From Clavelina lepadiformis (taxonomy: Eukaryota; Chordata; Ascidiacea; Aplousobranchia; Clavelinidae): a stretch of 64,000 nucleotides of DNA. Position numbers and translations under genes: made by a program. The stretch is taken from the NCBI RefSeq assembly GCF_947623445.1, contig NC_135241.1:6202501-6266500 (forward strand). The letters run 5' to 3'. Positions 1 through 64,000 of this stretch are shown in pieces. Numbering within the stretch: position 1 is the first letter of the stretch; the number at the start of each line of letters is the position of its first letter. Under the pieces are notes generated by a model that was given only the letters and a program-made list of their open reading frames with translations, searched no databases and was not told where the DNA came from.

Positions 1-811
1 CATATCCAAAGAATAATAAACGCCAGTGAAAACTCCACTTAAAGGGAGATTCCCGTGTGCGATAACGCAAACAGTTTGTTAACCATAAATCTGCAACAAA
101 AGGTTTTGTTTACCATGCATTCTATATTTGGGCGTCGTACGTGGCAAATAAAAAAGGTGATTTAGTTGGACAACTTTTGAAATTTGTACCTTTCTTTTTA
201 AATTTTTGGCTAGTCATGTTCTACTCCCCAATCTCAATGTACGTTTGAAAGTTAAATATTGACTCTTTCTTATTTTAGCCTTTCAACTCACAAGTTTACA
301 TAGTTTGCTCAATTGCAAGTTGTTGCAACATTGCTGATGATCTAAGCAACGTTTAATTCAAGTTGTGGTAGAACACTGTTGTTGTTCAACACTTGTTTAA
401 AGTTTGCAGTAAACTTTCTTTATTCTACGCTTTTTCATACATACAAATATTTAAGTGCTGTAAAATAAATATATAAGATATTCTGAGTAGAAATTTTTCA
501 ATACCGGTATCGTAGTTTGTACCAAGTGCAAATATGAGGCACACAAAAATATTCTTGATTTTGTATTTTTATTTTTTCATGTCATTATCTACTAGGTTTT
601 GAAAATTTTAGATTTGAATGAGTTTATGTTGCTATGTGAATCTCCAATGCCCAAATTACCATGCAAGCATTCATTTTAACGTTATTTTGTTATAAAGTTA
701 TTGTAATATGACGTGACATGATTTCATTTAGTTTGCATACTGCTGTGTTATGTGTTTTCTTTAACCTAATCCTTTGCATCGTTTTTATAGCTGGAACTTC
801 AACTTAGCAAA
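1..811. other. Upstream region of the GMC oxidoreductase gene
   Basis: I see no open frame or recognisable RNA gene here. A pyrimidine-rich 3' splice site ends in AG at 789-790, 21 bases before the ATG at 812. The mRNA therefore has either a 5' UTR intron or a spliced-leader acceptor; the second is common in ascidians. No clear TATA box can be named. Confidence 0.5.
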
Positions 812-3800
812 ATGATTAGATTCGTTTTAGTCGCATTGGCTATTGCTGTTTTGTTTCCTTATTTTCTAACTTGGTATTGGACAATCAGCATAAATGAGCC
901 ATTGGAAGAATATGATTTTATTATAGGTGTGTACATGTATGTACACGTATATTTTATATACCTTCTATGTATTTGTTAAGGTTGACTTTTTTGACAAAAA
1001 AACAAGAGTTTGTATATCTAAGTTATGCCTTATTATCATATTTGTACAACTATTATTTACAGTTGGAGCAGGCACAACTGGAAGTGTTATAGCTAACAGG
1101 CTCACTGAGATACCAAATGTGAAGTATGTTAGCCAACACTGCAGTATTGTTTCCTATACAGTACTATAACTAAACCGTTACTTATTCCTGAATTGTTACT
1201 GAACAATAGCTGGTGAAAAGTATCATAATCCAATAATGTGGTCTCAATGATAACAAAACATAATTTTCATATTTTAGAGTGCTTGTATTGGAAGCTGGTG
1301 GGGAGCATCCTTTAAACCTGTTTAGCAAAGTACCATTGTTGGCAGCATTAACATTAAATGGAGAGATGGACTGGAAATATAACACAGAGCCACAAAGACA
1401 TTCTTCTGGTGCATATGTGGACAGGGTTGGTCCATGCAAAGACTTGACTTGCTTTGTGATGCAGAAACATATGCTACCATAGTTGTGCTTGAATACAGAA
1501 TACCATTTTGACTACCTACTTTATACTGAATTATTGCCAGTAGTAACTTGAGTGATGTTTTATTAATGTTTAATTTTTATCCTTGATGTTTCTTTATAGA
1601 AAAGCAGGTGGCCACGTGGAAAAGTTCTTGGGGGCACAAGCGTACTCAACTACATGGTTTATGCTAGAGGCAGCCCTCATGATTATGACTCTTGGGTAAA
1701 GCTTGGTGCAAAAGATTGGGACTATAAAAGTGTGTTGCCATATTTCAAAAAATCAGAACATATGGCATCACCAGATCTCTCCAATTCAGAATACCATGGC
1801 TATGGCGGACCTTTGAATATAGATATTAGAAAAGATCATGGAATTGCAGAGTGGATTTTAAAGGCGGGAAAAGAACTTGGTATTTACTTTGTTTTATTAA
1901 TGGTTGTGTTTTTTGTATATCTATAAACTGCATATTTGTGCTTGTATTCTTATAACTTTAAAAGCCACCATTGCATTTGTAACTGACATTGTATGGAACA
2001 GGATATAAGATAATTGACTATAACAGTGATGAAGATGAAGGGTTTTCAAGAACTCAAAGCACAATACTGAATGGAAAACGGCACAGTGCTGCAGATGCTT
2101 ATCTGTATCCTATTTCTTCTAGGTATTTTGCATAAAAAATTATTTATATTATTTTTGCAAGCACAGTTTTGGGTTAAAGTTACTATGGTATCATGTACAC
2201 TGTATTTCCATGATACCTTTGCACTACATCAAATGTCCTAAAATATATAAATTTTAACATATTATGGAACCTTTTTTTCTTAATTTGTTTTTTAGAAAGA
2301 ATCTGCATGTTTTGACCAATGCACAAGTTAGTAAAATTTTATTTGATGAAGATAAAGATGGTAAACCAAGAGCTACAGGAGTGAAATATATAAGATATGG
2401 CAAAGAGAAAATAGTGAGAGCAACAAATGAAGTTATTTTGAGTGCTGGTGCAGTTGGCACTCCCCAGATTTTAATGTTGTCAGGGATTGGTCCCAAAAAG
2501 CATTTGGAAAACTTAGCTGTGAGTAACTTTATTAAGAACAAATTAAAAGTTTGTTTTATTTTGTTTGCGATTGTATGTTTTATTGTTTGATTTTTCACAG
2601 GGGCATTTTTATTGATATGATTCAGGTCAACGTTATGGCAGATCTTCCTGGTGTTGGATCCAATCTTCAAGATCATATCTGCATGGTGTTGTCATTCTCT
2701 TCTCAAAAAGACATTTCTGATCAAGTGGTATCTCCTGATGCAGTAAGTTTATGTTCTTTGTAGATAATAATTAATCATTGCGTATTTTTGTACAACTCCA
2801 GCTCTTTTTATGTTTTGCAATCTACAAGTACTACTTTTGTGTATACATAGATGTCTCACTTCAGGAAAGCTAAAAGTTTACAGAAGCATACTTACAAACT
2901 AGGTTAGAACTGCTTGAGGGTAACACTCTTGCTTAAGTGGTTACTTTGGCTCACTCTGTTGTTTTAATTAAGGCTGTGCCACATGAAAAATTGTTCTGGT
3001 TCTTGCAAACATGAACATGAATTAATTAATATTAATATGAATATCATGTCAGCCACGCGTTGTAGCAAACGGTAAAATTTCATCAATATACTGTATTGCT
3101 GCATTTAACTTATGACATGATGCAATTGCTAAGTAGTTTGCTTTGTTTTAAAAAACGGTTAAATGGCAATTTAGTTTTTAAACGCATTTGGAAAATGTTT
3201 TTATTGCCATGAATTGTGTCTTTATCTTGTTCCATCCTGTCTCACCACAGTTAATAAACTTTTAGGTAATTTTATGTTAAGGTTCGCCATTAGTAGTATT
3301 CATTATCGCCCGAATCTTTTTTGGGTGATATTCATTGAATCTATTCCAACTGGATTTGTATTGGCCTATCCTTATCATGTTAGACATAAAAACAGGATTT
3401 AAGTTTATAACCTGTTTAACAACATTATATATTCAACATTCTCTTAAACTGTAAACAGTAATCTCTGTTTTTAAGTCTTCTTTGTTGTAGTAAAATGACA
3501 AAAATTTTACTGGATGAAAAAGTTTTTGTACTGTACTGTTTTTATGTTGTAGAAAATACAGGTTATACTTTTTATTACACTCTCCAATGGGTCACCGAGA
3601 TGGTACACAGTGAAATCTTACTAATAAAGCAATTTTTTATTAAATTTTAATTAAATGTAATTTTGAGTTAAATAGCTTGAGTTATTATTATGGTAGCTGT
3701 TTTACATGTATTTTAATATGGTATTCACTGCAAACAGGATAGTTGTTCTATGGTATTTAAAAAACAACTTAGGACAGGTGAGCTAAGTTACTTTAAATGC

Positions 3801-6800
3801 AGGTAAGTGCATTCGTTTATTCAACAAAACTTTTCAAGGTTAAATTACGAATGTTTATTTATTATAACTAGGACCCGCAAAAGTCAATAAAGTCAAAAAT
3901 TTTTAAGGACCTCGTCTGACCACGAATCAAAGAATAAAGTTGTTTTCAGCACCTAGGGGATTGTTTCTAAGAAGTTTATAGGTCAAAATAAAGTCAAAAT
4001 TTACAATAAAGTCAAAATTTGTCAAATTTTGCCTTTTGACAAAGTTTTTGTGTTTCTCGAGAGTAATTTTTGTAAAAATCCTCATGGAAGCATTGTAAAT
4101 CAGGAACTGCGACACAATTAAACCATATTAACCCATAAAAGCAGGAAATAAGTCACAATGCCCACTTTGATCAGCAGTAACTTTTATCGCAAATTGTCCA
4201 TTGTTTATTCATTGTTACGTATTTAAATAGCTCTTACAAAACACTTCCTCTTCATAAACGTGGTCTTTTCGAAGATCAACAATTTGGATTTTAGGAATAG
4301 CCTACTGACATTCTGTAATACAAAAATGCCTAAGCAAGCTAAATCGTCTTCAGCAAAAGTTAGACAGATTTGTCGAGATTTTTCTGATGAATTTAATGCA
4401 ACTCCCGGGGGTGATTTATGGTGCAATTTTTGCGAGGTTATAGTGAAGTGCGATAAAAAGTATTTTGTTGAAGGCCACAGGAAAAGTAAACACCATCAAG
4501 CTGGATTGGAGCAACAACAAGCATTCCCTGTTTATTAGAATTTACCATGCGGAGAAAATCGAGGCAAAGTGCCCTTTTCACAAGGACAAAATTAAACAAG
4601 CTACCTAAATCTATCGCCAAAGAACACGACGCACTTTTTATAATCAATATAACACCTTGACTTTTCGACAAAATATTACGTTTGGGTCTGAAATCGACAA
4701 AATATTATGTTTAGGTAACTGGAGGAAGAACTGTGGCCTCTACAAATAAGCAATTTCGTTAGATCAAAATAAAGTCAAAATTTGATAAAAATAAAGTCAA
4801 AAAAAATTTTTTTTAGGTCAAAATAAAAATGGCCCTAATTATAACTATAAGTTCTCTTGAACATTTTTACACAATGTTGTAGATAAGACTACAATAAACT
4901 TATTGGAAAAACAACAATTTAATTATACCAGGATATTGATCACCAGATTCACCCTTTACTGTAGTGAGATCCTGCATCTCAGAATTTTATTGTATTTAAT
5001 CATGGAAAAGCAACAAAATTATTTTGAACGTTTTTATGAAATCCATCTTTCATTTTACATACTGTATGTGTCTAAATCGTTCTTTACAGGAATTGTTTAA
5101 TAATTTTGACTTGTAATAGGTCAATGTAAAGTCATAAAAACATTTTTTTTAGTTCAGCTTGTCAAACTTGTTTTCATACTTATATGATGGCAGTAGTTCA
5201 TTGGGAAGTGTTGCACTGGATGTTTTCGGATACTTAAAGACAAACAAAAATTTCACTGATAGGCAGTTAGTAATCTTGACCAATACATTACTCAAAGTAA
5301 TTTCACGATGATTCAAAATTATTTATTTAACAAATTACACAAAAATCATTGCATGTCTCGAGGAATTATTTATTTGTGATCTGTAGCAAAAATTTTTCAA
5401 TGTTAATTTCACACTTGTATTATGCCGTAATAGTTTTATGTAACCATACTATTTTTTTCAAACAATAGTTTGTCAAAAAATACAGTAAAGCTTGCTTTCA
5501 GGTATGATTATCCAGATCTTAGCTTCTTCATTCAGTCTGTCCCCATAGATCCGAATGATAAATCAACAGTGGAACTTTATCATGATATTCTTAACAGCAA
5601 GCTTGAGGTATCAAGTTCTCATATATTTTGCATGCAAATGTTGGTTGCATTTATTTCATTATGTTATCTTTGGTATTTTAATTTATTTTGTTTACCAACT
5701 TATAGGTCATAAAGGAAATGCAGGAACAAGCAAATAAAATGAACTCCAAACGCTTCGGGGATTTTAATAGTGTAATTATGTTGTCTCATCCCAAAAGCAC
5801 TGGCACTCTACGACTTCGCTCCGGTGACTACAGTGAACACCCTGCTATTGATCCAAATTATCTTCAAGATCCTGAAGATGTTGAGACTTTATTGAGAGGT
5901 GTTTGTGTAACTTTCCTCAGTGAACTAATGCTTTTGTTACCTTGGATGAAATGGAATAGTCTGTACTTTGTCAGATATCAATGTGTTGTAGTAAAATACT
6001 AGTACCTGGGAGTATGGCTTCAGGTGGTTGGGTAAACTACCTAATAATAAAGACATTGGCAATGAGGACATTATGCAGGGTCCAGTTTTCTGTTAATAGA
6101 GTTTTTCAGCTGGGAGCATTGAATTTTGGGAAACATTTACTGATTATATTATTAATTATACATAATATACTACATGACGTTTTTGGAAGTAAGTGGTTAA
6201 TTTTTTATCATTAGGTCTAAAATTTCTGGAAAAACTGGAGAATACACCAACCTTTTTGTCATTTGGAATGGAATTAATGTTTGCTGCTCCTGGTTGTAAA
6301 AAGGAAATTGAGCTTGGGAGGTAGGTTTTGCATTCCAAGAAATACAATGATTGTTAAATTGTAATAAAAATCATTGGTAATTTTTGCAAATTTACCGAGG
6401 AAACTGGCACAGGTTTGGGTGTATCTGAAATAAGATACTGAGAACATGAAGCTAAATATCTATGGGATGTGAGTGTTTAACAGTGATTTTTTATTAGTAT
6501 TCTTACAGACAAGTGAAAAGTAGCAGAAGCCAGCAACTAATACATAACACGTAATGCTTGTCTTTTTACTACAGGGCAGATAACTTCTATCGCTGTTTGG
6601 CAAGGAATCATGGCATGACTATGTTTCATCCTTGCTGTACTGCAAAAATGGGTGCTAATTCTGATAAAATGGCAGTTACTGATCATCGCCTTAGGTTATT
6701 TACAATATTTAGCTTTTGATACACATTCATGAATTGAATGGAATACAAGCAGCATTGACGGATACATTATAATCATTAACAGTTGAAATATCTACATTGC

Positions 6801-7070
6801 TTTTGACTTTTTACTCAGTTACAGTTTTGTTATTACCACATTAAATAATGATTTGCTATCTGTACATGTCTGCATGAGCATTGATAAAAATGCACTTAAC
6901 ATTTCTTCTTTTACAATGTGTTTTATCCTAGGGTGTACAAAGTCGAAGGCCTTCGAGTGGCAGATGCCTCTGTCATGCCAGCCATTACCTCTGCCAATAC
7001 ACAAGCTCCAAGCTATATGATTGGGGAAAAGGCTTCTGATATGATCAAGGAAGACTGGAAATTAATTTAA
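812..7070 (+). CDS. GMC-family FAD oxidoreductase (choline/glucose dehydrogenase-like), 13 exons
   Basis: Exons, with phases that all agree: 812-926, 1063-1123, 1278-1425, 1600-1879, 2002-2122, 2296-2518, 2626-2742, 5153-5265, 5469-5607, 5706-5898, 6215-6320, 6575-6694, 6932-7070, giving 624 residues. Family members oxidise alcohols with a bound FAD. Residues 2-26 form a hydrophobic signal or anchor. The FAD-binding Rossmann motif VGAGTTGSV is at 39-47, the first GMC signature [12 protein letters not shown] at 111-122, and the second, [16 protein letters not shown], at 293-308. The C-terminal catalytic pair is His557 (HPCCTAKMG) and Asn601 (SANTQAP), 44 residues apart as usual. Cys559-Cys560 replace the small residue and Gly normally seen after the His-Pro. 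The border between exons 8 and 9 is the least certain. Membrane-anchored or secreted location is inferred; the substrate is unknown. Confidence 0.9.
3869..4837. mobile_element. Non-autonomous hAT transposon in intron 7 of the GMC gene
   Basis: The element is 969 bp. It is bounded by a perfect 8-bp target-site duplication, ATTATAAC, at 3861-3868 and 4838-4845. Terminal inverted repeats begin TAGGACCC on the left and TAGGGCCA on the right (complement). Subterminal regions carry many copies of AAAGTCAA. An 8-bp duplication and a TAGGGCC-like end are hAT hallmarks. The interior holds only an N-terminal zinc-finger coding piece, so the copy cannot move itself. Confidence 0.85.
4326..4538 (+). pseudogene. 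hAT transposase N-terminal zinc-finger remnant
   Basis: A 70-residue open frame starts [10 protein letters not shown] and holds the block [10 protein letters not shown], then [20 protein letters not shown]. The C-x2-C...H...H spacing matches the BED-like or CGGBP1-like finger at the start of many hAT transposases. The frame stops before any RNase-H-like catalytic part. It lies inside the 969-bp hAT element and is most likely not a host gene; the open frame may extend upstream to 4260. Confidence 0.65.
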
Positions 7071-8303
7071 TATGAATTTTTTGCTGCAAAATAATTATTC
7101 TTAATTACATGTTTTTATTGATAAAGCTTTCCATAGAACCATTTTTTACATGCTACAACAGATGTTACTACTGACAGATAAGGCATTTTACTTTATTGTC
7201 GGTCCCAATTATGACAATAAACTCCGAATTTTGGTAAGTTACTTTTGGACATTAAGTTTTTATAACTTGTAAAACAAATTTTTAATTTAGAGGTTTAAAC
7301 CAACCATTCTTGATAAAAATGTTTCTGGTACCTAACTGGCTGTCGTATGAATTACGAAAGAAATAAAATTTTGATTGCCACGTGTACTTACTAAGTGCAA
7401 TTTTTCATGTTTGTTTGGTGTAGTCATGCAGATTTTTATTGCAATTTTGGCTGCTTTATAATCATGAGAAATTGCAAAATGTATTATATGTAGTTTTCTT
7501 TGTTTTGGATTTCAATATATCTAGCATGAGATAGAAAATTTAGTATTGCCATAATTTTGCATCTTTACGGAGGAATTTGTTTTGTGTGTCATATTACTAT
7601 TCTACTTCTAACACACATCTGAATGAAATTATTTTTGCTAAAAATCATAGCAGCAGCCACATTCCCTATGGCAAGAGAAATTATGTCTGAGGATTTAATT
7701 TGCTGAGGAAGCGTAAAATATTTTACGTCTCAAAAAAACTGTCATAGATATTATAAGTCCCAATTAATGAGTAGTGACTCTGTAAACTAACAAACCACAC
7801 TGAAAAAGCAGTAGGAATGATGAACTGGGGAAACCAATTATTGACAACATTGGTTAAAGTTTCAATATACTATTAAGAATCAATTACCGCAGGAAGTTGT
7901 TGGAAATAAAAGCTCGCCAATTTTGCAGTGGTACAGTCATACTTCAAAAAATTCTTGTCAAGCGCTTCTTATCATGTTACTTTTGTCATTAATTGAAGCA
8001 TTTTCTGGTTAAAATGACAAGAATATTCAATAATCTCTTGCTTGATCAGTGATCGCCCATTTGTCACAAGCGAATGCATTAAACACAAACATACGTCAAA
8101 TAATTTATTGTTTTACAATAACATGAGCTTAAGTTTTTATTATAAGTTTATATTTTGAGTTTTGCTTTAGCACCTGAAAGAAGACGATAGGGGCACATAT
8201 GAGCAGTAGCATAAAGGATAAAATGTTTTCTAAGTAATGGACAGGCGATAGTAATTAAATAAATAGAATACTGCAAGTATCAATACTGGATCAGTAATTC
8301 AAG
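7071..8303. other. Convergent intergenic region with poly(A) signals
   Basis: This lies between the 3' ends of the GMC gene (+) and NUDT22 (-). AATAAA hexamers on the + strand at 7216-7221 and 7362-7367 are plausible polyadenylation signals for the GMC gene. I see no other feature. Confidence 0.5.
7216..7221 (+). terminator. Candidate polyadenylation signal of the GMC gene
   Basis: AATAAA lies 146 bases after the stop codon. A second hexamer lies at 7362-7367. Which one is used cannot be told from sequence. Confidence 0.45.
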
Positions 8304-11300
8304 TCAGAATTTTTTTTGGAACGGTGTCTTTCCTGCATTCATTTGGTTTAAAATGGAGTAAAAGCTCACTGCCGCTTTGCCATTTGGACAAAGTTCAGAC
8401 CAAAAGTTTTTGGAGTCTCTTTCCAAATATACGACATCCTGAAACAATTTACATAAACTAATGTTAATTACTTAGAAAATGTGATTAATGTGTCGATATG
8501 TATGTTTTAACAGCTATATTCAAAACCTTGCATAGCGTACAGTAAATAAAAAATAAAAAGTACCTCGTCAGGAATGAAAACTAATTCTGTTGATTCATCT
8601 GTTTCCAAACCTCCTTTGCTAAAAGAAGTTACTATTTCGTCGGACGTTAGTGAACATCTACAAAATTTTAAAGTAGATCTAAATACATACAAATTTAAAA
8701 AATTAAGCAATACAACAAATGATTTTCATGTTGGCAAGGCACTACTATAACTGTGTTAAATACTATAAAATGCTTTTTAAATCTTAGAGTCCTTACTTCA
8801 GTAAAAAATAGCACACTGCTCTTCCTCCACTTAATCTATTTCTGGCAATTCCCATTAAACGAGGTTCACTTAAGGCAGCTATTGGCAAGTTGACCTAAAA
8901 AAGGCTGTTTACACACATCTCAGAAAACCAATTGTTAGTAGTGAAGGAAGATTTCAATTCTATAAAATTACATTTTACAAAACTTCATTCCGCCTTACTT
9001 CAAGTTACTCGCCTACCTCATCTCTAATTTCCTTTAATGGTGATGTGAAAATTTCCTTCAATACACCCTCAAAGTGAAGTTGTGACATATCAACCCCACA
9101 CTGCTTGCCATCGCCAACTACCTCCTAAAATCAAGTATAAGAGGAATTTGAAAAAGAAAAATCAAAATTGTTCACAAAAAACATTGACATTTGTTTGTAA
9201 ACCTACAGATGGTTCTGGGTGACCCCCGGGAACATCTAGTTGATTTGCACCTTCTGCAACCCAATGGTTGCGCCTCTGAAATACCACCAGATTGTCCGAT
9301 GTTGTTAAAATGCCTGCCACCCCCAAAGGATCTGATAAAAACGCCTGAAAACATAAGTAATTGTAATGTTTATTGATGAAAAAACATATATTTGTAACAG
9401 TAACAACAGAAAATACACCTGTGAATTTGTGTGTTGCTTTCTACCAATTTCTTGTAAGTATTCAATGTCTGGAGACCAATTTGTTTCCATGTAATCTCTG
9501 CAAAAAATAATGACCATGATGTATTTGCAAAAATGCTTCATTCAACGCCCATTATAGCTAGCTTTGTATAAACTTTGTTTTCTCATTCCTATTAAAATCT
9601 AACACCAGAAATTCTACTACTCGTTATTCAGAATTCTGATTGTTTACCGATAACACGTGAGACCAAGATTGAGAATTAGTTGCTTATCATTTTCACCAAC
9701 AGAATGCAATCTAAACTTTTGTGCGTTAAATAACCTGAAATAGAAGAACATATTTGCCACCATGCCAACAAAAACCAACATACAAATTCAAAAAGAAAAT
9801 ACAGTAGAATCTGTTTAATGAGGGATAGAATTTTTACCCAGAAAATAATGTCAGTTAATAAATCCAGAGTTTTTGAGAAAATAACCTGTTTGAAATCGTA
9901 ATTGGCAAATAGTGTGCTAATGTTAAGTAAAACCGCTTCTTATCAGCATACAATCAGTCCATCTAATGAATTCTGAACGTCTGAATTCAATATGAGTTTA
10001 ATTATAAACAAATGATAGTCTTGTCCACAGTAATCATCCTGTTATCACACATATCAATTATATTTTGTCCACATCATGTCCTCAAGGAAACTTGCTTGTC
10101 AACATGCGAGTTAGAATTCAACAAAAAAATCCAGTCACTTTGCTTCTTACCTGACAGAAGACACATTAACAAAACAATACTAGTTGATGTTGTCATTAAG
10201 CGGATCCTGTTGATCCGAAAGCTAGGGATATGCCAAATCAAAAAAGATTCGGATTTGTGAGAATATGAATAATAGATTTTGTTATGCATGCAAATCCAAA
10301 CCTGCTAACTTTACCCCTTGCAATTAATCTACTTTCCCATTGAGCAAAGGAATCATGGTTAAAGTTGTTACCTCATTAATAAAAGATCAAAATCAAGATT
10401 TTTTTGCATGTATAAAATAACAAAAAAGTCCCAAACATTTCAAGGTCATTACAGTCAGCCAATTAACTGCAAACAAAACCTGCTCTTGTTTTCTTGATTT
10501 TTACAAGATTAAACATTTGGACCAAATCTGTCCGTAAGGGTTAGATTACTGAGAATAAGAAAAATGGTTGATAATTCTGCATGATATTCAGATTCGGCTT
10601 ATTCATAAAATGAGGGGCAAGCCCAAAAACAAGTTAGCTTTAAATCAAAGAATAATTGCCTGTCAGTATAGTAGGGAAAGAAGTTTTATTAATATGTAGT
10701 GACCGAGATGGCAGCCTTTGTGATGTCACAATGTAAAAACAACATGCTTGGTGACTGGGGCTTGAATTAGGTTTGACAGCAGCTGTAGGCCAGATAACAC
10801 GTTTTGGATGGAATACCTCTCCATAGGTAGGTGGTTAGTAGCAGGTGATGGCTATATTTAGCATTGGAATATCACAGAACACAGTACATGACTGATCAAA
10901 CATTATCGACTTTACGGCAATTACCCGTACCAGACTAGGCTAAGGCCAAAAGCTAAAACTGTGCTTGGTGCACTATAGCAAGCTATAGCATCTACATTCA
11001 CCAGTACAAATTTTTTTGCCATACATTTATGGCAACAAATACTTAACCGCTACACTTTACTAAAAATCCTTTCTCCAGTATAATTCTTTGATAGGAATAT
11101 AACAAAACCTTACAAAACTGTAGCTCTACCTTGGATTTTTTAATTGGCGTTTTTTCCATTTCGAACAAATGGTCTTTTCAAATGAATTCTCAATCTGCAA
11201 TTGATAATAAAGTTAATATCTATTTGAAAAAATCAATTTCAATCCAATAGCTATGTGTCGCTTAAAGTTCGAAATACATGCCTTGCGATTGTATACTTCA

Positions 11301-11589
11301 GACATTTTAACTTGGCACTGATCTGTTGAAAGTCCATTTAAATCCGCTGATAAGTACATAAAGGTGATATCATTGTCTAACGAAAAATCATCATTTGCAC
11401 CATCTACTTGAGATTTTGGTGGAACTTTGCACAGAGAAGCAGCTGTAAATTGTGCGTTTTCATATTAGTGTTAATCTTTTAGTATATAGAATGTTTTGTT
11501 GTATTAGCAAGTACACAAATTTGTTTAACATTTTACTGACCTGAGGTATTATTTGAGAAATACAGACTTTGATCAAACTGGATTTCCAT
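8304..11589 (-). CDS. NUDT22: NUDT22-type Nudix hydrolase (UDP-sugar diphosphatase), 10 exons
   Basis: Exons, 5' to 3': 11664-11541 (ATG at 11589), 11442-11282, 11194-11130, 9734-9648, 9497-9419, 9344-9207, 9124-9017, 8894-8797, 8657-8564, 8438-8304; 337 residues. NUDT22 proteins hydrolyse UDP-glucose and UDP-galactose. NUDT22-specific blocks are FRLHS, DYMETNWS, DPLGV, DVPGGHPEP (184-192), KEIRDEVNLP (from 224) and WSELCPNGKA near the end. KEIRDE stands where the REUxEE core of the Nudix box belongs. Human NUDT22 is about 303 residues. The frame is open upstream of the ATG to the acceptor at 11665, so a longer product or a fusion to TASP1 is possible. Intron 2 appears to use a GC donor at 11281-11280. 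Confidence 0.88.
10624..11098. mobile_element. Diverged copy of the 741-bp TIR MITE family
   Basis: The left end resembles the MITE at 44088 (CAAAAACAAGTTRGC, then AATCAAAGARTAATTG). The right end keeps the inverted partner (CTTTCTCCAGTAT, then CTTTGAT). The copy is shorter and more decayed than the two at 44088 and 56148, and its outer right border is unclear. It lies in a NUDT22 intron. Confidence 0.55.
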
Positions 11590-11774
11590 TTCAGGTGTTG
11601 CTAGTTTAACCGAATTTGATGTGTCAGCAGAGGTACAAGGACTTTCATCAACTGAATTATCAACCTAAAAGAAAATTTATACACACATTATGTCAAACCA
11701 AATGTAGGCTAACTGAAACGTTCACCTACATTTACACCCTATACTTCTGTACCAAACACAACTTTAATATCGTC

Positions 11775-11945
11775 GAATCGGTTAAAGCAACTGTCTTGTA
11801 AGAAAGCGAACCATGTTTGATTCCTAGTTGAGCTACCGTTGTAATACCCTTGAGCAAGGTATGAATGACGCTTGCTTCTGTTCAGTGGCCCTGATGAACA
11901 GTTTCAAATTTGTGCAACACAATATAAAAAACAAATAAAAAAATG
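11775..11945 (+). mobile_element. tRNA-derived SINE
   Basis: A box-A-like stretch (TCGGTTAAAGCAACTG) is followed about 35 bases later by a box-B-like GTTTGATTCC. After that come an unrelated body containing CCTTGAGCAAGG and an A-rich tail near 11926-11943. This order is that of a tRNA-derived SINE. It lies between the taspase 1 and NUDT22 exons. Borders are approximate. Confidence 0.55.
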
Positions 11946-12923
11946 TGTATCCATCAGAACCTGCACAAAGACAAGCTCGGTAAGCAGGGCTCAAGCAATG
12001 ACGAATCATCGCCTACTTTAAGTCATGCAATGGCTTTCCTCAGTCTCTCCTTTAGAGAAAGATTGTGATACCACATCATATCATTGTACGTATCATCAGG
12101 TTGTTGTTCTTATGATACTAATTTATACCAACACTAATGCTTGCATGTGATTAGGTTTCACATGTGACTCGGGTCAATAACCAGAAGGAAATTAATTAGC
12201 GTGATGAAATCTATGTAACTGATGAAACAATGGTTTGGAGGCAAGGCCAACGTTGTTTTTATTAACTGTTGCAAGAACAAATGCACCCCAAAAAGTGTTG
12301 TTGGCATAACAATGTGTAATAGGGACTGCAGGCCAATCTGAAGGCCTATGTCAAACAATGAAAAGTAAACTTTTATCAATTTGCCTTAGCTACTAAACAA
12401 GCCCGGTCACTTAGTTGAGCTTTTGTATCCACCACGATGTAGAATAAAAGAACTTAATGCAGTATTTTGAGTGAATTCTCATTTCTGGAATTCTAACACC
12501 ATATGCTTAAGCTTTTAAAAAACTATTTTCCTTATATTTTTCGAAAAAAGCATCCCAAAAGCCTTAATTTTGAACCAACATAAAATGTCAACTTTAGCCT
12601 AGACCTACACTCAGCAAACGCCATAACAACAACAAACCATCACAAATTAACGTCACATGCACACTGGACCTGAACTACTGCTACTTCTTCTATATAATCT
12701 ATAGTGACATCTTACATGCGACCTTCGTCACAAACGCTGTGCTGCCATTTTAGAACTGCTTAAAATGGCGTAACGGGTCCTATAGCAAGACGATGAATTT
12801 TAAACGTTTTCATACCCTGGATAGTATGAACCAAAGTATTTACATTAAGCAAAGCCAAATCTATGCTGGTTGTTTCTTTTTTAACCAAATTTAAAGGTTT
12901 TAAGTAATAATTGCAGTATTCAG

Positions 12924-15900
12924 TTAAAAAAAAACAGAACACGACTTGTTTTGATAGCAACTTACTTTGATCCAAGTACCACTAACACTGACTGATTTTC
13001 CGGGGACAGCACTGTCAGGTAACCTAGATAATATGACCTGCCAAGAACACAAAATAAACCATTAAACACATATTAATTGAAATAAATTACATATGTAATT
13101 CAAAGCAATACTTAGCAAAAATCTGTGTAATTAGCAAAATAAGTTTCAAACAATCATGTAGTGAAAATACATAAATATGTATGCTTGCACATTCAAGCAC
13201 AAGAATATACAAATTAACAAAAACATATTTTAGAAAGATCATAGATTCTTCTAAATCTGATTTTGTCTCCCATTTGTTAAACATTTCCTGTCATTTTTGT
13301 CTATCATTTGTTACAAAAAAATCCACACCAGTTTAAACCTACTAATATCTGATTGAAATGCCACAGCGCAGTTGCTATGTTCATAATATTCATAACACGC
13401 CCTGTGGCAATTTTTTTTTCAGCTAAGCCAATAAGTAACAACCAGTTAAAAGATACAAGCAATACTCTAAATAATACTTAAGATCAGAGTGATTAATAGC
13501 AGGAAGTTATCAAATTAATCATATAATTTGCAAATAAGCAACACTATTGTTCTGAACAGATAAACCATACCTCAGCTGTGCTATCTCTTGTAGACATATG
13601 TGCAACAAGCATACTGCTGGTGGTGTGACCCCACACAATTTCAGCTGCATTTTTGTAAGGCATATGTATGAGTAAATAGTTTAGTGAACATAAATTGAAA
13701 TTATGTGCGTATGATCAGCGTACAATAAGTATAAACAACCAAAAGTATACAACATAAACTTCAACATATTTTACTTGTGGAATGAGCTGAATCTTTTGAA
13801 CTATGTAATGCTAAAAGGCCACCTTGTCTGTCACGGTCACCATTCAAAATTGGGGAATCTGGAGAAAAAAGACCAAATATGGGAAATTCATATCAACTAT
13901 AAGTATGAAACATATTGTCTGCTTTGAAAAAATGTCATCAAATGCAGTAAATGAATTACTCAAAAAATCTTCAAGAAGTGTGTGTTGTACTGCCATATAA
14001 GGTTCATCACTGCCTTGCAAATTTTCAGAACACTTCTTTGCTGCTAAGGTGTACATTAACTGCTCCCCACATCCTAACCAAATAGTTACTAATTATCATT
14101 AGCGTAACGTTAAGCTAGTAATATTAAAAGCAAATATTTTATAAAGAAAAGGAAATCTATTATGAGTAGTATTCAGTGTGCTATGATCTTACCACTAGAT
14201 GTCACTGCTACTGCAGGTTTTGTAGCAGTTCCATTTTCAGCCCACGTTCCACAACCGTACATGCCAGCCTTCATTCAACAAACAAACAATAAATTATAAA
14301 TACTGAAGCAGCAGATGGATACACTTATTTACCAGCATACTACAGCCGAACACTTTATATGGGACTAGTTATGGCTGTTTACCAGAGATAGATATATCAT
14401 ACAATTTTGAGTCAACAACCTGCCCAATTCTTCCAGGTAACTTCATAAGCAATCCACCACTAGATGCAGCAGATGCAACTCTGCCATTTTTATCCATAGC
14501 TACTGCTCCCACAGTGTCAAACCTGTCAACACCATTTACTGTATGTAAAAAGCCAATAACACTTAATTCATAGGTGTATGCTATGCTGCAATTATCACAA
14601 ATAGAAAATACTGAAAAAATAACATTTCATAAGAATGAAAGTAATAGTAGATTATACCAAGTTTTTAACACGACTGTTTTCTTTGTATATATACAGTACT
14701 GTATGCATTAGAGATGGACATGTATTCTGTAATAATATCAATTTTTGACAAAAATATATGGACATTTGTTCATTACTGATTTATTTACCTTTCAGAAAGG
14801 ACATCTTCATCAAGTGAATCTTCAACCTGAAATGAATTTTAGGTTAAATAACATTAAAAAATTAGAAATCTTTGACAAATATCTTTCTGTTAATTTCTAC
14901 CTCATGGTGTCTTGTTAAATGTTCCAGTATTTTACGATGATACTTTTGCCATGTTTTAAGAGCTGACTCTGTGAAAATATGTTTGTGGATACATGGACAT
15001 GTTTGAATACATAATTTGAAAATACATTGCTCAAACGTGAAAGCCAGAAAACTATATGTTTGGCTTTCAGTATAAGCATAGAACTAAAATACAGTGAGAC
15101 CTCGTTAATCCGGACCCCGATGAACCGGAATCCCCGCTATCCGACACAAAACTACCGGGAACGGATTTCTTCCTATGCATTTTACCCCTTTAATCCGGAA
15201 ACCCCGCTGTCCGACTCCGACACAAAATTTTTGGAACAAATGTGCTAAATCAATAGCAATAAAATCCGATAAACCGGATCATTAACAGTTAAGCGAAAAT
15301 GATTCACGATTGTCCTAATACAGTATGTAGTTAGTTGACGAAACAATAGCCGATTATCTACGCATAATAACGTTGCGGTCTTTATTGATTGAAAAGTACA
15401 GTACTGTACAGCATTGCGCTTTTTAAAAAAATTTAGCTGTGCTATTCAGTATGCCTTCATCAGAGCCACCATCTAAACGTACAAGAATTGAAATATCAAG
15501 TCATACTAGCTTTTACATACTTAGTATATTTATTAGCATACATAGTATGCTTTTGCATACTAGCACAGCTTTTTAGTCATACTATGAAATACTGTACAGT
15601 ATTTTAGAAACAAAAAAATAAATTGTTCATCAACAGTAACAAACAACGCTTCCGCGGTCACAAAAAAATACGTACAGTACATCGGTTGAGTGTGGCAATC
15701 TATTGAAGACATACTGCTGCAACTCAATCGTGCTATCAGCTTTTGATATCACATTGCGCAAAGATTAGAAACAGGTCAAAGAAAGTTCAAGACTGCTAGT
15801 CCCGCCGGAATGCTTCGCCATGCAAGAGCGGTTGTCAAACCGATTTGGGGCCGCATGTTCGTCACTTCTGGCTTAGAGCATTCGTCTTTAATACGGTGGT

Positions 15901-17641
15901 TCTGGGGTTCGACACAGGGTCGGATCATACAAAAAATATAATTTTATTTTAGTTGCTGTCCAGCAAGAAACTCGGTACTTAGAATTAGAGTAAGGTGCAT
16001 ACTGCGTTTTGAACACGGTGCTGCATTTGCAAGATTGATTGATTTTTTACTTTCCGATAATCCGGATACCCCGCTAAACCGACATTTTTTGACGAAACGA
16101 AGTGGTCCGGATTAACGAGGTCTCACTGTATACCAAGAACTTACCACTAACAAGGTCGTTTTTTTCACACATTTCCAGGCCATGAGCTCTGGCCCAATTT
16201 TCAGCACCATGCCCAGACAATACGCTGGTAATTAAAAAGTAATAGCTTTTAGGTATGATTAAGTTGCATTATACTAACCACGGGTTTGCAATAATCAGTG
16301 CAAAAGAGTACAGTAATACTTTTCTCACTTTATGTTAATGTTTGTGCAAGATTATAACTTCTGTTGACATCTATTTGCTTTGTTTGTTTTCGACGTCCTA
16401 TTGAGTCTAAACCCATAATATTGCAGACTCATTCTTATCCGGGTTAAGGTTATCCCTATTTCTTATGTTTCTGTTTCTTGTCGCTATTGTCTTGTGGTCA
16501 TGTGATATTTTTTTAGTCACACACAGATTTAAATGTCTGAAATTAACTGCTAACAATTCATTTTATAACAGGCTTTGATCAAGAAAAAAACATTGTTCAA
16601 AACATGTCAGCTGTTTATACACATGCAATGTTTATACCTACTTCTGAGGTACGTATTCACCACCATTGCAACCACCAGGTTTGTAATTAAAATAATGCTA
16701 CTTCTTAGATTTAGAGTATGAATTAAATGCTATAAACAAATCTTTACAATGTATCAGGCAATTGTCAAAAAATAATGATTGGTTAAGATATACACACCAT
16801 GGCGGGATTCTACCCAATGCAAGCCTTGGATGCAAAGTTTGTTGCCTGGCAATCTCATAAGCTGCACAGGCAGGATTCTTGACACAGGCTACTCCAGAGA
16901 CTGCACCAAACTTAACAGAAGAGTCTACAAAAATCAAAATATATCAATGAAGAAATCCAGTTCATCATACCAAACATTTTACAGTTTCACCATCTGCTTT
17001 ACATGTTCGAAATTTTGTGCGTGGGTTGCAGCAATGCTACAACACTAAACACTACAATACTGCCAAAAGAAAGAAAGAAAAGATCAAAAGAAAAACACAT
17101 GATAAACGAATTATAAAAAAAATATGTGTTTAACCTGGGGACAGCGAAGCATCCATTACACTGGCATCACATTCGATACTTCCACTCTCTGTTAGGTTGG
17201 ATCCAAATCCGGCATTAGTAAACTCACTGTCCTTAAAATAAGACAATCCATAGTGAGAGAAAACTGTTGATATGGCCACACAGCTTGCAGAAAATTGAAT
17301 GCCACAAATGATAAACAAAAGAAAAAGATAGAAATATGTACTCACCTCTAGCACTTTTACTGCAATCATTACTGCCTCACCAGCTGAACCACCATTTTTT
17401 AGACAAGAAGCTGCCTGAACACAAGCTTGCTGACATATATTTTGGTAGCCTGGCCATTTGTGATCTGAATGATATCCAGCACCTACAAACAGTCTTCTTT
17501 GAGGGTCAGCAAGTTACAATCATAAACAAGGTTAGTATGAACAAGAAACTCTAACAATTGCATATAATACCCACCAGCGTGAACGGCAATTAGACCAATA
17601 TTGGATGATGCTGATCTAAAATAATCCAAAGGATGATTCAT
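12924..17641 (-). CDS. TASP1: Taspase 1 (threonine aspartase), 13 exons
   Basis: Exons: 17641-17575, 17482-17346, 17231-17135, 16924-16798, 16224-16145, 14968-14901, 14826-14789, 14522-14420, 14268-14193, 14073-13912, 13858-13775, 13644-13571, 13037-12924; about 408 residues against 420 in human. Taspase 1 is an Ntn hydrolase that cuts after Asp in MLL/KMT2 proteins and TFIIA. Family blocks include VHAGAGYHS, FTNAGFGSNL, ECDASVMD, GAVSGV, LALGRIPP and YGCGTWAEN. The nucleophile is Thr208 in DTVGAV; autocleavage before it makes the alpha and beta subunits. The donor at 13912 is a weak guess. The last exon either reads through its donor to a stop at 12924 or is spliced onward. The ATG at 17641 lies 70 bp after the stop of the CARF-like gene. 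Confidence 0.9.
15092..16128. mobile_element. pogo/Tigger-like TIR element, copy 1
   Basis: Terminal inverted repeats begin CAGTGAGACCTCGTTAATCC at both ends (right end in complement), flanked by TA, the target site of Tc1/mariner/pogo elements. Length is 1037 bp. It lies in a TASP1 intron in the opposite orientation to the 907-bp copy at 48717-49623. The interior holds a tRNA-like stretch near 15870-15920 with a box-B-like GGTTCGACAC. No transposase is visible. Confidence 0.8.
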
Positions 17642-17711
17642 TATCATGTGCACAAAAAAAAATATATACAAAAAACTCTTGAATAGTCAGCATAATCAAT
17701 TAGAAAAAGGA

Positions 17712-19337
17712 TTACATGACTGGTTCTTCCGAAAATCGGTTTAGCACAATCTCCTTCACAACTGGTGAAGCATAGAAAGAGGAAGCAGTGTTATGTTCTG
17801 TTGTAAGTTGTTGTTTTCTCTTTTTTAATGACCCGACAACCGATGCCATCCGCTGCTGTATCATCTAAAACCACAAAAACGATGGTTGCAGCAAAACAGA
17901 ATGAGTAATGAAGGTAAAAAAACTTACCTTTTTGGTGGGAAAATATCTTGTGTTTTCTTGATGGGGGAGTTCTTCGGCGGCAGCAAGCGCAAACAAAGTT
18001 GTTTTTACGTAATCATAAATTAGTGTCTGCATCGAATCGACATCATATATTCCTTTGATTGAAGAAATTGAAGAAGTGTTTTTAAAGAATGTTTAATGTT
18101 AACACACAAAAATTGCTTGTAAGCCATTACCTCCTCTAGCAAGTTCTTTTATTTTATTTGCTATTCGCTTATCCATTCGGTTAGTAATGACAGTAGCTTC
18201 ACATAGGTCATGATTGGTATGGGCAGTCAGAAGGGGAAACCGGCAGTAGCAAACAACTATGTGGGAAAGAATTGACAAGATGTTTAATTCAACTGTGTAA
18301 GATTATCATCTGATAATAATCTGCTAAATTTACCCTATCCATTTACTTTTTGAAGGTGGATCAATGTTCTCTTTAAGTTTGCCCATCAAAGCCTGTTTTA
18401 CGCTTTCTTGCTCCTTCTTGTTTTCAGGAGCAGTGCCATCACTTCTCACAACAAAATCTGGATACACTTTTATGGTTCGAATCTAAAGAAAATCCAGTAA
18501 ACCTACTATAAAAGCATTATCTGTTTTATATTGGGGCTTAATAGACAACACTGCCACATTACATGAAAAATAAATCAAACTGGTTACATTAAAACCAGTA
18601 TGATTTTCCATTGGAGCTCTCGTAACTAAGACGAAAAAGACTGCATCATAGTCATGTATGGTAGCTTACATTAATGGCAGCACTGCATTTGGACATAAGA
18701 TCATTCCCTAATTTTCTTTTACCGCCTTTAAAACGAAGCCTGCCACCCTAAAAAAAGTAAAACTTTGTTTAAGCAGTTACCAATAGTTGCATGAAAACAG
18801 TAACACAGCCTCGGCGTATTCAACTCTTGAAATAAGGCTGGCACTTACGTGATTATCTCTTCCAAAAGTGCAATTCCAGGTTTCCGTACTCAAAATCTCA
18901 AACAAATAACCATTAAATGGTATGGGAATAAGACTGTTCGTATGACTAAACCACAAGTCTACAAATACAGAAGTGACATAATATTATCTTGTTAAAAGTT
19001 TTCTTTCGTATTTCAGAAAAACATTTACTTAATTTGGTTTAAACTCTTGGCCACAATATCCACTAATTTATCAGGGAAACTATAGTGCTAGTACCAGTAC
19101 ATTTTAGTTCTGAAACATGTAAAAAGTGATAAATGTACTTCTTGCTTTGGGTTCTTTTTGCATTAGTCTTTTGGATGAGCCACGATGATGAGCAGATACT
19201 CTTCGAAATACACAGTTTGTTACTGCCATAAAGCTTTCAACTAGGCTATTTATACATCCAACATATTTTCCATTGCAATAGTTTCCATCTTCTGTATAGC
19301 CTTGCAGATGCTTCTTTAAAAATTCACTCAATTCCAT
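17712..19337 (-). CDS. CARF/ALS2CR8-like domain protein, 7 exons
   Basis: Exons: 19337-19139, 18958-18849, 18747-18670, 18482-18347, 18256-18131, 18052-17928, 17864-17712; 308 residues. I place it by pattern. A Cys-Ala-Ile stretch followed by IRTIKVYPDF fits the C-x-A-x-I-x-IR-x-I-x-x-FP core of the calcium-responsive transcription factor domain. RIANKIKELARGG, a long helix and NTRYFPTKKMIQQRM fit the second half. The human relative binds a calcium-response DNA element; DNA binding here is inferred. The donor at 19138 (GTACAT) is weak. It lies between VPS72 (425 bp upstream) and TASP1 (70 bp downstream), all on one strand. It could instead be an unnamed relative of that domain. Confidence 0.6.
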
Positions 19338-19761
19338 TTCAAGGCATTTAATTCATACTTTGCTAAAAAAAAAACTACTGTATAACTAAAACAAAATCAG
19401 GTACACCGAATGAAGTCAGAACTTAATCACATTACAACTCTCAAACATTCACTCAGCAGCAGAACGCAAAATTAGCCCAAATCTGATAAATTAAAATTTG
19501 ACTTGAGCACATGGCATGTCCAAATGATTACACTGTGACACATTATAACATATATATGTATAACATTCAAACAAATTATTTAAAGTGGTGATTCGAAACA
19601 AAATAACTAAGCATTTTGTGATGTTTGTGTTGAACATATACACACATTTGTGTAAAAAATAAAAGAAAATTTTGTATCACGTTTGTAGCCATCAGTGTAC
19701 TAATAACATCCCCTTACCTAAACCACAAACAATAAAAATACATTAACATCCAATTTATAAT

Positions 19762-20751
19762 TCATTTAGCAGTTTTGGTTTTTAATTCTTTAATGGTAGT
19801 ATGATATGCTTCGCGAATCTGTTTAAATGCATTCAAATCGTAATAAGGCAATTTAGTCAAAGGATCAATATATCTAGCCAACTTTTTAGTAACTGGACAG
19901 CATGCCTTTGGGGGTGGCCGTAATCTTTTGTGTCTAAAAGTTTCTCGAAATGTAGACTCATGGGAAAAAACCAAGAATGACCGTGATGCTTTATCATCAT
20001 TGTTAAATTTCTTGATGCCTGTAATTTCATCTGGTTCAAGTATGTTCACTTTTGGCATTGCTGTGGAAAAATATGTAATAGTGGGTTCATCAAAGGTACG
20101 TTTTTTTATTGCCACCTTTTTGCGACTAGCTTCAAGTTTTTTATAGTTTTCAAGTGACTTAAGATTTTTGCGTTCAGTTTTTTCAGCAACTGCCATCAGT
20201 TCCTCTTGGGTTAGCCTTCTTACACCAGCAGTTGGCTTCTTAGCGGTTTCTTTTTTCTTCTTATCAGTTTCTTCTCTTTCTTTTTGTCTCATCACTGTTA
20301 ACATTGAGTTTGCAGCAGTTGACTTTCTGCAGGATTTTCGCATAGGACCCTCCAAGGCTGTTTCAGCAGTTCTTTTTTTTGTTGGCTGAGCTTCTGCTGT
20401 TGTCTTATCTTCCTCTACTTTATCTGATGCTATTGGTTTCTCATCAGGCATTTTAACTGGTTTTTTGATCACAGGCTCTTTATAAGCTTTGGTCGATACA
20501 CCTTTTTTTCTCCTCTTTGGTTTATCCACATCCTCCCCATCACTGATAAGCTCATCATGTTCAGATTGATCAAAGTCAGAGTCCACTTCATCTCCAGAAT
20601 CTTCCTGGTCTGATTGAAAATCGTTATCTTCTTCTTCTTCAGCAAACCCCCCATAAGTAGTCTTATAGAAATCATCTTCATCCAGTTCTCCTTCCAAAAC
20701 TCTGGACATTCGATTCCCTGCATTTCTTCTATGTTCACGAGAAGCAGCCAT
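19762..20751 (-). CDS. VPS72: VPS72/YL1, histone H2A.Z chaperone subunit of SRCAP/SWR1 and TIP60 complexes
   Basis: A single uninterrupted coding exon gives 329 residues. The start at 20751 gives MAASREHRRNAGNRMSRVLE, matching the conserved N-terminus of YL1. Then come DDFYKTTYGGF, a long acidic run (about residues 30-75) that binds H2A.Z-H2B, and the KAYKEP block. A Lys/Glu-rich middle follows. The YL1 C-terminal domain ends the protein, with CPVTKKLARYIDPLTKLPY from residue 285 and FKQIREAY to 316. A 3' splice site (TTTTTGCAG, AG at 20772-20771) lies 19 bases before the ATG, so the 5' end is a UTR intron or a spliced-leader acceptor. An in-frame ATG at 20784 lies within that intron. Confidence 0.95.
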   Translation of the reverse strand: MAASREHRRNAGNRMSRVLEGELDEDDFYKTTYGGFAEEEEDNDFQSDQEDSGDEVDSDFDQSEHDELISDGEDVDKPKRRKKGVSTKAYKEPVIKKPVKMPDEKPIASDKVEEDKTTAEAQPTKKRTAETALEGPMRKSCRKSTAANSMLTVMRQKEREETDKKKKETAKKPTAGVRRLTQEELMAVAEKTERKNLKSLENYKKLEASRKKVAIKKRTFDEPTITYFSTAMPKVNILEPDEITGIKKFNNDDKASRSFLVFSHESTFRETFRHKRLRPPPKACCPVTKKLARYIDPLTKLPYYDLNAFKQIREAYHTTIKELKTKTAK

Positions 20752-22013
20752 ATCTGCTTTAACTAATTTTCTGCAAAAATACATGTATCATTATTCATTT
20801 GCTACATAACATAGATGTAAAATAAAGGACCTTTGGCTTATACTGAAAACATCATCACTGGTATGTACAAGTAATAGAATAAAAGTTAATTTTATGCAAT
20901 GACATGACAGGTAATGCAATTTTTGTTGCATTTGAGAATATTATGTCCAATTTGGACCAATTACCCATTCAAAATTATTCGATAATATAATAGTTTCCTT
21001 TAATTAATTTTTTTAACAATTTATCAGTGCAGAACAAAAAAAAACAATGTGGTTGTACAGTAGTTGGACTCTAATTTAAGCAATCTAGGTTTAATAGTTA
21101 ATTACTATGATACTATATTCTTGTAATGCTTTTGTTTTGTTTGATGCAAGAAGAACGCCTTAGCACTTCCGGATGCGATTAGACCAAGGTGACATGAATT
21201 TTGCATTTCAATTAAACTGATTATGTGGTATAACAGCAGAATATTTATGCTGAAAGTACAAACTTCTTTGCACAAATTAATTCAGGTAATGCTTGCTCAA
21301 GCTTTGGTTACTGAGCTTGTCATTGTGACTGTGCACTGTTAGGTAATACATTTTTTTCCATTCTTTCATTTTACTTGTCACCTTAAATGTGGGTAACAAA
21401 AAAGACTGCGCTGATGCAAGTGGTCGCAAACATATTAGCAATTACGATCATAATTACTACAAGAAAAAACAACCAAATGTGGCAAGGCCTCAAGGGTAAA
21501 AAGAGCATTGCAAAAATATAATATGAAAGAATAAAATTTAAAAGTGTTTTATTAGATTGGTTTAATTTTCTGTGATCCTCAACAAAACTTATGAAACGCT
21601 GTCAAAAAAACAAACCCAATAAAACAAGTGAAGGAAAAAGAACATCTTTGTCACATCTTGTTCGCCAACAAAACAGTATAATAATGTTTACCCTCGAGCT
21701 GAGAAAAATTCTTTGCACGACTTAAACCGAACGATGATTCGTTATCGCTCAAGCCCCGGTTACCGAGCTAGCCTTTGTGCAAGTTTCCATTGCCAGACAT
21801 TTTTTATTTTAGTTACTTGACTTTTTACAGTATTGTCCAAATTTAGAAATGTCCAACAGGTTCACTGAACAGGAGCAAGTGCCGTTAATGTCTTGACCAA
21901 GCACATTACAACGTTATGGCGCCACTGAGTTTGGTCGATTTATGATATGGTGGCCATGCTGACACTACCCATATTTTCCTTTAACAAAACATTGCAAAAT
22001 GCATAGCCTAGGA

Positions 22014-22810
22014 CAGGGTAGTCCAAACCCATGCCCGCGGGTTGTGGCCCGCAACATCATTATCTGTGGCCAGCAAAACATTATTTAATTCAGTGATTAC
22101 TAAACTTTTTCTATTCAAGTAGCAGTACATTAGTAGGCTGCTATTACTCGTCAGTAAGCTGCAGTATCACAGTGAAAAGTTTTGGGTGTTCGTTGAACAA
22201 CGTGGACTGTTGCATCATAAACACATGAAACTCGAATAAAGTATTTGTGACATAATGCACTCTGCATATTCTGAAAGTTCTCGCAAGGTCTATTAGTGAT
22301 AAGACTGTATTTTGTTTTACCTTTTCTCGCGATGGTTTATAAGTTATTCTGTTGACATGAGTGTGAAACGAAAGTTGACCAATTCAAACCGATTTTTAAC
22401 TCGATATGGGAGGAAAAGTACTTGTTTGTGGAGAACAAATATAAACCACAATGCCCCGTATGTTTGCACTTTTTATCGATGTTTGGGAGCACGTACATTT
22501 GTGAAAGCATTTTTTCCGTTATGAATAGCCTAGACTGAAATCGAAAACAAGGAACAGGTCGGGAGACAGAACATTGGATGCGTGCTTGCGATTGTCAACT
22601 ACTGATATCGATGTTGATATCGATGTATTAATCTTCAAGTGATCAATAAACAGAAAAGCTGTTTGAATTGTTTGGTTATGGTTTAATGGTTTTCGTGTAA
22701 ATTAAACTGTCACGTTCTCTTAGCACTGATGTAGCCTACTGTGTGTGGCCCACGAACAACGCTCAAAATAATATTGTGGCCCCAGATGCTGGCAGACTTG
22801 GACCACCCTG
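22014..22810 (+). mobile_element. Internally deleted hAT transposon carrying both ends of its transposase
   Basis: The terminal inverted repeats are CAGGGTAGTCCAA on the left and CAGGGTGGTCCAA on the right (complement). TAGGA flanks both sides; the full 8-bp duplication, if there was one, has decayed. Near 22400 one frame reads IWEEKYLFVENKYKPQCPVC, typical of the N-terminal zinc finger of ZBED/GTF2IRD2-like hAT transposases. Near 22476 the sequence reads FGSTYICESIFSVMN and then, one frame over, KSKTRNRSGDRTLDACLRLS, the C-terminal dimerisation motif. The catalytic middle is missing. Confidence 0.75.
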
Positions 22811-22970
22811 TAGGACAACATTAATTTACGGAAAGCGAGGAATTACAGAAAAATGCCAACACTAATTTTTAAAAAGTGAGAAATAACAGAATATTTTTTT
22901 TCAGTGTTTGTAGTAATTGAAATCGCAAAAATAGGCTATGTGATATTATTTAGCTTAACCTGTTAACAAT

Positions 22971-23538
22971 TGGGGTCCAATGCATAACTGCACAACCACC
23001 TCAAAAGGTAAGATTAATGACGCTATGATGACGTCATAAGAGTTCTGACGTCAAAAAGAAGTGACGTTACAAAAATCATCTCACTATAGCTACGTCATCA
23101 ACTTCCGAGGAAATCCCTTTACAAAGGTAAAAATAAGCGTTTTTCAAGCATTTACTACATTGCTTTCCTGTCAACAAACTATATAACGGAAAACTGGTGT
23201 CCACAAGTCTCAACTCTGATCTGCCAAAAAAATATATACCCTACCTTGCCCACAACTCCCTTCAAATTGGACTCAAATGAGACTAGTTCAAGAAAACAAT
23301 AAAATCGTGAGAAAAAGAAGGGGAATCCCAATAGGTGGCATAGATCAGACGCCTAAGACAAACAAATTGACCAATTTAGAGTCATCATTAAAACATTAAT
23401 ATCTTTGAAACAAGTTAAAGAAACAACTCTAAATCTGGAAAACATACGTCACTTCTTTTTAACTTCATAACGTCAACAAGTCATAGTGACGTCATACACC
23501 GGACCTTTAAAGGTGGTTGTACACTTCTGCACCAGACC
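22971..23538. mobile_element. 568-bp MITE with terminal inverted repeats and two CRE palindromes
   Basis: TAACAAT flanks both ends (22964-22970 and 23539-23545). Imperfect inverted ends of about 30 bp share GTACAACCACCT or GCACAACCACCT. The subterminal parts are rich in TGACGTCA-type motifs, with perfect palindromes at 23029-23036 and 23487-23494. There is no coding capacity. The superfamily is uncertain. Confidence 0.6.
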
Positions 23539-24554
23539 TAACAATGGCTTACACTTGTAGTTTCAAAAGGTGAAGTTATGTCACTATAACATTTTCAAAA
23601 GCTCTGATATTTATTATATTGTTACCTTGAAAGAATTTTGGACACCTACCAGAAAAAATGCAATTTATTAGAGAGATTACATAGACACCATCAGGTAGAA
23701 GGACCGCTTGCGAGAGGGGTGAACTGAAGTTAAAACGCTAATTACTTTGAGTATAAAATGGAAAAATAATGCTAAAAATTTTATAGTTTTCTAGTTTTCT
23801 AGTTTAGAGTGACAGATGAATCAGTTTTGAAAAATATTTTGTTTTGTCAATGCGGAATCGTGGGGACCGGAACCGAATCGTCAGCGATTCATTTAGTAGC
23901 TTTTTAAAAATGTTATGCGTATAGAATTAAAAGATAAACTGGCAAGGTAAACCAATTTCCAATGTTGTTTGAAGTAATTTTGTTAATGCCACATTTGGTA
24001 GATGTCATGAAACAAACAAAAAAGTCGAGTTAGCTTTTCCTTGCTGTGCCCATGCCGCATTACGTTGTTTTGTTGTTAAGTAGGGTTCTACAGTATGTTG
24101 TCTTTGTTACTGATTGGCTATTTGTAGTGTAGCAGAAAGAGTAGAACCGGTCGAATTCGTGGACGCGTAAGCGATTGCGGTGAAAGACTTGCCGTGCTGA
24201 CTTACCGTCTTAGCCTACCTACCGTAGGTGCTGAATCATCCGCCTAGCTCCCCAGCCGTCTCTAACGACCTGCAGATTTTACAGTTAGTATTTAGAAACT
24301 GCGTTATTTTCACATGAACTTTTTCTGAATAACAATTCTGTGATTCTGAATTGAACAAAAAAATGAAACTATGCATTGATTGTTGGTGGTGTTTTGTGGG
24401 TGATATGGCTTATTGGTGCACTAAATATTTTGCTAATTACGTTATTATGTATACTATTGGTTTGAAACAGAATCCTTTATAATAGTCTATATTGTACTTA
24501 CAGCTTTAGGCCCGAAAAAAAAAACATTTTCTGTACACAAATTTGCATTTGATT

Positions 24555-27500
24555 ATGGCATATTTTTACAATGATAAGTCTGAATTATACAATGGAAGAA
24601 TAATCGATACACCACGTGTGGATGCAGTGCCACAAGCTACTACATCCACCTATTCTTCAGTTTCCACTGATCCTGAATTTGGTAAGATTGTAATTTTGTT
24701 GAATTAAAAATCTGTTAGTAAATATTTTAATCTATCACAGGTCTAGATGACGTTGATCCTGCCGCCTTTTTAATTTCTTCACATTTTATGTATCAGATAA
24801 TACACCATTTTGGTATTTTTTACACTTCTAACTTAATATCTATCATTCATAATTATTTTATGTTACTTTTGCAGATCTTGATCTAAGTGGAATCACTGCA
24901 CAAAAACCGATTTTAACGGTGAGCAAGTTGCTATATTTTTTGTGCTGAACAACTTGTAAGTTTATTCTATACTGTAATTAGCTTAGTTTCTGTTAGCTGA
25001 TAGGTACATGATTTTGGTATTAATACCATTAGAAGTAGTGTTGACTTGTTTGAGAGGTCATGCATGGTTGCATTGCTTCAATCCAAAGACAGGGTAATGG
25101 TTGACGTGTAAGCATAGTACTAGGTATATAGATAATGAAATTGTAATGATTTTTATTGTGATTATGTGGAAGATTGAATGATGCTGAATTTTGGCTTTTG
25201 ATTTTTTGCATAGAGCACTATTCACACTTTCCCCAAGCGGCGAAATAAGATGTACGGCCATTTCCAGCATGCCATGAAACCTATGCTCAATATTCGATTT
25301 GCAAGACGAACATTTGCATTCATTGTTTTGAACATTTTTGTTATTTTTGTTTTATTTATGTGGTGCAATTCCAGCAACAGCTTAGGTGAGAATTACTTTT
25401 ATTTTCAGTTTTAAGAGTCAACAGACTAAGTAGGATAAATCACATCTTTTGTTGTGTGTAGCAGTAGTGATTTGTTGTGTGTTTTACAACTGTTGTCCTA
25501 TGTTACAACAGCATTACGTGCCTTCTTGAGCTTGTCTGTATTTGACTTCTTCACACTGTTAACATGCTTGCTGTCTATTTGGGTTGCAACCACGCAACGA
25601 AGTGTTCCAGATAACAGTGTTCAGCTCTATAGCTATGAAAGAATAGAGATCTTACTTGTGTTTTCCTCCTTGGTCTTGACGATGCTTGGATCCGTTTTCA
25701 TTCTCAAAGAAAGTATTTTAAGGTGCATCATTTTATGCAAATGTTAGGTATTGATATAATTTATGTATGTAACACCAGAATGTGCTACTTTATACGATGA
25801 ACTTACTTTTGCGTATATCCAAATAAACGCGGTGCGTATATCCGCACCGCAATCGCGTTAGTTCCATTGCACTGGGCTTGCAGGAACCAGTATTTAAATT
25901 TTTCCACCCGCACCGCACCTGCTTTGGTATAATTGCGGGCATCCACGCAAACCCACAGTTTTCATTTCTTTACCTGTGCCCGCCCCGTACCCACATTGTG
26001 TAATTTGCAGCTGCCCGCATATATAGACTACTGGTTTTCATATCTTTATTTATGTTTCCTGTTTATTTATTAAATTCAACATGCTCTAATTTAAATATAA
26101 GATCAGTTAGTAGGAGTACACCTTATTGCCTGAAAAAGAATGCCATGCTAACTGAAATTTTCACTGGGAATTTAACGGCCAGGGTCTTTCGTGTGTCAAG
26201 ACAGGTAACAATCTAACAAAAATCAATCAGCGTGAAGCTGTCTGATGAACAATATCCTTTCTACTGTTACTAGGAGCTGCAGCACAATAACAATAGAAGG
26301 GAGACAACGTTTGACCTTATTTAATTTCTTGGTTTTGTTATTGTGAAGTAAGCAAAAACTAACTGATGTCAATGAATTTACTGAAGTTAATCCAATCATC
26401 AAATAGACAAAATCTGAAATGATTACAATGCGGTACCTACCCCGCAAATATAATGTGGGTACCCGCAAACTGCCCCGCATTTAAAAAACTGTTTTCGCAA
26501 CCGCCCCAAACCGCAGCAAAGCCCAAGGGGTGGGTGTGGGTACCTACAACGTGTGCAGGGGAGGACATACCCATGCAGGGCTCTAATGTACATGTGTTTG
26601 TTGCTTATTTTAGTTCTTTTTTGACCCCAGGATTGTAGAACAACCTGATGTTGCTGTTGGCAGGCTTCTTCCTGGTGCATTACTTGGCCTTGTGTTTCAT
26701 GTAATTTTAACTTTTTCAATTCGAAATAAAGCGCTCCAGTGTGTAACTGAAGGTTGGTTATATTATGTTTAACATAGTGTTTATTCTAAAGTAGTTTACT
26801 TTGTTTCGCATTATTTTTTAACTTTAAGTTTGTTTAATATTTTTGATGTTATACTAAAGCAGCTTTACTTGATAATACCGTTTTCACAGCATCTCCATCA
26901 TCATTGATACAAGAGCATGTCTCAGATTTGAGCCAACCATTGTGCACTGTTATTCCTGTATTTAACAGGATCCTGCTACCTCGCATTGATCCTTTCTTCC
27001 TTTTGTCTTCCATAGGATCTGCTTTAGTGCTGCTAACTGATGTTCTCATACAAATCGAGTATGCTCCCTTTTTTCACTTTGTAAATTGGCATTTGGCACC
27101 ATGCATCATTATGGTTGTCACTGCATGTCACATGAAATGCTTTATGATGTTTTGCAGCCTTTACTATACTGCCGACACAGTGGCTTCAATCTTATTCGTG
27201 TTTGCCACTTTGACTACAATGTGGCCAATTGCAGTGTGCAGTGCCCAAGTGCTTCTTAATACAACACCTCCATATGTTCTTGGTCAGCTTGATAAACTAC
27301 TCAGTGAAGCGCAAACTCTAGGTTTGTCATAACATGATGTATCGCATTGAGTTTTTTAAATTATGCTTATAAACATGCAAAGGCAAACAGGGTTTTTAAA
27401 GTATATTTTTATGGTACTTGCATATTGTTATAGTATTATTTATATCAGATGCATACATATTATTATTTTCGGTTATTTGTGAGTTTTGTGAAATATGTAG

Positions 27501-28745
27501 AGTGGCATCTGTAAGTGTTGCATGCAAATATATAATGAATTTTGACCAATGAGCGATTGATCACAACTTAACCTGACGAGCTCAATCTAAATTTTAAATT
27601 TTTTTTACAAATCTAGATGGAGTGCTTGAAATACGCAATGAACGGTTTTTCTCCGTAGCATTAGCTTCGAAAGATCACACAGACCTGCGTTCCTGTAATG
27701 GATTTGGACTTATCATGGCAGGTTCAGTATGTGTGAGAGTTAGAAGGGATGCTGATGAACAGATGGTTTTGGCTCACGTCACAAATCGTTTATCACCACT
27801 TGTTACCCAATTGACTGTACAGGTGGGCCTGCTCTCCAATTATATTATCAAGTGCCATCAAAATTATATTCTTTTGTAATCATGGTTTAGTGCAAACGAG
27901 TAGATTGATGGCTCTTTACAAGTAACCGTGGTACAGCATATGCTGAGCGAAAGCAGTAAAATACCACTTCATTTTCAAAGTCGATCTAAACTAAATTTCA
28001 ACTTAAGAATTATTTGAGAGAATTTTGTTTGCCAACAACTAAGTATTCATTGACCCAAGCAAAGGTCTCAGAGACGAGGAACATTGTCAGTCTTGGTGCT
28101 ATCTTAAATGAAACTTTATCTTGACAAGTTGAATGGCATGTTGCCTGCCAAGCTGTACTGTGTCGTGCAAAAACACGTTATTGTTGCAATTTTGCATTAT
28201 TCAAATAAGGTATATCGGCTAACTAAATACTCGACTCATCACATGCTTGTTGAACGTAGGTTGTGAAGGACGACTGGAGCTCAGGAACATACAGTGCACC
28301 TGGAATTCCTAGTAGTGTTGGACTCAAATCTACGAGACCAATGGGTTCTGCTATCTTGTATGGCTTCAACAAACCTGCGGCTGCTGTTGTACCATACCAG
28401 CAAACTCCTCCAAGAGACTTGCTTGCTGTTAGTGCAGATTCGCCTTCAGTTGACCTAAATATCCATAAGTTCCCTGTAGAGCCCAGCAGGACTCCTGCTA
28501 TTCAAAAGCGACTGGTGGACGATTTTAGCTTTTCCTCCACTCCGGCATTGAGTCCTGTAAAACCCCAATCATTCTCAGCTTCTTCAAATTCGGGCTCCAA
28601 CATTGCCAAGATGTACAAAGCAGCCGGCTTTACAAGCCCTCCGTCTTCGATGAAGAGTTTACATAAACTACCTCCTTATACCACAAAACGAACATCAGGC
28701 ATTGGAGGCAATTTATACGCTCATACTACCAATCTTACCAAATAA
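24555..28745 (+). CDS. SLC30A6: Zinc transporter ZnT6, 9 exons
   Basis: Exons: 24555-24681, 24875-24918, 25214-25385, 25512-25722, 26631-26752, 26890-27058, 27158-27321, 27617-27822, 28260-28745; 566 residues against 461 in human. ZnT6 pairs with ZnT5 to load zinc into early secretory pathway enzymes. TM1 is at about 91-107 (ends FMWCNSSNSL), followed by five more hydrophobic segments. Family blocks are QEHVSDLSQPLC, LLNTTPPYVLGQLDKLL, DGVLEIRNERF and DEQMVLAHVTNRL. The His-x3-Asp zinc sites of active ZnTs read Leu122-x3-Asp126 and Tyr284-x3-Asp288. This agrees with ZnT6 being the non-transporting partner. The N-terminus (1-57) and the Ser/Pro-rich C-terminus are lineage-specific. About 16 extra residues (355-370) precede AGSVCVRVRRD. 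Confidence 0.93.
25828..26560. repeat. GC-rich dyad repeats in SLC30A6 intron 4, possible hAT MITE
   Basis: Two clusters (25828-26025 and 26427-26560) are full of CCGCACCGCA and GGTACCCGCA motifs in both orientations, in an otherwise AT-rich intron. The two clusters look like inverted subterminal regions of a DNA transposon. I could not define its ends or a target-site duplication. Confidence 0.35.
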
Positions 28746-29381
28746 ACCTGACCTGTCGTACAAGTGTATTCAGTAGATAATGATGAAAAGCAATTTTTTC
28801 TGATTAGGTAATATTTCCCATGACTTAAATTTTTTGAGGTGTATAAGAGCGACCGTATAAGTCGGAGTTTTTCTTTCACGTTGGATAAGGTCTTTCTATC
28901 CCAGGTCACTGTTTTGTGTGACCCGATTACCGTCAGCTGTTCACTGTCACTACCGTGCAATGCTTTTTTACTGTTATTATATATCAACTGATGTCAGCTC
29001 TAAAAGAGCAAATGTGACCTTATATGAGTTATATCGCTAAAACTACTGATCTGAGAGTAACGTTGATATTTTTATTACGCTATTAATTTTAATAGAGAGG
29101 TTGTTCTGTATAGCGAATGTGATACAATCGCCTTTTCGAAATGTTTCACAGGCTTGAAATAAACCAATAAAAGAACGGGATTTGAACAAGATTTTTTGTG
29201 CTGATTAGATGTGAAGAAATTCAACAACCAAAAAAGTTCATTAGCAAGGAAGAAAAAAAGCGATTTTCAACACACTTTTTGAAATACTGAGAAATGCGTT
29301 GTTGTCTATGCGACAAACGTTTCATGTCAATGCTCAACAAAAGACGCGAACTTTACAAAGCGTTCAGAGACCTGCATGTAG
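28746..29381. other. Convergent 3' region of SLC30A6 and gene A
   Basis: There is no coding feature. Two AATAAA hexamers on the + strand (29158-29163 and 29166-29171) are the likely poly(A) signals of SLC30A6. The 636-bp spacing to the end of gene A is mirrored by the decayed SLC30A6 piece beside gene B. Confidence 0.5.
29158..29171 (+). terminator. Poly(A) signals of SLC30A6
   Basis: Two AATAAA hexamers lie 8 bases apart, a little over 400 bases after the SLC30A6 stop. Confidence 0.5.
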
Positions 29382-32300
29382 TCACACGCAGGTTTCTTCC
29401 AGTAACCACATCTCCTGCACCTCTACGTCTTTGTTGTCACTACAGTTCATAATCATACGGTAAACATCCGGAGCCTTTTTTGAAATTGTCAAACTTACAC
29501 ATCGAGCTCTAGAGTTCTGCTTGTTGCTATTTGTCGATGATGTATTGCCCAATATACGTCCACTTGATGGATGGAAACGATTTGTTAGGTTTTGACGGCT
29601 ATCTCTTCCGATTGACCAATCCGACGGTAACGTTTGACTGCGCCGATATCCTCGTTCCTTTACAGGGTCGTTTTGAGGAGCTGCATAGAAAAAAATTGTA
29701 GTTACACCCAAAAGCGTTATTCTGTGTTACGATAATTCTGCTCAACTAACTTAACTTAGTTTAAGCGTGATTATTGTTTATCAACCAAAAGGTAGTTATT
29801 TAATACTAAACTTACGTGTTCTAGTTACTAGTTTATTGCCTTGCACTTTCCAAATGATTGCAATTGTTTTGGACACCGAACATTTTAATAAAAAATTTCA
29901 TACAAAAGTATTGCCTACCATTCATTGATAAGGTACTCGTTTCATGCACAAAACAGTTGAAGGTTTCTTCGTCGGTTGGCTGATTTGAAGAATCGTTTTC
30001 GATGTTTCGAATGCGTCCCAATTCATCTACATACAATTGCACCCAAACTGAGCAAAGTTACGCAGCATGGAGCAAGAAAAGATTAAATTGTCAATAGTAG
30101 TAAGACACTACTCTGGCAAGTGAAAATATTTTCTTTCGTTCAATTTTTTCTGAAATAATTTCAACCGATAGAAGTGTAGAACATTCATTCTTATGACAGT
30201 ATTCTGCGGGTCTTAAAGGTTTGGTATACCAAATAAGATGATGTCATAATCTTAAAAGTTTACCAAAGATATCATCTATTGAAGATGTCGCTGAAGATAT
30301 CGTGTCGTAGTCAGGAGATACGGTGGATTGTAAGTGTCTTTCGCAATTTGAATGAAATGAAAATTTTTCTTTCATAGGTGCCGATGTTTTTATTGCAGTA
30401 GCTTGTGCTGAATAAAAAGTCAACAATAAAAGTTACTATCAAAAATGGTTTAAAGTAGCTAGTAGACAACATAGCCAAAGCAAGCAGTTTTGTATGACTT
30501 GTGCCTATTATAGACTACAGATTTTCAGGCTTACAATTAGGTGTGACAGACTTTGTCTCTAAAATCCGATATAAAAAGCAGATGTGGGCAATCAGTAGGC
30601 AAAAAGCTTCTTTAAAAGTACCTTCGGTACTGGTAGGCTACTTTGAAAGTAGCGTCGGTACTGGTATCGGCTACTTTAAAAGTACTGTCGGTACTGGTAT
30701 CGGCTACTTTGAAAGTACCGTCGGTACTGGTAAGCTACTTGGCTAAAAGTTTGCCGACGATACTGGTATTCAATACTGTTTCAAAAAAGTAGTTCGGTAC
30801 TTTGGGGGTACCGCTATTTTTGTGTAAACAGAATCTGCTGGAAGTGGCAACAACCTTGCGCCTCTCCTTGTTTCAGTGAAGTAAGGATATTTTCAGCTCC
30901 CGGTGCGTAACATTATTTGACTACTGTTATAACATGGTCTAAAATCGATTTATTGGTCAAAAAGCTGTCAATTTAAATTTTTTGCTTTTCAAATGTATTA
31001 CTGCATATAGGCAATTTCATGTTAACGTATATAACCATTGGGAGAACTGAGTCTTCCACCCACGTCCTGGTAGTTTAACAACACCTATACTGTTGGCATA
31101 TATTCATTGTGAAACGTCGCATTATTTTGTAACTTCGCATACTTTTCTATTGCAAAGGCATGTTCAAATGGCATTGCATTTTAGGTGCAGTTACTTAATG
31201 AATTGACCTTCAGACAGACCCTGATATGGTTTGCCTGACCAAAACATGTCTTATTTTTCCAACTACCGTAGTGGTTAATCCAATAGTAGGGATGAACTTA
31301 ACCCGAATAGATTCGCTGACAATCGCCCGTGTGGAAGATTCGGGCGAACATGAATACTAACAAAGGCAAACCGGAATACAAGATTACTTATAAATTTATC
31401 GACTTTGGTAAAAAATGATGATTTATTTTGCTGAATAAGCTAAACTAGTGTCAACATTTCTTGCTAAAGGTCAATTACTTAAGGACTTTGCTAAATCGCC
31501 ATTTGATCTATAAATAATTTATAGCAATTATGTAACGTTACAAGCAAGATTTGGCAACTTTTTGATAAAGTCTTATTATTTGGTACTGATATGAATAAAT
31601 TTGGGTTTCGTTCGTGTCGACATTTATGATATTCGGATTTGCATGAACCCGAATAATCGTCCGCGTGGCACATCCCTCTCCAGTTGACAAATAAAGGAAT
31701 ACTTTGCTTTGTTAATCTATTTTCTAATCATCGCGGTCGCCATTGACCGACAAACAAGCAAACTACTCTACAAACTGTACCTTTGCCCATATCATGGCCT
31801 TGAAGTTTTATCGGCCCCTAATTTTATTAGTTGTTCCTTTCCTAGCTATATTCTAAAAATTAAAAATTTGATCAAAATCCATTATAACTTACCTTTGAAC
31901 AACATTAGGCTATTACTGATGCAAACAAACCACAAATGTCGGTAAAGACACTTCATACACTTCATGCAAGTCTACGAGTCGGTGACGTACATAGACTACC
32001 GCTTTTGGCTATTATCAAGGTTGAACACACTTTGGTTTTCAAACCCGATGACAGAAAATCGTATAAAGCCTTCACAATACCTGGCAAAGCAATGTAATCG
32101 CTCAAGTTTTCGGATTCACCAGATGCGTCAAAAACAAAGCTGTTTCGGTCATTTTGATAGCGGTTATGGCTGTCTGAGGAGTTTTACAATGTAGTTAACA
32201 TCAATTAATTAATTAATTATCAGCAATAATTATTTGTTCTGGTAGAGATTAAAATGCATAGCGCATATGAACATATAAATGGTTACCTTCCTGTAATATT

Positions 32301-35300
32301 CCTAATTTGTCTCAAAAAGTCAATTATTCATTCATACCTAAGTTTTGATGAAGGTTATTCCCGTTATTCTTTTCCTTCCTAGGCAAATCGTTAGCAGGGT
32401 CTTTGCAGTGCTCCTGTCGGTTTCTATAAAGTTCGTCTGTAGAATTGCAGAACATCGTATGGTTAGTCAACAAAGCTAGGTTGTTTGTAACCTATATAAC
32501 TCTAAGTTATAACTTATTTCGTACTTGGTCCAGTTATGTGCTGCTGTGTAATATTCATATGCTGAGTAAGGTTCTCTTGGATAGACTTGCAGCCAATATG
32601 CAGGTTTTCTCTATTATCAAGGTTTTGTGTTTCGGCCAAATTTACTGATCCACAATCTTGCACATTAGTCGTTCTAGGCTCAACGTTTGTTGCGTTGTCA
32701 TTGTTTTCTACTGACGTTTCATTCCATTCAGGTCTATGGCCTGAAAGCAGGGTAATAAAATATAAATAGCGAAAGTATATATAGTGAAGCGAAGTAAAGT
32801 GAAATTTGTAATTTTCTTATTAACAAGTTTATTCTGGAGGAAGCAATAAGCCTATGTACATCTACAAAAACATTGGTCTGTGTTTGTATGAATTTTCCAA
32901 ACGCATTATTTATGCAGTGATTTTTGCAAATAGAATTATTTACTCCCTGTATTGATTAAAGGTGTTTCTTGCTCTTCGTCAGAGGTTTCTTCTATTGGAT
33001 CTGAGCTTATATTATTCGAATTATCTGGCACTGCATCTTCAACACAAGAAGCTTGGTGCATACAACTTTTATTTTGATCATTTTAAACACGAGCTTTCAA
33101 CAATACTGTTGGCTATAAATAGACTTTGTGGTCATACGTTTTGGTTTAACACATTTTGGTTCTAACATTTGATAAGATGTCGCATGGTCGTTATACTATG
33201 GAGGCTATACCTGGCAAGGGGGTGTAATCGCTCGTGTTTTCGGAATCGTCAGATACGCCAAAAACGGAACAGTTTCGCTCATTTTGAGAGTGGCTATGAC
33301 TGTCTGAAGAGTTTTACAACTTAACGTTAATTACTTATTATTATCGGTTATAATTATTTGTTCTGATATAGCGTTTGAAATGTGTTCTGCTTGAATGTAT
33401 AAATGTCTTAAATGGTTACCTTGCGATAAGATGGATATAGTTTGTCTCAAAAAATCAATTTTTCATTTATACCTGCATCTTGATGATGGTCATTCTCGTT
33501 GTCTTCTCTACGCACATCATCACCAGGTTCGTTGTATGGTTCACCTCGGCTTCTATGAAGTGGTTCTTCTGTAGAATTTTAGAACAATGTGGGTTAACCA
33601 ATAAAGATTGTTTGGAACTTATCTAACTCTATAACTTATTTCGGGTGTATATTATCTGAGTGACAGTTTATTTGAGTGACAGTTCATTTAAGTGACATAA
33701 TTATAGTTCATTTGAGTGACACATTGATAAGTACTGTTTAATTCATTTGAGTGACACATTGATATGGACTGTGTAATTCATTTGAGTGACAAATTGACAT
33801 TTGTTGTTTAAGTTGCAGTTGCTATTAATTAGTAAGTGCACAGATGACAACACACACAAGACAAAGTTTAGAATACTATCTGCAATGTACATGCTATCTG
33901 CAATGTACTATCTGCAAGAGTACTATCTGCAATGTACTTGCACATAGAGTACTATGTGCAAAATGCAACAGATAACATGGTTTCCGTTGTATTTGTGTGA
34001 AGAGCAACGGAAACCATGTTATCTGTTGCATTTATATCGTATGTGCCACTCATTTCTCAACCATTACTGTAGTTTGAACAGTACTCACCAATGTGTCACT
34101 CAAATGAACTGTCACTCAGTTGAGCATGAATTATTTGTCACTCAAATGAACGTTAAAAGAATGTGTCACTCAAATGAGCTGTCACTCAAATGAAGTGTCA
34201 CTCAGTTGATCAACTACCCTTATTTCACAGACGTAAGCTCAACATTTTTTCTTTTTTTTCAGGATTTCTCAGTATGAGTTAAAACAGAAATTTCGTGTGA
34301 GCGAACTTTTTTTTAGTTTAACTTGGCTCTCTTGCAAGCTCTCACCCTCGTCTATGAAACAAAGGTAAAGTTTGCTCATGTATTCTGCATATGTCTATAC
34401 ATGTTTCTATCACAATGTAAAATGAGCATCAAACTATATTTTTATTTCCAAAGTTAAATTTTTAGTGATTCTTATACCTCCAAAAGCTGTGTTGGGCGTC
34501 ATACACACATTGTTTGTTATGTAATATGTGGAATTATTGTTGCCCACGTGTCCAATGCTACAGTTTTGAATTTCATAAACGTTTGCGTTGCTTTCATTTG
34601 AATTACTTGCTGTTGGCATTTGAGCTTCAGGTCTGTCAGCTGAAATATAAATCGGCCTTTGTCAACAAAGGAATAATTTTATCGGAAGAACCAAACATAA
34701 ACCACCTTACGAACCAACATAAAATTGCGCATTTCTTTTAATTACAATGTACAGCATGATATCTTTAACGAAATTGTACATTAAAAAAGCAAACAAAACA
34801 TTCATGTTTTATTAAACCAAATTCAAAATTGGCTACAACTAAAACACAGGTTCTAATTACCATTGTGTTGATCTATCTCCGGCCTTTGCTCAAAATTCCC
34901 ATTTTCATTTTCAAACTCTGCATCTTAAAATAGAAATGTTGTGAGCATTGAACAGGCACTTACTGAACGCATTATTTTTACAGTGATTTTTGCAAATAAA
35001 ATTAGTTACTATCGTTTCCAGGTGCTTCTGGCTCTTCGTCAGAGGTTTCTTCTATTGGACCTGAGCTTGTATTATTCGAATTATTATCAGGCACTGCATC
35101 TTCAATACAAATAACTAAGTGCATAAAAGTCTTGTATTCAACACTTCATTCAAGTGTATGTACAACATTGTTATATTATCCAAATGAAAGTTTGTTTTTG
35201 CTTTTCCATTTACTCTTTGATAAAGATTCCTTTTAACTAAACCCTATATAGAAATCAACAGAAATTTACTTCAATACTGAGATTGTACTAAATCGAATTT

Positions 35301-36536
35301 GAGTCAGTTTACTTAAGGTGAGCTGATAGCTGCATGGGTGCTCGATCGTTTGGGTGGATTTATTCCAGTAAATAATATAGTATCTAGTTCATTTACCAAC
35401 TTCTAAGCGACTTTGTGCGTAAGTCGAGTTCGGAATTCCGTGATCTTCGAGATTTCCTTCTATCCTTCTGGGTTCGCTGTCACTATTCGTCGAGAGTTTT
35501 CTCCCCTTAAATTGATTTTACAGCTTTTATTCAGTTTTTTTTCTACCCGTTTGACCATATGTGACTTATACTTAACTGCTTGCATGCAATATTACTACAG
35601 TCGTTGTAAGCTATAGTTGCAGTAGGTACTTTTAAATATTCCTTGGCAGTTTTTGAACTCATAAAGATACTGTCTAAATTATGCAGTCTAATATCTTTAC
35701 AATTACCACACCTCTGCTTGCCAGGTCGAAATAGCTTGGGAAGAGGAACTTGACTTTGAAACATTTCGTCGACTAATACCCACAACATCTAATAAATACA
35801 GTACTGTAAAATAGCCTATAATAGTGATTAGATTAACCTATGCTTTTAATCTATTTATCAAAAAAGAATCTAGGAGAAATACGTGCTAAAAATACTTCAG
35901 CTTCGAGTTAACGAGCTTCTACTGTCGGGTAGTAGACCTATAAGTTGAGTTATAAGATAACTGATATCCCAAATCTTGTTTAATTATGCCAACTGCATAG
36001 CCAAATTCAAGCTTATATTTATACAGTACTTTTCTAACAAACCAACTTTAATAATGACTAAAATCAAAATACATGTTCTTACCATTGCTTTCATCTGCCC
36101 CTGGCCTTTGTTCAAATTTCCAATTTTCATTTTCAAACACGGCTTCTTGAAACAAGAATGTTGAAACGTTGAGCAGTCACTTAACGAATATTGGGAAATA
36201 GTAACAATACTGCATGTATAATTTAATCGTTTGTTTTCAAATTTCTTTGTATCCAATGCGATTTAATTTTTTGCTTTCAAATAAGTAGTTATTGAACTTT
36301 TAATACTGTAAAATCTTTTTACCGGTTCCTACTGGTGTCAGTGAGTGATTTAAGTAAGCTTTATATTCATGTTCAGCCGGAGCTCCGGCTGCATCTCTCA
36401 TGGCTGTCATGATTCCATCATTTTGCATGGGGTCATCTTCACTATGGGGTGAATTTTTTACCGTCTTACTTTTTGGCTGTTTTTTCTTGGTTGGGAGAAG
36501 CGGCAATAAACAACATGCTGAAATTCTGAACTTCCG
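29382..36536 (-). CDS. Array gene A: unrecognised modular low-complexity protein with RHIM-like exon (start codon lost)
   Basis: Proposed exons: 36536-36323, 36145-36083, 35099-35010, 34923-34861, 34639-34478, 33568-33473, 33036-32944, 32740-32525, 32436-32338, 30407-30264, 30026-29919, 29680-29382. All internal borders are phase 1 and the sum is an exact 549 codons. The first exon aligns with gene C exon 1, including CCLLPL and DAAGAPAE, but C's ATG is ATT here. The next in-frame ATG would start at MQNDGIM, unless an unseen exon supplies one. Acidic linkers (EETSDEEPEAPG), NENGNFEQRPEI-type exons and the RHIM-like exon (IGHVGNNNSTYY, 172-183) follow. A divergent second set of the same modules comes after (33036-32338). 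The last exon is basic and Ser-rich (RRSQTLPSDW). One more candidate exon (about 35505-35397, STNSDSEP...) has no phase-matching acceptor. I do not recognise the family. Confidence 0.5.
30612..30735. repeat. 33-bp minisatellite
   Basis: Between three and four units of about 33 bp read GGTACTGGTATCGGCTACTT and then KAAAGTACYGTC. Starts are at about 30626, 30657, 30690 and 30723; the first unit is 31 bp. Each unit is partly self-complementary. It lies in an intron of gene A. Confidence 0.7.
33650..34215. mobile_element. Fold-back element with TGAGTGAC arrays
   Basis: The left arm holds repeated CATTTGAGTGACA units. The right arm holds the same unit inverted (TGTCACTCAAATGA). In the middle is a perfect hairpin (listed separately), preceded by several ACTATCTGCAATGT repeats (33870-33935). 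There is no coding capacity. It lies in an intron of gene A. The superfamily is unknown. Confidence 0.65.
33961..34033. repeat. Perfect 29-bp inverted repeat (hairpin)
   Basis: The left arm 33961-33989 and right arm 34005-34033 are exact reverse complements (core CAGATAACATGGTTTCCGTT), separated by a 15-base loop. As RNA from either strand this would be a 73-nt stem-loop of precursor-microRNA size. It could instead be the centre of the surrounding fold-back transposon. Confidence 0.85.
34382..35250. repeat. Recent segmental duplicate, gene A copy
   Basis: Aligns end to end with 45415-46279 with only scattered substitutions and small indels (mid-to-high 90s percent identity by eye). It covers the RHIM-like exon, the NENGNFEQRP exon, the acidic exon and their introns. 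Confidence 0.85.
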
Positions 36537-38519
36537 CTGCAAAATACATGGCAATAGTTTATTTCTGTCGTAAACACAACGCCTTGCAAAACACAGTTCA
36601 GGTCGGGGAAAAAAGTTAATGATTATGGCACCATTATCTTTCTTTGTTCAATATTCTGGATGTGTTTCGAAGAGCTTCCGAACGACGAATGGTTCCTCTT
36701 TCGTCTTTAGTGTAAAAAAATTAAAGCGTTTGATTAGCTATAGGCATGTTAACATTACTAAGTAGGCTATACTGTATAAACTTTCACATTGCATTTATAA
36801 TACTTTCATCGACATACAAATACAAAAAATGAGCTAATTGATGTTTTTCAAAAATTCAATAAATATAATTAATTAATTATAATAAACAATAGTATTTAAC
36901 ACACATAATTATCTCAAAATTTATTTCGTGAAGACACAGAATTTAATCATAATTTGCAGAAGTCACTGTAGAACAATAAAATCAAACCGCTTAGAAAAAG
37001 ATGATGTTTTTTAAACCTTTGTAAAAATTTATTAACCTTGTAGTTGCTAGAAATATTCTTATTTTATTTTAGGCAAAATGTGCAAACGTTATTATCGATA
37101 GGCTACCACCAACCGGCACTGGGCTGTCGATTGATGTGCATTGCCATAAAAAGTTAACAAGAAAAGTAAAAATTTTAATGTTTAACATTTCTTGCAATTT
37201 ATACCATATATAATCAAGCTCTTGATGCGATTGTGAGTAAATTTCTGCAAAGAGGAAAGCGAAAACCATAAAAAGTATGGAAATGTGACTAATTCACTGT
37301 AAGTAGAGTCTAGTTTACACAGCAGTTAGCACGCTGTTAAAATTAAGTGGTTTGGTAAGGAGAATATGGCTACACGCAAAAGTTATTGTGTTATAGTTTA
37401 TAGGGCTTAAAAGTTAACAAGAACGGGTCTACAAAAAATAGTCTGAAACGTACCATTTTTCCTGACCGAATCGTGACAGCCTAAAGGATATTTCGTTTTA
37501 CGTATACAGGAATTGCACCTAAAAGCAAAAAATCCTTTCTGACCCTACAGTCTCAAAAACAATTATGTCAGTCCCTAGGGTTAGATCACTTACTGTTATT
37601 TGTCAAATGGTTTTGTAAAAACTAATGAAATGGCAAACCAGGATTCTGGTTCTGGTTTGGTTAATAATGATATTGTGAGATCCATTGTACTGAAATCTTT
37701 CGACCGTTTATAAATGCACAGAAATGCAAAACTAACGATAAAATAAAGAGATTTCTCCTTTGAAAACTTTTCCGTTTAAAAGTGTTGCACTTTCAAAGCT
37801 GCTAGAAAAACAGCGAAAATTGCCAGACAGAATTTATGTTACAATTACTTTTGGATTGTTAAAACTGCAACTTCAATCAATGTTTCAATCTGCATGAAAG
37901 ATTCGAGGTTTCTGCCAACTCCGAGTTCGTATCACAACTATGTGCTAGCTTACTATCTGATATAAGCTTTATTATATATTAAGTCCACTAGACATGGTGG
38001 TCAAATTATACCTTCTGAGGAATATACTATGAAAGCAATAGTTTTAGGATTACGGTAGCTGCATGAAATTACGATAAATCAATGTTAACTATACCCTGTA
38101 AATTCCATACTGCTTATGGCGCTATGACTAGCATAGAAATTTCACCACAACACAATTCTAAGGTGCTCCCGTTTAGTGAAAGGCAGTTGTGTCAGTCTAG
38201 TACCCTGCTTGCTGTGTCATCACTTCTTTTGTTATCTTTCACATTGAACAATTAACGGATGTAAACATAATGCTTTTTGCAGACGGTCTTTATTCATAGC
38301 AGAACGTACATTTGTTAACATCTGCATAAATCTTCAGGTGCTCGGCAAGAACGCTGAGTATTCAGTTTTGTTGATTTTTCCATGGGTCAGAAAATATTAA
38401 AACTAGGCTACCAACACATATCAGTCAAGTGGGAAACAGAAAGTTTCTTACACAAAGTTTTAATCCAGGAGAGACAATATTCATCTGGTGATTGCTGGTT
38501 TTACTTTTTAACTTCTTAA

Positions 38520-39070
38520 CTTTTTAAACGCATTATTTTCTCAATAATTTTTGCAAATAAAAGTAGTTAGTATTGTGCTTTACGGTACTTTGGGTTCTTT
38601 GTCGTCAATGGCTTATTGGATCTGCGCTTACAGTATCGGGCACTGCGTTTTCAACACAAAAAATAAGGTGCATATAAAAGTCTAATATGCAACATTTTAT
38701 GAAAGCGCTCATAACAACATTGTTAGTCAGTTAAACGCTTACTTTTGCTTGCTCATTATGTTAGGTAAAGGTTTCCTTTGTGTACTAACCATGAAATCGA
38801 CAGAAATTGGCGTTACCGAGTTTGAGTTTTTCGACATTGAGTTATATTTTAGGGTGAATTGATAGAAACCGAGATTGGGCTGGGTGCTCGTATGAGTACT
38901 TTCATTCCAGCAAAAATAACATTTACTTCATTAACCAGATTCCAAGCGCCTTCGTGCGCAAGTTGAACTCAAACTTTCAATATCTTCGAGATTGTTCTTT
39001 CTATATCTTCCTAGATTTGCTGTCACAATTTGTCAAGAGTTTTGTATTCTTGTTTTGTCAATCTTTTCTT
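38520..39070 (-). pseudogene. Dead partial copy of the array gene
   Basis: Collinear with gene A 34980-35510. It holds degenerate versions of the acidic EETSDEEP exon (38530-38690) and of the STNSDSEP exon (38940-39060). The second has an in-frame TAG after about ten codons, and the first has lost its frame. It shows a fourth array copy once existed. Confidence 0.6.
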
Positions 39071-39346
39071 GAATGGATCAGGGTACAACTTGTTTTGGCC
39101 TGCTTTTCCTGCAAATTAAGTTATAGCGAAACTTCTTCGATATCATCATTACGTCCGTTGCCCTAGTAGATATCTCCAACATCCTTTGCTTGCAAGCAAT
39201 ATGAGGAAATGTTATAGAAATTTTATGCTTGTAAGTTTGTATTCTTTGAAACCGTTTATGTTTTATACTCATTGAATTATAAAGAAAGTTATATATGTAT
39301 ATATATATGCATATATCAATAAAACCAAACCGTGGCTTGCTTAACC

Positions 39347-39860
39347 CTATTTTAACTAGGCTTGGCCTCTCCCGCACACAGTCACAGCAAAACGTGGCGT
39401 ACAGTTGTATTGTTTGCTGTAGAAACTTGAAATTTGGTGACTTTTCCTAAAAAATGTTCAGCTATCTGTCCATGTTTGTTTGATAAAGTTGGATTTTGTA
39501 ATTTATGAGATATTGTGATATTTTCATAATTTTGCTCTCTCTCCGCATTGAAGCGTATTACTCATTTACGCACCACTAACTCGACTAAGTATTCTCTTGC
39601 GTTCTCTTCTCGCGGTCAGCTGGTTTTCCTCACAGCGGGGGCGCGGCGTAACAAGAAGAATTTATAGAAATGTGTCACTTTTAGAAATACTTAATTTACA
39701 CTAAATTCACTTTCTTTAGTTTTACAATTATGATGTATACAGGAAGCCAGATGATTTTTCTACTAATCTGTAAAAATCCGATCAGTTTACGACGTATAGT
39801 TTTCTAGTAATTAACGATTGAAAATGTATGTGCGGGGTCGGCCACACCTAGTTAAAATAG
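39347..39860. mobile_element. 514-bp TIR MITE
   Basis: The ends are CTATTTTAACTAGG on the left and its reverse complement on the right, continuing into a less exact GGCC...CCCGCACA inverted match. No open frame was found. Confidence 0.6.
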
Positions 39861-40540
39861 TAAAGTCGCGAGCCTGGTTAGTATAGGGGGAAGAAAGCTT
39901 GGCGTTGAATTAATTATTCCTTTGTCATTTATACCTGTAATATAGATAAGACGTTTTAGTCGCAATCAACAAGCTATGTGTTATCTGGTGTGATAATTTA
40001 AAACAGCAGCATATTATGTACAAATTAATGTATCAACTGAATATCTTTTATTTAAAAGATAAAATGTATAAAACATAAAAGTAACAATAGGCTAAATTCG
40101 ATTTCTTTCCTCGTTTTTTTTTCTTTGAAACCAACGTGTTTCAATTTTTTAAATGTTGTGTCGTCAATTGTCATGAAAATTGTTTTTTGGAGTTTAAAAT
40201 GTAATTATATTTAAAGAAATTGCTAAAACCGGTCAAAATATAGGTACGCAAATGCAATTTAAACTCTCAGAAATATTCGGTCGCATTGTGCATTATCGGA
40301 ATACGGAACTCACTGGCACTGGCACTGACCCTGAGAAGTTATTTTAGCAACAGTTTTACAAAACATGAGTAGAAAAAAAGTGATCAATTAGAACAAAGGC
40401 AGAAAACTAACGTAAATGGCGGTCTCCACACTTATAGGTATTATATAACATATAGCCTAACGTATAGCCTAACAGAAGACCATTAATTTTTCTATCAAGT
40501 AATTTTATTCTGTGCATGTTAAACGCAAATTATTTATGAA

Positions 40541-41025
40541 AGACGACTGAAACTTAGACATGTAGGATACTGCGCACCTGAACTTCCTAGTAGTACTGAA
40601 CTCACATCAGTAAGATCGGTAGGCTCCGCTATCTTGAATTTAGTTTTAACAACAAACCTGCAGTCGTTGTTGTGTCATATACGAACAAACACGACTAATG
40701 GATTTAACTGCAATTACAACGGTATAAATTTGATCTAAATATTAATAAGCTCACTATTAAGCCCAGTATAGCTCATCAATAAAAAAACTGTTGGAAGACC
40801 GAGAATTTTAGGTTTTTCATCAGTTTTTCAGTGCTATAAAAAACATCTTTCTCAGCTTTCTACAGTAAAATCGCACAGATGCACAAAGTGACTGACTTTA
40901 CAAGTCCCCGTCACGAATGTTTTATTGATTGTCTGCACATCGCATAAAACAAAACTCAGGTGCTGAAGATATAGTTTATATGCATTTCGCTCATTCTATA
41001 AACATTACTGAATAAAGCCAGATAA
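40541..41025 (+). pseudogene. Decayed duplicate of the last SLC30A6 exon
   Basis: Aligns collinearly with 28265-28750. Shared runs include GCACCTG.AATTCCTAGTAGT, GCTATCTTG, AACAAACCTGC, GACTTTACAAG and the terminal AATAAA region. Stops and indels (TGA within the first codons) break the frame. The upstream exons are not present. It lies about 570 bp from the end of gene B, mirroring the intact SLC30A6 end beside gene A. Confidence 0.85.
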
Positions 41026-41597
41026 GCTTTGCAGACGCAGTAAACTTATCGTAAAAATGGGTAACAATGAAAAGCAAATTTTAACCAACTAGCAAATCTT
41101 TCCCATATACTGTACAATACAATACTGTACACAATACTGTTTACTGTTTATAATACTGTATCTTGTAGAAAGAAATTGGCAAACCAAACGTTTTTACCTT
41201 TCTTTAAACCAAAGCCTATAAACTAACGTCTTTATTGTGTAACTTTCTTTTGACCCGAATTTCTTCATATTTTTACTGGTAAGTCAGTGTAATGTGCTTT
41301 TGAATTGCGCACAATTACCACGTTTTTTTCATAAGCAAGAACATTGGTTTTCATTTTAATTTTAAGTAACTTTTGAAAACTGTTGCTGACTGGGAATTGA
41401 ACCACTTTTTGTGTAGAAATGTTAAGATCTGCAAAGAATTTTTAACGCACGACAACAATGATAATAATTTTTAGCATAAGTTTATAGCATTACGCAAAGC
41501 TACATTTAGAAGAACGAGCGGAAGCTATGATTCATACGCTGTACAAACACAAGAGCAACACCCAACCATTTGCCCAGTTACACTTCGGTATCATTTG

Positions 41598-44500
41598 TCA
41601 AACCGTGTTCTCCTGATGTAAAGACTGCATTTCCATTGCTTCTTCTTTGTAGCTGGTGCCATTCGTTTGGCCAGTGTATGAAGACCGTGTCAGAATCGGC
41701 CAACTTAGAATTCGACCTTTAAGTTTCTTCCAGTTTCCCACATTTGGCCGATATGAGGGCAGCGTCTGACTGTGTGGATGACATTCAATCTTTTTCTTGT
41801 GACTGTAAGGTAGCCCTGCATTCCACCATGGCATAGAATGAAAGTTTGAAGCTATCTCAAAATTATGGTGACCATTGTGAATTGCACTCATATGTTAAAT
41901 TTATTGTATGTTAATCTTTATCAATTAATCTATTTGTATCCACTTCAGTTTATAAGTGTTTTTGAGTAATTTGTAATATTTTTGTATAGCTTCAGCATAT
42001 GCAGACGCAATTGCTGTAAAAAAGGCAAAGCTTTAACAACAAACTAATTCAAATGTAGGCTTACCGTTAATTGTACAGGATTTCGTTTTATTCGCAATAG
42101 GTCGTAAATCTTCTTTGCTCTCGAAATGATTGTCGTTGAATTGTAAAGAACCGGATAAACAGCTCTCTCTACGCTCCATTTTAGCTGTATGAAGTCACAT
42201 GTTACAATGTATAAACGAGCCCAACTCGGTTCCACCCGCAAGTTGAATAATTTTTTGAGACCAGCTTGTGTAAAAAACTACCTTTGTCAAGTGCACGCAC
42301 ACCAAGTGACTTGACTCTTATTTTAAGGTTATGAAAATATTAGAATTTATTGTACAAGTAAATGTCACAAACTTATACTTAGATTTTTTACCCAATAACT
42401 ATCCACATAATAAGAAAATAGTTGAAAAAAGTAAAAAAGTAAATGTACGTACGAAAAAAAGTGCTGATGCAAAAAGTATCTTTTTTTGTTTATTAAACCC
42501 ATTCAGTGATGGGATTCAAGGGTTTTGCGTGGATTTGGCAAACGCAGTATTCTTAATTTAGCCGGTGTTTAGGCGAAGTTGATCTCAATGTTTATTACCT
42601 CATATGTAGGCCTGCACTGTGATCGTCGTTTGCAAAATAATGTTAGAGAATACCTCTTTGGGTAAAGTAGATATTTTAAAATATTTATGCTCTATTTGAA
42701 AATAACCGTCATAATTTGTTTCAAATTCATTTAGTTTAATGCAACCCATTCTTTATCATGGAATTTGAATTAAGGAAAGTTATTGAACCCAGTTGCATTG
42801 ACTACAAGTTAGAGTCGTCAAAAATTTACCACATGTATCAACCACTGAAGATACAGCTGACGATATTGGGACGTCATCACGCGATACGGTATAGATAGAT
42901 ACGCTATTAGTCTATCGGAGCTTGAACGAAATGGAAATTCTTCTATAACAGACGTCAATGATTTTAATACTTTGTGAAAGGTCAGTATATCGAAAGATAT
43001 ACCGGTAACCATTCATTGTAGAGAAAGTGGGCATGGTTTCGGGGCAAGTAAGTTTGTTGTGATTTTGCATTTTGTATGACTCTTGCATAGAGACTGCAAA
43101 CTTTTTAGCCATATATCATGGTTTAACGCACTTTGGTTCTAAGTGCCGATATAGAAAGTCGTATAGACTTATCACTGTACTTGGAAAAAAGTGCATTTAA
43201 TCGTGTTTTCGAAACGGTCGCTGATCGAATCGCAAGATGTGCTAGAAAATAGCTGTTTTTCTCATTTTGGTAGCAGCTTTGGGCATCAGTGGAGTTTCAC
43301 ATCTTGGCATTAGTTAGTTATAAGCAATTGTTAGTCATTCTGGTATAGGGCTAAAAATGCATTGCTCTTTTTGAATGTATAAATGGTCACCCTACCATCA
43401 AACAAATCGTTTTTAGTTAGTTTCAAGATTTGTCATTTATACCTGCGTCTTGATGACAATCATTCCCGTTGTTTTCTTGTGGCAAATCGTTAGCAGGATT
43501 GTTGTATGGCACATCTCGGTTTCTATATCGTTGTTCTTCTAGAAACGGCATTGTATGGTCAAGCAATAAATGTTGTTTGTAGCTTGCCACTAGTTCTATA
43601 ACTTATTTTGTATAAATTAAGTTATGCGTTTTCACTTTTTCCCGGAATTTCTCAGGGTGAGTTAATACAGAAATTTATTGCAAGCAGGAAATTCTGCTTT
43701 TGTTTAATGCACTTGAGCTATCTGTTTCATTGGGAAAAAGAGCATTAGTTGAAACTGATACGTGTACACATGTACACATTCTTCTGTAAAGTTGCGTGTT
43801 TACCTTCAATGTCGTTTTTCACGTCAGAGATGCAACTTTGAAGAACTAAGGATTCTGCCTCAGCATGACCGTCGGAAAATGTGTTCATGTCTGCCATGTG
43901 TTCTGAATACAATATAGCTTATAGACACAAGCAAACTTTAGAAGGGTAGCCTAACCATAATTCCATCAAAGAAATAAGATCTACACAGAACAAAATCATA
44001 GAGCTATTGGACTTGGAGTTCATTTGAAAAAATTAAAAAGATAACAATTCAAAGGATGTTAAGACTTTTCTTTATTAAAACGAGAGGCAAAAACAAGTTG
44101 GCCTTAAATCAAAGAGTAATTGTCAATAAATACAGTATACTGGTGAAAGGATTTGTACTAATATGTATAGTGGTTGTGCAGTTATTGCTATAATTAAGTG
44201 GCAAAAAACGCAAATTCTTGGCTTATATATGACATAGATGGCGGTTCTTATTACGTCATAATAAAAGACACGATAGTATGACTGTTAATTGGAGCAACTA
44301 GGAATGAAGTGATTCCGGCGACAGACAAGTAAATAATAATAGGTATAGTTATAGCGTAGCTAATTGTATAACTGGAATATTTTACGTTAAATGTGCCTAA
44401 ACTAGCTTACCGTTGGTATATTTTTGCTGGTTGATGTGGCTGCTAACCTACAGTGCAGTCTTGGCTGTTGGCTTTAGCCAAGTCCGGTACCGGTAACTAC

Positions 44501-47500
44501 GGTAACAAGAAGAATGCATTACCAATTTATGTACTGCCATCTGTGACATTCCTTAGCTGAAAATAAACATTCTCTGCTACTAATCACCTTCTCATGGAGA
44601 CCTATTCCATCCAAAACGCGTTAGCTACCCTACCATACCTAATAAAAACTCCCTGTCATAAAGCACATCGTTTTGACATTGTGACGCCACCAATTCTTCA
44701 TATTTGGAGGCCAAATTTGCCATACAATTTTGGCAATTACAGCTTAACCACTGCATATTATATTAAAAATCCTTTCACCAGTATGTTTACTGACAACTAC
44801 TCTTTGATTGAATGCCAACTTGTTTTTGGATTTGTCCCTCACTTTAACGAAACCATTCAAGTCAATTATGAACTTATTTCTATCAGATGGCAGATATTAT
44901 AAGTCTCCCTGAAATAGTGGTTTTACTCTTTGTGGCCAGTTACTAGACCAAGAGGGAACTTGACTCCCTAAAAAGTATATGTCCCCTAAAAGGAGAAATT
45001 TTGTCCTGCATCGTTCAAAAGTAATGTATTTGCATTAGTTGTCGTTGGGCTCCCGTGAAAAAGTCTTCATTTTCTCTTGTTCCTCAAGCAAGTTATGGTT
45101 CTGACAAGTACCCAATACATTTCCAAAATTTTTGTATATACAACATATCCTGGAATGCATTAACTGATGAAGAAATGCGTTATATAGCAACTTTACACTC
45201 CATCCCATTGTCCTAGGTTGCCCACCTGGATCTGCAAGGTTATTGCTCATGTTATCCTCTTCAAACGAGTCGTTAGCCGTTGTGTTATGTCGTTCACCTT
45301 GATTCCTGTTTGGGTGATCTAAATAAACCGTTTTTACATAGTGTGAATATTGGCTGTCAAAGTGTCATTCTGCTTAACATACTTCGTGTACAATTTATTT
45401 GAGATACTGTTGTTATTCTGCATATGTCTACACATGTTTCTATCACAATGCAAAATGAGCATCAAACTGTTTTTTATTTGCAAAGTTAAATTTTTAATGA
45501 TTCTTATACCTCCAAAAGCTGTGTTGGGCGTCATACACACATTGTTTGTTATGTAATATGTGGAATTATTGTTGCCCACGTGTCCAATGCTACAGTTTTG
45601 AATTTCATAAACGTTTGCGTTGCTTTCATTTGAATTACTCGCTGTTGGCATTTGAGCTTCAGGTCTTTCAGCTGAAATATAAGTCGGTCTTTGTCAACAA
45701 AGGAGTAATTTTATTGGAAGAACCAAACATTAACCACCTTACGAACCAACATAAGATTGAGCATTTCTTTTAATTACAATGTACAGCATGATATCTTTAA
45801 CGGAATTGTACATTGAAAAAGCAAACAAAACATTCATGTTTTATTAAACCAAATTCAAAATTGGCTACAACTAAAACACAGGTTCTAATTACCATTGTGT
45901 TGATCTATCTCCGGCCTTTGCTCAAAATTCCCATTTTCATTTTCAAACTCTGCATCTTAAAATAGAAATGTTGTGAGCATTGAACAGGCACTTACTGAAC
46001 GCATTATTTTTACAGTGATTTTTGCAAATAAAATAATTTACTATCGTTTCCAGGTGCTTCTGACTCTTCATCAGAGGTTTCTTCTATTGGACCTGAGCTT
46101 GTATTATTCGAATTATCAGGCACTGCATCTTCAATACAAATAACTAAGTGCATAAAAATCTTGTATTCAACACTTCATACAAGTGTATGTACAACATTGT
46201 TATGTTATCCAAATGAAAGTTTGTTTTTGCTTTTCCATTTTCTCTTTGATAAAGATTCTCTTTAACTTAACCCTATATATACCTTTGGGTGTACATTATA
46301 AAGGTGTACGTACAACATTGTTAAAACGTTAAGAGTTTCTCTTTACTTTTTCATTATGTTAGAATTAGATGAAGGTACTCTTTGAGCTGGGAATCTACAG
46401 CATAAAATTGCTATGCAGGGATTAGGGGAGACCGGGGCTAGTTGGAAAACGGGGTTAGTTGAAAAATCGATGTTTTACTATTCTCCGAACATCTTTGTAA
46501 ATCTTTACTGCCCTTTAGTGATTGACAACGATGTTATCTATTTGCCATGTTAATTTTATTGGTCTAAGAGCAGAAGCAGAAGAGTGGCACACGTTTTTCT
46601 GTTTTTTTTACTTTGAACTAAAAATCGAGATTGTTGGTAAATTTCGTGTAACATAGTGCTTTAGAGAGATAAGTGAAAGTTCATTAGTCTATATTGATCG
46701 TAGGTGGCATGGTACCAGAAAAGGCAGAGTCAATTAAATTACCTGGTTTAGTGGCTACATAAAAAGTAATTTTTCTCTCCCATGTGCATACGGGGTTAGT
46801 TGGAAAATTTTGAATGGGGTTAGTTGGAAAGTAAGACAATGCCAAAAAGCATGGCATTGTCTTACACTCATTTCCACCCCATTGCTCTCATAAGCTGCAG
46901 CCGCTAGATAGGGCTGTTTATGGGCCTTTCAAGCGTTATTACAACAGCGCTTGTGACTGCTGGATGAAAGAAAATCGAGGAACAAGAATAACTATTTATG
47001 ACATCCCTGATATGGTAGGGAGAAGTTTCCCCAGAGCATTCACACCAGTAAACATAAAAATTTGTAAATGCTTGATAAATGCTTCAAAGTCTGACTCTGA
47101 CAAAGCACCGCCGCCACTCTTATCCGATGAAGAGGACTACTCAGACGGGAGTACAACAGACGATGAAGAAATGACAGAGGTTTTTCAACCAAATGACATT
47201 AAAGAAGGTGAATTTGCACTGGTCAAATTTTCTGCAAGAAAAAGTGTGCAGTACTACGTCGGAGATGTAAGTGATGTTTTTGAAGATGGGGACATAACCT
47301 TCAAATTTTTGAAGCGCTCCAATCACTTTAAATTAGCGAATGAGCGCCCCTAGTTTATTTTTCCTATGGACACTGACGAATCGGAATTCACTCAAAATTT
47401 AAAAGACATTGTATTCAAATTTCCTGTTCCTTTCAACAGAAGAGGAACGAAACGCTGTCAGCAGAACTTTATCTTCCCTGTTGACTTGTCGGGCTACAAT

Positions 47501-48052
47501 CCACAATAGATTGATTGACATTCAAAGAACAGACACTTTTGAATACTGTATATAACAAATCGATGTATTTTCCAACTAACCCCGTGTGGTTTTCCAACAA
47601 GCCCCGGCGTCGAGGTTAGTTGGAAAACGTGACTGATGTCTGAAAAAATTAAAGTTTGTGCGTAAACCTGTAACAATTTCTGTTCAGTCTTTTGTAATAA
47701 GTTGTAGATCATCGTAGTCATTATGCCAGACTAGATAAAGATTTCGAAGATCATTCTGAATTTTGGTGGTTTAAATTTTCCTAAAAATTTTTCCAACTAA
47801 CCCCGGTCTCCCCTAAGTTTATTAATTTAAAGTTAGTTTTAAGTGAACTGTTACCAGTTAGGTTAAATTGGATTGGATTAGCTGAGTGCTCGTTTGAGTG
47901 CTTTTTTAACAAACAGAAAATATATAGAATATAGCGTTTATATAACGTTTACCAGATTCCAAGCGACTTTTTGCTTGAATTAAGCTCGCTTTTTCCTGAT
48001 CTTCGAGCTTGTCATCCACCCTTACTGATTCGCTGTCACTGTTTGTCGACAT
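41598..48052 (-). CDS. Array gene B: unrecognised modular low-complexity protein with RHIM-like exon
   Basis: Proposed exons: 48052-47953, 46128-46042, 45955-45893, 45671-45510, 45318-45226, 43902-43804, 43538-43443, 42184-42065, 41815-41598. All borders are phase 1; the sum is 346 codons (345 residues). The start MSTNSDSESV at 48052 is one of several in-frame ATGs; MRRSKKARKQK at 48085 would add a basic stretch. The product has an acidic linker (EETSDEESEAPG), then NENGNFEQRPEIDQ. The RHIM-like exon follows (IGHVGNNN, 112-119), then Asn-rich linkers (NRNQGERHNTTAND). The tail is basic and contains SQTLPS, shared with gene A. An alternative last exon (43721-43675) ends SRISCLQ and stop. The counterpart of gene A exon 30407-30264 (about 42985-42826) is frameshifted, so I left it out. 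Expression is unknown. Confidence 0.5.
44088..44828. mobile_element. 741-bp TIR MITE, copy in gene B
   Basis: Inverted ends of about 60 bp: CAAAAACAAGTTGGC, then ATCAAAGAGTARTTGTCA and ACTGGTGAAAGGATTT, each with an inverted partner at 44765-44828. Close relative of the copy at 56148-56901 and more distant from 10624-11098. It holds no transposase and lies in an intron of gene B. Confidence 0.75.
45415..46279. repeat. Recent segmental duplicate, gene B copy
   Basis: Partner of 34382-35250. One visible coding difference is an extra Asn codon in the acidic exon of gene A. Confidence 0.85.
46425..47813 (+). mobile_element. pogo-like transposon, internally deleted
   Basis: Terminal inverted repeats of about 25 bp, GGGGAGACCGGGGCTAGTTG at the left and in complement at the right, flanked by TA on both sides. 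GGGGTTAGTTGGAAA recurs inside near both ends. Length is 1389 bp. It holds the 3' part of a transposase gene and sits between exons 1 and 2 of gene B. Confidence 0.85.
46862..47353 (+). pseudogene. pogo-type DDE transposase, C-terminal fragment
   Basis: The frame reads FPPHCSHKLQPLDRAVYGPF and then KRYYNSACDCWMKENRG and ITIYDIPDMVGRSFPRAFTP, ending in an acidic tail and stop. HKLQPLD is the block with the third catalytic Asp of pogo/Tigger/jerky transposases. The DNA-binding half and the first two Asp motifs are absent. A perfect 13-bp hairpin (TAAGACAATGCCA with its complement, about 46833-46865) marks the likely deletion junction. Confidence 0.75.
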
Positions 48053-48716
48053 TTTTTGTTTCCTTGCTTTTTTCGATCGCCTCATAAATGGGTTACAGCC
48101 GCTTGCTTTAGCATGCTTTTTCTGCAGTTTTTTCACAAATGTCATCAATGTCATCAACACAATTTTGACTATTTTGGATATATGCAACGCTGTTGCTTGC
48201 AAGCAATACGAGTAAATATTATAGATGGTTATACAGTAAATATTAGATGCCTGTAAAGATATTAGATCTTTATGACAAAACCTTGTAACTAGCTGGTTTG
48301 GTGGAAATGACTTGAGAAGAGAAACTTGGTGTTGATTCAGACCTTCGCCTCTTATCTTAAAGATAAAATATAGTTCTTAATCAAGGGTAAGTTTGCTTCT
48401 GGGAATAAATTTCACCTAACCAAGTGGTAAATTTTCTGATTTAGGCTAATACTTCCAAATAACAAATCCAACAAAAAATGAGTTGGAAATGTCATAACAT
48501 GTTATTATAGTCATGCCGTTAAACGACAAAAAAACCAAGCCAGTTTTTACTTAAAGGTTTGCATTGTTTTATCAAGTTTATCCTTCTGAAGGTATGTAAT
48601 CTGAAACAATAGAAATAAATGTCTATTTTGTGTGTGAGGAGAAAGGATTTGCTGTTGAAAGTTTGCATTAGGGTAAATAAGATAAAATTAAGTCAAGAAC
48701 CATATACAGTGAGACC

Positions 48717-49623
48717 TCGTTAATCCGGACAACTTCGTTTCGTCAAAAAATGTCGGTTTAGCGGGGTATCCGGATTATCGGAAAGTAAAAAATCAATCAA
48801 TCTTGCAAATGCAGCACCGTGTTCAAAACGCAGTATGCACCTTACTCCAATTCTAAGTACCGACTTTCTGGCTGGACAGCAACTAAAATAAAATTATATT
48901 TTTTGTATGATCCGACCCAGTGTCGAACCCCAGAACCACCGTATTAAAGACGAATGCTCTCCAAGTGACGAACATGCGGCCGCAAATCGGTTTGACAACC
49001 GCTCTTGCATGGCGATGCATTCCGCCGGGACCAGCAGTCTTTAACTTTCTTTGACTTGTTTCCAATCTTTGCGCAATGCGATATCAAAAGCTGATAGCAC
49101 GATTGAGTTACAGCAGTATGTCTTCAATAGATTGCCGCACTCAACCGATGTACTGTACGTATTTTTTTGCGACCGCGGAAGTGTTGTTTGTTACTGTTGA
49201 TGAACAATTTATTTTTTTGTTTCTAAAATACTGTACAGTATTTCATAGTATGACTAAAAAGCTGTGCGGCTAAAATTTTTTACAAAGCGCAATGCTGTAC
49301 AGTACTGTACTTTTCAATCAATAAAGACCGCAACGTTATTATGCGTAGATAATCGGCTATTGTTTCGTCAACTAACTACCCAGTGTACATAGTGTATTAG
49401 GACAATCGTGAATCATTTTCGCTTAACTGTTAATAATCCGGTTTATCGGATTTTATTGCTATTGATTTAGCACATTTGTTCCAAAACTTTTGTGTCGGAG
49501 TCGGACAGCGGGGTTTCCGGATTACAGGGGTAAAATGCATAGAAAGAAATCCGTTCCCGGCAGTTTTGTGTCGGATAGCGGGGATTCCGGTTGTTCGGGG
49601 TACGGATTAACGAGGTCCCACTG
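48717..49623. mobile_element. pogo/Tigger-like TIR element, copy 2
   Basis: 907 bp, flanked by TA, with CAGTGAGACCTCGTTAATCC at the left and its near-complement at the right (one mismatch). It is the same element as 15092-16128 in inverted orientation, shorter by about 130 bp in the middle. It carries the same tRNA-like piece. There is no transposase. Confidence 0.8.
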
Positions 49624-52600
49624 TATTTGATATAGCGTACATTTTGATCGTATAAACAATTATGTGTTATCGGGTGTGATAATGTTGTCATACATCCTAC
49701 ATTTAAAACAGCAGCGTATATTGTTTATATAAAATTACTAATTCTACTTATATAAATTATCGTATAAAATAAACTTTTATTATGTCTTACCAACGACATA
49801 TCATTTATTGCAATCATGTATAATTTGCTATAACTTAAAACGCTAAAAGACTGCCCTAATAGCCCAGTAAGCCTATAACCTACACATGGTTGGCCTGAGA
49901 ACATACGACATTTCCTGAAACTTTCCTCGTAATTTTTCGTTTTTACAAAGGATGGTTTTTAGTTCATAAAATAAAGCATATAGCCTAGTACAGTGGTCGG
50001 CAAACTTTTTTTGTCGCGGGCTCGCGGCCCAAAATACTGTTTCAAGAGCTATTGAAGGCCCACTACGTGAAACCACTACGACAAAACGAATAATTTAATT
50101 GTTAAACAAAAACATCAATCGCTTGTACAACGCAATAGCTTGCTACTAATACTTTGGTACTTTCTCAGATTATCGCATTACCAAAAGCGACAGGCAAAAA
50201 TTGCGTTTTTTAACAGGAATTTCGGGTCAAAAAGAAACTAAATATACAATTATGTACAATGAATGTACGGCTATCACGCGGCCCACAACTACATGATAAA
50301 ACTGAAATAAGAATAAATAGCTCACGGCCCACTAAAAATTGTTAAAAGGCTCACATTTAGGCCGTGGCCCACAATTTTCCGACCACTGGCCTAGTAGCTT
50401 ATATATCCTACCTTTTCGCAAATTTATCAACTTTTTTCTTCCAGTTGAACTACAAGAAGTGCTCTGCAAATAACAGATTTTTGTGAGTAAAACTTTCTTA
50501 AACAAAAATGCAAACAATTTTAATTAAAAAGTTCCTCATTAAATGAAACAAAGCAGCAGGATTGGCCATACCTTTTTGCAAGGCTTGTTTTGGTTCTGGT
50601 CCATAGAATCCATTATCCTAGATTTCGTTTGAGTGGCTATACACCGGCAGGATTAACAATAATATAATCGAGTGCAGGAAGCATACTACACAAAATTTTT
50701 CTTCATTTTCTCCTAAAAGACATACTTGAAACAATCTACAGTATATGTTTCTTGCTGCTAGTACCCATAGTGATCACTGATTACTAATTCATAGGATTGT
50801 TGTTGACAAACGATGACGCAATGTTTGTTCATTGGGGCAAGGGCCGGATGACGCGCAATTCCTAAACCGTAATATGCCAATTTGCTGAGATAACTGAACT
50901 TGCATAGAAACGCTGACTGCACCAAAGTGACTGAAATGGCAACTGAAATGTTTTTCTTAGCTGAAATATACTTCAAAAAAGTTTTTGGATTTTTAAACTT
51001 TTTGCAAAGCTTTACTTATAATGCAATATTGTAAGATTTTTAGAAATTGTTATTTCAGGGTTCATCTTTTTATTACGACACTCGAAATCAAATTCGCTTT
51101 CTTAAATTTGCTTGCTTTTACTGCTTCGGAATGCATCGTATACGTGAGATCCAAGTATAAAACTTAGGCTTATAACCACTTTTGGCAACTTATTCACTGA
51201 AATGCAATTTGACAAACTCTTAGCCTTGAAGCAATGTATTCAAAGTTGAAATGTTTCTTTGTTTGAAATCTAAATCATCTCATACTTTTAGTTATCTAAG
51301 ATCTACTACCAAAAAGCTCCAAATCTAACAAACAGCCTAAATTTAAGCTTTTCGTAATTGGTGTTATAACTGATTAAGTATCGGAAAATCACACTGAAGC
51401 ATGCAGTTAATAACTAAAGCCTTTTTTTCTCTTAATGAAAGACTTTAATTTGAACGTCACCTAACCAAGGGCGAGAACTGTCAGAGTTAAGTAAATCCAC
51501 AGTTCCGCATTTTTCAGCCTTCAGTGCGATAACTGTAAATATAACTTCAGCGGAAAAGCAAACACAAAATGACCTGCATGAAACATCTCACGAGTACAAG
51601 CTGACTTATAAAATACTATTCGAAATAAAAATTGATAGATAAAAGTAATGTCCGCGCATTTTGCTTGTTTTTTCATGAAACTGTTTGCACGAAAGTAATG
51701 TTTTCTTTGAAGACTGTTTCACCAATCGACGTCGAAAGTGTGTTTAGGAATTTAAAATATAGTTGTCAATAAACAAATGCCAAAAACAGGTCAAAATATG
51801 CTCAATTGCATTTTCAACTTGAGCCCTTTTGCGCTATTGTAAAAGAGAATTCACTGCGCTGCAGTTACGTTCGTTTTACCTAACCTTTATTAGCAAAATA
51901 ACGAATCATAATGATGGCAAGAAGTTAGGATCATCTTTTCATTCCACGTGCAATGGCATAGAAACAACGGTTTGTTTAGCAATGGACTCAGTAGAAATAG
52001 AATTGATAGAGCGCTAATCATACTTCTATACTAGCAAATTTTCCACAAATCTTACATATTTGGAATAAGAATTCGCATACACATTAATTAATAATTAACC
52101 AGGATTTCGTTTACTGAGCTCCCACTAATTGAAGCTCAAAACGGAACGAAAATCATTGTTTAAACAGGGTGTCGCAAAGTTTGCTATAGCTAATACGGGA
52201 GATGGGTGAATAATCGGAATTAACATTTAACGTTATTTTGGTAAAGTAACTTAGCGTTGGCTTGCTGAGTATAGACTACAGCAGTTGTTTTGTAAAAACA
52301 TTTGTGCATTCTGTACTTGACTATGGCAAGTTTATTTTTCGTATGCAGCTGAATAGTTTTTTACTTTTTGTAATGGTTTATAATTCTATTTTCTTAAAAC
52401 TTTTACTATTGTGATTTCCTGCTTTAGGTTCGGCTGCATACGCTCCAACTTCAGTATTAATATTACTACTTATTAGATACACTCATACTGTATAAGCAAG
52501 ATTTAATGTCGTTCACCTTTCTGTAGTTGAGTCGACCCTATACTAAACAATGTGTATTTATGATCGCACTCGTTCACTCAAAGATTCAAACACAGAAACG

Positions 52601-54270
52601 CACAATGTATCATGTTTGTCCTGGAACTGATGATATTTCAAAGATAAACGTAGGCCTATCTTCAAACTGTGACTTAACCATGTAGGTAGGCTATCTATTT
52701 TAATCACTTTTTTCCTATAGCTAATGTTAGACTTAACTTTGTTAATGAAATTTTGGAAAGAGAATTTTCAATATTCTGTGTCATTTTGTTGTGCTTAGTT
52801 TATATAAACTATATAAGTTATTACAGAATTTTAATTTTAGGCATTAACGAACTTGATAAATGAATAGACATGTTTCTGCCCAGTTAGGTTTTCATTCATG
52901 TGGGACTTGAACTTTCCCTGGTTTTTTTTTCAGATGAAAAACGCCACAAGTTGCATGTATAGCTTACTATAATTTAAATTTAAGGATTTCAAGCTTTAAA
53001 AACATCGTTAAAGTTTGTTTTATTCTTTTTACCTTACAATATGAAACTTATATAGGCCTACCCATTTTTGACAGCCATGTCCAGCAATAGTTCGATAACA
53101 AAATAAGACCGAAGTCTAACAGAATAATTTATTTTGTTCTACAAATACCAAATTAGGTAGGCTACCATAACTTTATTTATGATAAAAATTAGTTATAGTT
53201 TGATAAATTAGTAATAAAAGTTAGCTAGGTAAAGATTAAAAATTAACAGTATAAAGGCTTTTCCTAAACAAATTGTAAATAAGCGTGCAAATATCAGTGA
53301 AAAGTAATCATTTAGACTACATTTCAGTTTGTTCACGCCAAGAATTTCACAGAAACTATCTATGCCTATCGACAGACATCTTTCAGCCAAAATATTTTGT
53401 ACATTTCTATAAGCTTATATAGCTTAGCCTACACACCTAGATTTTAAAAACCGATCACTTTTTATAAGAAAGACTTCTTTTAAACACTGCGGACAGATGA
53501 ATGTTTTGTTTGTGTTTTCACGTTAAATTCTGTTCAATTCATCATTTGTTTCGATATTTAAATTTTCACTTCCATCGAGTGTTTCACGCAGTTAGCTATA
53601 AACTACTACGAATTTGTATTAATACGAGCAAGGGCGTAAAATTCGTGTGTGCTATTTGAAAATGCACTTACTACTTCCACAGTCATTATATAGGTACAAA
53701 AAACAACACAAAAATATCGATGACGGTGTGGCTGCAAAAAGCTAACATAGCCTGGAAGCAATTTCTGCTCAAAGCGTACTTTGGCATATACTGTACAGTA
53801 AAACATAATTTAAGCTATGTAATTAAACTATAATTCTCAACAGGTTTATCGCCAATCGCTATAGCGATCCAGTCACTATATCTCTATATATGCTGTATAG
53901 CACAAAAGGCTAAAACCGTTTTCATAAAACCTGTATTTTGATCTAACAAAAAAACGTAACATATCATGCAGGGCAAGTCAAATCACATACCGTAACTTAA
54001 AAAAGATAACGCAAAGATTGCTGTATTCGCACATACAGGCACTAGGCAGTAAACTGGTACAATGATAGGCTACAATCACTTCCGCTACCTTTTTATACAC
54101 TTTTGGAGTTACCAATGGTGAAATGGTTAGCAATCAATTTCGAAAAAAACATCCAGGCCACTACATTTCGAAAGTTTTTGAATTATAAAAATGAAATAAG
54201 AATAAAAAAAATGTCTTTCACTAAGAACGTGTTGTGTAATATAAGTCCAAGCAAATCTTCAAAGGATTCT
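49624..54270. other. Spacer between gene B and gene C
   Basis: Apart from the hAT MITE at 49991-50388 I see no gene, RNA or element with clear borders. The sequence is AT-rich with no long open frame of coding character. Confidence 0.45.
49991..50388. mobile_element. 398-bp hAT MITE with perfect 8-bp target-site duplication
   Basis: The left end is CAGTGGTCGGCAAACTTTTT. The right end in complement is CAGTGGTCGGAAAATTGTGG. GCCTAGTA is repeated exactly at 49983-49990 and 50389-50396. The CAGTGGTC end and the 8-bp duplication are diagnostic for hAT elements. It has no coding capacity. Confidence 0.9.
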
Positions 54271-57165
54271 CTATAAATTACGCATTTCGATAAATTCTGG
54301 TCCATCTTCTGTCGGTGGTCCGTAACCAAATATCCTCCAAAACCAAGTTGATGAAAACGAACGTTCTTTATTGAGGTTATGCGTGAAAGATGAAGAATTG
54401 TCATCGCTTGTAGTTGTTTGATTCTGACCGCTTAATGCTCCTGAGCTATCTGTTTCATTGGGAGAAAAGAGCAATGTTTGAAACTTACACATGTACAGGT
54501 GCATAATTACAATTCTTATGTAAAAGTCAATATTTACCCTCAACGTCGTTTTTCAAGTCAAGGATGCAACTTTGTTCAATACTTGCAAGAAGTGACGAGT
54601 CTGACTTAGCATGATTGTCGGGGAAAGTATTCATCCATGGCGAGTGTTCTGCAAAGAAAAATGTACAGTTATACGCAAAAACAAACTCAAATCGGGCGCC
54701 CATAATAATTCCATAAAAGAATTAAGATCAACACAAAACAGAATCATAGAAAATGAAGTTCGTATAAAAAACAAAAATAATAACAATTCAAAGGCTGTTA
54801 AACTTTTTCTGCTAATGAAATTGTTCAAGTTGAGTACGGACTTATATCTATCGTGGTATTATTCTGTCAACGATCTTTCCCTTAAATGACGTTTTAATCT
54901 TTGGACTAATCTATTAATCAAACTCGTAACTAGCCCGAGGGGGACATAAGCCCCTATAAAAAATCTGTTACCCCAAGAAAAATTGTGTCTTGCATGTAGT
55001 TTCAAGGTAATATATTTGTTCTAAGCTGTCGTTCTGGCCCTTCCAAAAAATCTCTACAGTTTCTTGTGCTCCAAGCTAATTACGGACCTGACAATTACCC
55101 AAGAATCTTTCAAAATGTTTTAGTATGACATTTTCTGGAATGAATTAATTATTTAATGGAGAAGAACGTTGTGTTGCAATTTTGCAGTTTAAGTCATTCA
55201 TCCCATAGTGCTGTTTTGCCTACCTTCATCTGCAGGGTTATTGCTTACATTATCCTCTTCAAACGAGTCGCTAGCCGTTGTGTTATGTCGTTCACCTTGA
55301 TTCCTGTTTTGGTCATCTATATTAACCGATTTTACACAAGTTTGAATGTTGGCTGTAAAAGTGTCATTCTACTTATTGCTTGCTTTGCTTTGTTAAATCT
55401 ACTTAAGATACTATTGTTATTCTGTATATATCTATACATGTTTCTATCACAATGTAAAATGAGCAACAAGCTATTTTCTATTTACAAAGTTAAAAAATAA
55501 TTGATTCGTATACCTCCAAATTGTGTATTGGGCGTCGCATACACATAGTTTTTTATGTGATATGATGTGGAGGAATTATTGTTGCCCACTTGTCCAATTT
55601 TGCAGTTCTGAAATTCAAAAATGTTTGCATTGTTTGCCGTTGTGTGACTTGTTGGTATTTGAGCTTCAGGTTTGTCAGCTGAAATATAAATCGGTCTAAG
55701 TTAGTACAAACTGAAGCATATAAGCTTTGTCAACAAAGACCTGATTTTACATGAAATGTTTGGTTATGAAATAACCAAACATGAACCACCTTATGGACCT
55801 ACAAATATGAACCATCATAAGAGAGTATATTTTTTTAATTATAAAAATAAATATAGCATGATATCAAACTGATGTATACATTGCAAAAAGCAAAACAAAT
55901 ATTCACTTTTTGTTTAACCAATTTTAATAATAGCTACAATTAAAACACACGTTCTTACCATTGCGTTGATCTGCCTCTAGCATTCGCTCAAAATTCCCGT
56001 TTTCATTTTCAGACTGTGCATCTTAAAATAGAAATATTGTAAGTGTTGAACAGACACCTTTTGGATACCGAGAGAAAGTAACAATACTGTACAAACAATA
56101 ACTCGTATTAAACTAGTTCTCGGTACCTTCACCGTTGCTTAAAAGTCCAAAATCAAGCTGGCCTTAAAGTAAGAAGTTGTTATCAATAAATATGCTGGTG
56201 AAAGGAATTGTACTAATACGTATTGGTTAAGCAGTTATTGCCATAAATAAGTGGCAAAAAAGCAAGTTCATTGCTTAATTATGACATTGATGGCGATTCT
56301 TATTACGTCACAATAAAAGAACCAACAGGGATTACTCAGGTATTTGGGTCAAGTATGACTAGTATGTTCCTTCTGACAAGTAAAGAGTAATATGCATAAT
56401 TATATAGGCGTACTTAAATGTATAAAAGGAACATTTTGCGTTAAATAACCCTAAACTACTGTAGCTTACCGTTGGTGTATTTGTACTGGTTAGTGTACAT
56501 GCTAACCTACAGTACAGTGCAGCTTTGGCTGTTGGCTCTACTATAGCCTAGTCCGGTACCGGTAACTGCCGTAAAAACCAGAAAGCATTACCAGTTTATG
56601 TGCTCTTATCTGTGACATTCTTTAGCTGAAAATAACTGTTAACTGCTACTAATCACCTTCCCATGGAGACGTATTCCATCCAAAACGCTTAGCCACTCTA
56701 CCATAAATAATACAATCCCCAATCATCAGACATATTTTTACATTTATACCTGACGTCATGACCACCCTCTCGTCATAATAGAAGGTCAAGTTTGCGATAC
56801 AACTCTGGCAATTACTGCTTAACCACTGCATATTATTAAAAATTCTTTCACCAGTATGTTTACTGACAACTACTCTTTGATTGAATGCCAACTTGTTTTT
56901 GGATTTGCCTCTTACGTTAAAAAATAGTAATCACGTTACGTTAAAAACTTTTTATCTTTAAAATCTTTTTACCAGGTTCCACTTGTCTCGGTATGTAATT
57001 TAAACCAGGGTTGTATTGTTGTTCAGCTGGAACTCCCGCTGCATCGTTTAGCGCTGTAATGGATTCATGCACGGGATTACCGTCGTTATGTGTCAAATTT
57101 TTCTTCGCCTTTCTTCTGGATCGTTTTGACTTCTTTGCGAAGAGCGGCGATAAACAGCATGACAT
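54271..57165 (-). CDS. Array gene C: unrecognised 267-residue protein with N-terminal Cys pair and RHIM-like motif, 6 exons
   Basis: Exons: 57165-56973, 56021-55959, 55678-55514, 55316-55224, 54648-54538, 54449-54271. All borders are phase 1 and the sum is 268 codons. The start MSCCLSPLFAKKSKRSRRKA pairs two cysteines with a basic stretch, which suggests S-acylation at a membrane; there is no transmembrane helix. Then come DAAGVPAEQQY, NENGNFERML and the RHIM-like exon (NCKIGQVGNNNSSTSYHI, motif 113-120). A polar Asn-rich linker (NRNQGERHNTTASD), an acidic exon and the tail FSSTWFWRIFGYGPPTEDGP follow. The sequence looks mostly disordered. It is the most complete member of the array: intact ATG, consensus splice sites and a stop. 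The family and function are unknown to me; a signalling-adaptor role is speculation from the motif alone. Confidence 0.6.
56148..56901. mobile_element. 754-bp TIR MITE, copy in gene C
   Basis: Same family as 44088-44828, with matching ends (CAAAATCAAGCTGGCCTTAA on the left, ACTCTTTGATTGAATGCCAA then CTTGTTTTTG on the right). It lies in intron 1 of gene C, a different intron from the copy in gene B, so the two are separate insertions. Confidence 0.75.
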
Positions 57166-60100
57166 TTCGAACTTCTCCTATATATTAAGTAAATGCCGAT
57201 ACTATTTTCGTATAAACCTAACTACGCACATTTCAGTTCTGGGAAAATAGTTTAATAATGATTGCTGGAACATTTGTCTTACTTTGTTTATTCTGCTATA
57301 GACGTGTTTCAAATGGCTATACCTAACACCGAGTTGTTCCTCTTTTGTTCTTTGTGTAAATAAATGAAAACTTTTAGTTAGTCATAGATATATTAGCATT
57401 TAATATATACAAATAATGTACACTGCATTTCTAACACTTACATCGATGTGCAAACATAATACAAAAGCACTTTAATTTTTTTAAACAATTGAATAACATA
57501 AACCAGACAAAATTATTTCAAAGCCTTTCACTACTTCACCGGAAAAAATCCTATGTTTCAAGCTATTTTTCACAGTTTCTTTTTGACCATTCTTAAAATT
57601 TTGTAACATAGTAAACTAAACTTAACTTAAATTTAACTTCTAATTTAAATATATCAATTAAACCCCGAATAGCTAATATCAACTTTTTGCATATCAATTC
57701 TCCCACACTAACCGTCTATCTTTAACATCGGGCCGTGTGGTCTTTACTGACTTAGAAATAATCACTTTTTGTTTCAAAATGCATTCCATAGAATACAAAA
57801 CTCTTAATTTGGCCGATGAAACTAACGCAACACTTAAAAAGATTGTGTTATTCAGAAACGTTTTTAACTTTTTAGTTGGCAAAGGAAGTGATGATCTTGA
57901 TAATGATGATTCCACGCGAATCTGATCTCGCATAACATTCATTTCTGCTGAAATCTTTTATCGCTTACGAATGCACAAAAATTTATACTCCGATCTAAAA
58001 TGGATGGGAATATTTTTATTATGAAAATGATTACGTTTAAAAGTGTTGCAATTTTCAAGTTGTTTAGATATCGGATGAAGTTGATAGGTAATATTAACAC
58101 TAGAATGTCTGTTACTCTTGTGAATAATTACCACCGCAGTTAAAAATAGGTGAAATATTTCATTCTATCAGGGCCGACGTTTCTGCTAATTTCCCGTTCC
58201 CTATCGCGGTTCTGCTAGCTCTCTATATTTTGACAGCAATTGTGAGATTATACTAGACATGACAATCAAACCAAATCTTTTACAAATATCTTATCAAAAC
58301 ATCAGTTTGTGGATTCTGGTATACCCTACTAATATACGAAAAATCAATACCAAGCTTACACCACTAACTGCATAATGTTTATTCTGCCACAACTATATAG
58401 CATGCAGATATAACGATGCAATCCTAATATTCTCCTGGTCAGCAAGTGCTAGCTGCAACAACTATACACACACTATACCTGCTGCTGATGCCTGCACATA
58501 AGACAATCAGCGGAAGTACATTCTTCTTTGTTGTTACAAATAGTACACTCTAGGAGTCTAGGGTAAGCTGTTAAAGAGCTCGCATTATTATAAGGTTAAT
58601 AATTACCAAGATAATTATTTGAACTTTCGTGTACGTTTATCCATTCACGTAATTTTTGTTTGTAAATGGTGCAATCTTTTTTCATAATTTGTTGGCATAA
58701 GCGAAAACGGCATGACGTCATAGGATTCAAACATACTTCGGAAACATTCTACACCAGCTTTCGTGAGCTATTATTTTTTTTGGAGTTATTAAAAAATGCA
58801 TTGGTTCATAGATCGATCACAGAAGTAAAATAAATGGTTAAAGTAATCGGCACTAGACTAGAAAAATGAAACAATGTTTAAGTGAGCAAAAAACTATTTC
58901 TGCATTTAACACATTTTTTAACTTAATGCAGCATTATTTTGTGGAAACTTTTGAAGCTGTAGTAATAAGCCGTTGCTTTTTCATTTAAGCTACTATTCCT
59001 GTTAGTGCATCGCACTTCTATCAATGCAAACTTGCTGACCCATTTACCAATACGCTTGATAAAGAAGTGTTAGTAAAGCTAAAATAAATCTTCAAAGTGA
59101 TATACTGCACCAAACGAAAGAAAGAAGTTCTATACTGTAATAAAAACTTTTGTGTTTCCCTATACGCACACTTAAACTTTTTTGCAAAGTAATTGCACCA
59201 TCTATCATAAAAAACACAAATAGAACTTTGCCACTCGGGTGCGCTAACAAGGCAATAGGAGAAACGTAAATATAACTACAGAGAAATAATATCAAACCAC
59301 AGAAGATACTAGAAAGTCGTAATCAAGTCATCGAACTCGAGTCGCAAATAAAGTATTTTGGAAAGAGTGATTTGAGTCAAATCAAGTCATTTATGCAATA
59401 ATTAAAACAGGTCTCCAGGAATGTCAAGTCTTTGCAAAAAGCTACTCGAGTCCGACTCGAGTCCGACTCGAGTCAACTCACTGGCTCGAATCATTACAAC
59501 TTTGGAAGACAGAAGTCCAAAACCTAAATTTATTGATAATACCAAACGTTTACTGTAATTTTGAGAGCTTGGTTTCTTAATTCTGTGAATTTTATTAAAA
59601 TAACTTCAAAACTTTTCCTAACTTTCAATTCAGTAGCCTACCGTTTTTGATTTCCAAACAAAAGGGTTAACATTTTTTAAATTTACAGCTTTTATCAGGT
59701 TGTTTCAAACTGACATGAAGACAATATCCTATTTCATCGCAGTGCAAAAATATGTTTTACTTCAGAGAATAAAAGTTTGTCTAAACCAGGATCTATAAAA
59801 CTTCTCAGCGCCGGCTATTAAACAGCAAGCCACCACTGGATCGGCTAAGTTTCACTGGCCAGTGTGGAGTAAAATATAAAATTAAATTCAGAATCAGCTT
59901 GTCAGCTCTGCAAGCTGATTCTTTCATATTTCTTTCAGAGGATGTACGTTGTCCCGGCTTTGCTATACCAAACTAATTTAAACCGATTAACAAGTATAAC
60001 TTTTGCTGATTGCAGAAAGTTTCAACTAACTATAATTGCATGTTTTGCACGATGCCGTTGTTATCCAACTTTCTTATATCTTAGTTGTAGAATAGATAGG

Positions 60101-60561
60101 TTTTGATTTTTTGTTGTACTACACACACCGCAACAATTGCATATAATGGAACTGGTTGAAGAATGACGTTTAACATGACCCGCTTGGCTCCCAACCACGA
60201 ACTCTGTGCAGAGGTCAGAAAAAGACAGAAAACACGTGCCAGCTACATCAGAAAGTGAGGCTAAACATATGGACTACTATAATTATTTTGAAGGGTACAT
60301 CAAGCCGAGATTAAGTGTGCATTGTACGCTGCTACATTGTCATGTGTATCCACTGTTCTTTTGTAAAAAATAAAGAAATGAGTTTTCAAATGCTTATATG
60401 ATTCACTACTGGACCACACACAACAGCCCATTGTAAAGTATAGTGCCGATTTAGTAATCCTACTGTGTTATTGACGTATGGCATAATTCGATTACGTTTC
60501 ATATCACTTAATATTAGGGGTGGTCTCACTTAAAACAGGATATCAATATTTTTACTCAAAA
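57166..60561. other. Right flank of the array, no gene recognised
   Basis: 57240-58200 resembles the upstream flank of gene A and probably holds the gene C promoter. Farther right there is a short repeat of GACTCGAGTCC units (about 59445-59480) and a small hairpin (GAATCAGCTTG with its complement, about 59891-59921). I see nothing else. Confidence 0.4.
59445..59480. repeat. Short tandem repeat of ACTCGAGTCCG
   Basis: Three copies of a palindromic ACTCGAGT core. Looser TCAAGTC and GAGTC words occur from 59320 on, as in subterminal parts of hAT-like MITEs. No borders could be defined. Confidence 0.5.
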
Positions 60562-60870
60562 TTAAATAAAAATATCCGACGAAACGCAAGTATAGTCTGT
60601 TTTTAAAATTATACAAACAACTGCATTATAGTGGAAAGACATATTGTCCATTGGGCCATGAATAACGCTTGACATCCGAAATGGCTTAATTTTGACCAAA
60701 TTTCGGTTCATTTGCGGTATTCGTTGGCATCCAACTGAGCCGCCGCTTCCGATAACGAAGTTCGCGTTTAGCTTGACTCGAACCTTCTTATTATCGACAT
60801 CGAATTGTTGAGAGCTACAAGGAAAAATAGTTCGAGTTTTGCCACGATTTCGGAAAACGCGATACCTCAT
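60562..60870 (-). CDS. Hypothetical 102-residue open frame
   Basis: The frame MRYRVFRNRGKTRTIFPCSS continues into a basic middle (RIPQMNRNLVKIKPFRMSS). It is richer in CpG than its surroundings and uses codons like the real genes here. No splice partner, family or homologue is recognised. It may be a first exon or chance. Confidence 0.25.
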   Translation of the reverse strand: MRYRVFRNRGKTRTIFPCSSQQFDVDNKKVRVKLNANFVIGSGGSVGCQRIPQMNRNLVKIKPFRMSSVIHGPMDNMSFHYNAVVCIILKTDYTCVSSDIFI

Positions 60871-61191
60871 AGTAAGGAACTTTTGTTTATCTTTTGGGAG
60901 AGCTCTAACGGTAAAGTGTATTAAACTACCAGGGTGTCCGTCATTGGTTGAGTATCATTAGTCGATGCGGTATCACGCGGTGCGATTGGATCACGCTAGG
61001 TTGCGCGCATTGACGCGTTGGCGCCTGTCTAATTCCACAATGTCTCAATCCATTCGTAAAAATTATGGATTGATAAGTGAATGAAATATCATAAAGGGCA
61101 TAACGGCTAGCATATAGTTGTCAATGTATGTGATGGTGAAAGTTGTGCGACAAAATTCTACTTGATTTAATGTTTGCAATCTGTCTGCGGT

Positions 61192-61210
61192 GTATATATA
61201 TATATATATA
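61192..61210. repeat. (TA)n microsatellite
   Basis: About nine TA units in a row. Confidence 0.8.
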
Positions 61211-62450
61211 CATATAGGTGTATTTAAAAAAAATCCTAATGTTTTCAATTTTATCGTAGAAATAAGATTAAATTGAATACCACTATGTACCTTTATAATG
61301 GAGCTATAACGCTTATAGAGCGATTAAAATAGTAAATTCCTACGCAATACTCTTTCTCCAAAATACTAATTTCTAATCAAGTTTCCTTAGGATATGTTCG
61401 TTTAATTTTTTTTTATTCCAAAAATAAAAAAAAAGAAATACCCATTAAAAGTCATCACATATTACATTAAAACACATATGTTGTGTATAGAGTGATTGTG
61501 ATCCCTAGATGGGTTATATGAGTAGTTTCACTTTCATTGAGAATGGTATGGGCAAATTATGTTTTATCCAGCAATGCAAGTTAGACAACCTACAGTCGAA
61601 AACACAACTATACAAGAAAACTAATGCGGGCAGAAGCAATTTTCTTCGAAAAGAGAATTGGGTCTACATAGCAAAACACACAATAGAATTTACTAATAGG
61701 GACCAATTGACCATTTCTCCCGTGTGAAATCATAATGGCTATTCTTTTCGCAACGAAGATACACGTGTGACATAATATTTTCGTCGTTCCCGGATAAAGA
61801 AGTTGATGCGTTGAACAAAGAACCAGTAAGGTGTTGAGGTCAAACGAGGATAAGGAATCGGATTGGTCCAGGTGATTATGGATTTTGCTTCGAATTTGTG
61901 TCAGGAGACAATACTTGGCAGAAGAGCAATCTTTTGTACGTGTTACATGGAAATATTTTAAGTAACGCTTCATTGCTGATCGCTTCGAATTTTGTTAATG
62001 GGCCAAGTTTTGCATCAGCGTTTTAAACTAATAAGTACCGGTGGCCATTATCCAAGACTGAAGCTAAACTTTAAGATAAATTTGATTTTGAGCATTTTTC
62101 TCCCTTTTAGCGTTTGAAGAAAACGCTCAATGGAAATCCGCTTTTGTATTGTTGGTTGGTAAATGACATTTTATAACCAAATAGTAGTCATTGATTTTGC
62201 TCTTCGTTTATTGGCGTCTGTGCCATGAGCACGGAAACACAACAAATGACAAAAAAACTGAGTTAATGCTGATCATTAGGTATTCACGCGCCAAGTAACT
62301 GTCACCGGTTCTTAGTTTAACTGAACCCATCTTAATCAATATAAAGTGATTTGATGAGTAGGTTTCGAAAGTTAAAAAATTGTATTTGTCCGGCTTTCGC
62401 GACAGTACAACTGCCATCTTTTAAAGGCTTCTACTTGTGGTATTGTCTTA

Positions 62451-62660
62451 ATGGCTAGCCATCATGCTAATCTACATAAAATATATAAAGCTACAGTCAT
62501 TCCATACATACAAAATTATGACATTGACTTCAACTTGCTGAAAGCGGTAAAGCCGAAAAGGGGCCGCTTGTCCACTGGGAAAGATTTTATTATCGATAAT
62601 AACATTTACCAGCTATGGCGGCCAGATCGGCGTAAGCTTTCATTACAGAAAGAATTCTAG
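62451..62660 (+). CDS. Hypothetical 69-residue open frame
   Basis: It begins MASHHANLHKIYKATVIPYI and contains a basic stretch (KAVKPKRGRLSTGKDF) before the stop. No family is recognised. Coding character is weak to moderate; it could be an exon of a gene beyond this window or chance. Confidence 0.2.
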   Translation: MASHHANLHKIYKATVIPYIQNYDIDFNLLKAVKPKRGRLSTGKDFIIDNNIYQLWRPDRRKLSLQKEF

Positions 62661-64000
62661 CATGTTGCAAATATAGAAATTTCTTTGCATTTCCCGTGCA
62701 GGAGGCTCAAGACAAACCGCTCCGTTTCTTAGTTAATTTGAAACGGGTTGCCATTGGTTACAGGCCAAGCAAACCTCAACGGCGCAGAGAATTCGACACG
62801 GTTGATATTAACTGCCGTAATAAGCTAAAAAGTAACTGGTAATGGAGCGTGTGGATAAGCAAAAGAGATTAACGATTTCAAGGAGTTGCTACAAATGCAA
62901 TTGTGCGCCCTTTGCATCTTAAAGTGGTTAGCGTAATTCGCTTAGGGAATTTGAATTGGGCTGCGTGCCCTGTGCTTGTTTTTTCCCGCAATTAGTCCTA
63001 ATAACACAAAAGGAATGGCAACCAACTCTTGTAGTGCTATCGGCATATTCAAACGACAAAAGTTTTGTCAAAAAAACTTAACACTTTGTTTTTACTTGAG
63101 ATAATCCCTTTACTGTGTGATGATAATTTTCTCTATCAAAGTGATTTCAGAAATAGTTCGATTAATAAAAAAGTCAACATCGATTAATTAAAGTTTTTAT
63201 CGTGGCAAGATCGGAAAAATCAATATTTTTTTAGTATTTTTAGCCGGAAATTTTTTACCCATTCCTTTGAAACAAAGTCGAACGTTTTACTTCAAAACGA
63301 AACAGCGACCTTACCGTAAACCAAAACAATTACCTGCGTTCTAGAAATGCAAATACTCATTTTGAGGAGAGCGGTGCCTTTGAAAATTTTGAAAACCTAG
63401 TTTTCGAATAAAGTCTCCCGGCGCAGAATTACCTCAATCCATTTTGAAAACCTGTCAACTTCAGTGCATGTCATTTTGCGTCTTTGTGACTTTATAATGC
63501 TCATTGTTCCCTAATAGATGTAAGCTTGTTAGCATCTTGCTTCTACAAAGATTACTCAGCACGAAAAACGACACGCGAAGTCCCACTGTGGCGTAACAAT
63601 AGCATGCATGGTAACGTAGTCTCTGCCAAATATGTTTGTTTAAGTCTCGCTAATTGACATCTATTGGCAAGATTTTAACGTTTATCAGCTTGGGTAGTGA
63701 CGTAAACAAATAAAGTCTTGTTACTTAACAAAGGGCTAAATATTTAGACGTCTTTTCGGTGAAACCCAAAATCATGACCAGCAATGGAAAAAATACTACA
63801 AGACACTCCATAAAATGTTCAGTCGAAACAATTAGCGTTGAAAAGTATGTTGGGATTACATTAAATACGGTGATTATGTATAATAATGTTTCTTAAATAG
63901 ACACTGTTTTAAATGATAATGTTTCTGGTATTATTTTAAATACCGGTTTTAATGAATTAATAATTATTTACGCAAAATACAAGTCGCTTCATCACAAAAG

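Follow-up and report, generated by a model that had tools for sequence, protein, structure and literature searches.

A tandem array of exon-sharing genes carrying a RHIM-like exon in the ascidian Clavelina lepadiformis

The window analysed here, a stretch of 64,000 nucleotides from Clavelina lepadiformis (contig NC_135241.1), holds a tandem gene array that raises the question of what kind of protein it encodes and of what its RHIM-like exon means. The first-pass annotation of this DNA had proposed three same-strand genes (A, B and C), and all three were recovered on the minus strand as exactly mapped RefSeq models, annotated and uncharacterised: LOC143446305, LOC143447358 and LOC143447328, respectively (Table 1). 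The proteins of genes B and C (P0003 and P0002) gave full-length exact spliced mappings, and residues 2-673 of the gene A protein (P0004) also mapped exactly (672/673), residue 1 lying in an unmapped exon; the exons of the three genes were bounded by GT/AG. The span of gene B was thereby corrected to 50613-41601, and gene C was extended relative to the earlier description, as it reaches upstream to 57942 in RefSeq isoform X2. Exons common to the genes, some of them duplicated, were revealed by tblastn, and of the 32 introns that separate mapped exons, 27 were in phase 1, so that exons could be gained, lost or skipped without a break of frame. A separate dead copy, also proposed, was not found: translated search (E<=1) gave 80 matches, all but one of them within mapped exons, and the exception merely runs across an intron of gene B. 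The Cys-Cys exon without methionine at 36536-36323 is used within the model of gene A. Neither Rfam (at gathering scores) nor ARAGORN gave a match, and no mention of the three loci was found in the literature searched.

Table 1. Positions of the array genes and their exons in the window.
Feature	Positions	Strand	Basis
Gene A, LOC143446305 (P0004, 673 aa)	29385..36536	-	16 mapped exons; spliced mapping, RefSeq name
Gene B, LOC143447358 (P0003, 435 aa)	41601..50613	-	12 exons; exact spliced mapping, RefSeq name
Gene C, LOC143447328 isoform X2 (P0002, 339 aa)	54274..57942	-	7 exons; exact spliced mapping, RefSeq name
RHIM-like exon, gene A (IQNCSIGHVGNNNSTYYI)	34478..34639	-	pattern match, spliced mapping, profile comparison
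RHIM-like exon, gene B (core identical to that of A)	45510..45671	-	pattern match, spliced mapping, profile comparison
RHIM-like exon, gene C (FQNCKIGQVGNNNSSTSYHI)	55514..55678	-	pattern match, spliced mapping, P0001 comparison, profile comparison
Cys-Cys and Lys-rich N-terminal exon, gene A	36323..36536	-	spliced mapping; resembles gene C exon (tblastn)
Basic exon with single Cys, gene B (SGCNPFMRRSKKARK)	47953..48121	-	spliced mapping
Cys-Cys and polybasic N-terminal exon, gene C (MSCCLSPLFAKKSKRSRRKAKK)	56973..57177	-	spliced mapping
Exon with SDYTPL, gene A	33211..33303	-	duplicate of 32081-32173; spliced mapping
Exon with SDYIAL, gene A	32081..32173	-	duplicate of 33211..33303; spliced mapping
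Cassette exon, gene C (DDQNRNQGERHN...)	55224..55316	-	tblastn and P0001 comparison; borders by eye

The family had been described as unassignable, and it stayed so: no relative outside Clavelina was found at E<=10, and the three gene products and P0001, a second C. lepadiformis protein of the gene C type, gave no Pfam domain at E<=1. One of the searches for relatives was run at E<=1 and the others at E<=10, among them a profile search in which all matches were Clavelina proteins. Pfam scanning of gene C and of the exons gave nothing relevant, the sole match to gene C as drawn by eye being DUF6683 (E 1.3, 9 bits vs. a cut-off of 23.6), which was set aside. No PDB chain matched the RHIM-like exon or the exon alignment at E<=10. 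By these searches, A, B and C are a family for which no relative was found, apparently restricted to this lineage.

The motif exons were present on the minus strand where they had first been placed, with IGHVGNNN at 34533-34556 (A) and 45565-45588 (B) and IGQVGNNN at 55575-55598 (C). A degenerate DNA pattern with up to two mismatches found no match in 100 shuffles of the window. Genome-wide, exact matches were solely the three array sites, and the 19 matches with up to two mismatches, these three included, were at background level (16 in the reversed control). The core tetrad of RHIMs is given as (V/I)-Q-(V/I/L/C)-G (PMC9444067, PMC9182532), which no array copy has: the tetrad reads G-Q-V-G in C and P0001 and G-H-V-G in A and B, with Gly first in every copy and His in place of Gln in A and B. 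Three RHIM sequences share seven invariant positions, and two of these, G8 and Y16, are lost in every array copy. The array motif, N-C-(S/K/R)-x-x-(Q/H)-V-G-x-N-N, is similar to N-C-S-G-V-Q-V-G-D-N-N of human RIPK3 and, as in the RHIMs of RIPK3 and RIPK1 (Pfam PF12721), is a short motif within apparent disorder, but it departs from them in its tetrad and in having no Tyr directly behind the Asn, and the array proteins carry no Pfam domain. Of the residues named in the RIPK1/RIPK3 contact, N454 and Q459 (PMC9444067), the Asn aligns with N in all copies and the Gln with Q in C and P0001.

The likeness to RHIMs that had been claimed held in part, beating chance in profile comparison and against human RIPK3, whereas the tetrad was missing and the Pfam RHIM profile was silent: none of the three exon peptides matched it at E<=10 (cut-off 20 bits), although human RIPK3 (39.1 bits) and human RIPK1 (24.6 bits) were detected as positive controls. 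When the exon was compared by hhalign with a RIPK1/RIPK3 profile, a P of 0.00047 was obtained, and the score was reached in 1/500 column shuffles, or in 0/500 with trimmed templates. The score itself was 18.0, against 3.1-7.4 for six other exon families, and for whole proteins the best of three templates was equalled in 0-2 of 1000 shuffles. This signal appears to come mainly from RIPK3 (P 0.00016 with a RIPK3-only profile, 0.035 with RIPK1 only); pairwise, human RIPK3 was matched beyond chance and human RIPK1 was not, and a second RIPK1 sequence was matched weakly (49-143 of 2000 exon shuffles as good). An HMM made from three RHIM sequences also gave a weak result, with 64-179 of 3000 shuffles as good. 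Of the RHIM sequences, which also include those of ZBP1, TRIF and insects (cryptic RHIMs), this scoring covered RIPK1 and RIPK3. Among the literature matches listed, none reported a RHIM from a tunicate. The Pfam RHIM profile had two matches genome-wide, both below the cut-off, and the better one, which by eye resembles a dynein-type exon, was set aside as chance.

The other modules proposed at first were only partly recovered. The N-terminal Cys pair beside Lys/Arg was detected in A and C, whereas B has a single Cys, and in the RefSeq X2 model of gene C the pair is not N-terminal, a hydrophobic stretch lying upstream of it. The linkers, supposedly disordered and acidic, were Asn/Ser-rich and by composition net acidic in three of the four proteins. 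The AlphaFold model of P0001 (four sequences only) had a mean pLDDT of 41.1, with 240 of 268 residues below 50. Gene A carries three [DE]Yxx[LI] motifs, a count reached in 2 of 2000 shuffles, although five patterns in all were tried on every one of the four proteins. Two of the three motifs are copies of one duplicated exon; these two, SDYTPL and SDYIAL, are ITIM-like. Yxx[LIV] was absent from P0001 and gene B and occurred twice in P0002, at chance level (905/2000).

Divergence between gene C and P0001 is concentrated in the RHIM-like exon. In this comparison of two sequences over six exons, 12 of 55 residues differed in that exon vs. 9 of 212 elsewhere (Fisher p=1.3e-4), making it the most divergent of the six, and the differences were unevenly spread (chi-square p=2.6e-4), with 0/64 in the Cys-Cys exon. 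At the 13 differing columns of the exon (one a gap), P0001 agreed with the paralogue A at seven and with C at one, a pattern that could stem from gene conversion or from changes in a single lineage; P0001 itself may derive from a different population or be a paralogue.

We tentatively favour the reading that the array encodes lineage-restricted, disordered intracellular proteins, N-terminally anchored flexible scaffolds that recruit partners in the manner of BHF of Botryllus. Such proteins would be assembled from exchangeable phase-1 cassette exons, the N-terminal Cys by the basic stretch would probably serve as membrane anchor through S-acylation, and the tail would recruit partners through the short tyrosine motifs (gene A) and the RHIM-like exon (A, B and C). 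Disorder in the cell, anchoring and the scaffold role are what we infer from the sequences; nuclear localisation signals are an equally good reading of the basic stretches, and amyloid assembly by the RHIM-like exon is hypothetical. BHF, encoded in the fuhc locus of Botryllus schlosseri, is described in a review as having disordered regions, a plasma-membrane location, Yxx(I/L) motifs and three N-terminal cysteines, likely palmitoylated (PMC12065747). Compared by description only, both have Cys near the N-terminus, a colonial tunicate as host and, on the array side in gene A only, tyrosine motifs, and the disorder described for BHF may have a counterpart in the array proteins. BHF is, however, described as one gene, unlike the tandem cassette-exon array, and these descriptions mention no RHIM-like exon, of which the array has one per gene. 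LAT-type membrane adaptors, with which the same review compares BHF, are similar in their membrane-proximal Cys (a putative anchor in the array), disordered tail (apparent in the array) and Yxx(L/I) motifs (gene A), but P0001 has no tyrosine motifs. On this reading, the array proteins are fast-evolving and probably membrane-tethered scaffolds that would work like BHF, an analogy rather than a claim of kinship.

A different reading, possible if doubtful, is that these are orphan genes under weak constraint, young and drifting fast, whose products are disordered, possibly nuclear and without a specific part in assembly; the likeness to RHIMs would then be a chance product of Asn-rich sequence. 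The long multi-exon frames open in A, B and C argue against it, as do the rarity of the RHIM profile score among column shuffles and the uneven divergence from P0001, which uniform drift does not predict. Nevertheless, it agrees with the absence of relatives outside Clavelina (at E<=1 and at E<=10), and dN between A or B and C (0.21-0.22; dS 0.27) is close to intron divergence (0.15-0.22), which also fits weak constraint. The core gives a similar picture: a single base separates A from C there, and no silent change is available for comparison, so that constancy at the DNA level is no evidence of protein selection, and its 0/9 differences between C and P0001 are not significantly few (p=0.09), meaning that neither the A/C bases nor the C/P0001 residues give evidence of protein-level selection keeping the core. 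In the A/C alignment, 55 of 242 windows of 39 columns (its own and overlapping ones included) equalled or exceeded the core window in conservation, and this test gave no sign that the core is specially conserved.

The profile scores, which sit badly with drift, would suit a true signalling-amyloid adaptor: as a divergent RHIM, the exon would assemble into fibrils and relay a signal of the death or NF-kB type to a partner with a matching motif. The aligned contact residues also agree with it, and a tetrad with one deviating residue may still function in part, as human RIPK3 with TQIG or VQSG lost NF-kB activation and kept ZBP1-dependent cell death (PMC12119088). It is distinctly improbable, given Pfam silence despite working controls, the Gly and His in the tetrad, the failing G8 and Y16 and the poor P with RIPK1 alone; moreover, no second gene with the motif appeared in the genome by Pfam RHIM and DNA pattern searches, and no RIPK1 homologue is reported in tunicates by the survey cited (PMC12119088). 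The excess of differences in the exon would instead be explained if it were the variable, allele-determining segment of an otherwise constant allorecognition or immune-specificity factor, for which the BHF-like layout and the colonial habit of Clavelina also speak; this is improbable, as the excess comes from two sequences, P0001 may be a paralogue or from another population, and its closeness to A allows for gene conversion or one-lineage change. To our knowledge, the molecular basis of tunicate colony allorecognition has been worked out chiefly in botryllids. Clavelinidae are given in a 2020 review as unstudied for fusion or allorecognition (PMC7344649).

Very remote is a combination in which a tunicate allorecognition or immune scaffold keeps a divergent RHIM-type core fixed (the 0/9 above, so far short of significance) within an exon that varies between alleles (12/55), specificity lying around an amyloid-like core. 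If true, chordates would have a counterpart of fungal HET-s-type incompatibility, and this in a lineage for which the published survey found no RIPK1. The array is small and its most divergent exon carries the RHIM-like core, which makes these readings cheaply testable. Should neither exon variation nor fibrils be detected, the array would be a clear example of an orphan family that evolves fast and is assembled from cassette exons. One such exon of gene C (55224..55316) is present in P0001 and missing from the RefSeq X2 model.

Within the window (contig C2, 6202501-6266500, of a 209-Mb assembly), the same-strand array of three genes proposed by the first-pass annotation was borne out: genes A, B and C are each RefSeq models, and their proteins were mapped to the DNA by exact spliced translation, full-length in seven exons for C and in 12 for B, with 16 exons covering 672 of the 673 residues of A. 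Phase 1 was found for 27 of the 32 introns that separate mapped exons (A 14/15, B 9/11, C 4/6), and therefore most exons of the array are skippable or duplicable in frame; two pairs of exons in gene A are duplicates. The LOC identifiers of the three genes were not mentioned in the literature searched. The last exon of gene A encodes RSQTLP, which fits the 14-3-3 mode-1 pattern, vs. HSQTLP in that of gene B. A separate dead copy, also proposed, was not confirmed: a translated search of the window with the four Clavelina proteins gave 80 matches at E<=1, of which the single one outside assigned exons does no more than bridge an intron of gene B, and a Cys-Cys exon (the N-terminal exon with a Cys pair) without its own ATG is part of the gene A model.

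Positions of the array genes and of other features in the window
Feature	Identifier	Protein	Positions	Strand
Gene A, RefSeq model	LOC143446305	P0004		minus
Gene B, RefSeq model	LOC143447358	P0003		minus
Gene C, RefSeq model	LOC143447328	P0002		minus
Gene A duplicated exons, first pair			33303-33211, 32173-32081	minus
Gene A duplicated exons, second pair			35099-35010, 33036-32944	minus
Gene A Cys-Cys exon without ATG			36536-36323	minus
Gene A last exon			29385-29680	minus
Tandem unit in gene A intron between exons 32173-32081 and 30407-30264			30604-30740
MITE-like element			44088-44847, 56148-56920
MITE-like element, partial copies			10616-10961
Inverted repeat pair			15087-16132, 48703-49628
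DDE_1 transposase fragment, gene B intron			46835-47353	plus
GMC oxidoreductase frame			1600-1926
Asparaginase 2 frame			17130-17513
YL1 nuclear protein frame			19762-20787
Cation-efflux-like frame			25439-25747

All proteins found came from the colonial ascidian Clavelina lepadiformis. The fourth, P0001, is an 'unnamed protein product' of 268 aa from an 11.2-Mb contig, very close to C, and is either a paralogue of recent origin or an allele from a different individual or population. Relatives beyond these four were not recovered by single-protein search (3/184 candidates at E<=1), profile search (4/4633 at E<=10) or gene A search (2/6614 at E<=10), although distant ones could escape because these searches rely on shared five-residue words. 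No Pfam domain was detected in any of the four at E<=1, in agreement with the first-pass annotation, which could assign the modules to no known family, and the array family looks lineage-restricted, or evolving too fast for tracing.

The motif in the exon common to the three genes had been chosen in the first-pass annotation for its likeness to RHIM, the amyloid assembly motif of RIPK1 and RIPK3, before the comparisons that follow. The Pfam RHIM profile matched none of three Clavelina peptides at E<=10, though it recognized human RIPK3 (39.1 bits) and RIPK1 (24.6 bits) peptides over its cut-off of 20, and PDB sequence searches with the exon gave nothing at E<=10. In the portions consulted of PMC9444067 and PMC9182532, the RHIM tetrad is given as (V/I)-Q-(V/I/L/C)-G; C and P0001 have G-Q-V-G instead, and A and B have G-H-V-G. 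Among seven positions invariant in three RHIM sequences, two are kept by none of the Clavelina copies, namely the Gly that precedes the tetrad and the Tyr that follows the Asn. Likeness to human RIPK1 was at chance level (309, 1318 and 1233 of 2000 shuffles equally good) and to a second RIPK1 sequence weakly above it (143, 96 and 49 of 2000), and with a three-sequence RHIM HMM the exons were equalled or bettered by 64, 162 and 179 of 3000 shuffles, a rank within the upper 2 to 6%.

Aligned locally with the RHIM of human RIPK3, the exons scored 37-40, compared to 35 at most for the other 2114 open frames of the window, and few exon shuffles reached these scores (C 3/2000, P0001 0/2000, A 5/2000); when entire proteins were aligned and the highest-scoring of three templates was taken, the score was reached by 0, 2, 0 and 2 of 1000 shuffles. 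Profile against profile (RIPK1/RIPK3), P was 0.00047, equalled by 1/500 column shuffles, with a score of 18.0 vs. 3.1-7.4 for six further families of exons in the array; templates trimmed to PDB-printed residues gave P 0.00042 (0/500), and singly 0.00016 for RIPK3 and 0.035 for RIPK1. These comparisons are suggestive of a faint, real-looking resemblance, chiefly to RIPK3, and not of membership; the case for a RHIM is supported in part and unproven.

No amyloid partner with a matching motif is visible in the genome, as the genome-wide RHIM profile search gave no match above cut-off, exact matches to the core DNA pattern were confined to the array (two-mismatch matches being background) and the consulted part of a survey (PMC12119088) states that no RIPK1 homologue was found in tunicates; such searches are limited by introns and by the shortness of the motifs.

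Of the new findings, the most useful is that divergence is uneven and falls on this same RHIM-like exon, which lends itself to a direct population test. Between C and P0001, 12 of 55 compared residues differ there, plus one gap, vs. 9/212 in the rest (Fisher p = 1.3e-4): 0/64 in the Cys-Cys exon, 1/59 in the last exon and 2/21, 3/31 and 3/37 in the remaining three (six exons jointly, chi-square p = 2.6e-4). At the 13 differing columns P0001 sides with paralogue A at seven, with C at one and with neither at five, and therefore gene conversion or change in the C lineage would be as possible as diversifying selection, a choice that two sequences cannot decide. A and B are nearly identical at this exon, which points to a putative recent duplication or conversion.

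Constraint on the core itself was not supported at the protein level, because the 24-base core differs between A and C by one base with zero silent changes, dN for the whole exon (0.21-0.22; dS 0.27) is near the divergence of nearby introns (0.15-0.22), and 55 of 242 39-column windows, its own and overlapping ones counted, equalled or exceeded its conservation. The nine residues IGxVGNNNS show no difference between C and P0001, which is not significantly few given 12/55 (p = 0.09).

Regarding how the proteins might work, AlphaFold (input of four sequences) predicted no fold for P0001, with a mean pLDDT of 41.1 and 240/268 residues below 50. A basic stretch follows the Cys pair in A and C and a single Cys in B; S-acylation plus this patch would tether the proteins to membranes, or the basic stretches could instead be nuclear signals. 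Gene C in its RefSeq X2 form is extended upstream by a segment that contains a hydrophobic stretch and lies ahead of the Cys pair; P0001 begins at that pair. Three [DE]Yxx[LI] motifs occur in gene A, two of them copies of one duplicated exon; 2/2000 shuffles reached this number, the pattern being among five that were tried on each of the four proteins; Yxx[LIV] is absent from P0001 and the gene B protein. In the consulted part of a review (PMC12065747), the Botryllus histocompatibility factor (BHF) is described as a disordered protein that carries Yxx(I/L) motifs, is located at the plasma membrane via three early and probably palmitoylated cysteines, and is required for fusion and rejection alike. 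Judged by that description, the likeness is one of layout, and that the Clavelina proteins might work like BHF, and not as BHF members, is the favoured reading, although a tentative one that we consider less likely than not.

Several repeats were also observed in the window. The 33-base tandem unit in gene A is present in 3.9 copies. The MITE-like transposon (about 760 bases, inverted ends of about 100-120 bases) has two copies, 79% identical, in introns of genes B and C, and the roughly 1-kb repeats of the inverted pair share 94-96% identity, which fits a transposon that was active recently. The DDE_1 fragment scored 22.0 bits, exactly the Pfam cut-off, and among the neighbouring frames the cation-efflux-like one scored just under its own.
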